Assembly (NCBI RefSeq): GCF_964340395.1
Contig: NC_135564.1
Location: forward strand, 6,006,861 to 6,070,860
Reading direction: 5' to 3'
From: Glandiceps talaboti
Taxonomy: Eukaryota; Hemichordata; Enteropneusta; Spengelidae
Length of the DNA: 64,000 nucleotides
Both the position numbers and the translations under genes were made by a program. Under the pieces are notes generated by a model that had not been told where the DNA came from, ran no database searches, and was given only the letters and a program-made list of their open reading frames with translations. Of this stretch, positions 1 to 64,000 are shown piece by piece; within the stretch, counting starts at the first letter, position 1; every line of letters starts with the position of its first letter.

Positions 1-1831
1 TTGATATGAGGCATGTCAGTGGTTCACTTAATATAAGACTCTTCAGTGGTTCACTTAATATAAGACTCTTCAGTGGTTCACTTGATATGAGGCATGTCAG
101 TGGTTCACTTGATACGAGACTCTTCAGTGGTTCACTTAATATAAGACTCTTCAGTGGTTCACTTGATACGAGACTCTTCAGTGGTTCACTTGATAAGAGA
201 CTCTTCAGTGGTTCACTTAATATAAGACTCTTCAGTGGTTCACTTAATATAAGACTCTTCAGTGGTTCACTTGATATGAGACTCTTTAGTGGTTCACTTG
301 ATATAAGACTCTTCAGTGGTTCACTTAATATAAGACTCTTCAGTGGTTCACTTGATATAAGACTCTTCAGTGGTTCACTTACTATAAGACTCTTCAGTGG
401 TTCACTTGATATAAGACTCTTCAGTGGTTCACTTAATATAAGACTCTTCAGTGGTTCACTTAATATAAGACTCTTCAGTGGTTCACTTAATATAAGACTC
501 TTCAGTGGTTCACTTAATATAAGACTCTTCAGTGGTTCACTTGATATAAGACTCTTCAGTGGTTCACTTGATATAAGACTCTTCAGTGGTTCACTTAATA
601 TAAGACTCTTCAGTGGTTCACTTAATATAAGACTCTTCAGTGGTTCACTTGATATAAGACTCTTCAGTGGTTCACTTAATATAAGACTCTTCAGTGGTTC
701 ACTTGATATAAGACTCTTCAGTGGTTCACTTGATACAAGACTCTTCAGTGGTTCACTTAATACAAGACTCTTCAGTGGTTCACTTAATACAAGACTCTTC
801 AGTGGTTCACTTAATACAAGACTCTTCAGTGGTTCACTTGATACAAGACTCTTCAGTGGTTCACTTAATACAAGACTCTTCAGTGGTTCACTTAATATAA
901 GACTCTTCAGTGGTTCACTTAATACAAGACTCTTCAGTGGTTCACTTGATACGAGACTCTTCAGTGGTTCACTTGATATAAGACTCTTCAGTGGTTCACT
1001 TAATATAAGACTCTTCAGTGGTTCACTTAATATAAGACTCTTCAGTGGTTCACTTGATAAGAGACTCTTCAGTGGTTCACTTAATATAAGACTCTTCAGT
1101 GGTTCACTTGATACGAGACTCTTCAGTGGTTCACTTGATACGAGACTCTTCAGTGGTTCACTTAATATAAGACTCTTCAGTGGTTCACTTGATATGAGGC
1201 ATGTCAGTGGTTCACTTGATACAAGACTCTTCAGTGGTTCACTTGATACAAGACTCTTCAGTGGTTCACTTGATATGAGGCACGTCAGTGGTTCACTTAA
1301 TACAAGACTCTTCAGTGGTTCACTTAATACAAGACTCTTCAGTGGTTCACTTGATACAAGACTCTTCAGTGGTTCACTTAATACAAGACTCTTCAGTGGT
1401 TCACTTAATATAAGACTCTTCAGTGGTTCACTTAATACAAGACTCTTCAGTGGTTCACTTGATACGAGACTCTTCAGTGGTTCACTTGATATAAGACTCT
1501 TCAGTGGTTCACTTAATATAAGACTCTTCAGTGGTTCACTTAATATAAGACTCTTCAGTGGTTCACTTGATAAGAGACTCTTCAGTGGTTCACTTAATAT
1601 AAGACTCTTCAGTGGTTCACTTGATACGAGACTCTTCAGTGGTTCACTTGATACGAGACTCTTCAGTGGTTCACTTAATATAAGACTCTTCAGTGGTTCA
1701 CTTGATATGAGGCATGTCAGTGGTTCACTTGATACAAGACTCTTCAGTGGTTCACTTGATACAAGACTCTTCAGTGGTTCACTTGATATGAGGCACGTCA
1801 GTGGTTCACTTGATATGAGACTCTTCATGTG
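1..1831. repeat. 27-bp minisatellite with higher-order structure
   Basis: About 67 tandem copies of a 27-bp unit (consensus pieces GGTTCACTTRATAYAAGA and CTCTTCAGT) run from the window edge to about 1831, where the match stops abruptly. Because 27 is a multiple of three and the unit has no stop in one frame, a 608-codon reading frame with 9-residue repeats (SGSLNIRLF type) stays open by chance. Variant units (MRHV, DKRLF, DTRLF) occur in the same order in two consecutive blocks of 19 units (about 777-1290 and 1291-1803), so blocks of about 513 bp were duplicated recently. The array continues beyond the left edge. No start context, splice sites or codon-level constraint argue for a protein. 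Confidence 0.95.
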
Positions 1832-2892
1832 AGACCTAAAGTCTAAACTATGTACACATGGTAGAGCCAGTACAAATAGTGGGAAATTTGACATACAGCA
1901 AAAAAAAACCCTGATATCTCTAAGTATCAAAATCTTGTATTAACCTTGAATTACAAGAAGAAATCACTATTTTTATCTCAAACTGAGTATCCTCAAACTT
2001 TGCATTTAAAACCAAAAAGTGATATATGATAAAACTTTTATGTAATTTTCTCCATGATAATATTTTTCAACTGAATGCAGAAAAAGGGCATTACTGTGAT
2101 AAGATTTGAGTTAAATGTAAAGACTTTTAATGTCCTAATATCGATGAAGAAGTTGTGAAGAGGAGGGGTACACTTTTGTATTGCTATAATGAACTCCAGA
2201 ATACAACAAACTCTAGTTGTGATAATTATATACAACATGCATCCCTACATGCAGGTTTGTTGTATGGTGAACACTTTTTATTGATAAATAATATTTCCCC
2301 TTGTGTAATTTGTTTAAAATGAACACATCAGTGTAGTAAGCCTTTTTTACTAGAACAGAACTCTTTGATGCTTGTGTGCCAGTGTGGTGTGATATTTGCA
2401 TGAGTATATAGTCACAAAGTTCTTTCATGGGTAAAGTGCAAGTATGAATACCTAGCATACCGACACTGGTTCTCACATGTCGCAGGGTTCTACTGTTATT
2501 ACATATGTAAACAGCAAATTTTCGTAACAAGATTTAAACTGTACATTCATTTGATTTCATGTATATGGAACCCTGACACGCTTATATGCAAATAGGTATG
2601 AAAACTTCAGATTGCACATCAGTGCCAGTACAAAATGTACATATAATGCAAATCATCACTGGTGCATACATAACAATATGGCTACCTACAGTATCATAGA
2701 CTTGAATCCAGTGTCTATACTTTCTTGGTGTAGACTAATGACATGAGCATACTTTAACATATATATTCAGATTGGTACACTTTAGACTACACCTGTTGCT
2801 AGGCAAGATTTCATCTTCAATGTCATTAAAATTTCAAGTAGCACCAAGAGTGGTGAGAGAGAAGACGGAGAAAAGAGTCAACTCCACTTCAG

Positions 2893-3311
2893 GATGATCG
2901 CACAATGTCACACAAGTTCAATAAACAAACTTCATTCATTTAGAGGGAAGGGGTCTGGCATCAATGCGATTGCTGAACTTCATTTTTGCACTTCTAAAAT
3001 TTAGAAAACTTTCACACCTTCAATGATAACAGGTTCTGTATTTATTATTGAGATGTTGATAAGTTGATTAAAATTTACTTCTAATGTGATATACAGTGCT
3101 GGGTTTCCGGTGATATTTTAATGTGTTTGCTATGTTTTTACATTGCATCGATCATAGTGATGTGATGACTACAATTTTCATCATAGTTGACATCATACAT
3201 AAACATGTCAATTTCACACTTGTGAACATTCATTTAGGGGGAGGAGGGAGAGGTTTTTGACCTAAACCAATTCATTTGTTTATTGAGCTTGTGTGACATT
3301 GCACAGTCATC
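2893..3311. mobile_element. Foldback (MITE-like) element
   Basis: The left arm near 2893-2930 (GATGATCGCACAATGTCACA...) is the reverse complement of the right arm near 3265-3311 (...TGTGACATTGCACAGTCATC) with few mismatches; both include AATAAACAAA next to the palindromic part. The interior is non-coding. A pair of ATTCATTTAGRGGGA motifs (near 2935 and 3230) occurs inside in direct orientation. The arms and the lack of an ORF fit a non-autonomous DNA transposon; target duplication not resolved. Confidence 0.6.
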
Positions 3312-3924
3312 TATTATTCCACCTCGCTAAGATTGAAAGCATTATATTATACAGTGTGTTTAATGAAGTTTTACACCAAAACTAAATCAACCTTGAATGA
3401 AGCATACACCATACAGTTTTCACTGTAAAATACTTGACAACAATTATTTTAAGAACTAGGCAAATTAGTTGAATGATATTGAATTTTATATCCTTGATCT
3501 AGAGATAAAACAAAGACTTAGAAATGAAAGAACGTGATAGCTTTGATTAAATGTTACAAGTTTGCTAGGTCTTGCCACTTTGCCATTTCTTCTAATTCAG
3601 ACTTTGAAAAATATTTTTGATATTTTGAGTTCTGTAATGTACTTCAAAATATTTAGTATATAAATATGGTTAATTATTAGAAGAGGCTGACTTATAAATG
3701 TTAACATGTTCATATTTTCTTCTTTTTAGTGGAAATTTTGAATATAACTTACTACTACTTACAATGGCTGGCATTGTACTAATTATGCATAGTATGCTTG
3801 TCTAGTGCTATCCTGCATTGAATCTTGAAATCTATCTTTACATGGTTTGATATCATGTTGGCATCTAAACTTTGAGATGATTCGATACCATATTAGTATG
3901 TAGACAGTACTAGTAGCATGCTTA

Positions 3925-4162
3925 AGCCAGAAAAAAGAAAAGAATTGTTTCTGGTTAGCACATTTTGTCTAAAGTGGTACAACGATGGGATTTTTTTTTC
4001 TCAACTAACCTGTCACTCAATCTCTACTACGAGGGATATTTTTGTGTTTCCCCCAGATCTGCGGACTGGATGGGCTGGATAAACATGAAAAACAAAGACT
4101 GATACAAGGGTATTTAAGTGATGTGCGCTGACCAGAAACAATTCTTTTCTATTTTTTTGGCC
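3925..4162. mobile_element. Foldback (MITE-like) element
   Basis: Terminal inverted repeats of about 35 bp: the left end reads GCCAGAAAAAAGAAAAGAAT, and the right end reverse-complements to GGCCAAAAAAATAGAAAAGA; both continue into TTGTTTCTGGT. Internal sequence has no coding potential. Typical size and structure for a MITE. Confidence 0.65.
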
Positions 4163-6455
4163 TTACCTTACTATTTTATACTTCCTTGTATATACACACA
4201 CAGTACATTTAACACGTCAAAATGACTTTCAGACTTAACTTTAGTGTTTATCATAGAGTATGCTTGTTTAGTGAACACCAGAAGGGAGCACTTTGTCCAT
4301 GCTTTGTGGAAAAAAAAATTATTTGAAAATATTTAGAGAATGTGTAGTGATGTAGCTACAGATCTGATATATACATAAACCTGCCAGTGCTATGTAGAGA
4401 TTATTTCACTTATTTCAATACTTAAAAAAACTACCATGATGATATTAGATGGAGTATATGAAAGTATTTATGTACTAGACGAAGGTAGTATTTCAAGTTG
4501 GCCCACGTTCCTGTAAATCTTTGTGCATAACCACCCCTACAAACGTTAATACAGGTACTATACATGTACTGTAGTCATTCTCCATGATCTCTTTCTAACT
4601 TAGAGTAAAACAGACAAATTCTATCGGAAATCTAGCTAAATGTGCTGGGGAAGGGACGAACAGCACATGTCAGCACTAATCCATCACACACTAAGAGGTG
4701 GTTTTAATTGTTCAGTTTACTACAAACTCAACCTTCAGTTTGAATGTAAGTGATGTGAGGATGCAATAATGCCATCACAACACTCCAATAGCATAAACTA
4801 ACACTGTTGGTGTTAAAAACAATTCTGTGCTAGAGAAATCCATTTGAGTGGAGATGATTATAGACTACTGGTATACAAGTGTTGTCTCTACAAAAAGTAA
4901 TAACTTATGCCAGGTGCCATTGTACTTCCTACAAAGTTAACACTTCTTAAATTCTCCTCATACAACACTTTTCATGTAGCTTGTAACAGGGGAGGGGAAA
5001 AAACAGAATTTAAAAAAATAAAATAAAAATGAGTAGTGAACAGGTTAAAAAACAGTACCGGCGCAGGGTAGTACAAATTTTGTTTTTTCAGAGAAAAATG
5101 TCAATTACACTGAGAAGCTGGTTTCATAATGTAGATTTAAGAAAAGTAGAACAACTTCAAACTTTTGTGCAATTTTTATTTTTTTCAGTACATTTTTTTT
5201 TGCAGCCAATATTTTGTATTTATTATTTGAAATTTATCTTAGAAAAAGTCTCCGAGTTATTACTTTAATGTTACTCTGTATTTGTAAAATTAATAACAAT
5301 TTGATGTATGAAATACAGATTGTACCCGACACATGACTTCTGTTTCTTTTCTTGTATGGATGATATCAGAGACTTTGAACCTGAATTTAACATGAATTTA
5401 ATGTGTTTTGGGGAGATAATTTTTGCCAGGATTCATATATATGCTCTTGGAAACTTTTAAAGGAATCCTGGAGTCCTGATAGAGATGTTTTTCAATGTTT
5501 CATTTTGAGAAGTACTGGTAGAAAAAACATCAATATATAATGCAGGCATCCTGCTTGTATTCAGTTTACCCAATGAACATTGAGTGGGCAATCAACCAAT
5601 CAAACACTGATGTCTCTAGCTCTGACTGGTTGAAATGCACTGTCCAAGGCAGACTATGTTTAAAAGTACTGTCAATAAAATATTTAATGTCAATGTACGC
5701 TTCAGCTACAAAAATATTTATGTAATAAGTTAACATATGGTGGCCAGATTTTCTTATAGATATTACAAATGTACTCAAACCAGGATGGTTAAAATTGTGG
5801 ACACATGAGAATGTGAAATATCTTTATTTAACAAGAAAGTACTGAAGACCCTTTTGTGATATACAAATGGCAACAGCACTAAGGTGGAGATGGGTTTGTG
5901 AGAGGGGGAGGGGGAGGAGTACTGCATGCAGAATCTGTTTAGACGTTACTGTTTATGCTACATTTCAAATGACTACATTTATGAAGAATTGTGGAATGTA
6001 ATGTAAAGTTATCTTTAGCAATCTAACTTTTCCACTCTTATTTTGGACATGATAACAGAATCAACACATCAAAAGAAATACTCCCATCAATGTTTTGAAA
6101 GTAATTCATTTTATTTTCCGAGCCTACCTGTAACAAATTTGTCCATACAGTATATGAAATAAAGTTATACACATTTAGAATGAAGACTGCCCCTTATAGT
6201 TGTTGCAGTTGAAAGATGTGACAGTAACTTCTTAGAAAATATTAAAGTGTTTCTCATTTATGACAAATGACCTCTTGTAAACCTGTACTTGGTTTCTCTC
6301 TGAACAGGCATTGCACAGACAAACCACGAGAGGGCGCCATACACTGAAACAGTTTACTAGGTAATGATCATTGTGACATTCAGTCTTCAAGTATCTTTCA
6401 TAATTTTTTTATCAATAATAACAATAATAATATTCCGTATTTATACTGGACAGGT

Positions 6456-6582
6456 CTTACAGTTTTATCAACCGTTCTCCCAAAGAGTCCAATGGAACCT
6501 CATGGGAACCATCATGGATGCAGTGTTCACTGGAATGTCCTTGGAAAAACCTGTGTTGTTGATAGCCACTGCAGTAGAGTAA
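6456..6582 (+). CDS. Weak candidate terminal exon of an unknown plus-strand gene
   Basis: A CAG acceptor-like site before 6456 is followed by about 41 open codons ending in TAA at 6580-6582. The encoded end includes WNLMGTIMDAVFTG and SLEKPVLLIATAVE, which looks more protein-like than the surrounding frames. The region would be convergent with the 3' end of NOG1. No upstream exon was found in the window and I do not recognise the peptide, so it may be chance. Confidence 0.15.
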
Positions 6583-6882
6583 AATAATTTTTTTGGTGTG
6601 TTCTAATTATTTCTTTCATGTGAAATGAAAGAGATGGTAATAAATTCCTTTATTTTCAGATTCATCTCAATTGGCCAGAAAGTTGTATTTCATAAATATA
6701 TTCTGACACTTACAGGTATACTTGGGCCATGGATACGAAAAAGTATCGCCATAACAACTAAAGTGTTTTAAAAATCTAAATATTAATATTATTATTTCCA
6801 TGTCTCTACAATGTGATGGCATCATGAAAATTAGATTAAAACAAAATTCAATACATATTTTAGATATTTATATATATCATAT

Positions 6883-9800
6883 TTAACGTCGGTCCATTTT
6901 GCCCATTTTCCTTTTCCCGGCATACAAATGTCGCGGCATCGCAGTCCGTATATTTCTGTCAGCTTCACCAATTTTACCAAATCTATTAGCTCTCCTCTGA
7001 GATGTTTTCATCAGTTTCTTGGCCTTGTCTCGCATCTAGAGAAAGAAACAGTAAAAAATACTTTAACTTGTAGATTCCAAAAATATATATGACAAAAGAA
7101 GGTACTGAGTGAGACTCAGAGAGGTAAATCTATTTCATATTGTTGGTTTACATCCTGGTTCCTTTGGTATTCCAACAAAATTAGTAAGTCATTACCATCT
7201 TAACTTGAATGTCATTGAACTTATCCAGTATAACTAAAGAGCATTGACGGCCTTCCCTAGCCAGGGGAGAACATGATGTTCAGTCAAAGAAGTAACTTGT
7301 ACTTACACTCTGGATGACATAATGGTTATTGTACCATTAAGTAGAAGCTAGGGTAGGGACTGTGCAGAGTTACAATTACTGTATTCACTACTAATTAACC
7401 AACAGAAGACTAAATACAACCAATCACAACACAGTATGTAAATTAGCAGCCTTACAGTTTTATCACATACAACCAATCACAACACGGTATGTAAATTAGT
7501 AAACTTACAGGTTTATCACGTACACCAGATACATCACGAGGTGTTCTACTACTGCTGGCAGCACGTCCAACAGAATCGGTACGTTGACGTTTATTTTGAT
7601 GAACCATTGGTGTCTTGCTACGGGATCTACTTCTTGTATAGTGACCCTGTAAGTCAAATAATAATTTTAAATAACAAACTAAATTTCATAATTTAGTCTG
7701 ATTTCAGTACAGAAAAAATATACAGTCAGGTTACAAGTATTTTCACTTGGGTGTACATACTTTGGCAGAAATGCAACACCAATGAACACAGCATGTAATG
7801 ATAGCTACAACAAATACAATTCAACAAATAAATACAACATACAAACAAACAAAAGAAAAAACACAAAGTACATACCGTTTGATCAGGTTCTATTCCCAAC
7901 TCTTCCATTTCTCTCTCAAAGCGTCCTCTCTTACTCTGGAATAAGAAAAACAGCAATACTTTGGTAAGTTAGTTTTACTAGTCTTGAAGAAATATGCTTA
8001 CAGCAGTCCCTGGTAAGTGAAGTTACTACACTGTGTAAGTATACATTATACTTACCTTGACAGCAATCCTTGGTAAGTGAAATTCTATACATTATACTTA
8101 CCCTAACAGCAATCCTGGGTAAGTGAAGTGCTACACATTATACTTACCCTAACAGCAATCCTGGGTAAGTGAAGTGCTACACATTATACTTACCCTAACA
8201 GCAGTCCTTGGTAAGTGAAATTCTATTTATTATACTTACCCTAACAGCAGTCCTTGGTAAGTGAGGTTTCTCCACTTTTCTCCTCTCCTTAGACTCCATA
8301 ATCTTCAGTTGTCTCTTGTTGCGAATCCTGCAGATCGAAACAACAATATCATTACTTTGTCTCCATGGTAACTGATGATTGACATCTGTTGTGTAAATCA
8401 CAGACTCTGCCTGTGCACATTAACACTAGAAATTTACCAACACAAGTTATCATGATATACAAATGTATGTTTCTTCTTGACTAAACATAACACAGTTTCT
8501 ATGAAAATGTAGCTTCTTGTTATCTGGTGAAATGAAAATTCATTCATTCATGCATCCATTCATCCATTCATTCATTCATTCATTTATTCATTCAGCTAGC
8601 TGACCACAAACATTTACAGACATTTCTAATGATAGTATTATTGTTCTTTGAGTCAATGATCCATCATAATGATACTTACTTTGCTGCCATTTTCCTTATT
8701 TCCTGCATTTCTTCATCTTCAGAACTCTGAAAATTAATTTATACACATAAAAAAGATGTTTACAATTGTTTTCAAAATGTTTCAGTGACAATCAAGATCA
8801 AGTATTATTCATCAAGTAGCTATTTCAAAAGATTTCATTCCTCCATATTGTGATAAAATATAGAGGTGTTCTCACTGAATAACATAACACTCGTGGCATT
8901 AAAACAGTCACAAGATTCTCCCTTCCAAGTCTCTCAATGGCATATGGTAAGCATAGAAGGTGTTGTTATGGTCATTGGCCAAACACAATAACTTTTGATA
9001 TTTTTAGTACAATATTGTGTTAGTTTCCATGGTAATATATCAAGATAGCACCAGTTTCAACAGTAACATGTCAAAATAATGCATTTCTGTGGTAACATGA
9101 CATTGTTAGTTTCCACGACAACACATCAATATAGAAGCCAATTTCATGTCAAAATGTTAGTTTCCATGGTAATGTGACAACATTGTATTAGTTTCCATGG
9201 TAACATCTTCAATAATCTACACTCCTTACCATATCTTCATCATATTCCCCTGTTGCTTCTCTCAATCCTTCCTCCTTTTCCAGTTCATCCAATTTCTTTT
9301 CAATATCAGGATCAACGAAATCAATAACGTTGTGTCCTTCCCACAATTCTGGAATAACATCATATTTTTCATCCTCTTCAACAAGAAAGTTCTTCTGCAA
9401 ATCAAGAACATATTCATCTTCCATTTCGATCTCAATATCACGTTCCAGTCTTCGCCGTTTTCCTTCAACCTCCATTGCTGACTTCTTCTTTTTTGCACCT
9501 TCTGGGATACATGGTGGCCTTGCCTACACAACAAACACACATTGGATACATAAAAAATAAATCTCAAATCATTAGAGAGTTCTGTACTACATTCCCTTAG
9601 CACTTGAAACTGTCAGGATCTAGTAACTGGGTTGAACTTATTTAAATACAGTAGAACAATTCAGTTAATCGAAAATATTATCCACATTTGACATGAAATG
9701 TTGGGAAAGGATGACTGTCAAACTATGGAACTCTACAGTACTGAATGATTCTGACAAACACCTCTGGTCAAAATTTGCTGTTGAACAGTGCCCTCTAGTG

Positions 9801-12800
9801 ACCAACGTATAGTCTTTGATATTAAACTAGACTATGACATTCAGTACACCTGCTACTGTAATGAATTCAAATCATGGGTATTGTTACTTTTTATTTTGAA
9901 TTTCCTCTTGTTTCTTCCCTTATTATTGCATTTTTTGGAATTACTTTAAAAAACCTACATTTATAAAAGACCTGCAATGCTTGTATTTACACGAAAGACA
10001 CTGTACATCAATGCTTATATTTACAAAGAGTAAACATCATTTCTCGTGCTTTGTGGTCACCTCGTCAAGATTTTTTGAAGCCTTTTAGAGAGTTGACTTT
10101 TGTATTAATGACTATCCAGTTTCTCTTTCTTTTGATCAATTTTTTTTTCAACTTATCTTTCCATGTTTCTTACCTTGTTGTCTCTTTGTTGTGGTACAGC
10201 TAAATGTAGTCTGTTCAATACATCATTCACTTTCCTTCCTTTAATCTTGCCTTCTACTCTCTGGGCTAACAATCTATCACAGGCCTAGGGAGACAAAATA
10301 ATATAGCTGGATTACTATGGAGAAAATGAAATAAATCACACACTTAGGGAGACAATGAAATATAACACAAACCTTGGGAGACAATGTACATTTATTACAA
10401 GTTTTAAAATACAATATATGAAATTCCACGATTTTAATGTGTACACTCGACTCGGACCACAGCTAGGGAAGTCTATATACATTTTACCTTATGTAATGCC
10501 AAAAGGTCAAAATAGAACAAGAGATTTACTCTTATGTGTTCCTATAGCAATAAATGTGTAGCACGTAATTTGAAAGTTTTGGAATGCATCAAGAAATTAC
10601 ACAATTGTTATTTTTATGAACCACCTAGGTTGTAAAAACCTATTTCAGAGTTTGCTACAAATCTTGGATCAATTAGTGTCTCCAGAAGACAGAAAAAGAG
10701 TGTCAAACTTCAGACTACATGTAAAGGTCTTTGTCAATAGTAGAACTGTTGGTATCAGCTGTAGACACAATAACTCACCTCTGTTTTGACATTCATAACA
10801 CCTTCCTCAGTCACTGTACTCATCGGAAGTACTGGGATGCCTTCTTTATCAAAGTCTTCAAAAAGTTTCTAGAAAGATGTGAAAAAGTAGGATATATATG
10901 AATTTGTGTTATATGGTAGCACACACAGAGTAAATTTAATCATTTAAAAACATAATTTTGTGAATGAGGTACACATTTACTGTGGATTAAACAACTCAAT
11001 AATGTACATTTCTACATCTCATCTGTATATTTGTTTAAATCTCACATCAAGTGATATAAAGTAACTTATCTCACCTTTTCTTCATCTGGTAATTCTTCAA
11101 GTCGTAACACATCAATCTTGTTGACTATGACAAGGAGTGGTTTATTAGCAAACAAAGGCTTTATGTTCTCGAATAGTGCAATCTAAGGAAAAGAATACTT
11201 CAGGTGAGATTTCAAATGTGAAAGACACATATTATCTGCAATCCTAGTTTACTAGTCACCAGTACAAGACATGTTTTTTTTCCATCAAATGCAAAGACAA
11301 ATATTATCTGCAATCCGAGTTTACTAGTCCGAGTGTCCAGTTAATTGCTACACCAACCCTGCAGTATACATGTATACAAACCCTTACTGCCATCAGAACT
11401 CACTGAAAACATGGCTGACAAAAAGTCCACACTAGAGGGAGTCCTTACCTGTTCCTCTATTGTGTGTCCACATTGTTGTGATACGTCCATAATATACAAC
11501 ACTGCAGCTCTCAGATGAGCCAATGCTGTGATAGCTTGCATTTCAATGGTGTTTCTTTCCTCCAATGAATGATCTAAAATACCTGGCGTATCTACCACTT
11601 GCCATCGTAAGTATTTATAATCAGTGTGACCAACAAACAAAGATTTGGTTGTAAATGCATACGGCTGTACTTCAACATCAGCTCTAGTTATCTAAAAAGT
11701 AGACAAGAAAATTGTGAAATTTTAAAAATATTCACCAGAAATATCTCTATCTTTACTCATCTTTGAAGCAGATTAACTCATAGCTACCCAAATACAATTA
11801 GATATTATTCCCCAATATTTTTCTTCATTCAGCTGAGAAAAATTTGTGACCTAAGGGGCCTTGTCACTATGAGTTGCAAGACAAGTAATGACAAACCTTT
11901 ATGTCATGAGTATTTTCTGGCTGAATGAAGTAAAATATCAGGGAATAATATAATTATATATCCTCAAGCATAAATTATGAAAAATCAGGAAAAATAATGG
12001 CAATTTGGAACGTTTTGACCCATATTTTGAAAACTGCAAAACAAGTGATGTAGACACAGGCTGTCATGACGTAGAACGACCAGGCTATATAATCCATATT
12101 TTCTGTTCAATGACAATTGTTTGGCTTGAATATGACATAATGTAATACAAATTGTGAAATAGAACTGTCATTTTGACTGTGTAATGGTGACCTTTTGGTG
12201 ACCTGATTATTTTCTGTTAACAGGGTGAAAGCTAGTCAGAGATTTTGGAAACGCTGAGTTGAGTTTTGTTGTGACCATCCACTTTCCATTGTTATGACAT
12301 AATATATATATTCAGTAACAGTAACTAATATCATAACATAAATGTTAAAGGCCCATGCTTGGGTGAGAAAAACAGTTGTCTTAGAGAGCTATAGAAAAAT
12401 TTGGTTCTGAGCATAAGAATAACCCAATGTATTGTTACGACGTAACTGATATGATGGCACTATTGTGAGAACCTAGGATGGAATTGTTGGCCTTATTAAT
12501 TGCCATATAACATTTACATTGTCAACATTCTCAATCCAGTTGACATGTACTCTATGATGAATGGTTGGTAAATGTTGATTATTCAACTTACCTTATTAAT
12601 AAAGCTAGACTTGCCAACATTAGGAAAACCACATATAAGCAGTGTCCGTGTATTTGGGTCAATAGTGGGTAACCTTGACAAATGTTGTCTAACTTGTTCC
12701 AAGTATTCCAGACTTTGGTTCTGTCTTTTCATGATAGTACACATTCTACCAAGGGCTGCTTTCTTCAGTTGTTTGCATCGATAAAGTGAGTCTGCATACT

Positions 12801-15800
12801 TCAAAAGTCTTACGTAATCCTTAGAAACACTGACAGATAGACAGAATAGAAAGGTTTATTTCACAAACTTGAAGCCCAGGTAGTATTAGGATTAAAATGT
12901 CTCATTCAAACAAAATATTTTTTAAAATACAATATTTTTTATTAAATTTCCTCTGACAAACAAAAACAAACCTTTGCAAGATACAGAAACGTTTTATTTG
13001 CATGATACATTTAATATTGTTCGAGTCTAGTTCCTGTCACCCGTATTCCGATTTTTACACTAGGTTATCTTCACACATTTAACATTGTTACTCTCGCACA
13101 GAATTTGTGCTCCCCTACAGCGTTCATATAAACATGATGACGTTGTTGTGTCCCCGCGTGATTTTACTTTAAGCAGACGAGGTGGAGTTCGGGTGAACAT
13201 TTGCATATCATATCAATCCAGCTGTACCAATGAATATTAATGAGCAATGACGACAACCTGTCAATTTGTGATGGATTACTACTGACAGCATGGGTTTGAA
13301 CCACATTTAACGCCTTGAGTAACAACATTGACTAGACGTAATGTATGACGATAATGTAGTGAAAATCAGAATACGGTCGTCAGGAACTAGACTAATAATA
13401 ATATTGTCCCTATCTTGAATACATATGAATCTATTGTAAACTCAGTTGAGTTTAACTATTTTACTGTCATTCTTACCTACACCTGAATCTAACATAAAGA
13501 CCAATAAAGAATTAACTATTTGTGACAAATAAAATAACTTACTTGTCGATGAGATGTCTGGCTGTATTGATTTGACCAAGAGCTAATTTGTAATGGTCTT
13601 TATCATACAAGACATTCATCAAATCAGCATAAAATGGGTGAATATCCTGTAGAGAGAAAAGCATTGTATTTAAATGGAAGCTACAACATTGAATCCATTT
13701 CATTGCTCTCATCACTATTGTTGGACATGTTAAAATATTTACTGATATTTTTCTGTAAGAATATCTATGGTGTATGTCAATCATGATTTATAAAAGGTCA
13801 TCAAAGTATGTTTCACCCTCAACAAGTGATAGGATATTAGCACCTTTCAATCACATATTCTTAAGGTCTCTTGTCCTGAATAGTGGGTCAATCAGTTGAC
13901 AAAGTCTGGAGTGTGCAGTCAAAAATTTCAGGTATAATTTTCAAGTTTGTGTTTGGAACAAAACTTTAATTTGATACCGTGATTTACTAACACAGATGAA
14001 TTTTCATTTGAAGGCCTTTCAATCTACTTACCTCTAGTTTTGGAAAATCACCAATAATCTCTGACAGTTTATCATGGAAGTTTTGTTGTGTATAGCGAAC
14101 CTTCCTCATATAAAAATGACGTATCCGACTAATTTTATAGTGTTTATGAATGACAGTTGGTGTCTTCCGTTGTGTTCTTGAAAGAACAATGTCAACAAAA
14201 TCCTGCAACCAAAAAATGAGATTTTAGAATATAATTTTTTATCTATAAGTGACCATACTGATGACAAATTGGCTGTTTATTTTTGGGATTTTTAATTCAT
14301 CAAACAACCCTATTATGTTTTTATACAGAAAAAAACTTTGAACCAATATATACTAAATTCTTGTTTATAACTCAATAAGTTGCAATCCATTCAAATCTTT
14401 GTAAAATATTTGTTATTGTGTGTACAATAACAAACTTTTTATACAGTTTTTAGCTTTTTGTGATGTATGAGTTACAAACACAGACTTGGTCAATGCTTTT
14501 TCAAGTGTAAAAAAATATTTGTAGAGTTGTCTTATGAATTCAAAATCCAAATAAATACCAATTTGTCATCCATATGGCCACTATAAAATTTAATTTTATA
14601 AATCTCCATCGAAAATGGATGGAAACAGAGTATTATAACAGTTCTTATTGCATGACCAAAACATTCTAATTACCTACGAGTAGCGTTTTGTCTGACCTGG
14701 TCGACAGGCTTTGTCAAACGGTTTGAATTTACAATCATGTCATCGCCACTACGCCACCAAGCGGTATGAGATATCACGTCATCGCCACTACGCCACCAAG
14801 CGGTATGACATAACAAACAGACAGTTTGACAAAGCCTGTCGACCAGGTCAGCCGAAACGTTACTTGCAGGTAATTAGAATGTTTTGGTCGACATGCATGA
14901 GTATTAAGTTGGCGTCAGATTCAGATAGCGTCATATTCAGTATCATATTGAGCATCAGATACATTCCTCCTTCCATGAAAAGGTTGTGAGGCGGAATCTT
15001 TCCCTGTAGTCTCAACGGTATTACTTCAGGTTTGATTGAGTCCGTCGGGTGTCTTCGGATCTGAGGCTATCTGACGCTGAATATGACACTATCTGAATCT
15101 GAATCTGATGCCAACTTTATACTCGTTCGACATGCAATAATAAGAACCATTATAATACTATGCTTTACTGATCTGATGAATATTTTAAAGGATGGGAACA
15201 TATACTACATACTAAATATAAGTATCCAGCAAATCAATGGTTATCTATTGTATCGTATTGTATTGTTCTGTATTGTATTGTGTTGTATTGTATTGTGTTC
15301 TTTCTATTCTACATGTATTGATTGATGTCATGAGTTTCATTTTTAGATTGTCCAGTTCATTATATTGAAAGTTTAATTTTATTGAATGAATGAATGAATG
15401 AATGAATGAATGAATGAATGAATGAATGAATGTGGGATAAATCATACTACAACAGATCCACATTCCTCCAGCAGCGTGTACCACAATGATCAGACTCAAA
15501 GTCATGATGCAAGTTCATTAACAAATTACAGAAAAGTCAATAAGACAAGTTCAGTATTGCTGCTACACCCAGTGTAGACACAGTATGTATTACTCCACAT
15601 CAATATTTCAATGTTTCAGATTTTACAAGTTTACATGTTGTAATTTTTGGAGATGTGGTAACACATGTCAAGTTCCATCATTCATCCCAGTGTTAGTACA
15701 TGTATATTTTGGATCACATAGATTTCATAATCAATCGACACGACTGTTTTATTTAGCAATCGTGAATTATCAGTGCGGCTAATACTTATTACTTAGTACA

Positions 15801-15898
15801 CATCGACAGTGAAAGATATCCTTCCATATTAACAGTTTAGAAATGCTTACCTTCCCGGACGGGACGACGGTAATTTTCTTAAAATTGTAATGCGACAT
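6883..15898 (-). CDS. GTPBP4: NOG1 nucleolar GTPase (GTPBP4), 14 exons
   Basis: Encodes the NOG1 GTPase needed for maturation and nuclear export of pre-60S ribosomal subunits in nucleolus and nucleoplasm. Exons (minus strand, high to low): 15851-15898, 14032-14202, 13543-13646, 12592-12829, 11449-11691, 11075-11182, 10779-10868, 10174-10284, 9230-9523, 8680-8726, 8240-8327, 7876-7935, 7509-7646, 6883-7035. All junctions are GT-AG and the sum is 631 codons including TAA, close to the human 634 aa. The start [16 protein letters not shown] matches the family N-terminus. G1 GFPNVGKS is at about 175-182, the G2 threonines at 201-202, G3 DTPG at 221-224 and G4 NKID at 289-292; an acidic, then Lys/Arg-rich tail ends [11 protein letters not shown]. 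The GTPase fold looks intact and active. Several junctions carry tandem microduplications (exons 8, 11, 13). It is head-to-head with HP1. Confidence 0.97.
7414..7519 (-). repeat. 53-bp duplication across NOG1 exon 13 donor
   Basis: Two adjacent 53-bp copies (7414-7466 and 7467-7519). The right copy contains the last 11 nt of exon 13 and its donor (AAACCT/GTAAGT); the left copy, inside the intron, holds a decayed version (AAAACT/GTAAGG) with a still usable GT. So the exon end plus donor was copied into the downstream intron. Confidence 0.8.
7996..8266 (-). repeat. 46-bp tandem array carrying the NOG1 exon 11 donor
   Basis: About six copies of a 46-bp unit; copies start at 8050, 8096, 8142, 8188 and 8234, with a more diverged copy to the left. 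The copy from 8234 includes the true 3' end of exon 11 and donor at 8240. On the minus strand each unit reads like CTTACCAAGGACTGCTGTTA followed by GG/GTAAGTATAA, so at least three intronic copies keep the exon end and a perfect donor consensus. Confidence 0.9.
8450..8600. repeat. Dispersed repeat with TTCA-type tail
   Basis: A stretch reading AAAATGTAGCTTCTTGTTAT, then CTGGTGAAATGAAA, then a degenerate (ATTC)n run. The same order (GTGTAGCTTATTTTTGTTAT, CTGGTGTAATAAA, then a long pure (TTCA)n) recurs at 55555-55681. The shared body plus microsatellite tail fits the 3' end of a SINE or LINE family. It lies in a NOG1 intron. Confidence 0.6.
10284..10400 (-). repeat. Degenerate tandem copies of the NOG1 exon 8 acceptor
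   Basis: Upstream (in minus-strand terms) of the exon 8 acceptor TTGTCTCCCTAG are two further copies of the same stretch, with GGGAGACAA (plus strand) at 10288, 10347 and 10376. The copies retain TTGTCTCCC followed by YAAG. Spacing is irregular (about 59 and 29 bp), so this is an older or rearranged duplication. Confidence 0.55.
11757..12240. repeat. Dispersed repeat family C, copy 1
   Basis: A stretch including ATATTTTTCTTCATTCAGCT, then GACCTAAGGGGCCTTGTCAC, and an inverted version of the same arm (TTCTGGCTGAATGAAG) further right. Related copies lie at 31175-31415 and 46560-46890. The local inverted organisation suggests a non-autonomous DNA element. It is intronic in NOG1. Confidence 0.6.
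12340..12500. repeat. Dispersed repeat family D, copy 1
   Basis: Contains AAAGGCCCATGCTTGG, then GAAAAACAGTTGTCTTAGAG, then AGCTATAGAAAAATTTGG and GTGAGAACCTAGGATGGAAT. The same ordered blocks occur at 47885-48050 (inside IQCB1), with a related piece near 29690-29770. This looks like an old interspersed repeat of about 150-170 bp. Confidence 0.55.
13024..13394. mobile_element. MITE family B, copy 1 (370 bp)
   Basis: Ends are inverted repeats of the TAGTCTAGTTCCTG type followed by RTATTCYGATTTT and a CACTA/ATTAT-rich block. A second copy with the same interior (AATGAATATTAATGAG, AGCCTGTCAATTTGTGATGG) lies at 55847-56193. No ORF. TA or TTA at the outer edge is compatible with a Tc1/mariner-type target duplication, but that is inference. 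Intronic in NOG1. Confidence 0.8.
14240..14597. mobile_element. Long palindromic MITE family A, copy 1
   Basis: About 355 bp that folds on itself end to end. The arms begin with a GTGGCCATATGGATGACAAA-type terminus (reverse complement at the right end), pass through WTTTATTTTGGATTTTTA, and meet at a centre of TTTGTTATTGTGTGTACAAT. A better conserved copy is at 17888-18253, and partial copies at 31423-31500 and 56775-56945. Intronic in NOG1. Confidence 0.8.
14630..15165. mobile_element. Compound nested foldback element
   Basis: Three sets of inverted repeats are nested. The outer arms near 14630-14655 and 15133-15165 share GTATTATAA and GTTCTTATT. Hairpin 1 pairs 14656-14727 with 14821-14893 (CTGGTCGACAGGCTTTGTCA and its complement). 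Hairpin 2 pairs about 14888-14970 with 15060-15137 (GCGTCAGATTCAGATAG type). The loop of hairpin 1 holds two direct copies of GTCATCGCCACTACGCCACC. In single strand this would form a cloverleaf-like structure. The small plus-strand reading frame across it is a by-product. Confidence 0.7.
15373..15432. repeat. (AATG)n microsatellite
   Basis: About 15 uninterrupted copies of the tetranucleotide AATG in the first NOG1 intron. Confidence 0.98.
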
Positions 15899-16480
15899 AT
15901 TGGTAGTCTGAATTAAAGCACACGGCTCTACCACATGGCCGATAACCCTTGACCCAGTATTGCGCCCTCTTTGGGGGAATTTGGAAATAATATAGTTTTC
16001 ACTTTCAGGGACTGTTAAACGTGGATAATATTCCTGAAAGTTAACAATTTTTTTTAAATGGTTGCTTAGATATTGGATATGTAGATATTTCGGCATAAAA
16101 TCATGATTTGAATATAAACTCTTGGGGGGCGCGCTTATGTTGGTCAATGTCCCGGATGTCAACACTGAGATTGCGCACAACTTGCTTTCCCGCGATTTGA
16201 GTGTTATCCTTTCAAACGCACTTCCCTGTCCATTGATACCAGGTGAGTTGAAATAAGTCGTATGGTGAACAGATGTGAAACTACAGGGATTTTGTTATGT
16301 TCTTTTCAACATTATACGTGTATTTACTGAGTTTGCAGTTGTTGTGTATCCAAGAAGCTGTATTCTACGAGGTAACTTATTTTCAAAATGGCCGCCTTGC
16401 CTTAGAACTAAGAAGTGACGCTTCAGCTCTGAAGAAAAATCCTTTGTTTTGACTGTCGTTTTCGGCAGTTACAACTCTCC
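15899..16480. promoter_or_regulatory. Probable shared promoter of NOG1 (minus) and HP1 (plus)
   Basis: The region between the NOG1 start codon (15898) and the next AT-rich spacer is locally richer in CpG. It holds a strong donor (ACCAG/GTGAGTTG, exon edge at 16242) on the plus strand, consistent with an HP1 5'-UTR exon whose intron ends at the acceptor at 20810. A motif AAAATGGCCGCC near 16386 resembles a YY1 site. The transcription starts are inferred from context only. Confidence 0.5.
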
Positions 16481-17368
16481 GGCGTTTAAGAATTACTCTG
16501 AAACGCAATCAAATTGTGAATAAGTTGCAAATGTCTGCAAAAGATCTATTTTTGATGTGACGTTTCTGTTGTTTCCTTAGAAATAGCGTTCGACATCAAC
16601 GCCATGTGCTACATTCAAATCAAAAGTGTGAACGTGTTTATCACTCTTGTCAAATTTCATAACAGACCTTTCAGAGCATCTGCAAGCAAAATTTGTGTAA
16701 GTTAGTTCATCAGGACTACAATAATTGCAAACTAAGCTATGCACCAACCCTGTTCCCCCTTGGTAACTGAGTGGACTCGAGTCTTATTTACATTCATTTG
16801 TGCTAGCTCATCATATGCTACAACTGCAACTACAAGACAGTTGTGGGATTTGAATGGCTAACATACAATAGTATCACTCAGTGGCTCTTTATAATGAACT
16901 GTTCCAAGCAGATTTGAAGGTCAAATAATTCATTACAAAGATTTATTCCAACACTCGGTCTCCTGTTGGTCGATTTGGTGACATTTTCTATGCACTTAAC
17001 GAGGTTCAATAGCATTTGTTAGTATATTTACCTTTCCTACTATATATAACAATACTATTTTGACATAGTGTGCAGGCATATATTTGGTAACTAGAATTGT
17101 GGTGTATATTGAGATTGTTATCTGTAGCCAAGCTGAAATAACCTGTGTAGCTGATAGCTTTAAGTATTAACAACTGAGTTACTAAAGTTTTACAGTCAGT
17201 TTCCACTGCGGTCACAATAGTTTTGTTCTTGACAGATTTGGTTATTTGGGTGACATCATCATTCCTCAAAATTGAAAAATCCAAACATTTTGGGTGTCCT
17301 AAAGAGGAAGTAGCTTGCAAGAGATCTGACATGAAAATAATAATGGAATTTACATAAACAAAAACCAA

Positions 17369-17438
17369 TTAATCCTCTTTCTCCCCATTTTAATTAGTTG
17401 TGTACAAACAAATACCCCCTAGGGAGAAAGAGGGTTAA
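17369..17438. mobile_element. 70-bp TTAA-flanked hairpin element, copy 1
   Basis: Bounded by TTAA on both sides, with near-perfect 14-bp arms TCCTCTTTCTCCC and GGGAGAAAGAGGG around a short spacer that includes GTACAAACAAATACCCC. A second copy in opposite orientation lies at 19619-19687. TTAA borders are the hallmark of piggyBac-type insertion, so this may be a miniature piggyBac-mobilised element. Confidence 0.65.
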
Positions 17439-17887
17439 TGTCGAGAGAGAAATTTATGCTATGATTATTTCTTTTAGCAACTTTTTGATTAAAATATTTG
17501 AGAGTACCTAAATTGTTTACCTCGACACATACTAAAAGAACTGAGCAATTCTGTCATTTCCAAATAGGTTGATTATTTTTTCACTCAAAACTTAAGTAAT
17601 TAGTGATGTTAATCCTGTTTTGTGCAACTTGTGTATAAATACTTTCCTGCTAGAAAGAAGGTTTAAAAAAGTCATGATAATCCCTTATAATCTTGCTTCT
17701 TCTGCAGTGGAGAGGAGGGAGGGGGTATTTAATTTGTACACAAAGATACAAGTTTGGAAAAACTGGAGTTCAGAAAGTTTACAAAATGATTTTTGAGTTC
17801 TATTTGGAATATACGATTTTCTTGTATGTTTCAGTTACTGCATGGAATTAGATTTGATTATAAACGAAGTCTAATATCACTTATTAC

Positions 17888-18253
17888 AAATTTTAAAGTG
17901 GCCATATGGATGAGAATTTGGTATTTATTTTGGATTTTTATTTAATAAAACAGCTTCACCATGTTTTTCTACTTGAAAAAATAATGCAAAATAACATATA
18001 CCAAGTCCATGTTCACATCTCAATAAACGGCAAAACATTAAACAATGTGTAAAATCTTTGTTATTGTACGTACAATAACAAACTTTTTACACTTTTTGCA
18101 TCTTTTCGCAATGTATTGAGTTATGAACATGGACTTGGTATATGTTATTTCACATTATTTTTTCAAGTAGAAAAACATGGTGAAGCTGTTTTATCAAATA
18201 AAAATCCAAAATAAATACCATGTTCTCAAGCATATGGCCACTTTAAAATTTAT
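17888..18253. mobile_element. Long palindromic MITE family A, copy 2 (best preserved)
   Basis: About 365 bp and almost perfectly self-complementary: AAATTTTAAAGTGGCCATAT at the left is mirrored at the right end. Internal mirror pairs include CATGTTTTTCTACTTGAAAA and GACTTGGTATATGTTATTT; the centre is TTGTTATTGTACGTACAATA. Near-perfect arms suggest recent origin or gene conversion between arms. Confidence 0.85.
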
Positions 18254-18320
18254 GTTGCAGTTTTATTAGTGCAACTGAACTTGTAAGGTTCAATAATGCT
18301 ATAGGCATGGCAAAGTGTCT

Positions 18321-18323
18321 GTC

Positions 18324-18394
<71 letters not shown>
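18321..18394. repeat. (GT)n microsatellite
   Basis: About 33 GT dinucleotides preceded by CTGTCTGTCTGTGT. Confidence 0.98.
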
Positions 18395-18396
<2 letters not shown>

Positions 18397-19080
18397 ATGT
18401 GTAAACAACTTACAAGTCAAAAACCACTGGACTGATTGCCTTGATATTTGGTTGGGTATATTACCTTGGGTGTCTAGTTAGGAAAGTGTTCAAATCAAAA
18501 TTATCTTACCTTTGGTGTGTGATTTGGGTTAAAAATGTGATTTTGGTCAAAAAGCTTAAACTAAAAAACTACTGGGCAGATTGGTCTGAAATTTGGTTGG
18601 AATGTTCTTAGAGGTGTTTTGTTTAAGAATTGTTCATGACATGATGATCCCATCAGTGATATACAAATCGGTATAAAAATGTATCTTTTTGGTCAAAAAT
18701 GTTTAATTCCAAAACTACTGAATAGATTGGGTTGAAATTTGATGAAAACGTTCTTAGTGGTGTTTTGATATTAAGAATTGTTCATAACATGGTGATCCTA
18801 TTAGTGAAATGCAAATTAGGTCTAAAAATGTGTCTTTTCGGTGAAGAATGAACAATTCCAAAGCAGATTGGATTGAAATTTAATGGGGATGCACCTGGGC
18901 ATATATAGATGAAGCTGTATTGACAGCGTGATATTCCCATTAATGATATTCAATTTTGGTCAAAAACTGAATATCTTGAAACTGCATGGTGAATGCGGTT
19001 GCGGTTGAAATTTGGAGGGGATGTTTCTGAAGGTGTTATTCTGCAGTTATTGTTGAAAACATTTTGACACACTTGGCCCT
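18395..19080. repeat. Degenerate tandem repeat, unit about 135 bp
   Basis: At least four diverged copies of a block with ACTACTGRRYAGATTGG, GAAATTTGGTTGGAATGTTC and RGTGTTTTG, then GTTCATRACATGRTGATCC. Starting right after a (GT)n run is typical of old interspersed repeats. No ORF. Confidence 0.65.
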
Positions 19081-19348
19081 AGCAACCATGACCACACCCT
19101 TAGAAATGACGATGCATATTACAAAGATAACAGGGATGGGTAGGTAAGTAAATGCAGATTCAAAAAATGTGTGCAAGTATGCCTTGTAGCAAGACCATGC
19201 CCATAACAACAGCTAAATGATGGTTTATATTGCAAAGATGTAAAATGGGAAGGGCAGGCAAGTTATAAGGATTCTAAAAATGTATGCAAATATGCCTAAC
19301 AACAAGAGCATGCCCATAGCAACAGCTAAATACAGTTGTGCTACAAAG

Positions 19349-19420
19349 CCAATTGTAAAGCGCTTTGAGCACGGTGTGGGAAAGCGCTATATAAGAACCC
19401 AACATTTATTATTGGCGCTA
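19349..19420 (+). repeat. SINE/LINE 3'-tail fragment
   Basis: Contains TGTAAAGCGCTTTGAGCACG and GGGAAAGCGCTATATAAGAA followed by an ATTATT-rich end. This GCGCTTTGAGCAC..GCGCTATATAA tail is a widespread 3' end of short retroelements in animals (family knowledge, from memory). A second, more decayed copy is at 29808-29872. Confidence 0.65.
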
Positions 19421-19618
19421 TTTTGTTTTGTAACATCACTTTGTGCATACTATGATGTGGCTTGATTTTTGCTCGTGCTTTGTCAGTTTCCACTGCTTCA
19501 CACACACACACACACACATTTTCACACAGGGCATAGCTCTCAAAGGACCAAGTTACACTGCATGGCAATAAGACTGTGGTAATAAGTGGGTAAAGTATTC
19601 CAGAGTTTCCAATACATT

Positions 19619-19687
19619 TCAATCCTCTTTCTCCGAAGGGGTATTTGCTTGTACAAAAGTAAGTATGAGGTGGGAGAAAGAGGATTA
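19619..19687. mobile_element. 70-bp TTAA hairpin element, copy 2
   Basis: Arms AATCCTCTTTCTCCG and GGGAGAAAGAGGATTAA match copy 1 at 17369-17438; the interior reads GGGGTATTTGCTTGTACAAA, the inverted form of copy 1's spacer. TTAA is intact on the right and mutated to TCAA on the left. Confidence 0.6.
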
Positions 19688-20680
19688 ATTCTTACCAGGA
19701 ATCTTATACAAAATTGTTGTTGACTGTACACAGAGAAGCCACGAAAGTGTCAACAGACTTCCTCATCTCTTCTACAGGGTTTCTGAATATTAAAAACTCT
19801 GGCTGTGCATAATATAAGAACATAAATTTCAGCATAGATATGGAACCTTGTTAGATATGAAAACTTTCATTTCTTTCATGACCAGTATATAAATTATGGT
19901 TTTTGCACAACTATACCAAAGTAAGTAAATTTTATAAACCTTTGTACATGGGTTGATTTAGTCGCATCCAGGCAGTTTGATGTGTGCAAATGCAAAAAGC
20001 AACCAAATTGACAAATTTATGCACATAGTAACAAGACTGCAGTTGTCAAATTTAACTTGTACACCTACATGTACTAGTCTGCTTCAGCCACGTGAACTGT
20101 TTCAGCTTCAATTTTCTGTTGATTTCCATTGGTTTAATAGACCACCACCCGATGAAATTGGTCAAAATACTGTGTTTAGTAGTGTCTGTACCGTGGAACA
20201 CTGCTTTATTTCAAGGCCTGAACAAAAATGATTTGGAACTCTGGCAGATTTTACCTGCCTTTAGTTTTAAACCTTACTAACAAAGTACTGTTGAATAATG
20301 ATATAACACTGCTTAGAGTAGCAAATGTACAGTGTTATTGAGATGATGCAGTTTATTATAGGAATCAAGCATCATCAACTAGTTTGGTTGTATACTTCCT
20401 GGGTAGTGAAACTAGCAAGCTTGGTATGTCTAGGTGAGAGTGTAACCTGTTCTATATCAGTGTTTATGTGGTTAGTCATACAATCAATTTATTACAAGTT
20501 CACTGACAAACTATTTTGATGTGATTTTGGCATTTCTGTGACACTGATGGACATCAGACGTGCAAGAAGCATGTATATTTACTGATCTACAAAACAGACA
20601 GTTTTTCTTTCCATTCTATAAATCTGAAAGTTTAATACATAGATATTCAACATCAAAGCATAATACATACGATTGACAAT

Positions 20681-24297
<3,617 letters not shown>

Positions 24298-27200
24298 TTG
24301 CTACTTATTTCTTACATGTTGTTTTGTAACACCAATGATAATGACCACCTGAGATCTATCTGCAGTTGTGTAACGCCAACGATAATGACCTGGGATATAT
24401 CTGCAGTTGTGTGACACCATCAGTTTTGACCTGGGAGCTTTCTGCTGTTGTGCAGTTCTCCATCTTGTGGCATCATTAGCATGGAGGATGTTCAGCTCTG
24501 TCATGTTACACCATCATTAACCTGGAGGATGTTCTGATACCTGCCTTTTTTGTTCACCATCATAGGCACGGAGGATGTTCAAAGACACAAACCAATATGT
24601 ACTGAAGTGTGAACAAATGTTGTCCATCCTCTTAAAAAATAGACACGTCCTTCAGAGTTCAAGGTCTTTTAACGGTGACACAACTTGCACCATTCTGGAA
24701 TATTTAAAAGATATAAGCAAACTGAGTCTACTAGCAATGGTGTCAGTATCAATAACATGCATCAAGTGTTATACTTTTTTGAGGTAACACAGTTGTGATG
24801 TTTGCACAGTCGTAGGTCTTTATGTACAGAACAGTCAATGCACATAGGGTATTTGTACAGACAGAAATATTTCATTATCCAACTGCAGGTGGATCCAACT
24901 ATCATTATTCACTCAGAATACTATATTTGTTGTCTTCAAAAGTTGAACTTCAACCATATTCTGTTTGTTGTGTTCTTTCCTGTGGATCTTGTGGGAGGGG
25001 GCCTTCAGAATATAGGGTTTAGATGGTCACCATTTTCTTTCTGGATGGTGAAAGCCCCTACAAATTTGACATTTTTATCCCAAACTAAACTGAGTTAATA
25101 TTGATATTTCTTAGTCTTTAAAACATAGAGTATTTTCATGAAGTAAACAGGACTGTAAATGACTTTACATCAAGCTTCTAGTATACCATAAATTCATTTT
25201 CTGAGAAAAAAAAGGAGAACGCTGTTTGTAGTCATTCTGAGTTTAATATTGTCAGTGCATGTGATAATAAACTACTGTACAGTGTGTGTTCCTAAATACA
25301 AGATATATTCCCAAGCATCAGTCCAGTCTTTACCTAAAAAAAGTAAATATATTTCCTGTCCTGTCCCATTTTGTCTCTTTTGCGTAGAATATACTTAGAG
25401 TTTTGATTTTAAACATTTAATAATCATGGCTGTATTAATTTTAAAAAAACTATACTGTTGTTAACTAATTTCAGAGCATTGTTTTTTTCAACAAGTTTAA
25501 AACAGACACCCAACTGTGGCCAGGCTTGTTTCAGAACTTCCAACAGATTTTGCAGTTATGATCTGTAATGGTTTGTATTTTTCTAAATTCAGTATTCCAT
25601 GTAATAAACAAGATTAGAGTATGTAGATGAAGATATTATAGTGGTGGCACTGATAGTTTGAATTAACATGCTACAGCATCAAAGTTGGTGTCTTAAATTA
25701 AAGTGAAATTGTGCATTTCTATACCACAGCAATTCTCATGGCAGTCGGTTTGGCCCTAACTAGGGGAGTATTTTGATGGCTTGCAAATGAGAACGATGGC
25801 TCCAAGAGTAAGATTTTCTGACTCCCAACAAATACTGCCCTCTAGTGATACCAAGTACTATGTGGCTCTAAAGAGACCATGAAATACTGCCCTCTAGATG
25901 TGAGAAAAGCTGTGAAATCCAAAGGAAAAATCCATTACTCGAATCTAAACAGCCATAATTTTCAGTTCTCACTATGTCAAAACTGCTAGTGCATAGTGGC
26001 TAGGCCACATATTGTACTACATAGTAACTTGGTATATTGTGAGATCCAGTTCACCAAATTACATGTTACACTTTCATATTGCGTTCAGTCACTGAAGCCT
26101 GGCCAGAGTCAAACCTATGGTTTGATATCTATATATAAAAGAAGGTTGGATTTTCACTCATACAACATCATAGGTAAGGTAGATAAAGATCTGTAGATCT
26201 TGAAGACTAGTTGAAATTTTAACTTCCATAGAACATTCTTGCTGTTAAATATGTATACTGCTATAGTAGTACTTTCAGTTGAATATTTTCCGTTTCTGCA
26301 GATTTGGATTTTGTGTCTGCAATTTTGCATATGATTAGACATTGTCCCTAGGTTATATTTTATGCTATTTTGTGAAAAAATACTAATATCACCAGCATCA
26401 TATATGTAAGTAAACTTCTGATTAGAAAATGTAAGTAGGGCCGATACACATCTTGTCAATTTAGGAGGAACTCACTGGTGGGGTGAAAAAAAAAGCAACT
26501 GCCAAACAAACAAAGTACTGTACAGATATCTGTTTTTTAAATTTGTAAATGTTGAATGTGAGTCCATGTGTGTGTTGGGAAAAATTGTTCTATCAGACCG
26601 CTAGTTTTCTTGTGTCATCATAAATGCAAGTTCTTGCTCGTTTTGTGCTTTTTACAGTAAAGTTTTTTTTTTAAACCGATCACTCCATCTGGTGCAACAC
26701 TTCTCTGTATGAACAAGTTTATGATTGTCTGTTGGAAATGTTAGTTTAGTTTAGTTTATTTCAGTAAAACAACAAGATCGACAGTGCAGATATACAAGTA
26801 AAAACTGGTACAAATTGTTGAATTACTTGGATAACCCACGAAAGTCAAAGACTTGTTTCCAGTGGGGTCCGTACAGTGATTCAAGAAAGTGGCAGGATTA
26901 GCATAAGAAAGTACAATAGTGTTCTTTTGTAGTGAAATCAAATAGTTCACTAGAGGTTTGTGGCACAGATAAAGTGATCGAGATAGTGGTATCCTGTCAC
27001 TAGATTTCAAACAAAATCCAGCCTTCTTCAAAACTTGTAGCTTGTTACTTCAGAACCAGTTTGTGGCACAATTTTATTAAATGTATCTGATGTAGTAAAC
27101 AATGATTGTGTTCGTGTTCTTATATTTTGATGCAGATGTTCCTAATATGTCTGCATTTGTAATGAGACAGCAAGTGTAGACAACGATGCATCTTTTCGCT

Positions 27201-29160
27201 CCGACTTCCTTTTAAGAACGGTTGACTAATGTGTGAGGGCACCTTGTCACGACATACCTTACATACTACCGCAGTTGTTGCAATGTATGTAAGACCTGTT
27301 TTTCCATATTAAGGGTGAGAAACTGGCAGGTGTACTAAGGTTGATTAGTCACACTACCTGTGGGCTGGACCTGTATGCATGTGCCACCACAGTGTACCGC
27401 CACTGTTTGGTTATCTTGGTCTGACTCTAAGCAGCAAATATGTCAGATTTGCTAATTGTTCTATTTTAGTGGTGCTGGGGTCATGAAAATGACTTTCTTG
27501 GTTCCAGTAGTCTGAAAGGTCCAGTTGCTATGTTGGTCCACTTATTTAACCACTTGCTACATAACTGGAACCAATACCTGCATCTTTCAGGCTTTGGGTC
27601 CCTATACAGTTCACTCTTGGCCTCACCGTAGTTACACACACACACACACACGTTTCACCACATTCTATAGTTTAATTGTGCTGAATTAAAAGAAGAAATT
27701 ATGACTTAAATGGTAAATATAAAAAGTAACGTTTGTAGAGGTAAGAAACAGATCAAATGATACATTCCACCTTGAAAAGATCAACTGAGGTGCAAACCTG
27801 TGAAAGATTAATCTGTTTATAAATGTATTTATTTACTACAAAATGATACATGCCAATATTATAATGAAGACTGTGGGCAGGTGATAACTCAACTAAACCT
27901 TCAAATTTGACGAAATATTAAAAGTCCAGCTAACAGTGCAGTAGTCTTTTTGTTAAAAAGTCTACACATCGTGAAATTATTAGAATATAAATTTGATGAA
28001 CTGATGTACACTTGTTTTCTGTGGCTGGATACATGTACACCTATTATTACCACACAGCAGCAAATTAGACAAAAAGTGTTACACAGAAATCATACCGTTA
28101 ATATAACACTTTAAAATTCAGTATACATCCACAATAAATTCTTCAAATGTGACATGACATTACTTGGCGTTATTTAACAAATTCTAACAAACAATATTTT
28201 ATTTTTTATTACAATGTCATCACTTAAGTGATCAACTCAAAAATCACAATAATTTCTGCTTAATACACTTAAACTTAAAAACTTTATATTTATTTTTCCG
28301 ATTCTGTTCTAAACCTATAAAAACTTCCAGAAAATTTTTAAAATTCTCAGAAATATGTTGTCAAACAGTTATAGACTGCTATGGGGTTGTGCCAGTCTGC
28401 AACTTTATGGTCTTGTTTGGTTTACAACTTCAGTATAACTGAGTATAAGCTGCAGTATAACTGTATAAGCTGCAGTATAACTGTATAAACTGCAGTATAA
28501 CAGTAAAGGCTGCAGGAAATCTTCAGTATAACTAAGCTGCAGTATAACTGTATAAACTGCAGTTTAACAGTATAAGCTGCAGTATAACTATAAACTGCAG
28601 TATAACTAAGCTGCAGTACAACTGAGTATAAGCTGCAGTATAACTATAAGCTGCAGTACAACAGTATAAGCTGCAGTATGGCTATAAGCTGCAGTATGAG
28701 TAAGCTACGGTACAACTGAGTATAAGCTGCAGTATAACAGTGTAAGCTGCAGTAAAACTGAGTACTTGTCATAGGTAAGGCAAAATAAAAAAAGTTGTGT
28801 GTTTACGATAACTCCACCAATTCCAGTTTAAACTTTAATATTTTAAACGTTTAAAACAAGGAGATAAGAAATTCTTTGTCTTCTTGACCTTCATGTACAT
28901 CTTCTTTCCCTAGTGATACCTGACATATTTCAGGAGGGGTATTCTGACCGGCCGACATTTCGTTTGGTTTTGGGTCAAAGCAGAAATAAAAATAATTAAA
29001 AAGATAAAATAAAATAAAATAAAATTCCAACCGACCTATCCTAATCTCTGACGCCATGTTATCAGGAACACACAATTATGTTTCTTCGCGTAAGTTTTTT
29101 TAAGAATAAATCTGTTATGTACATAAATAAGTGAGATTCATAGCAGCTTTATTAGAAATC
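24298..29160. other. HP1 3'-UTR and convergent spacer to SKAP, no gene seen
   Basis: After the HP1 stop, three imperfect copies of a GTAACACCA / GATCTGCAGTTGTG block (24325-24460) and AT-rich sequence follow. Candidate AATAAA signals occur near 25267 and 25604. Small frames here, including 26756-27031 on the minus strand beside AGTTTAGTTTAGTTTATTTC, show no recognisable domain. (CA)n at 27637-27652. No exon supported. Confidence 0.55.
28437..28762. repeat. CTGCAGTATAACT minisatellite
   Basis: About 15 copies of an 18-26-bp unit, core AAGCTGCAGTATAACTGTAT, with variants (TACAACTGAG, AAACTGCAG). It contains many PstI-type CTGCAG palindromes. It lies 400 bp downstream of the SKAP stop. Confidence 0.9.
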
Positions 29161-32100
29161 TTAAATGTCTAAATCATATGCTTTCATGACATATTCTTTT
29201 GGCAAGAAGCCAACCTTATCCTTGGTTTCACCAATCCACCATTTGTAGTCTGCAAATTCGTCCAGTTTATTGATAATGTGTACAAATTCACCTCTCTTAA
29301 AACTCAGCTCCTCATTCTGACTTCCCTTGCAGTCCCACATTGCTACATAGATCTCGTTATAATCATATTCCCAATTTGAACACTGCATCACCGGTACGGT
29401 TGTCTTGGTAACAACCTCCTCTTTCTTGGTTTCGTGTTTGGGTAAGATTTCATTGAACAACACTGATTTGTTTGGTTCTATGATGACAACGGGTTTCTCT
29501 TTAGGTTTAGGCTCCTCCTCGGCAACCTCATAAAGTTCTTCAGTGATGGCAGCAGGCTGGGCAACATCTTCATATGTCTCGCCATCATCCTCGATTGGCT
29601 TAGCTCCAGAGTCAGACTCTGAAAAAAGAGATAGGTTTTATTTTAAAGACACATGTCAGATTGTTTTTTAGACTTAGGTGAGCAAAATAGTCTGCTGGCA
29701 GAGCTATTGAAAAAGTTGGCCTTGATTGAAAAACAATGACCCTATCCCTGGGAGTAGAGAATATATAAAGGACAGTTGTGACATTATAGGGTTGTACCTG
29801 GGGTAATGATTACAAAGTGTTTTGAGCACAGTATGGGAAAGCACTGTATGAAATTAACATTATTAGTATATCAAAAATTTGTTGAGTCCTGGATAGAGTA
29901 GTCTAGTTCCTATACAGTATTGTTACCATTTACACCTCCACTCACAGTCTAGTTCCTATACAGTATTGTTACCATTTACACCTCCACTCACAGTCTAGTT
30001 CCTATACAGTATTGTTACCATTTACATCTCCACTCACAGTCTAGTTCCTATACAGTATCGTTACCATTTACACCTCCACTCAGTCTAGTTCCTATACAGT
30101 GTCGTTACGATTTACACCTCCACTAGTCTAGTTCCTATACAGTGTCGTTACCATTTACACCTCCACTCACAGTATAGTAAAAGTCGTTACTGTAGAAGTC
30201 CTCAAATGCATGAGATGCAATTTAAAATTCATCCACAGCCACCCACACAGTCATTAACATCATGTTTTGTTAATCAATCACAAAATTCTAACCAATAACA
30301 CAGTCCCTCATAAAGTTAGTGTTTATTGGGGCAGTTATGTAATGTCCAAATATGGTATAATTGTCAGCTCAGGATGCTACTTATACACTGTTTACATCAC
30401 TATAGCAGTTGGGGTTCACTTAATGGATGAACAACTTTTTGTGCTGATTGAGGGACTTTGACCAGATGTGGTTTAGTTAGAAACTACATTGGCATCAAAT
30501 GGACATAGCAAAACTCTATAATTTTCATGTTTTTTTTAAGACTTGTGTTTTGTCCATGCCTGGTAAAAAGACACTGTGTAAACAGAAATCATGATTTAAA
30601 AGGTCTTTCCAGCTGTATGAAATATTTTATAGAAGAAATTGATAGATACACTCAAACAACGTGATAATGTCAATGTTTAAAGTTTGTGGTGGATGACTTT
30701 TCCACTTGGCAGATTGAAAGTAACTAAATACACAGTTACTGTACTTTACAAGTGACTGTAAATGTGTGTAGTTTTTAATATAAAGGTATGTTTATGCTGA
30801 TATCTGTATGATGTAGAGTAAATGGGAGTGATTTGGAATCCCTAAAATTCTTCAAGGGACTCCCTGTTTTGAGTATTACATGTAAATGGGTCTCTGCCAG
30901 GGCCTCATTGCTGTCAAACTCTAGTTCAAATCCTGTATTGCTATGGCTTACCACTTTCAGCTTTGCTTGCTTTGTGTATAGCTTCAATCCATTCATCCAT
31001 CTCTTTCTTGTTTGAGGCAACAAACTGTAAAAATATGAAAAGAAATCACTCAGTAATAGCAAGATCTGGTTTAGATTGATATTACTACACTGTAACTTAA
31101 AGGTTAAAATGTGTAAGGTACTATGTTAGATTTCACTAGCAAAACTCAATACGTCACTGGTTCTGCTGTGTTTGAAATATGTGTCAAAACGTTCAAAATT
31201 ACCATTACTTTCCCTGATTTTTCTTTGACATTACTGGCGCTGGTATAATTATGTTATTCCACAATATTTTTCTTCATTCAGCTGGAAAATACTCATGACC
31301 TAAGGGTTTTGTCACTACTCATCTCGCGACTCATAGTGCCAAACCCCTCAGCTCACTTGTAATTCCTTGGCTAAACAAAGAAAAATATTGGGAATAATAT
31401 CTAAATGTGCCCAGGTTAAAGTAATATGGAGGAGGATTTAGTATTTATTTTGGATTTTTAATTTATAAAACAATTGTATCATCATAAAACAACTTTATCA
31501 TTTCTCACTGAGGTAGATGGGGTAAAACTTAAAGAGATGATTCAATAGCATTAAGATTAATGTACTATTCAGTATCCTTTTACCTGGAATGGTCTATTTT
31601 CAGGGTGAGTAATTTCAAAACAGTTTTCTTTCTTCTTCTTCTCTGCAGCATGTGGGGCATGTTTTGCCTCATAGCCAAGAAGACAAACCACATTTTTCTG
31701 TTTTTTGTCACTTGGTTTATTGTAATAGTAGAAGAGATTATCTTTGACAACACACCATCTCTTCTGCCATGTTGAAAAACCTCTCTGTCCTTCTAGTTAT
31801 AAGATGTCGTAAGTTAATGAGAAAAGAAAAAGAAAATAATGTGAGATAAAATACACAAACTACAGCATTGGTAATAATTAATCTGTAGTGTTGACAAATT
31901 TCAGCTCTCTACAATAGTATAAATGAAGATATTACTAATCTTTATGGCCCGGATGTGGAGTTTGCGGACTTAGGTGAGGTTGTACAGCAGAAGGACCTGT
32001 AAGCTGTAGTACCGAGGTCCGCAAAACCCATATCCGGGCTGTAAAGGTTATATCATATACTCTGTGTAGTGGTATTGAAATATCATTTGAATCACATAAC

Positions 32101-35100
32101 CACATAAATTGAAAAAAACACAAAAATAATGCAGAAGCAAAATCACTGAGAGAACGGATAGGGATGAGCGCACTACTTGCCATATTTGGGCAAAGTGTGC
32201 CGGGGCATAATATGAAACATTATTGCCCAGGTTCACTGCATGTGCTCTCCATGCTTTCTGCAATGTCCTCCCACAATTCCTTGCAGGAAATGACATCACA
32301 GTTGTCACAATCTTTGTCAAGCCAAAGTCTGATTGGATTTTACCTTTCAGGTAATACACATCACGTACATCTAACAAGACTAACATAGTAAGATCTACAC
32401 TCTGAATATTTTTGTCACACAACACTTTGAATCAGAGATAGTTCCAAGAAGATAAAAATCAGCTTTTATACAGAAGACATGTTTACCTTTCCGCTTCTTT
32501 TCTAGATATCCACTTTTTAACGGTAAGTTCAAGTCACTAGCAGCAGTGGGTTTAACATTCAACAATTTGGCTGCAAGAAATATTAAATATTCTTACTTTA
32601 ATTATGTACATTATGCTAGAATTACAACAGAATGAAGAAGTTTGTAACTCAGCCTCATTATGTCCATTCATGTAGCACGAGGTATGGGTTCATTCACTTT
32701 TTAAATATCTGACATTTTGAAGTTCACACTACATCCTTCTTTTTGAAAAGACATGAAATCTAAAGATATTTGTGCAAGTACATTAAATTATGAAATCATG
32801 TACATTTTTCTGTTTCAAGAATCTGGTTATCTTAAAAAGTACAATCTCACTGGGGTGCTTATAATAGTGAAAGGGGGAGGGTTTGGGTGTATGGAAATGT
32901 GGACAGGAAGGGGAGATATTTCCTAAAACATTGTTATCTCCTATGAACATTTCTGTAACGAGGATACTAATGTGTACACTTAGTACTTTAAGATTTAATG
33001 TGTACTTCGCAAAAAACAACAATAAACTTTCAACTTACATTCATCGTAAATTAATACATCATCAAGACTTTTATTGTCATCTGCTATACTATCTGTTTCT
33101 ACACCTGGTCCAGAATCTGTTGCAGTCTTAGTTGATAACTGGGCCAGGTCAGTAGATCCTGCTTCTTCATACAATTCATCCATTATACCTTCATCAATGT
33201 TAGTATCACCTGAATTCTGAGGTTCTGGTACCTCAACATCTGCATACTCTTCATCTGGTTCTATAAGGTAATAACACAGATTATTGTTTTCCCCTCTGTA
33301 TAGCTGAAGAAGAAACTAAGTAGATATTTTACAACTTGTAACAAATCATGTAAAACAGTGTTTGTTGTGCCTCTGTTAACGTATAGTCTAGAGTTGAAAT
33401 AAATCTGATTAAAATCCGATGTGGTGAAAGCGTCTAAATGCTTTATTTACCTTTATTTTCATCGTTTTGTGTCGTTTGTTTTCATACTGAGTGATCGCCG
33501 TGGCGATCACTCTGAACAAAACAAACGTTACAACACGATAAATAGAGGTAAATAAGGACATCACGCCGCTTTCACCACATCGGATTTTAATCAGATTGGA
33601 GTTGAAATATGTCTATCTCTGTGTCAAAAAACGTAATGTCCCATGAGTGAAACACCAAGTCTACATCATTTTTGCTGAATTAGTGCAGCAACCGTGTTAT
33701 TAGTCTGAAAGGCTGTTGTAACCATTCACTAGTTATGAGATAGAAAACAAATACATTTATAGATACATGTATACAGAGTAATATCTCTTTGTTTCATGTC
33801 TCTCACTATTAGCAGGAAATTCCATTTTCCCAAAACCAGGAACTATCAACTATATATAGCTTGAGAGGCCAGGAAAGGAAATGAAAGAACTATGTGATAT
33901 GTTATAGCATAAAGTGAATGAATATAGAAACTGGGGTAATACAAAGAAATGAAAAATGGCATATCAAAGTTTAATATTGTCAACAAACGTACCTTGTGGC
34001 ACCACTGCTGTGTTGCTTTTCATCTCTGCCTGTACTTTCTCCTTCTCCTCAGAGTCTATTTTGGTCCGAAGACCACTAACTTTTGTTAACAGGTCTTCTT
34101 TCTTCTTGGTAGCATCTTTGGACAACTTTTCTTTTTTCAATACCATTGTCAGGAAGTTCTCGACATCTGAAACAAAATGTTGAGAAATGGTTATCTTTAT
34201 ATATAGTTAGGCAGTGCTACTAATTGCATGGAACCATCGGATACTTTGGTGTAGCATCCAAGGACCTATTATACATAAATAATAATGTAACCCTTCATGG
34301 AGATTCCGTCTATAACACTGTCATGAAAATACACATATCTAACTAATTTTGTGCCATTCCATTCCATGACAATACATACTGAACTTCGAATTTTGTTTGG
34401 CAGTATGATACTGAAGAAGAAGGTCTAAGTCACAGTGGCTTGTGGGCTAATATTCTATTCAAGGATGGTCATAATATTGCTCGTGAGGTATTTACGAATA
34501 TTCAAAAACAACGTCACCAGTGTTTGCAAATAAAAATGAGATAAGCAAGCAATGGTGACGTTAATCTTTGACTATTTGTAAACATTCATTAAATAACACG
34601 ATTTTTTTTTGTATTAGTAATAGTATACGACCATCCATGAATAGAATATTATTATTAGCCCACGTGTGACTGTGGTCGACATCCTCTCGCAATACTAGTA
34701 TTTTGGTTGGAAATTATGATTTCGTCACGATACAAAACTTCAACATTGGCAGTTTGTCTTGCTGTGTACTCTGATGAAAATTCCATGGATCATCCCAATG
34801 TCCTTGCATTTGACCCGAAACTACACACACACACTCATATTACGTACGGTACACATTAATACATAACATACGACCAAAGGATAATGATCGGACGGTTAGT
34901 CGCTGACCACATACTCCTGCTTGCAGACAAAATAAGCCGGGACTCGATTCCGATATTGTCCTTTCCTTCGAGATCTCCACGGGGGTCAAATTTATATCAA
35001 AATCGAGTCTTGACTTTAACTGCGCAAGCAGGACTTACACCAACGATGACAACAACAAGGAAGTTGAGAACCGTTGACTGAAAGTCGAAAGAAAAAAATA

Positions 35101-35169
35101 TATCATCTAACAACATAATGCGAACCTACCTTTCATGATATTTTTTACGTCTTTAAGAACCGCTTCCAT
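29161..35169 (-). CDS. SKAP: SKAP-family adaptor (PH + SH3), 7 exons
   Basis: Homologue of src-kinase-associated phosphoproteins SKAP1/SKAP2, cytoplasmic adaptors that link Src-family kinases and ADAP-type partners to integrin and actin control. Exons (minus, high to low): 35130-35169, 33993-34166, 33039-33260, 32487-32570, 31584-31792, 30952-31024, 29161-29618; total 420 codons, 419 aa (human SKAP2 359). The N-terminal 70 residues are helical and Lys/Glu-rich, as in the SKAP dimerisation region. A long acidic linker has tyrosine motifs EEYADVEVPE and DELYEEAG. The PH domain covers about 162-267 (SGYLEKKRK, FSTWQKRWCVVKDNLFYYY, EMDEWIEAI). A second linker has ETYEDV and ELYEV motifs. The SH3 domain is at 356-414 (YVAMWDCKG, LSFKRGE, WWIGE, GFLPKEYV), then YDLDI. 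The start ATG follows a CpG-bearing leader; no in-frame upstream ATG was needed. Extra linker length is the main departure from vertebrates. Confidence 0.93.
29690..29872. repeat. Composite interspersed repeat in last SKAP intron
   Basis: A family D-like block (AGAGCTATTGAAAAAGTTGG) is followed by a decayed SINE/LINE tail (ACAAAGTGTTTTGAGCACAG, GGGAAAGCACTGTATGAAAT), the same tail as at 19349-19420. The order suggests one short retroelement of which family D may be the body. Confidence 0.5.
29895..30178. repeat. About 46-51-bp tandem array
   Basis: Six copies of AGTCTAGTTCCTATACAGTR plus TTGTTACCATTTACACCTCC plus ACTCAC; copies shorten progressively to the right. The first part (TAGTCTAGTTCCT) is identical to the terminal repeat of MITE family B at 13024 and 55847, so the array may have grown from a MITE end. 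In the last SKAP intron. Confidence 0.85.
31175..31500. repeat. Family C copy 2 joined to a family A fragment
   Basis: The left part contains ATTACTTTCCCTGATTTTTC and ATATTTTTCTTCATTCAGCT as at 11757-12240 and 46560-46890, with the inverted arm ending AGAAAAATATTGGGAATAAT. From 31423 a fragment of family A follows (TAGTATTTATTTTGGATTTT). In SKAP intron 5. Confidence 0.6.
31930..32052. mobile_element. Short foldback element
   Basis: The left arm CTTTATGGCCCGGATGTGGA / GTTTTGCGGAC-type sequence is the inverse of the right arm (GAGGTCCGCAAAACCCATAT, CCGGGCTGTAAAGG). Total about 120 bp with a loop of some 30 bp. Non-coding, intronic. Confidence 0.65.
33391..33609. mobile_element. Palindromic MITE with an 11-bp direct flank duplication
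   Basis: The element at 33402-33598 has TIRs AATCTGATTAAAATCCGATG / GTGGTGAAAGCG and a nearly complete palindromic body with centre GAGTGATCGCC/GGCGATCACTC. It is flanked by GAGTTGAAATA at 33391-33401 and again at 33599-33609. Direct flanking repeats of 9-11 bp are the signature of Mutator-like transposition, so a MULE-type MITE is the best guess. In SKAP intron 2. Confidence 0.8.
34425..34680. mobile_element. Foldback element in SKAP intron 1
   Basis: The left arm (GTCACAGTGGCTTGTGGGCT, AATATTCTATTCAAGGATGG) is the inverse of the right arm (CCATCCATGAATAGAATATT, AGCCCACGTGTGACTGTGG). The middle also has paired CAACGTCACCA / TGGTGACGTTA. Roughly 250 bp, non-coding. Confidence 0.7.
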
Positions 35170-35525
35170 GTTGGCTCTTGTTTGCTGAAGGACAACTAAT
35201 GGATCTTTTGAAAGGGAAATACTGAGTGTGCTTCAGTGCATTTCTTTACCTGCCCACGCCCTGCTGTGAAGAACTTTATGCCACTTTAGTTCCGGGTTCT
35301 GTATACGTCCTAGATGTTACGCACTTTGTTATTGGCTATCTCTCACGCTAGTGAACCAATGGCGCACTTCTTTACGGACTTAGTGGTGACGCAAACCACA
35401 TGAACCAGGAAAGAATTTCGGACTGTGAATATTTGAGAGCGAAGTTGACACAAGGACGTTCAGTCGTACGTTTTTGAAATTTTGTCTAATTTCTACCTGG
35501 TAATCAAACTGTTGCCATCGGTAAG
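35170..35525. promoter_or_regulatory. Probable shared promoter of SKAP (minus) and the TAZ gene (plus)
   Basis: Divergent arrangement: the SKAP start codon is at 35169 on the minus strand, and a plausible plus-strand donor (CATCG/GTAAGTTG) near 35520 pairs with the acceptor TTTTCTAG at about 36812-36819 just before the TAZ start. The region is locally CpG-richer and free of repeats. Start sites are inferred. Confidence 0.4.
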
Positions 35526-35846
35526 TTGCTTTTATAGTTCCGAACGTTTGGAGTGAATTGATTATTCCGCTATTTGACATTTCCCGTGTAAAGCAGTTAA
35601 GTATAATCACAGGTACTCGAATCAATGTGTAGAAAAAAAAATGTATTGTATATAAATATGACTTATTTACATACATTTTTTTTTAAATCATACACATTGA
35701 TTCGAGTGCCTGTGACTATAATCTATAAAAATAAAAATAAAGTCACTGGGTTAAAAATGGATCACCTATTAATAATATGCTTTTGTCTTCACAAGAGACT
35801 TTTCTCTGGAATCTGGAAAAAAAAGGTACAACACGGTGAATGATGC

Positions 35847-36740
35847 TTCATGTTGCTGTTGTTTACAACTCCACATTACACTTCATGTTGCTGTTGTTTA
35901 CAACTCCACATTGCACATCATGTTGCTGTTGTTTACAACTCCACATTGCACTTCATGTTGCTGTTGTTTACAACTCCACATTGCACATCATGTTGCTGTT
36001 GTTTACAACTCCACATTGCACTTCATGTTGCTGTTGTTTACAACTCCACATTGCACTTCATGTTGCTGTTGTTTACAACTCCACATTGCACATCATGTTG
36101 CTGTTGTTTACAACTCCACATTGCACTTCATGTTGCTCTTGTTTACAACTCCACATTGCACATCATGTTGCTGTTGTTTACAACTCCACATTGCACTTCA
36201 TGTTGCTGTTGTTTACAACTCCACATTGCACTTCATGTTGCTGTTGTTTACAACTCCACATTGCACTTCATGTTGCTGTTATTTACAACGCCACATTACA
36301 CTTCATGTTGCTGTTGTTTACAACGCCACATTACACTTCATGTTGCTGTTGTTTACAACTCCACATTGCACTTCATGTTGCTGTTGTTTACAACTCCACA
36401 TTGCACTTCATGTTGCTGTTGTTTACAACTCCACATTACACTTCATGTTGCTGTTGTTTACAACTCCACATTACACTTCATGTTGCTGTTGTTTACAACG
36501 CCACATTACACTTCATGTTGCTGTTGTTTACAACTCCACATTGCACATCATGTTGCTGTTGTTTACAACTCCACATTGCACTTCATGTTGCTGTTGTTTA
36601 CAACTCCACATTGTACTTCATGTTGCTGTTGTTCACTCCACATTGTACTTCATGTTGCTGTTGTTCACTCCACATTGCACTTCATGTTGCTGTTGTTTAC
36701 AACTCCACATTGCACTTCATGTTGCTGTTGTTTACAATAA
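35847..36740. repeat. 35-bp minisatellite
   Basis: About 25 copies of a 35-bp unit (TGTTGCTGTTGTTTACAACT plus CCACATTGCACTTCA). Because 35 is not a multiple of three, all three plus frames read the same cyclic peptide and all are open for about 300 codons; these are not genes. Variants (CATCA/CTTCA, ACGCC/ACTCC, a shortened TTCACTCC unit at 36630-36670) mark sub-blocks. It lies in the presumed 5'-UTR intron of the TAZ gene. Confidence 0.95.
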
Positions 36741-36823
36741 TGCAGAGTGCAAACAACAATAGACCTTTAGTCTAACCTATTGGTAAAGAACATAAATGTA
36801 TTTTCTATTAATTTTCTAGAATA

Positions 36824-37156
36824 ATGGGACGTGAATGTAACAAATACAAGTGGATCCATGGTCAAGTGAACCAGGTTTGCAGTCCACAAGAAACTAAACG
36901 ACAAGCTATCCAACACTGTATCCTTACTCTGAAACATGCATCTCACTGTCATAATGCAGCCTGTCCTTTGCCAAAATGTCACAAGATGAAACTTGTTATA
37001 ATTCATGTCCGTAAATGTAAGAATAAAATTGGTGGCAGATGCCCGATATGTCGACAGTTTGTGGCATTGTGCTGTTATCATGCCAAACATTGCCAGGAAG
37101 CCAACTGTGAAGTACTCTACTGTAAAGTCATCAAACGAAAAATTCAAAATAGATGA
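36824..37156 (+). CDS. Single-domain TAZ2-type zinc-finger protein
   Basis: A 110-aa protein consisting almost wholly of one TAZ zinc finger, most like the TAZ2 domain of CBP/p300. All three HCCC zinc sites are intact: H38-C42-C47-C52, H61-C65-C73-C76 and H86-C90-C95-C100. Family signatures ACPLPKCHKMK, GRCPICRQFVALCCYHAKHC and a basic tail are present. In CBP/p300 this fold binds transactivation domains of transcription factors and viral proteins; here no acetyltransferase, bromodomain, KIX or BTB part is present, so the role may be that of a free TAZ module (inference). The CDS has no intron; an acceptor (TTTTCTAG) 5-12 bases upstream suggests a spliced 5' UTR. It could be a duplicated or retrocopied piece of CBP that became a gene. 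The full zinc set argues against a pseudogene. Confidence 0.85.
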   Translation: MGRECNKYKWIHGQVNQVCSPQETKRQAIQHCILTLKHASHCHNAACPLPKCHKMKLVIIHVRKCKNKIGGRCPICRQFVALCCYHAKHCQEANCEVLYCKVIKRKIQNR

Positions 37157-38763
37157 AATTTTCTGACAATGACGTCCACATTACACGATTGGATGTGTAG
37201 TCACAGCAATACCAAACATCAGTACCAAATACATGCTGCTGTCGATCATTATGTGTGATTTCAAGTATTTTTCCTTTTCATCATATTGTCATTATACCAC
37301 TTACAAAAATAACTATGCATATCTAGTCTGTAAGGTATGCTGTGATGGAGCGGCCTCACACATTGTCATAGCATAGGGCAGGCCGTTGAGGGCAAGCAAC
37401 ACAACATTTCTTACAGTCTATCTATGTATCCTACCAGAATTATTTTGTTCTGAAGAAAACTTTCTACTAACCAGTCAACATTTTTTGGACGATTCAATTT
37501 CCAGATATTTTTGAATTTCTGAGTAAAAATTAAGAACATGGAGGCCTATAAACCTTCCATCATTCTCACATATTATTTTATCAGGAATTACATTTACATA
37601 TCAACCCTTCTCATTTACCTTAAAATAATTATAAAACAACATGACATATCTTAATACAGGGCTGGAAATTAAACAGTAGTCCCATGCCCACAGACTATCA
37701 ATTGTCATGGCGCTACCATAATTTGCAGCTGGTAGCCCACTCAGGCTACCACTGATTATGTGATGAAGATAGAAGATTTATGGACATGGAAGTATTTTAA
37801 ATAATACACATATTTCCAATAGAGGAAATCTGTTTTCAGTTCAGGAATATGCTACTACAGCTCACAATCCTTGGGCTACCAATTTCTGAAATCGGTAGCC
37901 CACTAGGACTACCAAAGAAAAAGTTAATTTGGAGCCCAGTAATAGGGGTGACTCCTAAGATCAATAGGTCAATGTAGAATAAAAAACACAAATTTCAAAT
38001 CAGTATGTATGTATGTATGTATGTATAGTAGTTTGTAGTACTATAAATACAAAGCCAGTATTATAATGTAGTGAGAAATATACTCTTGTATGGACTGTTT
38101 TTAGTGCCATTCATTTACTATGATAGCAAAAATTCTCCCATTTCTCAATTTGCCAACATTTTTTTAGAAATATTTCTATTAAGGGGTAAAAAACAGACTC
38201 CATTAAAAGTGAAACCGTTTTTTGTCAGATGAAAACTAAAATGGTTCACCCCACTTCCAAACTAAAATAAGTCAGTTTTAAATCCTACCTTGAACTATTG
38301 ATCTCACCTGTTACAGTCTAAGTATATCCACAGATACACAATTTATTCCATTTGAACTTGGTGTTTGTCTTTTTTTTGTATCAGGGACTACTGGTAGATA
38401 CATATTTTCAGCTTTACACTTTACTTGTCTTACTAACATTTACTTATTTTAAGTTTGTATGTACTGTGTCCAAGAGCAGTGCATGTTCAGAATTTTACCT
38501 AAGCATTTTACAATTTGTGATTTTAATGAAACCTGTTATGTTTGGTCTACTTTATCAAGATTTTTACTGTATTGTATTGTATTATAACTGTATATACGTT
38601 TTGTCTTCGTTTTTTTAAATGTTTTACAACACAAGCTCAGTTGTACAGTCATTTTGTTTAATAAAGTATTCTAATCTAATCCTATCAGCCAGTAGGGCTG
38701 GATTTGGCTTGCTGTACTGTCTTCTTCTTTGTATTTAACATTTATCACGGATATGTCCACACA

Positions 38764-39010
38764 GAACCACAGGGAACTCAGGCTTGGTTAGTTAAACAAG
38801 GAAAAACAAACAAACAAACAAACATACATACATAAATAAATAAATACATAAATAAAAAAATACTGACAAATCAACATTCTTGATAGTGCGAAACATTCAT
38901 TATTGTTGATACTGATTTGTGACTACTCTATTGTTGATGTTTGTCAGGATTTATTTATTGTATTTTTTTTCGTAAACAAAATGAACTGAGTTTGAGTTCC
39001 CTGTGATAGG
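38764..39010. mobile_element. Foldback with ACAGGGAACTCA ends
   Basis: Left end CCACAGGGAACTCAGGCTTG; right end reverse-complements to ATCACAGGGAACTCAAACTC; next to the ends are paired AACAAA/TTTGTT tracts. A third copy of one end (CCACAGGGAACTCAGGCTCA) occurs at 39760-39780. Non-coding. Confidence 0.55.
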
Positions 39011-39929
39011 ACATTGTAATAAACAAGATGATATAATAACCAACACTAAGGTTATATAGCAGCTTCAGTCATCTTTAGGTACTTTGTAGTTTTGATGGAT
39101 TATTATAATATTATGCGTTTTCTCATTTACCGAATATTTCACTCTGTGTGTGTGTGTGTGTGTGTGTGTCTGGTGTGTGTGTGTGCGTACGTGCAACAGC
39201 TGTGTATCGGACTATCATGACTATATTATGTGTATTGAAAATCATGATTGAACATCGTATTCCACTGGAGAGCGCCCCCATACAGCTGCTGTGGGTATAA
39301 TTCAGCCATATAATATCAGACGGTGTTGCATCCAGGCAGCTGTCGTAAAGGTAGGTCATGCAAGATGTGATGTCAGAATTTTCTGAGTGAATTTCAATGG
39401 TATAGATATAATAACTAAAGTGAAGTGGAGACTAACTATTGGTGTCTCAAGAGTTTCGTCCAGGAACTAACTGAACGACGTACTTGTGTACGGAACACCA
39501 TTTGTTGTAAACATGCACACTGCACTGTTCGTGACTTTTCTAGTGTTAGTCCTGCTTGCAGACGGTGTAAACATATGAAATTTCTCCTCACAGCATAAAA
39601 AAATTTCCCAAATTTTCACAGATTTCTTGTCAGTTATTTTCAGGGGTGCACTACAATGGGCTATTATCATAGTGTAGTGTTATTTAGCGTTATTGATTGT
39701 GAAAACATCTTTTAAATGATAACAAATCGTGTTGTACGTCTTCAGTAGAATACATGTGGACCACAGGGAACTCAGGCTCAGTTAGTTTTGTTTACAAATA
39801 CAAACAAGTAAATAAACCGATAAATGAGTAGGTAATACATGAATAAACAACAGCAAACTTTGTGACTATAATAATGCTTGTTTGCTTTCACTTCACTCTG
39901 GAACTAACATTTATACTTTTGGGGTTTCC

Positions 39930-40205
39930 CAGTCAGTCAACAGCTAAGTCTTTCTTGGAGTCATGGGTCTGACAATGCATAGCACCAGCAGGCTTTGTGT
40001 GTGATCGTCCCCAACTGTGATTCTTTGCTGGCATATTCACAAATTCACTCTCATCTTGTGAGTGCATGATTATATGCTTACCCATCGTGTTACCCTCTTA
40101 TTTGGGGTTAAAGTCACAGAAATTTCCCATCTCCAGTGGGATTTGAACCCATGACCTCCTGACAGCTAAAGTCCTGGGCTGTTTAACCGCAACTTCATTA
40201 AAGGG
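39930..40205 (-). mobile_element. tRNA-derived SINE-like element
   Basis: Read on the minus strand, 40205 downwards gives TTGCGGTTAAACAGCCCAGG, then TCAGGAGGTCATGGGTTCAA ATCCC, a good B box with a weak A box about 35 nt upstream. No complete cloverleaf could be drawn, so it is a tRNA relic or SINE head rather than a tRNA gene. Confidence 0.45.
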
Positions 40206-40346
40206 AGCCACAAGTTTTCATTTTCATTATTGGTTACTAATTGATGCACAGTTTTCCTTTTGTAAATCTATAGATGGGAGTCATCCATTAAACATCTTTG
40301 GTCAAGTGCATTGTACCTTATTTGGTGACTTACAACATCATTGAAC

Positions 40347-42006
40347 ATGGAAGGTCAACCAATCAAGAAACAAAAGATTGATGATGATGGCGTTATGAGC
40401 CAATCAATGAGAGTCACAGATGTAGAGAAAAGACAAGATGTGACAGACCATGACACAAACTATAAAGCTATCACTCCTGAGTCATGTGCCAATGATTGTA
40501 ATTTGAACACAACTTCTTGTCATAGTGCTTCAAATCTTACAACAGTTTGTGGAGTATTGAGTCATCACTATGCAAAGGAAACAGGTGGTTACACGTCAGT
40601 AACCAATCAAAATCAAAAGCTTACATCTGTAGCCAATCATTTTGAAACACTGCAACATTCAACCACTAAGGTTCAAGAACCGATTCAACCAACCAATCAA
40701 ACACAGAAAGAGGTAGCGCCTCTTGATGTCTCAACATGTAGAATGAAAGCAGAAGATGTTACTGTAGTTTCACAAGATACCCAAAATGATGACACACCAG
40801 GAAAGGGAGATGATGTCACTTCTCCAACACTATCCCTACCAACTCCAATATGTGATATCTCATATGCTGAAAGATTGTTAAAGATTGAAGATGATTTGTG
40901 TGAATCATTACAGAACCTGTTCTTTCATCACCCTGTCACCCATGTGTATAATCCACTGATCTATGCCAGGGGGACACACAGTCAGTTTGTTAGGAAGTAC
41001 TGCAACTCATCTAAACCTATTTTATTCCTTGGTATGAATCCTGGACCATATGGAATGGCACAGAATGGGGTATGTATAAATAAGGACATCAAAGGTGTGT
41101 CAGTGAGAATGGGGTTTAGGAATCATTTCTAATTTTGAAAATTGGTCCAAGAATAATACATGGGTGGATCATCATGATAATTTACTTCTAACAAGACTGT
41201 AGAAACAGTTGTCAAAATTGAAGAGATTTTTTTGCCAGCTTTGTATGAAGGATTCCTTTTCAAAAAATTAAATTTCATCAAGTTTAATTGTTCAAAGACA
41301 CCAATGTTGTAAACATGCTGACACTGAAGACTACAACCCAAAAAATGATTTTCAGGAAAATCATGTTAATTTTGTTATACACAAGAAACTTCATATATGA
41401 TAATGATATAGGAGATAAGTAAATCATTATTTGAAAATAACCTGTGTGCATTTATACTTTCTACAGGTGCCATTTGGTGAGATGTCATTGACAAGGGACT
41501 GGCTTGGCATCCAGGGACAGGTTGGGAAACCCCTCCATGAGAACCCCAAGAGACCTATATTAGGGTTTGAGTGTACTCATAGTGAAGTCAGTGGAAAACG
41601 CTTTTGGGGATTTTTCAGAAATCTGTGCAAGACACCAGAGGTGTTCTTCAAATACTGCTATGTGCATAACTACTGCCCTCTAGTGTTCATGGCACAGACA
41701 GGAAAGAATGTTACCCCGCCAACCATCCCAATGACACAACGTATGCCATTGATATCAATCTGTGACACATCATTATGTGAAGTTATACAGTCACTGCAGG
41801 TGAAAGTTATTATAGGTGTTGGTCGGTTTGCCCAAGATAGAGCCTCACGTGCATTAAGAAATCAGGGAATTGAAGGTATTAGGACAGAATTTCTGATGCA
41901 TCCTAGCCCTATTAATGCTAAAGCTAACAAAGGTTGGGACACATTTGCCATGCAACAATTGACTGAAATTGGGGTTCTGTCATATCTCACTACAAATGAG
42001 AAATAA
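40347..42006 (+). CDS. SMUG1: SMUG1 uracil-DNA glycosylase, 2 exons
   Basis: Removes uracil and 5-hydroxymethyluracil from single- and double-stranded DNA at the first step of base-excision repair in the nucleus. Exons 40347-41069 and 41467-42006 join in phase 0 to 420 aa plus TAA. The catalytic core begins near residue 180 (ICDISYAERLLKIEDDL). Motif 1, GMNPGPYGMAQNGVPFGE, spans the splice junction, with the water-activating Asn at 231. Motif 2 is HPSPINAKANKGW, with His at 386. SEVSGKRFWGFFRNLC and the NYCPLVF strand match the family. The first about 180 residues are extra compared with the 270-aa human enzyme: polar, low complexity, with several T/S/A-N-Q/H steps from repeated CCAATCA codons and a possible nuclear signal KKQKIDDD at the start. 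ATG 40347 follows an acceptor at about 40273 and no earlier ATG is in frame. The long N-terminus lies within the same exon as the core, so it is very likely translated. Confidence 0.96.
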
Positions 42007-42136
42007 AACTAAAATCTTACTCTAATGGAGAGATAATCATACCGTGATACAGACAGTGAGGGTGACGCACATGATTTAGTTCAGGTATGAGCTGTGAACT
42101 TGAGCACAATCTTATTTCCAATTCTCAAGTCAGTAT

Positions 42137-42214
<78 letters not shown>

Positions 42215-44428
42215 CAAGCCAAAACTACTCTAAACAATACAGGGTAAGGATAGTGACAGGTATAAAGTACCATGATAACATATCATGATGGTATACCCGG
42301 TAAAAGACGTTTTCCTTTAATATCGATTGGCCACATACAGTCAAGACCTCAAAAGTTTGTTATTATGAGGAAATTGCCTTGTTTGATTTGATATCATATT
42401 ACTACAAGTAGTCGTATCAGATCAGATTGCTTGAGTTACTGACTAAGAGAGTAATCAAATAGTACATGATCAGGAATAAAGTTCTCGGACATTATTTATG
42501 GTTTTATCCAAATCTTACATGGGGTACAGATTGCACAGTATCTAAAAAATGTACTGTTCTAGATAAACATAGAACCCCATAACTTCAGAACAGTGTAGGT
42601 ATTAGGTATGTTTTGTGAACATTTTGCTTTTAGTGTTTTCTGCTACATTAACATACGGTACCTGTAGATGTGATTGTGAAGGACTAATGCTACTACACTA
42701 TTCCGTTATCCTGACATTTAGATTTTTTTTTAATTTTCACATATCCTTCCTGACGAGTAAAATACTCATTTATCCTCAATAAAAGCATTTATTGAAATAT
42801 TTTATTTTACATGAACTCAGCAATTGATAACATATAAATGATGCTTTCAGTTTGATGAAAACTGATATTTTTATTAATTTTTTATGCGTCATTTTACTAG
42901 AAATCCAGTGTTTTATGTTACACAGACAATTTGTCTCTTGGTGTAATGAGTTTCATTTTTACACTCTATATTGACCGTGGCTGTAATAAATTTCATGTTT
43001 ACACTCAATACTTGTGGAATTGCTGTATTTATTACCAGCCTAATCCAAGACAACACTGGCAACATGCATGCATCATTTGCACATGGAGTGTTCCAAAAAA
43101 TACGACCATGGTACTACTAGTAACGTCCATTAAAAGACCAAAGAAACATACTGATTGACTTGTCTTTTGATTCAAACTTTTAATATCAAAAAATACAAAA
43201 TAGAAATATACATACATAGGAGAGAGATGAGGTATCTAGTATTTAATTGAACATAACACAGAGTACTGATATATTATTGTTCCCTAATTAAAATTCTATG
43301 TGAATTACTGCACCCTGTCAAAATCTGTGGACTATTTTTTGTCATGTACAAAATTGACAAGGAATTACCAAAATTTATAAATAGAAATTATCCATACAAT
43401 TATCAAAATATTTGTGAAGTACCCAACCCTGGTATATAAGATGGTCTTTGATTGGTTTAAGCCTAGCATATAAGGTGGTCTTTGATTGGTCTATACCGGG
43501 TATGAAAGATGGTCCAAGGCTGTTAAATATAAGGTGGTTTTTGATTGGTTGAAGCCTGGAATACAAGGTGATCTTTGATTGGTCTCAACTCAAGGGTTAT
43601 TTTTTGTTTGCTAGGCAATTGATTTTCTCAAGTCTTTTAGATTCATCGACACAAACTTACGACATGTAGGTAGGAATATATCTCTTCAAGTAGAAGAAAA
43701 GTCATTGCAAAATAAATCATAACTAATATTCATAATATAAATTAAGATTTGATGTGGGAATTAATCTTGAAATATCTAAATCATTGTTTACAAATTCCAA
43801 AAGTAAATATGTAATTTACATCATCCCATGAACAATAAACCAATCTGAGAATTAATTAAACCTAATTAATTAAATTAATTAATTGATTTGATGAATAAGT
43901 ACAAATAAATATTAACAATTTACAGTCATATTTGTTGATATTTAACATCATTTAGATTATTATAATTTCTTTGTTTCTATTATTAAGTACACATTTGACA
44001 AAAGCTACATTTTCTAAAGTTCATTAATTTATTGCTAGCAAATTAACTTGATAATCCAATTTACAGCTAACATAAAGTAACTTGATACTGTATTAGTATT
44101 GTTTGAAAGCTAACATAGAAATGCAAAGGGGGTATGTAAAGGGCATTGTGGGTAATCTATGCAAATGTGGGAAATTCAAACTGCCATACACTACTACTAC
44201 ATCATCATGTAGGTTTTATTTTCACCCTATTTTTCTTTCCCCATGAACTATGTGACTTCTTGTGTGCATACAAACTGTTTTTGAATTACAGATAACAAAT
44301 TTAGTTTTTTTATTTGCATTGTTGGTGATATACAGCATAAACACGACGGAAACAGAATCTAAACCTAAAGTCGGCCATTTTGGGCTCTAGACAACTTTGC
44401 ATATGTATGGAACTGAGATCAGTTACAT
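42007..44428. other. Convergent spacer between SMUG1 and IQCB1
   Basis: No exon supported. Contains (CA)n at 42140-42210, an AATAAA near 42475 that could serve SMUG1, a set of five degenerate 35-45-bp repeats at 43425-43590 (GGTGGTCTTTGATTGGTYT, each with an inverted CCAAT), and long AT-rich stretches. TTTATT near 44308 could be the IQCB1 poly(A) signal on the minus strand. Confidence 0.55.
42140..42210. repeat. (CA)n microsatellite
   Basis: About 35 uninterrupted CA dinucleotides just downstream of SMUG1. Confidence 0.98.
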
Positions 44429-47400
44429 CTAAAAGACTTTGAAATTATACTCTTCTTCTTGGAAGATTTCATTATCAGGTAGATCATGTTCATCTAATTT
44501 CTTCCACCATGGTTGTTGTAGTCTTTTCACGGCTTCAATGTGATTCTTTCTAGCCTTGGTTGCTATTGGTAACGATCTACTCATGTACGTGTACAGGTCT
44601 CTTTCTGATGCGTCCTTCACTTTGGGTGAATCTGGTACAGAAAAGATACATGTGAAGATGATAAATTATATTGGAAGTAGAATGCATGTTTCTTACCTCT
44701 TAGTTTGATTGTCATTCTTTCATGACATGAGGCAGTATAATGAATTTGGTGACAAGATATTGGTGTTTTATTCTACAGCTAAAACAGGGAGAGTTTGCCA
44801 GAAAGACTGTACATAACATATATTACACCGACAGTTAAAACAGGGAGAGTTTGCCAGAAGACTGTACATAACATTACATCGACAGTTAAAACAGGGAGAG
44901 TTTGCCAGAAGACTGTACATAATATATACATTTACAGTTAAAACAGGGAGAATTTGCCAGAAGACTGTACATAAAATATACATTTACAGTTAAAACAGGG
45001 AGAATTTGCCAGAAGACTACATAACATATACATTTACAGTTAAAACAGGGAGAGTTTGCCAGAAGACTGTACATAACATATATTACATCGACAGTTAAAA
45101 CAGGGAGAATTTGCCAGAAGACTGTACATAATATATACATTTACAGTTAAAACAGGGAGAATTTGCCAGAAGACTGTACATAAAATATACATTTACAGTT
45201 AAAACAGGGAGAGTTTGCCAGAAGACTACATAAAATATACATTTACAGTTAAAACAGGGAGAGTTTGCCAGAAGACTGTACATAACATATACATTTATAG
45301 TTAAAACAGGGAGAGTTCACCAGAAGACTGTACATAACATATACATTTAATGATCATGATCATTTGGCAACTGTAGGTTGTTGTTGTACTCACTAGACAA
45401 GAGCACTTTTATTCCTGAACACAGAAGGATTGTTATTGACGAGAGTTTTGTTTACGTCAATCCAGTTGTGAAACTTCCCAGAATAACAATCATGCTGTGT
45501 TCAGTAGTAAAAGTGTTGTTATCTATCATGTAAAACAACATAAACTTGCAAATAATATTAGCATCTGATTTAAGCAGTGCTAGGAGTGCTTTTCTTCTCT
45601 ACTTACTAATGATAATATCAGCATCTGATTTCAGTTGTGCTAGGAGTGCATCTCTTCTCTGTTCTGATGTTCTGGTAATACCACTTAACATTAAATGTCT
45701 GGTTAACATAGACTGAGCTTTTTCGTGCAGTTCCTTCACTTCTTCCATGTTCTTACACTCCGTCTACAGGATGAAGATGAAACACAATTCATATATACTG
45801 ATGATACACAATTATCTAAACTGCTATGAATGTTATCTACATATGTGTTACTATAATGCATGCGACACCTAAATTAACATAGCTATGAGTGACAACTCAG
45901 TGATTAACAGGTGTCGCTGACCAGCTTGCTTTATCATTTGCTGTCATTTTAGCATTCACTCTATCAATCTTGCTTAGAGTATTTGAAATCTACAAGTTAA
46001 GTAGCCATCAAATACTCATGCCCAGATGGAGTACTGTTTGTCTGTAGACACACACAATGAGTAGTTTCATGATCACTATGTAAACTTTTATACCAATCCA
46101 AAGTTCGGATCAACACGTTGAATTTGGTTTATTTGAATGATGCCAAAATTCACTAGGAGGAAATTTTTTTTGGTCAAATAATGAAAATTTTCTGTTCAGT
46201 ATAAACAAAGTTGTATTTTACCGTTCAAGGTCACTTGCTCGGTTCTACATAATGTGGAAGCCCAAGGTGTGTGTATGCGAATTGTACTACTGTTATGCTA
46301 AGATTTGATGTTATATTCTTACTGGTTGTTCTTCTCTGCGTTTGTTGATCATTTCCTGTATTTCTACTCTTCTCTCATCTGTCAGCCCTGGGGGCGCTCT
46401 CCATGCTATCACTTCATTTCTCTGTGCGTCTAATTTGGCAAGAAATTTACGGGTCTGAAATAAACAAACATAAACAGTTTTGTGTTGTTTAGTGAGATCA
46501 ACATAGTTATTGTTATACTCAAATAAGAGGTGTTCATACAAATCTCATGATGGAATTTGAAGAGGTCAAAACTTGTGAAAATATGCGTAACCTAAGAGGC
46601 CTTTGTCACTATGAGCTTACAACCCTTAGGGCACAAGTATTTTCTGGCTGAATAAAGAAAATCATTTGAGACTAACATAATTATGCCAGCGCAAGTAATA
46701 TCAAAGAAAAATCAGGGAAAGCAATAACAATTTTGAATGTCTTGACTCATATTTCGAACACAGCAGAACCAGTGATGTAGGCATGCATTGTTGTGACATA
46801 GACGCATGCTGTCGTGACGCAGAATGACCAGAGTATATATTCCATATTTTTGGCTTGTGCATGGTATAACACATCAAATGTAACCTGTCAAAATTAGAGT
46901 ATAAGTTATAATACTGCATACTTACAGCTCTCTGTATTGCAATAGCTGCTCTGACTTGTACAGCTGTTGCTCTTCTCAGTCCATATTTCTTTCTGGCAAG
47001 GACACCTTTCCATCTAGCCTGGATCTTGATAGCTGCCGTGATTTGGGAGATCTCCAAATACTTATTCACCTTACCTAAAATTACAGTCAAATTGAATTGC
47101 TACTTACATGTTGACAAAAAACAACAACTTCAGAATCAGAAGCTTATTTTACTGAGGTACACCTTTTTATGTAAATTTATGTAAATGTTTAATTTTGAAT
47201 TAATCCAGCCTTGCATATACGCATCTAATGTCAGCTCATCTGCATAATTGGGTACCTGGTAGGATAGAGATTACAATGTGAAAGCTTTAATCTCATGCAT
47301 TTATAGAGGCAGCAATGGATTGTATGCTCTCACTTACTTGGATGCATAGCTAACTATCGTGTTATACTGAGACCTGTACATGACTTACTTGGGTGCATAG

Positions 47401-50400
47401 CTGCTATCATGTTTAGTTGTTTTTCTCTGGTATGGCGGATTGTTCTTCTATGTGCCACTAACAGCTGATGGCGTAATTCTCTCTCTTCTCTCTCTAATTC
47501 TAGTTTACGTTGTCTATTTACCTGACGTCCTCTGTGATAGTGGAGAAACAAGTCAGTCAATGACACTATAGCCATGAAACAAATGAATGAATCACAGTGA
47601 AAACCATATGAAAGGAAGTAGAGAAGAAGTGGTTGGAGAAAAAAAATAAAAGTCAATGAGTAAAAACCATGAATCGAAAACCATCTGTAAGGAAGTAATT
47701 CTAACAAAACAAAGTATAATACAATCCAATTAGAGGCTCGGTTCAATTTCACATTGAAACATAGGTGTGACAAACAGTTGTTTGGCAGGAATAGAAAAAG
47801 TTGGATCCTGAAGAAAAGAGTGATCCCATCTGTTTAATCCCTATGTCTCCATTTATACAACAGTAGTAATCCAACACCATAGGATTTAAAGGCCCAGGTT
47901 AGGATTAGGATTAAAATTCAGGTGTGAAAAACAGTTGTCTAACAGAGCTATAGAAAAAGTTGGCCAAGAATAAAAGAATTGAGCCCTTATAGCTCTTATG
48001 ATAAGATAATGTGAGAACCTGGAATTGAATCCCTGGCCTTTAAGATAAGTCTAACATTATCTTCACAAGAGACATATGAAATATATAATGTGTTAAAGAT
48101 TATGAACAATTTATTTGGTAGTATTTAAATTGTGAATTCTGAATTCATTGTTTTGATTGTAAAACTATATCAAGTTTATGTATATTTTAATTGTCAATAC
48201 TAATGACTGAAATGTAGGGATGGAGCTATGAGGAACTTCAAGCATGTGTTGAGCACCCTCCTGTGACAGAATAGGGAAAGTCACCAAGCCATTTTCACAT
48301 AGTACAATATATTAAATTTAGACTAAGGTTTCGAACTGACAAAACTGACTGATTATTTGTAGATTGTACAAACCTAAAACTTCTCTGGAATGTTTTCATG
48401 GCTTTATCAGCCTTCTTTAGTTGTTTTCTGGTTCGGAAACTTTTCCAGACTGCCTGTATTGTAGTTGCAGCCCTGTGCATTCTCTGTCAAGTATATTCAA
48501 ACAAACATTAGGAATAGATAATATCAAAACTGTAAAATAAATCACTTGTCCTTCCCTGATCTGACAGAATGATCCAATTTTTCTGGAGGTGTTTCTTATT
48601 AAAAAGTGGAAGAAGAGAACTTGTGTGTGAATCCCAGAGTTCTGATGATGAATATACATAGTGTCCTTCAGTAGTTGATTTCAATCAAGTGTATAACTTG
48701 TTGACAGCAACATAAACTGTATCAATATATCATGTCTTTTAAGGCAACAAATTATCAGCGTAGTCAATGAAAACAAGTTAGTAATAAAGTTCTTACCTGC
48801 ATTTCAGCTTGATGAGCTGACCCTGCATCTAACAACATTAACAGTTTCTTTAAATCTCGTCCAAAACCTTTACCAGTCCATTTACTTAGTAATGGACGCA
48901 AACCCCTGCAATGAAACACACAGTATGTATAATGAAGGTCTATATGGAATGAAACACACAGTATGTATAATGAAGTTCTATATGCAATGAAACACACAGT
49001 ATGTATAATGAAGTTCTATATGGAATGAAACACACAGTATGTATAATGAAGTTCTATATGGAATGAAACACACAGTATGTATAATGAAGGTCTATATGGA
49101 ATGAAACACACAGTATGTATAATGAAGTTCTATATGGAATGAAACACACAGTATGTATAATGAAGGTCTATATGGAATGAAACACACAGTACTGTATAAT
49201 GAAGTTCTATATGGAATGAAACACACAGTATGTATAATGAAGTTCTATATGGAATGAAACACACAGTATGTATAATGAAGGTCTATATGGAATGAAACAC
49301 ACAGTATGTATAATGAAGTTCTATATGGAATGAAACACACAGTATGTATAATGAAGGTCTATATGGAATGAAACACACAGTACTGTATAATGAAGTTCTA
49401 TATGGAATGAAACACACAGTATGTATAATGAAGGTCTATATGGAATGAAACACACAGTACTGTATAATGAACATCTATATAGAATGAATTTAATCAAACA
49501 AGCATAATAATCTTTCAATTTCAGAATATCAATTTTATACTGCTCCAACTGAGTGAGAAACCTCACGTCAATAATGAATGCAAGTAAACAATGTCTGTAT
49601 ATATATATTTGACTGGCCTGCCATCTACAGATTTATTTGTCACAGCCTGTGCAGGTATGTCATGAAATGATAGGAATAATCATTTCTAAAGACATGGTAC
49701 TACCTGCTTGCAATCATTTTATTTACATCAACAACAGCTGGTTGCTATGACTACCTACTTGTATCGACTGTACAACATCTGTATCATCATTTTATGTACA
49801 TCAGCGACAGCCAATAATGCCCTGGTTGCTGCAGCACCAACATCTGCATCTGTAAATGCTGATAACTTATAGACCAATTCATCTATTATACTAAACATCA
49901 CTTTCTCATCCAGGGTCTGTAGGACTTGCCTGTTGAATAGATTGTGATAAAAAAAAATTATGTAACGAGAAAGACATACTAGATTTAGAAAGTGTAATAA
50001 CATTAGGTTCAACAACAATGTTGTAGGTTCAGGTGGTGTTGTTATCAGTTTGTTTATATCTATGGAAGTTATAATGTAACACTAACAGTCATACTCGATT
50101 GTTATAACATGTGGTATTCTATCAACAGACTTATGGGGTCCTGGCATATGTGGTGTTTATGCTTTGATACTTTGCATGTCTTTGCACACTTACCACGAGC
50201 AAGCAAATGCATCGGTATTTTTTCACAGGTTGTAACATTCTCTTGTCTCTGATATATTTCTGTTTCATTACTCATCAATATCTGAATGTGATGTGCACCT
50301 TGCAAAGTCACTCTTATTTTTCCTTTGGCCAGATAAAAATAGATATGAGGAGATGAAAGGTATTGAATTTCTTGTAAACTTACATATTAGCTCTAACCAT

Positions 50401-53309
50401 TGATTGGACAAGATTCATCAAAGAAATCGATGTCTCAACATCCTCTGTTATCATCATTTGTAATAAGTAGTTGGACCGCAGAACTAGAAATAGAACATGA
50501 CAAGTAGACATTGTATTTCATGTTATATGTGAACATAGAAATAAGAAAAACACTGATTTGATAAAACAAACATCTACGTTGAAATCTGTATGATGTATCA
50601 GGATGGTGTAATAATGTTAATGTTGATAATGTGAATTAAAAATTAAGAGCCATAGTGAAGGTTTTTACTGTAAAATATTGCTTTTTGATACAATGACCAT
50701 AGGAATACATTGAAAATGATCTCGCCAACATTTCATGAAAAATTCAATACTTCCTCCAGTAAGATTTTCATTATTCATAACTTCTTGTATTGGCAGAGTA
50801 GAAAAAGAACAGCTCATCTGTATGTACAATAAAAACTTTTATTTTTATTATCGATGGTGCAATCTATTATTGTAGTCACTTTTAATACTGTCCTAGATAT
50901 GAGCTTACCATTCAAATGAGCACGGGACTGTCCAACACTAAATGATATAAATGATACAACAATTGATTGTGTCGTCACACTATACACAAGACAGATGGAT
51001 CACAAAGTCACATGAACATGAAGTCACCAAAACTTATCTTACCATTAGTAGCCAGGAATGGATGTCCACCAACCAAGTACTTAATTTCATCCATTATATC
51101 TCTGAAGTTCTTGATGAGTTCATCTTTAAGTGACAGAGTACGTTCAGGTATTTTGATATATCTATGTTGTATATTTCTACACAGGATAAGTAATCTTTCT
51201 ATCACCTCTGGTAGAAACAAACCATAGTACTCATGTGATTCCTGTGGATCTATACCAACGGATGCTTGGCTGCGAAAAAAAAAATTGGGATAAACAACTA
51301 TCAATCAAAAGAGTGGATGATATCCATTATGGATGTACCAGCTTTAATAAAAGGAATGGGAGTTTACAATGCACGACGTGTACAAGGGTTGGTGGCCGAG
51401 TGATTAAACCACTTGCCTCTTAACACTGCGGCCGGGGTTCAAACCCATTCAGGGTTGTCAGTGGCCGAGTGGTTAAACCACTCACTTGCCTCTTATCACT
51501 GTGGTTGGGGTTCAAACCCATTCAGGGTTGTCGGTGGCAGAGTGGTTAAACCACTTGCCTCTTACCACTGCGGTCAGGGTTCAAACCCATTCAGGGTTGT
51601 CAGTGGCCAAGTGGTTAAACCATTTGCCTCTTACCACTGCGGCCGGGGTTTGAACCCATTCAGGGTTTGATTAAATTTACCACACTAGGTAAGAAGAGTG
51701 TCGTTCAGTTTGACTCTACTGAACAATGCAGGTTTTCCCGGGTACTCCGGTTTCCTCCTGCATTAACACTAAACCAATGAGGGATGCCCTCACTGGACAT
51801 CTTGGGAGATAAGTGTTCATATACTTAAAGAAATATCCTGTATAAATAAAAGATTTGTTTTATTATTTCATTGGAAACAAATTATTACTTACAACTATTT
51901 TTGTAAGCTAATTGTTATAAGTATAATAACAGTGCAATGTTTGGGACAAGTCAGTGAGTAGCAACTTTAGTTTTAACAGTGTTTTTTTAAAGGTCAAGTT
52001 AGTCATTTCAGTGTGTGATGCATGAAGCACTTCATCACTTGTGACTTAGTGATTCATTTGCATACATAATGTATACATTGTTATGCAAATTTATCATCTA
52101 TTGTTTCCAAGAAATCATAGCAGCATACAATGGAAATCCCAGTAGCAGAGAGTTAGGAAGATGGGGAATTACCCAAGAAACTACTTGCAGCTCTAATAAT
52201 AAAAACAATTTGCATTGGATGGAACATATATTACTCTACAATGGAAGAACTCTATACATACCATAAAATTTTTGCCAATGACGCTGCCGTAGTCCATTTC
52301 CCTGAGATCTGAGAGAAATCCTGTTTGAGTGCAATCAATACACTCTGTAGTAAATCATATTTCCAAATGTCAAGTTTAATATTCAGTGCTTTATGTGAGC
52401 CTGGAACTACGCTATCGATTATATCTGAAAAATAAAAATATTTACTTCATTATTATTTATGGATGTTTCTATTTTCTTTCGTTTTCAAATTTAATGAAAG
52501 TGAAATATGTTAAAGTTAAAACCTACATAAGAAACAAGAACTTCACAAGGTCCATCTAACTGCCAACTACCATACATGTCAGAACCTTCCAGTTATAGTC
52601 CCTGGTGGACCAATTTTGGAAGTGAAGACTACAAGGTACAAGGTATGTTACACTAATATGATGCAATAAATATGTGCCTCAATATTTTTCAGAGTATGTG
52701 TACTCATAGCCTTGTTACACAGTTTCACTCATTCATTATTTAATTTTGACAGTGAAATAAGGAAGAGGTATGTCCAGATAGTCAGCAGGCAGGCCAATAT
52801 TTCAATAATACTCAAAACTCTGTAGAGTCTGTGATGTTCTTGCTTTCTCCATCTCGGACACCATTAACCATACTGTGTAAATCAATAATCGTACTAGAAA
52901 TCCAGTGTTAGCTTACTAGTTTCGTAGATTGAAAACTGAAAATTAGCAATTTGGATTTAGAAGTTGATAGTTGTCATGACAACCACTGAAACCCATCTTG
53001 CCTATTTCCAAGCATTCATATAAATTCAAAATTTCATTCGTGTGTGTAACTGCAATCTTGACATAAAAATCACTGGTAAATATAAAACACGTTGTATAAT
53101 AATCTGAACTTTCTTCAATGTGTAAGTGACATTTTACCGTGTCCATGATATTTCTAGAAATGGGGGTTATAAAATAGTATAAAGGTGAATAAAATAAAAA
53201 TATTACTTTGTAAGCCGAGAAGCAACATGGGGACGTTTCTATCCGTCGTCTCAGCGACCTGTGCAGCAAGGTCTATTACCCGCTTGTCCTCAAAAACATC
53301 CGACGCCAT
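44429..53309 (-). CDS. IQCB1: IQCB1 / nephrocystin-5, 12 exons
   Basis: IQ calmodulin-binding protein of the ciliary transition zone and centrosome; in humans it works with CEP290 and calmodulin, and its loss causes Senior-Loken syndrome. Exons (minus, high to low): 53207-53309, 52262-52424, 51043-51269, 50384-50483, 49759-49929, 48797-48905, 48374-48483, 47389-47531, 46926-47074, 46323-46454, 45607-45763, 44429-44631; total 589 codons, 588 aa (human 598). The N-terminal half is helical, armadillo-like (LLQMMITEDVETSISLMNLV, LDEKVMFSIIDELVYKL, SRYKGLRPLLSK). IQ motif 1 is AATTIQAVWKSFRTRK (exon 7), a basic coiled coil follows (exon 8), IQ motif 2 is IKIQARWKGVLARKKYG (exon 9), then the conserved APPGLTDERRVEIQ and the C-terminal block SRSLPIATKARKNHIEA / QQPWWKKL. 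Start MASDVFEDKRVIDLAAQVAE fits the family. No break was seen. Exons 6 and 11 carry tandem junction duplications. Confidence 0.95.
44770..45350. repeat. 52-bp minisatellite in IQCB1 intron 11
   Basis: About 11 copies of a 51-58-bp unit (CAGTTAAAACAGGGAGAGTT, TGCCAGAAGACTGTACATAA, then CATATACATTTA). Indels between copies alter the frame, which explains several overlapping minus-strand frames with QILPVLTV-type peptides; none is a gene. Confidence 0.95.
45395..45530. mobile_element. Short foldback element
   Basis: The left arm CAAGAGCACTTTTATTCCTG / AACACAG, GATTGTTATT is the inverse of the right arm (AATAACAATCATGCTGTGTT, CAGTAGTAAAAGTGTTGTTA). Loop about 50 bp. Non-coding; in IQCB1 intron 11 next to the exon 11 duplication. 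Confidence 0.65.
45551..45670 (-). repeat. 60-bp duplication across IQCB1 exon 11 donor
   Basis: Two copies exactly 60 bp apart (45551-45610 and 45611-45670). The right copy is exon 11 coding sequence up to the donor (true exon end 45607); the left copy, in the intron, repeats AGCACTCCTAGCACTGCTTA, AATCAGATGCTAATATTATT with roughly 15 percent change. Confidence 0.85.
46560..46890. repeat. Dispersed repeat family C, copy 3
   Basis: Shares CCTAAGAGGCCTTTGTCACT, TTTCTGGCTGAATAAAGAAA, AAAAATCAGGGAAAGCAATA and the GTGACGCAGAATGACCAG block with copies at 11757-12240 and 31175-31415. In IQCB1 intron 9. Confidence 0.65.
47885..48050. repeat. Dispersed repeat family D, copy 2
   Basis: AAAGGCCCAGGTTAGGATTA, GAAAAACAGTTGTCTAACAG, AGCTATAGAAAAAGTTGGCC and GTGAGAACCTGGAATTGAAT in the same order as at 12340-12500. 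In IQCB1 intron 7. Confidence 0.6.
48906..49490 (-). repeat. 38-bp array abutting the IQCB1 exon 6 acceptor
   Basis: About 15 copies of GGAATGAAACACACAGTATG plus TATAATGAAGKTCTATAT run directly up to exon 6. The final copy supplies the exon's acceptor region: on the minus strand CTGTGTGTTTCATTGCAG/GGG. Other copies read TGTGTTTCATTCCATATAG, so each also ends in a pyrimidine-poor but AG-containing acceptor-like site. Unit variants (CAGTACTGTATAATG) mark internal block duplications. Confidence 0.92.
51391..51860 (+). mobile_element. tRNA-derived SINE with four tandem tRNA-like heads
   Basis: Four tandem head units start near 51392, 51461, 51534 and 51603 (spacing 69-73 bp). Each has an A box of the tRNA-Ser/Leu type (GTGGCCGAGTGGTTAAACCA) and a B box (GGTTCAAACCC), and ends CATTCAGGG. 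A non-repeated body follows with GGGTACTCCGGTTTCCTCCT, a conserved core seen in several metazoan SINE superfamilies, to about 51860. Only the last head is joined to the body. The element lies in IQCB1 intron 2. No CCA or full cloverleaf, so these are not functional tRNAs. Confidence 0.8.
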
Positions 53310-54093
53310 GTCTATTTTCCACTTATCACCACACGCTACATATATTAAAAGTATGCGGAAGGTAGTCGATCTTAGAAAACGAGCAAAATCACAAGTAATC
53401 CGAAAAACGGTTGCACGGTTCGTTGTCCCAACTCGTTTTGTTTTGGAATTTCAGACGACCAAAGTTGAGGGCGTTTTATGGGTGTGTTATTCGTATACTG
53501 TGTGTTCGACAACACATTAGATAAGGAAATAATATAGATTTTAGTAATTAAACCAATAATTACCATGTTTGTAGCAATGATTATAAACCAATTAATATAC
53601 TTATAACAAATATACTTTTTAAACTTTAAAATTTGCAATATTATAAAAGATTATCACCAGAAAATGTTTTCGAATCTGGTAGCTACTGTTTAGTAAAACC
53701 CACGTTTTGTGACCAAGATTCGATGCAGCCGAACTTATCCACATAGAGAAAATTCGCTTTGCACATCAGTTTTAGTTTCAGGTAACATTTTTAGATTCTT
53801 CATGCAAAAGGGAAGGTCGGGTTTTATCTCTGTATGTGAGGAACAGGGTGTAGCTTGATTGATGACTGTATTCAGCCCAGTTTCTTGAGCATCATCAGTC
53901 ATCACTGCACTGGACTCTCTTGTCGTGATGAAAATATAAAAATGTACATAAAAAAAAGTTGTCATGGAATTAGAGATACCGAAATAGTGGACCAAAAAAG
54001 TAGTATAGCGACCAATTTTCTCTTATGACAAAAATATATGTATTTTCTCAATTTAATTTGTTTTCTCTCAGCTCTACAAGAAACAAGATAACC
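53310..54093. promoter_or_regulatory. Probable shared promoter of IQCB1 (minus) and COX14 (plus)
   Basis: The two start codons are 785 bp apart and point away from each other. The leader near 53310-53480 is CpG-richer. An acceptor TTTTCTCTCAG at about 54070 indicates that the COX14 leader is spliced. No other gene is seen between them; the overlapping small frames are not supported. Confidence 0.45.
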
Positions 54094-54321
54094 ATGGTTT
54101 CTGGGAAGAAAATAGCTGATGTTGGTTACAAAACCTTTACGATTTGTATGCTTGGATTGACTGGCTATGGAGCTGCACTTCTCACTAGGAGGGTTTACAT
54201 GTTCTTCCAGAGAAAGAAGATGTTGAAAGAAGAAGGATTGCTTGGTGGTGCAACAGTAGAAGCAGTTGTGCAGCCACCATTGGCGGCACCACAAACAGAG
54301 AGTGCATCATCATCTAGTTGA
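54094..54321 (+). CDS. COX14: COX14-like cytochrome c oxidase assembly factor
   Basis: A 75-aa single-pass mitochondrial inner-membrane protein similar to COX14 (human C12orf62, 57 aa), which couples COX1 translation to early complex IV assembly. The N-terminus SGKKIADVGYKTFT closely follows the family signature (GK-x-AD-x-GYKTF), followed by one hydrophobic segment at about 16-32 and a basic stretch TRRVYMFFQRKKM. The tail from about 46 is longer than in vertebrates and ends in a Ser run. There is no cleavable targeting peptide, as expected. ATG 54094 sits in ACCATGG; the frame is open upstream but an acceptor at 54070 places that part in the 5' UTR or intron. Single coding exon. A possible AATAAA is near 54905. 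The assignment rests mostly on the first 40 residues. Confidence 0.85.
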   Translation: MVSGKKIADVGYKTFTICMLGLTGYGAALLTRRVYMFFQRKKMLKEEGLLGGATVEAVVQPPLAAPQTESASSSS

Positions 54322-55554
54322 AACTCTGACTGAAGACTGTGTTTGCCGAGTCCACACATTGTAATTACAAGAAACTGTGGAGTGTGAAGTGAAACTTTGT
54401 AGGGTCTCATAATAATGATTTGGTCTCCAAGAACTGTTTTGCTATTGAGTAAGCTAAACATTGGCAGTGACAGACTGAGTTGTAACTACTGTACAAGACA
54501 ATTTTTATATCCAATAGTTTAGATCAAATAATGTGATTGATATGATGTACAAAATGCTTGTTTTAATGTGAACTTTGCCTCTTAATTCATCTAAGAAGTT
54601 CAACACATTACACAGCATTACATTATATTTATTTTGTAGCCTCTGTTTGTTGGAAACTTGGAAAGGAATGATGGAACTATACCCTGTCTGTCATTATATC
54701 AAGCCTCTTTCAGTGGATTTGATCATGTATGAAATTACCCAAAAACTTTGCAAGGAGATACTGTGCCTTGCGCCATCTCTTTATAATTTCAATATTACTG
54801 TTTAATTAATGTTACCACACACCAGCCAAATTATAGCGTTTATGATAGAAATACATAATTTCTCAAAATACACATTTTCTCAACATTGAGGACATAATCA
54901 GTGTAATAAATGTTTGAATTGTTATTCATGGTCTTGTTTCAAGTTTTGATAATTTAAAAATGAGAGAAAATTACATGCTTACATATCATATGTCATATGT
55001 TTTGATGTCTTACACAAGGTACAATCTATGTTTAATAGTAGAATCTTCAGTCTTTTATTTATATGGTGCACATGTGGGCTTAGATTCTTTGTTTGCCTAT
55101 CTGTTGGATGAGGAAAAATTCCAAAAAATCAAAGGTCAGTTAGGATAGCAGAAATAATGTAGTGTTAGTCCTGCATGTCTACAGGTAGGCTAAGTTGATT
55201 TTGGCAATTACCTACAACTCTTGCCTAAAATTCAACATATTACTATATTGAAGCCTCGGCCAAAATGTAGGCACAAATTATTAGTGGGTTTATAATTTAT
55301 CCCACTGAGTCAGTTTATGTCATTAGAGCATCACTATTTGATTAGAATCAATGAGAGGAGTGGACCTGTGAAACATGAACATCATTACCATAATCAATGT
55401 TAATCACCAAGCCAATTACAAAGGGATGTATTTCAAGATTGGTTGAGTTAGATCTAAATGGGGCTGAGCCATTGCTTGTTGAAATAGTAATCTAAACTAT
55501 TTCCATGGTCCACATCAGATAACAATTGTGTATTTCTTTTGTATTCATTTTGTA

Positions 55555-55681
55555 TATTTCTATCATATGTTTCTCTGAAAGTGTAGCTTATTTTTGTTAT
55601 CTGGTGTAATAAATTTCATTCATTCATTCATTCATTCATTCATTCATTCATTCATTCATTCATTCATTCATTCATTCATTC
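55555..55681. repeat. Dispersed repeat ending in (TTCA)n
   Basis: GTGTAGCTTATTTTTGTTAT and CTGGTGTAATAAATT followed by about 17 TTCA units, matching the element at 8450-8600. The microsatellite acts as the 3' tail. Confidence 0.7.
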
Positions 55682-55846
55682 AATTTACGGTTTGAATACA
55701 AAACCTAACATCAAACCTTAATTTAGATTATGATTCTAACAGCAATGGTTCAGACCCCTCATATTACTCTACTGTACCAGTGGTGGTGGTGGTGGTGGTG
55801 GTGGTGGTGGTGATGTCCCATCAAACTTCAGAAAGTATGCTATATG

Positions 55847-56193
55847 TTAGTCTAGTTCCTGACGACCGTTTACACTATGTTATCTTAATACATTATGTCT
55901 AGTCAATGTTGTTTCTCATGCACAGAATTCTGTGCTCCCCCCCCCCCATATTTCATATAAACATGATGATGTCACGTCCCCACATGATTTTAGTTTAAGC
56001 AGACTGGAGGTGGAGTTTGGTTGGATATTTGCATAATATCAGTCCAGCTGTACCAATGAATATTAATGAGTGATGATGACAGCCTGTCAATTTGTGATGG
56101 ATCACTACTGACATGTGCCATTTGCGCTTCGCACGTAATGTGTGAAGATAACGTAGTGTGAAATTGGAATACGGTTGTCAGGAACTAGACTAA
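55847..56193. mobile_element. MITE family B, copy 2 (347 bp)
   Basis: Perfect terminal inverted repeats TTAGTCTAGTTCCTGACRAC at both ends, with a shared interior with the copy at 13024-13394 (TTAAGCAGACTGGAGGTGGA, CCAGCTGTACCAATGAATAT). A run of nine Cs occurs at about 55937. No ORF. Edge TA pairs are compatible with TA target duplication. Confidence 0.85.
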
Positions 56194-56208
56194 CTACATG
56201 TGTAGTTA

Positions 56209-56455
56209 ACCATGACTTATCTGCTGTGAGAATTGAACCTGAAGCCTTAGGATTTCAATCCAGATTCTTAACTACTATGCCATTGGGATCTTGTTATTAT
56301 GTATGACATTAACCCTTTATCTCTTCAGGATATTTATAATCAATGCCCCTCACAACAAAAAAGACCTTCTCATCAGTTGTCTAATTCTAATGGGAATCAA
56401 ACCTGAAGCCATGTACATAGGCTTAGGCTTTGAAGTTGAGTACCTTATCAACTGC
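56209..56455 (-). mobile_element. Two tRNA-like SINE heads
   Basis: On the minus strand, 56290 downwards reads AATGGCATAGTAGTTAAGAA then GGCTTCAGGTTCAATTCTCA (A and B boxes); about 130 bp away, 56455 downwards reads GTGCAGTTGATAAGGTACTC then GGCTTCAGGTTTGATTCCCA. Both share GGCTTCAGGTT. They resemble degenerate tRNA or SINE heads. Confidence 0.5.
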
Positions 56456-56774
56456 ACTTCACAGAACTTGTAATTTTATATGGCTATATAACCCATTCCT
56501 TTGTTTGGTTATTACAAGTCTAGTGTACAGCACAATACAGTGTGGACAAGGAGGAAATCTTTGGCTATAGTAACTTGTGATAAATTTTGTTCACTGACAA
56601 AGACCCCCCCCCCAAAAAAACAAAAACAAAACAACAACAACAACAACAACAACAAAAAAAAAACAACAACAAAAAACCACACACCAAAAAACACCAAACA
56701 AACAAAACAACAACAACAACAAAACAACCAAACCCCAACCTGAACAACAACAGCAACAAGAAGACAAAATATTT

Positions 56775-56945
56775 AAAAAATGTGTAAAATGTTTGTTATT
56801 GTACATACAGTAACAAACTACTTACACACTTTTTTGCAATTTATTTAGTGCCATAGAAAAATATAATAAGGTTATTTTATAAAATTCAAAATCCAAAATA
56901 GATACCAATTTGTCATCCATACGGCCAGTTTAATATTAATTTTCT
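56775..56945. mobile_element. MITE family A half-copy
   Basis: Contains the family centre (TTTGTTATTGTACATACAGT) and only the right arm (AATCCAAAATAGATACCAAT, GTCATCCATACGGCC); the left arm is replaced by the CAA-rich tract. Confidence 0.65.
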
Positions 56946-57060
56946 GTAAGTTTCAATTTTCTTTTACATTACTTATTTCATGAGAGTTGCGTAACCGTTA
57001 GTAATTCCTCTCAGGGAATTATTATTGTGTTTGAATAAACCTGACATAAAAATATCAGTT

Positions 57061-57308
57061 ATGCACAATGCCATACGGGTGCGTGACCGCCGTCGTTAGT
57101 AATGCACCCATATGCGTTGGTGCATGTTTTCATTGACAACATACATACATACATACATACATACAATACATACATACATGTACGAACATCGTGAGGAGAG
57201 TGAGGGCGCTGTTCAAAGTACGGGAAAAATATTTTTGAACTTTGACCTCTCTAGCACATGCGTTACTGCGCGCACAGACCGCTGGGAAACTCATTACAGC
57301 TAGCTATC
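57061..57308. promoter_or_regulatory. Promoter/leader of an unidentified plus-strand gene
   Basis: A short CpG-richer region before ATG 57309, with an (ATAC)n run at 57139-57175. The start context CTATCATGGCGGAAGC contains CATGGCGG, the core of a YY1-type element often placed over start sites. Inferred from composition and the strong exon end that follows. Confidence 0.4.
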
Positions 57309-57384
57309 ATGGCGGAAGCTAAGGAAGACGTCAAACCTATCATGGACACTAACACCTCCTCTCCTCTCGTCGAAGATGTTTCAG
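57309..57384 (+). CDS. First coding exon of an unidentified gene (partial)
   Basis: 76 nt from ATG to a near-perfect donor TTTCAG/GTAAGT encode 25 residues plus one base: MAEAKEDVKPIMDTNT followed by SSPLVEDVS. The peptide is acidic and polar, like many disordered N-termini, and I do not recognise the family. CpG content, Kozak context and donor together make a real exon likely. No downstream exon was found up to 64000, so the first intron is over 6.6 kb or the gene continues beyond the window. Confidence 0.55.
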
Positions 57385-58799
57385 GTAAGTTTTTCACAAC
57401 TTTCAACGCCTGGTATTCCATCGATTATAACGGACCGTTTGGAACGGATATTCCCGTTCGATGTTTGCATTGATCTTATTCAACACTGCTTTGCCGACAG
57501 TTCCGAGCTGTGCAGGCTTTCAATCGCAATCTAGTCATGTGTGCGGCCATGCGCTTTTCAAATGAAATGAAAAATCGACCGTACCATGCAACTTTTATTG
57601 ACGCCACTATTTTATTAGACTGTACAACCGTTATAGAATTTTATAGCGAACTGAGACGAAGATCGATCGTCAGATCCTAGTCAAAATCATCGGACAGGGT
57701 TCTGTTGAGTATATGGACGAAATCACTCGTCTAGACCACGGGCTAACCAGTACATTGTTCTGACCGTCTGTGATTTATTGTACAATGATTACGGTACATG
57801 TGTGTTTATTTTGACTCGCAGCCTCACGTAACATTTAAGTAAGATACCCCAGGAAACCACAAGGGTTCAATTAAACAAATCCAACTTTTTAGGGACATAT
57901 GTCGTTTTCAAGAGATTACACTAGTTTCAACTTCCAAGTGTTGTTCAGATATTTTACGTAGTGAAAAAATATATATTTTCGTCATTGACACCAGTGCATC
58001 TAACTTCTAAGTATTAAAAGATAACAACAAACTGTTGAGTGTGTTTACAGAAGTATTTTGCAGTTTAGATACACAGTTCAAAGCAATCAAAGAAGCTCAG
58101 TGTAACATTGGCTCAGTGTCAAATTTTGTAATATATGTAGCATGTATACAATGCAAGATTGATAGCATGTTCGTGAATTTTATGCAGAGAAAGAACTACA
58201 GGCATTCAGTGTGTTTTGTTTAGACAGGAAGATATCTAAAATGCTGTATGAAGGTTTCAGAAATCAAACCTGACCCACATTGTAGATTATTGATATTATG
58301 CTACCACCCTAGGGTCAATGAAGTGTAAACAGTCTATACCTACAGTATTTGTCCTAACCTATGCTCATTTAAGTAACCTCTTAAGACTTAATTGAGTTTC
58401 CCATATGGTCCTACCTTTCCCTATCAAATGTACAATATTATGATGGAAAATTGTAGATTACAACAACAAGGAAACTTGTAGACTGCAACCTTCAAGGGAA
58501 AACTGTAGATAGTTATGGAAAATTTTAGATTACAACCTTAATTTAAGGTAAAACTGTAGGTAGTTTTGGAAAATTGTTGATTATAACCCTATGGGAAAAC
58601 TGCAGATACATGTAGTTATAGGAAAATGGTAGTTTGCAACCTTAATTTCATATTGACCTTGAATGATACCCATAGTATGGTGCCAGTGATAATACATGTA
58701 CAAAAATTAAAGAGAGAAACATGAATCCATAAAAATAAACCATACAAGCACAGATATAAACTATTAAACTTCACTTTAGGAAATGGTATACAGTAAAAG

Positions 58800-58995
58800 C
58801 AAACATGATATATGATATGTACTAAGGCAGTGTACCCTCTAAACAATTTTGATGCGCCACTGACACACACAGTTTCCAGTTACTCACCAAAATTTGGTGT
58901 TCCCCTATCTCTTACTATGTGGTGACTCACAAGAAATTCCAGTTTTTCTCATTTTGACTCACAACAACAAAATTTGGCTATCATTAGAGGACTGG
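58800..58995 (-). repeat. Dispersed repeat family E, copy 2
   Basis: The inverted copy of 22798-22925: GGTGTTCCCCTATCTCTTAC, GAAATTCCAGTTTTTCTCAT and GCCACTGACACACACAG next to GTGTACCCTCTAAACAATTT. The shared core is about 125 bp. Confidence 0.8.
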
Positions 58996-59371
58996 CTGTA
59001 CTTTAGGAAATACATATACACTGGGGCTTCCTTTTCCGATCTTGTAGATCTTTACCAACTTTTTATCTTATCTTGTCAGGAAAATTCTCTTTGAGTTTGA
59101 CTCAATGACGGGCTGGTTTCACTTTATACCTTTAGTAGTCACAATGGAACATTGCGAAATGGAAATTCACTTATCTTAGTTCTACTTTCAGTTTGTTTTC
59201 ATCAAAAGCAACAGTTTGTTCCTTCCTGTATGTATGTACTAATAATAGTTCAGAGATGAAATGAAAACTTCAGACCGAGTATTGAATCAACAATAATAAA
59301 CAATGCGTTATTGTCATGGGTGATGTGGATTAATGATGGTGTTTTTTGTTGTATATTGCACATGCCATGGT

Positions 59372-59960
59372 GATACATGTATATGACCATTCAAAGTGAT
59401 GATATACATTTGTCTCAATTATAATACCATGGTGATATGACCATTCAAAGTGATGATATACATTTGTCTCAATTATAATACCATGGTGATATGACCATTC
59501 AAAGTGATGATATACATTTGTCTCAATTATAATACCATGGTGATATGACCATTCAAAGTGATGATATACATTTGTCTCAATTATAATACCATGGTGGTAT
59601 GATCATTCAAAGGGGTGATATACATATTTCTCATTCATAATATCGTACATATCATGGTGATTTGACCATTCAAAGGGGTGATATTCGTTTGTCTCGTTCA
59701 TATACATGCCATGATGATATGAATATGTACCATGGTGATATGACTAATTAACTTGATGAATACCTACCATTGTGATATGACTAATGAACTTGATTAATTA
59801 CCTACTGTGATATGACTAATGAACTTGATGAATACATATGCATGATGATATGACCATTCAAAGGGGTGATATACATTTGTCTCATTCATAATATCATACA
59901 TGCCATTGTGATATGAATGCATACCATGGTGGTACATGTATGACTAATGATGATAGTTTG
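59372..59960. repeat. 54-bp tandem array with degenerate flank
   Basis: Four nearly identical copies of ACCATGGTGATATGACCATT, CAAAGTGATGATATACATTT, GTCTCAATTATAAT (to about 59600), then progressively diverged copies to 59960. No coding potential. Confidence 0.9.
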
Positions 59961-62900
59961 TTAACCCTAGAGTTTTATAGATTTATACCAACTTTTGTTC
60001 ACTTTAAGAATTTTTCATTGACTTTTAAAATTTGGCCTGAATACATTTTATAAGGAAGAAAGCAATGGATTTAAAGTTCAAATGTCGGCCTGCATAAATG
60101 CAGTTGGCTATTGACTTGTGGGTTAATTGTTTACATAAAACTTGCACAAATTCAAAATTACTCTACTAGTATTTCACCATGTGAACAGGTTTGACAATAG
60201 AGCAGGGCGCACAAGCAAAGACCATGTGACTTTATTGTTTGACAGTAGTGCAGGGCACACATGCAAAGACCATGTGACTACTCAGATGTGTCCTCAGTGA
60301 ACAAGGCTTTAGGCCAACTCCACAGAAGTCAGTATTTGATACCATTGGTAGTTTTGATTTACTATAGATAAAGCATCATGTGTTGTGAATTCAAAACAAA
60401 ATCAGTTTGTTTACTTTTCCTTGGTTCAAAGTTTGTAGTAGTCCAGGGTATATATAGACTGCTTACCTAAACACTGTGTCTTGCTAACCAAATTTATGAG
60501 ATGTTAGTGAAGTCTATATTACACCAATGGAAATCAATGGAAAATTGTTGCTGAACCAGTTCGTGGCTAAATTTGATTACCAGGGTGGAAGTTAAATTCA
60601 TGCCATGAGTCCTACCCTGTGTTGATAGAGGATTGGAACTTGAAAGATATCAAGAAAAAAAGAAAGAAATGTATGTAGTCATTGATATCTTGACTGTGAG
60701 TTAAGAGACATACATGTATACATGTGGATGGCAGTGGGATAGAAGTGACATACATTGTACATACATGTATGTATACAGGTGGGTGACTGTGGGACAGATA
60801 CATACATGTCATGTGCCAAATACTGTTCCATGTCTTGCTGCGAGAGGTCATTTTTCTGGTAATAACAGTGGGCTCTTACACCAGAAAAATGTACCTCATC
60901 ACCTGCAACTATGAATTGATTATTGATGAATGCCTGAAAATACTGTGTTTCATTCAAAATAAAAATTAAAATCACTCCTGCGTTAAACTTGCAAGCTGGG
61001 TATCTGTAGATTTCTGATCATGCTGATGACTGTAATGTGGTTGTTTACATCTCAGCCTTAACTTGATCATCCTAATCAGGGTGTGCTTAAATTAATGTTT
61101 ACTCTTTGTATACTATATCATTCACAGATAGGTTCAAATGGATATCCTTCAGCTCGAAAATGAGTGTCCTTGTATTGTGTATAGTATTTCTAAACTTACA
61201 GGAATGTATACAAGATACTTTTTTGTTCTACATGTGGTTAAGCACAAGTGGCACTTTTAGTGGCGGTTAAATTTTGATATTTTTACAAAATTTAGAAATT
61301 CATGTTTACAATCACATGATGAGCAGTGTTGATCGTCTCCTTAGTTTTGCCGTTCTGTGGTTGAATTTTTTCCTGTGACACTACACATAAAATTCAAAAA
61401 CTTGTTACAATGTGTATGATAATGACATTTTGTGCAGTTTACACTAAATTTGTCATTCAAAATGATGGTTATACATGTAGCTGGATTTCTGGTTGTCTGC
61501 GAGGTTCGTTGCCATGGGGAATGACAGTGACCAAGTGATACAACAACCAATAATACATGTATGACTGTTGGTGAAAAAAACCCATATACATGTAGCAGCA
61601 GGGCTCTCAACCAATCAAAATGTGAGATTAGTGACAGGTGACATAAAAACTTGTGTACAGGTGGATTCCCCATTTTGATGAATTACTTTACTATGTAAAA
61701 CACCTTTTGTAAGATTTTATTGCCGCAAGGAGAATACAGAAATAATGTAATAATGTTATCATCTATCTTAGAACCAAGAAAACAATCAACTGCTGCACAT
61801 GTTTATTGATCAATGATTTGTCTGAGCGTCTGGGAGTGATACATCACTTGGTGTGATCCCAGTGCTGTCTTGTACATGTACATGTAGTACTGTGTAATGG
61901 ATTGTGTGATTTATGTAGCCAAATTAACAAGGGAATATGGGACAATTTGTTTGCGGCATTCAATGGTACAAAATTTATTATCGGGTAAGTTGATTGTTGA
62001 CAGCTTAATTTGAACAACAACGGAAACAGTATCCTTTCTTAATTGAAGGGTACTACCACAGCATTGCTGGGTTGGCTATCACTTTTGCTGGAATGTTAAT
62101 GTTTTTGGCAGTTGGGATTTTTTGCTATGATCAGTGTCAACATGTTAGGGCAACCATGTTTATTTCTGTGTTTCTCCTGGCCCAATCAAAGTTATTTAAC
62201 AAAATAATAGTAAAAAGTCACACCCTCTATGGTGTGGTTAGGAAAAATTATAATATTATTGCTGGTAAGATGACAACACTACCAGTTTGTATGTGGGTAA
62301 GGATTTCCATAATTTATCGCTGAAATTTTGACCTCTGCTAAAACAAATGGTTCTTATTTCTGACTTAACTGTCATTTCTATGGCAACCCAGACTGGTAAA
62401 AGTATGATTATGTAATGAATGCATCACCAACATGAACTCACAGTTCTTCTTTTTTTGACCACCTGACCCATCTTTTTTTTATAAGATAAAATGAGAAACA
62501 TAAAAAAGAAATATTGTTGCCCTTTCAGCTATAAAACATTGAATGAACATTACAGCAAACTAGGAACAACATGCAGTGGAGTGTTCCAACTCTACAAATG
62601 TAACTGACGAGATGTTTTGTAGATTAAGCTATAAAGCATAGGATGGCAACCACTGCAATGTGGAACAAATCTATCAATGGTTGAGTTGTATTTGTCAACA
62701 CTTGGTGAATGTCAGAGAATTAAAGTTTGGAATTCAGTTGAGATTGATTCCACATGGTATATTATCAAGCAGACAGGAGGGGTGGGGTGATGACATTTGA
62801 AACATGTCAACTTCCAAATCATATTCCTATATATACCGGGGTAATAGTCATTTATAAACTAGGTGTTCTTTCCATGGTCTGAGAATCCTGGTATCAGAGT

Positions 62901-64000
62901 GAGGGAAAAGTCTAGTCAAAGTTATTCCTATGTTTCTCATGTTGTGTCATTGTATTTGTTGGGAACCAAAATATTTTTCTTTGAAAGAAAACTCTTGATC
63001 AGGCCTAAAGAAACAAATTGTTTGGTTCCGGTTACCCGACCGCCATATAGTTTTTCACTGTCGACCGTAAACTTTGTTTTACGTATTCAAGAAAATAATA
63101 ATAAAATCATGAAAATTGTAAAGTCTCGCAAGAAATAGTGGATGCGGAAACTGACATAAACTTAAAAAGACAACATAAAACTGTTCTTCCAATCTGTAAT
63201 GGCTGTGCATCTCGATGGGAAGAAAACAATAACTCCATATGGACAACAATGGAAAACATAACTACCTGAATTAGACACTCACATATAAAAAAAATATATC
63301 ATTATAAAAAAATTAAAATAAAAAATAAATCTACCTACAAAAATGTACCCTACCTATTCTAAAGTTGAGTGTAATTGGAACCACAGAATTTTTTTTGTTG
63401 GGCTTTCTAATAATACAGGAACACTTTGTAGAATTGTTGTGACCTTTGTGAGATTCTTAAGATTATATTGAAAACAATGTGTATAAAAGATGACGTGATT
63501 GCTGATTGCTTGACTGAATTTATCACTGCATGAGAAACTATATTTATTACAAGGAATTTGTTTCATGTAAATCCATTTTATTGTTACATACTATTGTATT
63601 AAATAAATAAATAATTTCTTACAGCAGAGAAAAAGGTATAATGGTGATATTTAAAATTTATTTCATAGATTTGTCAAAATTTGTGCATTTAATTCTTCTC
63701 CATGGACAGGGTTTGGAATAATCAACAGCTTGTCATGGACAGTACTTTTAACCTCGGTCAGGTATAATTTTATAAATAGGTGGAATTGCATGGCATATTA
63801 ATTTCAGGATATTTTCCTTTCTTTGTGGATAACAAAATGCAATGTATTAATTATAAACCATACAAATGATAAATTTAATCTGGGATTGGTATTTTTGAGT
63901 GACACAGACTCCATCTTGTCTGATGGATAATTCAGTTTTATATTATAATTCAAAAGATGGAATTTAACATACACGGTTTAGATAGGTGTGTTGTAGGACT

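Follow-up and report, generated by a model that had tools for sequence, protein, structure and literature searches.

Eight of the 70 exon-intron junctions in three genes of a 64-kb window (the whole stretch of DNA analysed here) are crossed by tandem duplications whose copies sit on the intron side of the original junction, at all eight loci. These junction copies are mirages, a phenomenon already named in amphioxus; the pattern is real and its kind is not new, and the new part is the occurrence of mirages in what is probably a second deuterostome phylum, in an animal taken to be an enteropneust hemichordate. With a probability of about 0.66, we favour the reading that they are minisatellites produced by local tandem duplication with random breakpoints, which happened to span junctions and were tolerated.

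The genes NOG1, HP1 and IQCB1 were modelled from open frames and GT-AG introns with Pfam support, and the exon numbers of these models agree with those of the initial annotation. A 29-nt 'exon' at 50909-50937 disrupted the reading frame of IQCB1 and was taken out of the model. The junction sample consists of the introns of the three modelled genes (35 introns, 70 junctions). Tandem duplications were sought by an unbiased, ungapped self-alignment of the window (shift 20-250, score at least 75), in which a cluster was counted as crossing a junction when it reached at least 8 nt into both exon and intron. A blastn self-comparison of the window overlooked short shifts, and a more lenient alignment scoring was dropped because junctions without a duplication gave background scores as high as about 110-120. 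The self-alignment gave 253 segments per 64 kb at score 70 or more, against a mean of 2.2 in shuffled sequence, and 223 against a mean of 0.6 at score 80 or more.

The whole window holds 33 clusters, and tandem arrays are common in it outside the junctions as well. The introns of the modelled genes are touched by 20 clusters, eight of which cross a junction (six donors and two acceptors) and 12 of which cross none. When the flanking gene WDR37 is included, 21 clusters touch introns and mirages stand at 8 of 80 junctions, with none at the ten junctions of WDR37 itself; no cluster lies wholly within the 8,207 bp of exon. At each of the eight loci a shuffled exon equalled the true exon-side match in 0-1% of 200 trials, and the identities of the crossing copies to the original run from 43/60 up to 74/78. 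Copy-alignment rows in which the query was its own match were left out (one each for the HP1 donor and NOG1 exon 8, and those for IQCB1 47388 and 49758). The initial annotation had pointed to seven junctions; six of them do cross the exon-intron border, the IQCB1 exon 6 acceptor has no copied exon, and the census added two that had been missed, the donors of IQCB1 exons 5 and 8.

The features of NOG1 are as follows.

6883..15898, minus strand: NOG1 (GTPBP4), 14 coding exons, Pfam NOG1_N/NOG1/NOGCT
7414..7524, minus strand: mirage at the exon 13 donor, junction 7508/7509, unit 53, about 2 copies, 16 exon nt
7997..8276, minus strand: mirage at the exon 11 donor, junction 8239/8240, unit 46, about 5-6 copies, 37 exon nt
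10271..10386, minus strand: degenerate mirage at the exon 8 acceptor, junction 10284/10285, unit 29, 14 exon nt

The copied donor of exon 13, AAAACT/GTAAGGCT, scores 4.4 against 6.1 for the native site, and its use at +53 would shift the frame. At exon 11 the copies at +46, +92 and +138 repeat GTTAGG/GTAAGTAT, and the exact native donor is kept in three copies. The exon 8 acceptor is the weakest of the eight mirages, its exon side being equalled by 1% of shuffled exons.

In HP1, both ends of the first coding exon carry mirages.

20811..24297, plus strand: HP1 (CBX-like), 4 coding exons, Pfam Chromo and Chromo_shadow
20674..20827, plus strand: mirage at the acceptor of the first coding exon, junction 20810/20811, unit 36, about 4 copies
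20960..22118, plus strand: mirage at the donor of the first coding exon, junction 21005/21006, unit 136-139, 46 exon nt
22328..22406, plus strand: outlying old copy of the donor, TGATGA/GTAAGCTG, score 3.5

Upstream of these, a 5'UTR exon placed by eye may end at 16242. The acceptor mirage copies 17 exon nt, the start-codon region included. On the donor side, seven amplified copies read ATGGAA/GTAAGTTG and score 6.9, against 4.8 for the native site, in a simple weight matrix; the use of any copied donor would bring a stop after one intron nt. The old copy retains the last 11 exon nt, which are absent from the seven amplified copies, a difference that makes array turnover visible.

IQCB1 holds three donor mirages, together with an array that proved not to be one.

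44429..53309, minus strand: IQCB1, 12 coding exons, Pfam IQ
45552..45660, minus strand: mirage at the exon 11 donor, junction 45606/45607, unit 60, 2 copies, 54 exon nt
47332..47402, minus strand: mirage at the exon 8 donor, junction 47388/47389, unit 51, 14 exon nt
49713..49811, minus strand: mirage at the exon 5 donor, junction 49758/49759, unit 73, 53 exon nt
48907..49488, minus strand: 38-bp minisatellite adjoining the exon 6 acceptor, at which the array ends

The copied donor of exon 11 has decayed, and this mirage was not picked up by TRF at score 50. The copy at exon 8 reads ATCCAA/GTAAGTGA, and that at exon 5 has apparently been damaged by a deletion, to judge by a reading of the alignment by hand. 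The exon 6 acceptor was rejected as a mirage: its crossing alignment (total 186) arose from an imposed exon-side floor of 25, the exon side scoring 26, and without the floor the exon side shrinks to 1 nt, with 84% of 300 shuffled exons matching equally.

The initial annotation had knowledge of no named system like this, a statement that does not hold, for the amphioxus mirages, as portrayed in passages of PMC3087553 and PMC3902484, match. Those passages place them in Adh3, the globins BflGb6 and BflGb9, TnC and PGBD5, with units of 10-72 bp in Adh3 and 150-160 bp in BflGb6. In both hosts minisatellite-like tandem duplications lie across 5' and 3' exon-intron boundaries with the copies lying in the intron beside a boundary that is itself intact, unit length is specific to the locus, and AG/GT signals survive in many copies and not in all. 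Here the units measure 29-139 bp; splice signals persist in the copies at both HP1 junctions, at NOG1 exons 11 and 13 and at IQCB1 exon 8, whereas the copies at NOG1 exon 8 and at IQCB1 exons 5 and 11 have decayed or weak ones. Sequence kinship among the eight units is at about chance level (2 of 28 pairwise comparisons with p<=0.05), which bears out the earlier view, based on differing unit sizes, that no single mobile repeat is involved. Ordinary intronic minisatellites share the size range and turnover of mirages and differ in containing neither exon sequence nor a functional splice junction. Intron gain by tandem genomic duplication (the Rogers model, with potato RdRp, PMC4974935) likewise copies splice-like signals, but there the duplication yields a new intron, whereas here existing junctions have been copied into an existing intron.

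What sets the present case apart from amphioxus is its host and its density, with eight cases in three genes of one 64-kb window; the event-level expectation computed here is also set apart from the amphioxus descriptions. According to PMC3087553, RT-PCR in amphioxus pointed to undisturbed splicing, and how mirages originate is called unclear; splicing, length polymorphism and somatic instability are reported for the amphioxus mirages, whereas the present data are the sequence of one assembly. The mitochondrial code argues against a cephalochordate host, which is a circumstance of the described cases and not part of the mechanism. The mitochondrial contig has ATA at isoleucine sites, which we take to be conserved, and no AAA codon within those protein genes that were counted (9 of 13), as in enteropneusts and not amphioxus; its AT content of 46.8% likewise agrees with enteropneusts. 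Among the matches listed in literature searches, there was no report of mirages outside cephalochordates.

The most likely origin of these structures is a local tandem duplication with essentially random breakpoints, arising by replication slippage or unequal exchange, that would span a splice junction by chance. A copy would thereby enter the intron next to the intact original, the exon-proximal donor or acceptor would stay in use, and the duplication would then expand, homogenise and decay as any minisatellite does, while selection would purge duplications within exons. Such a duplication would be neutral because the exon-proximal splice site beside the copy still works. Reading frames are intact through the native splice sites of the gene models, and translation continuing past the native donor would meet an in-frame stop after 1-42 intron nt in five of the six donor mirages; use of a copied donor would break the frame, by a stop or a frameshift, in all six, so that splicing must as a rule go through the native site. 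We infer that slippage or unequal exchange drives the process, that the copies are neutral and that the native sites are the ones used in mRNA. The initial annotation had offered two readings, retention of copies that leave splicing intact and a mutational bias, for example from repair at R-loops or nicks near splice sites. Retention of splicing-neutral copies is supported by the absence of exon-only clusters and the intron-side position of the copies. A bias through breakage or nicking exactly at the splice site finds no support, since the place of the junction within the unit varies from locus to locus (exon share 0.27-0.90). The pair of mirages at the two ends of one HP1 exon was counted against the random-breakpoint reading.

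A rival account, which we regard as unlikely, holds that splice junctions are hot spots of tandem duplication, by way of single-stranded DNA or R-loops or AGGT/GTAAGT microhomology, and that mirages form there two to three times as often. The event counts favour it: junctions are crossed by 8 of 20 clusters against 2.9 expected under random cluster placement (P=0.0034, about 2.7-fold), by 8 of 21 against 3.0 with WDR37 included (P=0.005), and by 5 of 12 against 1.8 among stronger clusters (score at least 170; P=0.019), all P values in this comparison being uncorrected for the choice of a window picked because the pattern had been noticed. This excess over random placement is not fully predicted by neutrality and speaks against neutrality in its plain form. 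However, the effect is weaker at stricter census thresholds (P=0.09-0.13 at k=5 and 0.04-0.08 at k=10; 5 of 17 against 2.5 at score at least 100, P=0.09, likewise uncorrected), and the junctions of WDR37 contribute nothing to it. Counted by position, the excess is absent, with 7 of 70 junctions against 17.7% of 5,174 intron control looks, where the seven comprise six of the eight mirages plus the forced IQCB1 exon 6 acceptor, and IQCB1 exons 5 and 11 are missed; this test is silent on enrichment because the control is inflated by multi-copy arrays. Per-base coverage is lower at junctions. Conservation of the original's exon side should also keep exon-anchored copies identifiable for longer than purely intronic ones, and detectability alone could give part of the apparent concentration, perhaps up to about twofold.

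Genome-wide word counts are equivocal on junction bias. Per single occurrence, pairs at units of 30-60 are about as frequent genome-wide for the donor word AGGTAAGT (0.136) as for AGTGATAG (0.128), with 0.098 for GATAGTGA and 0.046 for TGAATGGA. The raw donor count of 3,932 pairs against 1,681 for the reversed word was rejected as a threefold bias, neutral words having nearly the same pair rate. Distinct arrays point the other way: among the matches listed for C1:0-5.05 Mb, at least five repeat AGGTAAGT at 30-60 bp against two for the neutral AGTGATAG, and at unit 48, among the matches listed up to C7:2.9 Mb, AGGTAAGT recurs at at least ten places against five (three families) for AGTGATAG, these being small samples in which the donor number is a lower bound. 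Whole pair counts at unit 48 are 345 for AGGTAAGT against 134 for AGTGATAG, 130 for TGAATGGA and 35 for GATAGTGA, an excess inflated by single long arrays, one C7 array yielding most of the donor rows listed. The arrays in these counts are identified by motif. In the window and its flanks, GTAAGT is re-copied nearby at 0.304 against a median of 0.143 for composition-matched words, 5 of 71 of which rank higher; the excess is absent in a gene-poor C5 block (0.052 against 0.083). According to a self-trained gene finder that over-predicts, 200 kb of C5 are rich in retroelements and AIG1-like genes and have few introns, so that C5 contributed no further set of junctions. The earlier claim that duplications concentrate on junctions stands on the event counts and loses ground at stricter thresholds and per base, and a modest bias of two- to threefold is possible rather than established.

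That positive selection preserves the copies, whether as spare splice sites or to act as a regulated poison-splicing switch, appears quite improbable. The high-scoring donors of the seven HP1 copies, which would end the frame at once if used, and the exact donors at NOG1 exon 11 could be read in this way, but homogenised arrays preserve motifs anyway, and at NOG1 exon 8 and IQCB1 exons 5 and 11 the copied sites have decayed or are weak. There is very little room for an artefact of assembly, in which repeats had been collapsed or over-expanded. One amphioxus mirage was seemingly misassembled in a draft, according to part of PMC3087553, and contig C40 of the present assembly carries three COX1 copies 15,435 bp apart, like one circular genome written three times; artefacts would be near identical, whereas the copies here are diverged, some are old or degenerate and several loci have only two. 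For the large arrays of HP1 and NOG1, the assembled copy number may nevertheless be inaccurate. Equally improbable is that the copies mark the beginning of intron gain, or of a shift in intron boundaries, by way of duplicated AGGT proto-splice sites, for although a passage of PMC3087553 proposes mirages as raw material for new introns and AGG/GTAAGT copies occur at NOG1 exon 11, all eight mirages lie at existing introns.

The presence of mirages in a likely hemichordate would mean that they are either ancestral in deuterostomes or readily arise in minisatellite-rich genomes. A broader proposal, which we also hold to be unlikely, is that junctions are preferred sites of tandem duplication in deuterostomes, with mirages shared by hemichordates and cephalochordates at two to three times the rate of the rest of the intron and supplying spare splice sites for new intron boundaries. 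A second well-assembled genome makes the choice between random, tolerated duplication and junction-directed duplication testable by counting. Mirages also serve as natural tests of how the spliceosome chooses among near-identical donors, and HP1 is the best test case because seven copied donors outscore the native one, so that by the simple weight matrix the spliceosome must pass over all seven.

An ungapped self-alignment of the window (shift 20-250, score at least 75), blind to gene positions, yielded 33 clusters of tandem-duplication segments, of which 20 touch introns and eight cross an exon-intron junction, reaching 8 nt or more into both exon and intron. Such structures, in which the duplication spans the junction and the copies lie in the intron, were named mirages in amphioxus. 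Seven copied junctions had been listed in the initial annotation, and six of them cross the junction in the census (the donors of HP1 exon 1, NOG1 exons 11 and 13 and IQCB1 exon 11, and the acceptors of HP1 exon 1 and NOG1 exon 8), but the acceptor of IQCB1 exon 6 does not; two further crossings are found at the donors of IQCB1 exon 8 (47389) and exon 5 (49759). The exon side surpasses shuffled exon at 8/8 crossings, with equally good shuffled exons in 0% of 200 trials each at six crossings, 0.5% at the HP1 donor and 1% at the NOG1 exon 8 acceptor. At the rejected IQCB1 exon 6 acceptor, an array of 38-bp units terminates at the splice site, one exon nucleotide aligns when no minimum is forced, and 84% of shuffled exons do equally well; this junction passed an early scoring because that scoring imposed a minimum. 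The units of different loci are mutually unrelated (of 28 pairings, 2 reached p<=0.05), bearing out the earlier view that they are not one mobile repeat. No cluster lies wholly within an exon, in 8,207 bp of exon.

These counts rest on gene models for NOG1 (14 coding exons), HP1 (4), a SKAP-like gene, a TAZ zinc-finger gene, SMUG1, IQCB1 (12) and COX14, made at positions 6006861-6070860 of contig C17 in the assembly G000 (590 Mb, 47 contigs), with domains examined using Pfam; the exon numbering agrees with that used previously. The sample comprised 35 introns and 70 junctions, including one HP1 5'UTR intron inferred by eye. The gene order is WDR37-NOG1-HP1-SKAP-like-TAZ-SMUG1-IQCB1-COX14 (window 6883-54321 plus flank), where the flanking gene is taken to be WDR37 from reading its sequence; in human, WDR37 and GTPBP4 also adjoin, as do CBX5 and SMUG1. 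The TAZ gene (36820-37156) stands alone: its product is 110 aa long and has a single TAZ zinc finger at residues 29-100 (PF02135), outside any CBP/p300-like protein.

The junction divides the unit at scattered positions (exon share 0.27-0.90), which fits random breakpoints rather than a cut at the splice site. The HP1 donor is followed by seven copies of 139 bp carrying ATGGAA|GTAAGTTG, which score 6.9 on a weight matrix built from genes of the window, where the native TGATGA|GTAAGTTG reaches 4.8. An outlying copy (22328-22406) retains 11 exon nucleotides lost from the amplified copies, and the deletion therefore probably preceded amplification. At NOG1 exon 11 the native donor is exact in three copies and near-exact in a fourth. 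Reading through the native donor meets an in-frame stop after 1-42 nt of intron at five of the six donor mirages; at the remaining one, NOG1 exon 13, splicing from the copied site at +53 would shift the frame. The window holds other repeats: 41-bp tandem duplications at 24321-24581, shortly past the HP1 stop codon and probably in the 3'UTR; a 27-bp minisatellite at 1-1827, with about 67 copies in the window and extending upstream to -855; and, in an IQCB1 intron (51385-51667), a 69-bp unit with a tRNA-like promoter (GTGGCCGAGTGGTTAAACCACTTGCC...), present in about four tandem copies ahead of SINE-like sequence, which resembles tandem growth of a SINE head.

A moderate bias of tandem duplication toward junctions is possible. 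When each cluster's unit is placed randomly over introns and junctions, 2.9 crossings are expected where 8 of 20 clusters cross (P=0.0034); the figures are 5/12 against 1.8 (P=0.019) at scores of at least 170 and 3/8 against 1.1 (P=0.08) below. None of the 10 WDR37 junctions is affected, and with that gene added the crossings are 8/21 against 3.0 (P=0.005 for k=5, 0.0014 for k=10), 5/17 against 2.5 at scores of at least 100 (P=0.09 and 0.044), and 4/14 against 2.0 at scores of at least 150 (P=0.13 and 0.078). All of these P values are too favourable, because the window was picked after the pattern had been noticed. Against such a bias, there is no excess per position: 7/70 junctions compared with 17.7% of 5,174 intron control looks, a control rate inflated by large arrays, in a scoring that missed the IQCB1 exon 5 and exon 11 donors and included the exon 6 acceptor. 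Event counts favour the concentration originally proposed, and counts per position do not.

Splice words across the genome point both ways. The donor word AGGTAAGT forms 3,932 pairs at 30-60 bp (28,973 singles), its reverse 1,681 (36,815), the neutral word of equal composition AGTGATAG 3,468 (27,046) and the reverse of that 2,454 (24,944). On these counts (0.136, 0.046, 0.128 and 0.098 pairs per single, in that order) the donor word does not stand out from its controls, which argues against a junction bias; a few giant arrays carry much of these counts among the matches listed. At unit length 48 there are 345, 130, 134 and 35 pairs, with a single array on contig C7 supplying most of the donor matches listed. 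In favour of a bias, distinct arrays among the matches listed number 5 for the donor word and 2 for the neutral word in the first 5.05 Mb of contig C1, and at unit 48, up to 2.9 Mb of C7, at least 10 places and 5 (3 families); these small samples, counted irrespective of where the arrays lie relative to junctions, are only suggestive. GTAAGT is re-copied within 20-250 bp at 0.304 in the window and flanks, against a median of 0.143 for matched words (rank 6/71), and at 0.052 against 0.083, so without excess, in a 200-kb block of contig C5. That block (5.0-5.2 Mb) holds many frames that, from reading their translations, we take to be retroelement-like, and a tandem cluster of presumed AIG1/GIMAP-like GTPase frames. 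A 48-bp satellite family has near-identical units at C2:2805162, C5:1247189, C5:2144894 and C11:24005200, among the matches listed, and given these dispersed places may be mobile.

The mitochondrial contig C40 (51,222 bp) carries three COX1 copies at 15,435-bp spacing. The gene order is ND2 -N W -A -Y COX1 -S COX2 ATP6 COB COX3 ND3 R ND4L ND4 H, with protein genes named, on our reading, from their translations. Within the nine protein genes counted there is no AAA codon (four AAA sit upstream of starts), and the four in-frame AGG all lie outside genes; AT content over the stretch is 46.8%. ATA occupies conserved isoleucine sites of cytochrome b, and one COX1 ATA falls at what we take to be a methionine site. 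Published accounts give ATA as isoleucine in echinoderms and hemichordates (PMC2697986) and as methionine in cephalochordates, and describe Balanoglossus mtDNA as free of AAA and AGG, with a protein-gene AT content of 50-52% (PMC3121625). COB lies between ATP6 and COX3 on C40, unlike in Balanoglossus, where nd5 and cob are adjacent (PMC2697986). On these mitochondrial features the host is probably an enteropneust hemichordate.

The units of amphioxus mirages measure 10-72 bp in Adh3 and 150-160 bp in BflGb6; RT-PCR suggested that splicing there is normal, the arrays show length and somatic instability, and their mechanism of origin is called unclear (PMC3087553). PGBD5 and TnC are further cases (PMC3902484). 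The window cases share those structural features of the amphioxus mirages that one genome sequence can show; normal splicing and instability are reported for amphioxus. No mirage-like structures outside cephalochordates appear among the matches listed for literature on such structures and on acorn worms, a coverage mostly outside subscription papers. Mirages most likely begin as random local tandem duplications. Such a copy would be tolerated because the exon-proximal splice site still works, could then expand as a minisatellite, and, where anchored in conserved exon, would stay recognisable for longer.
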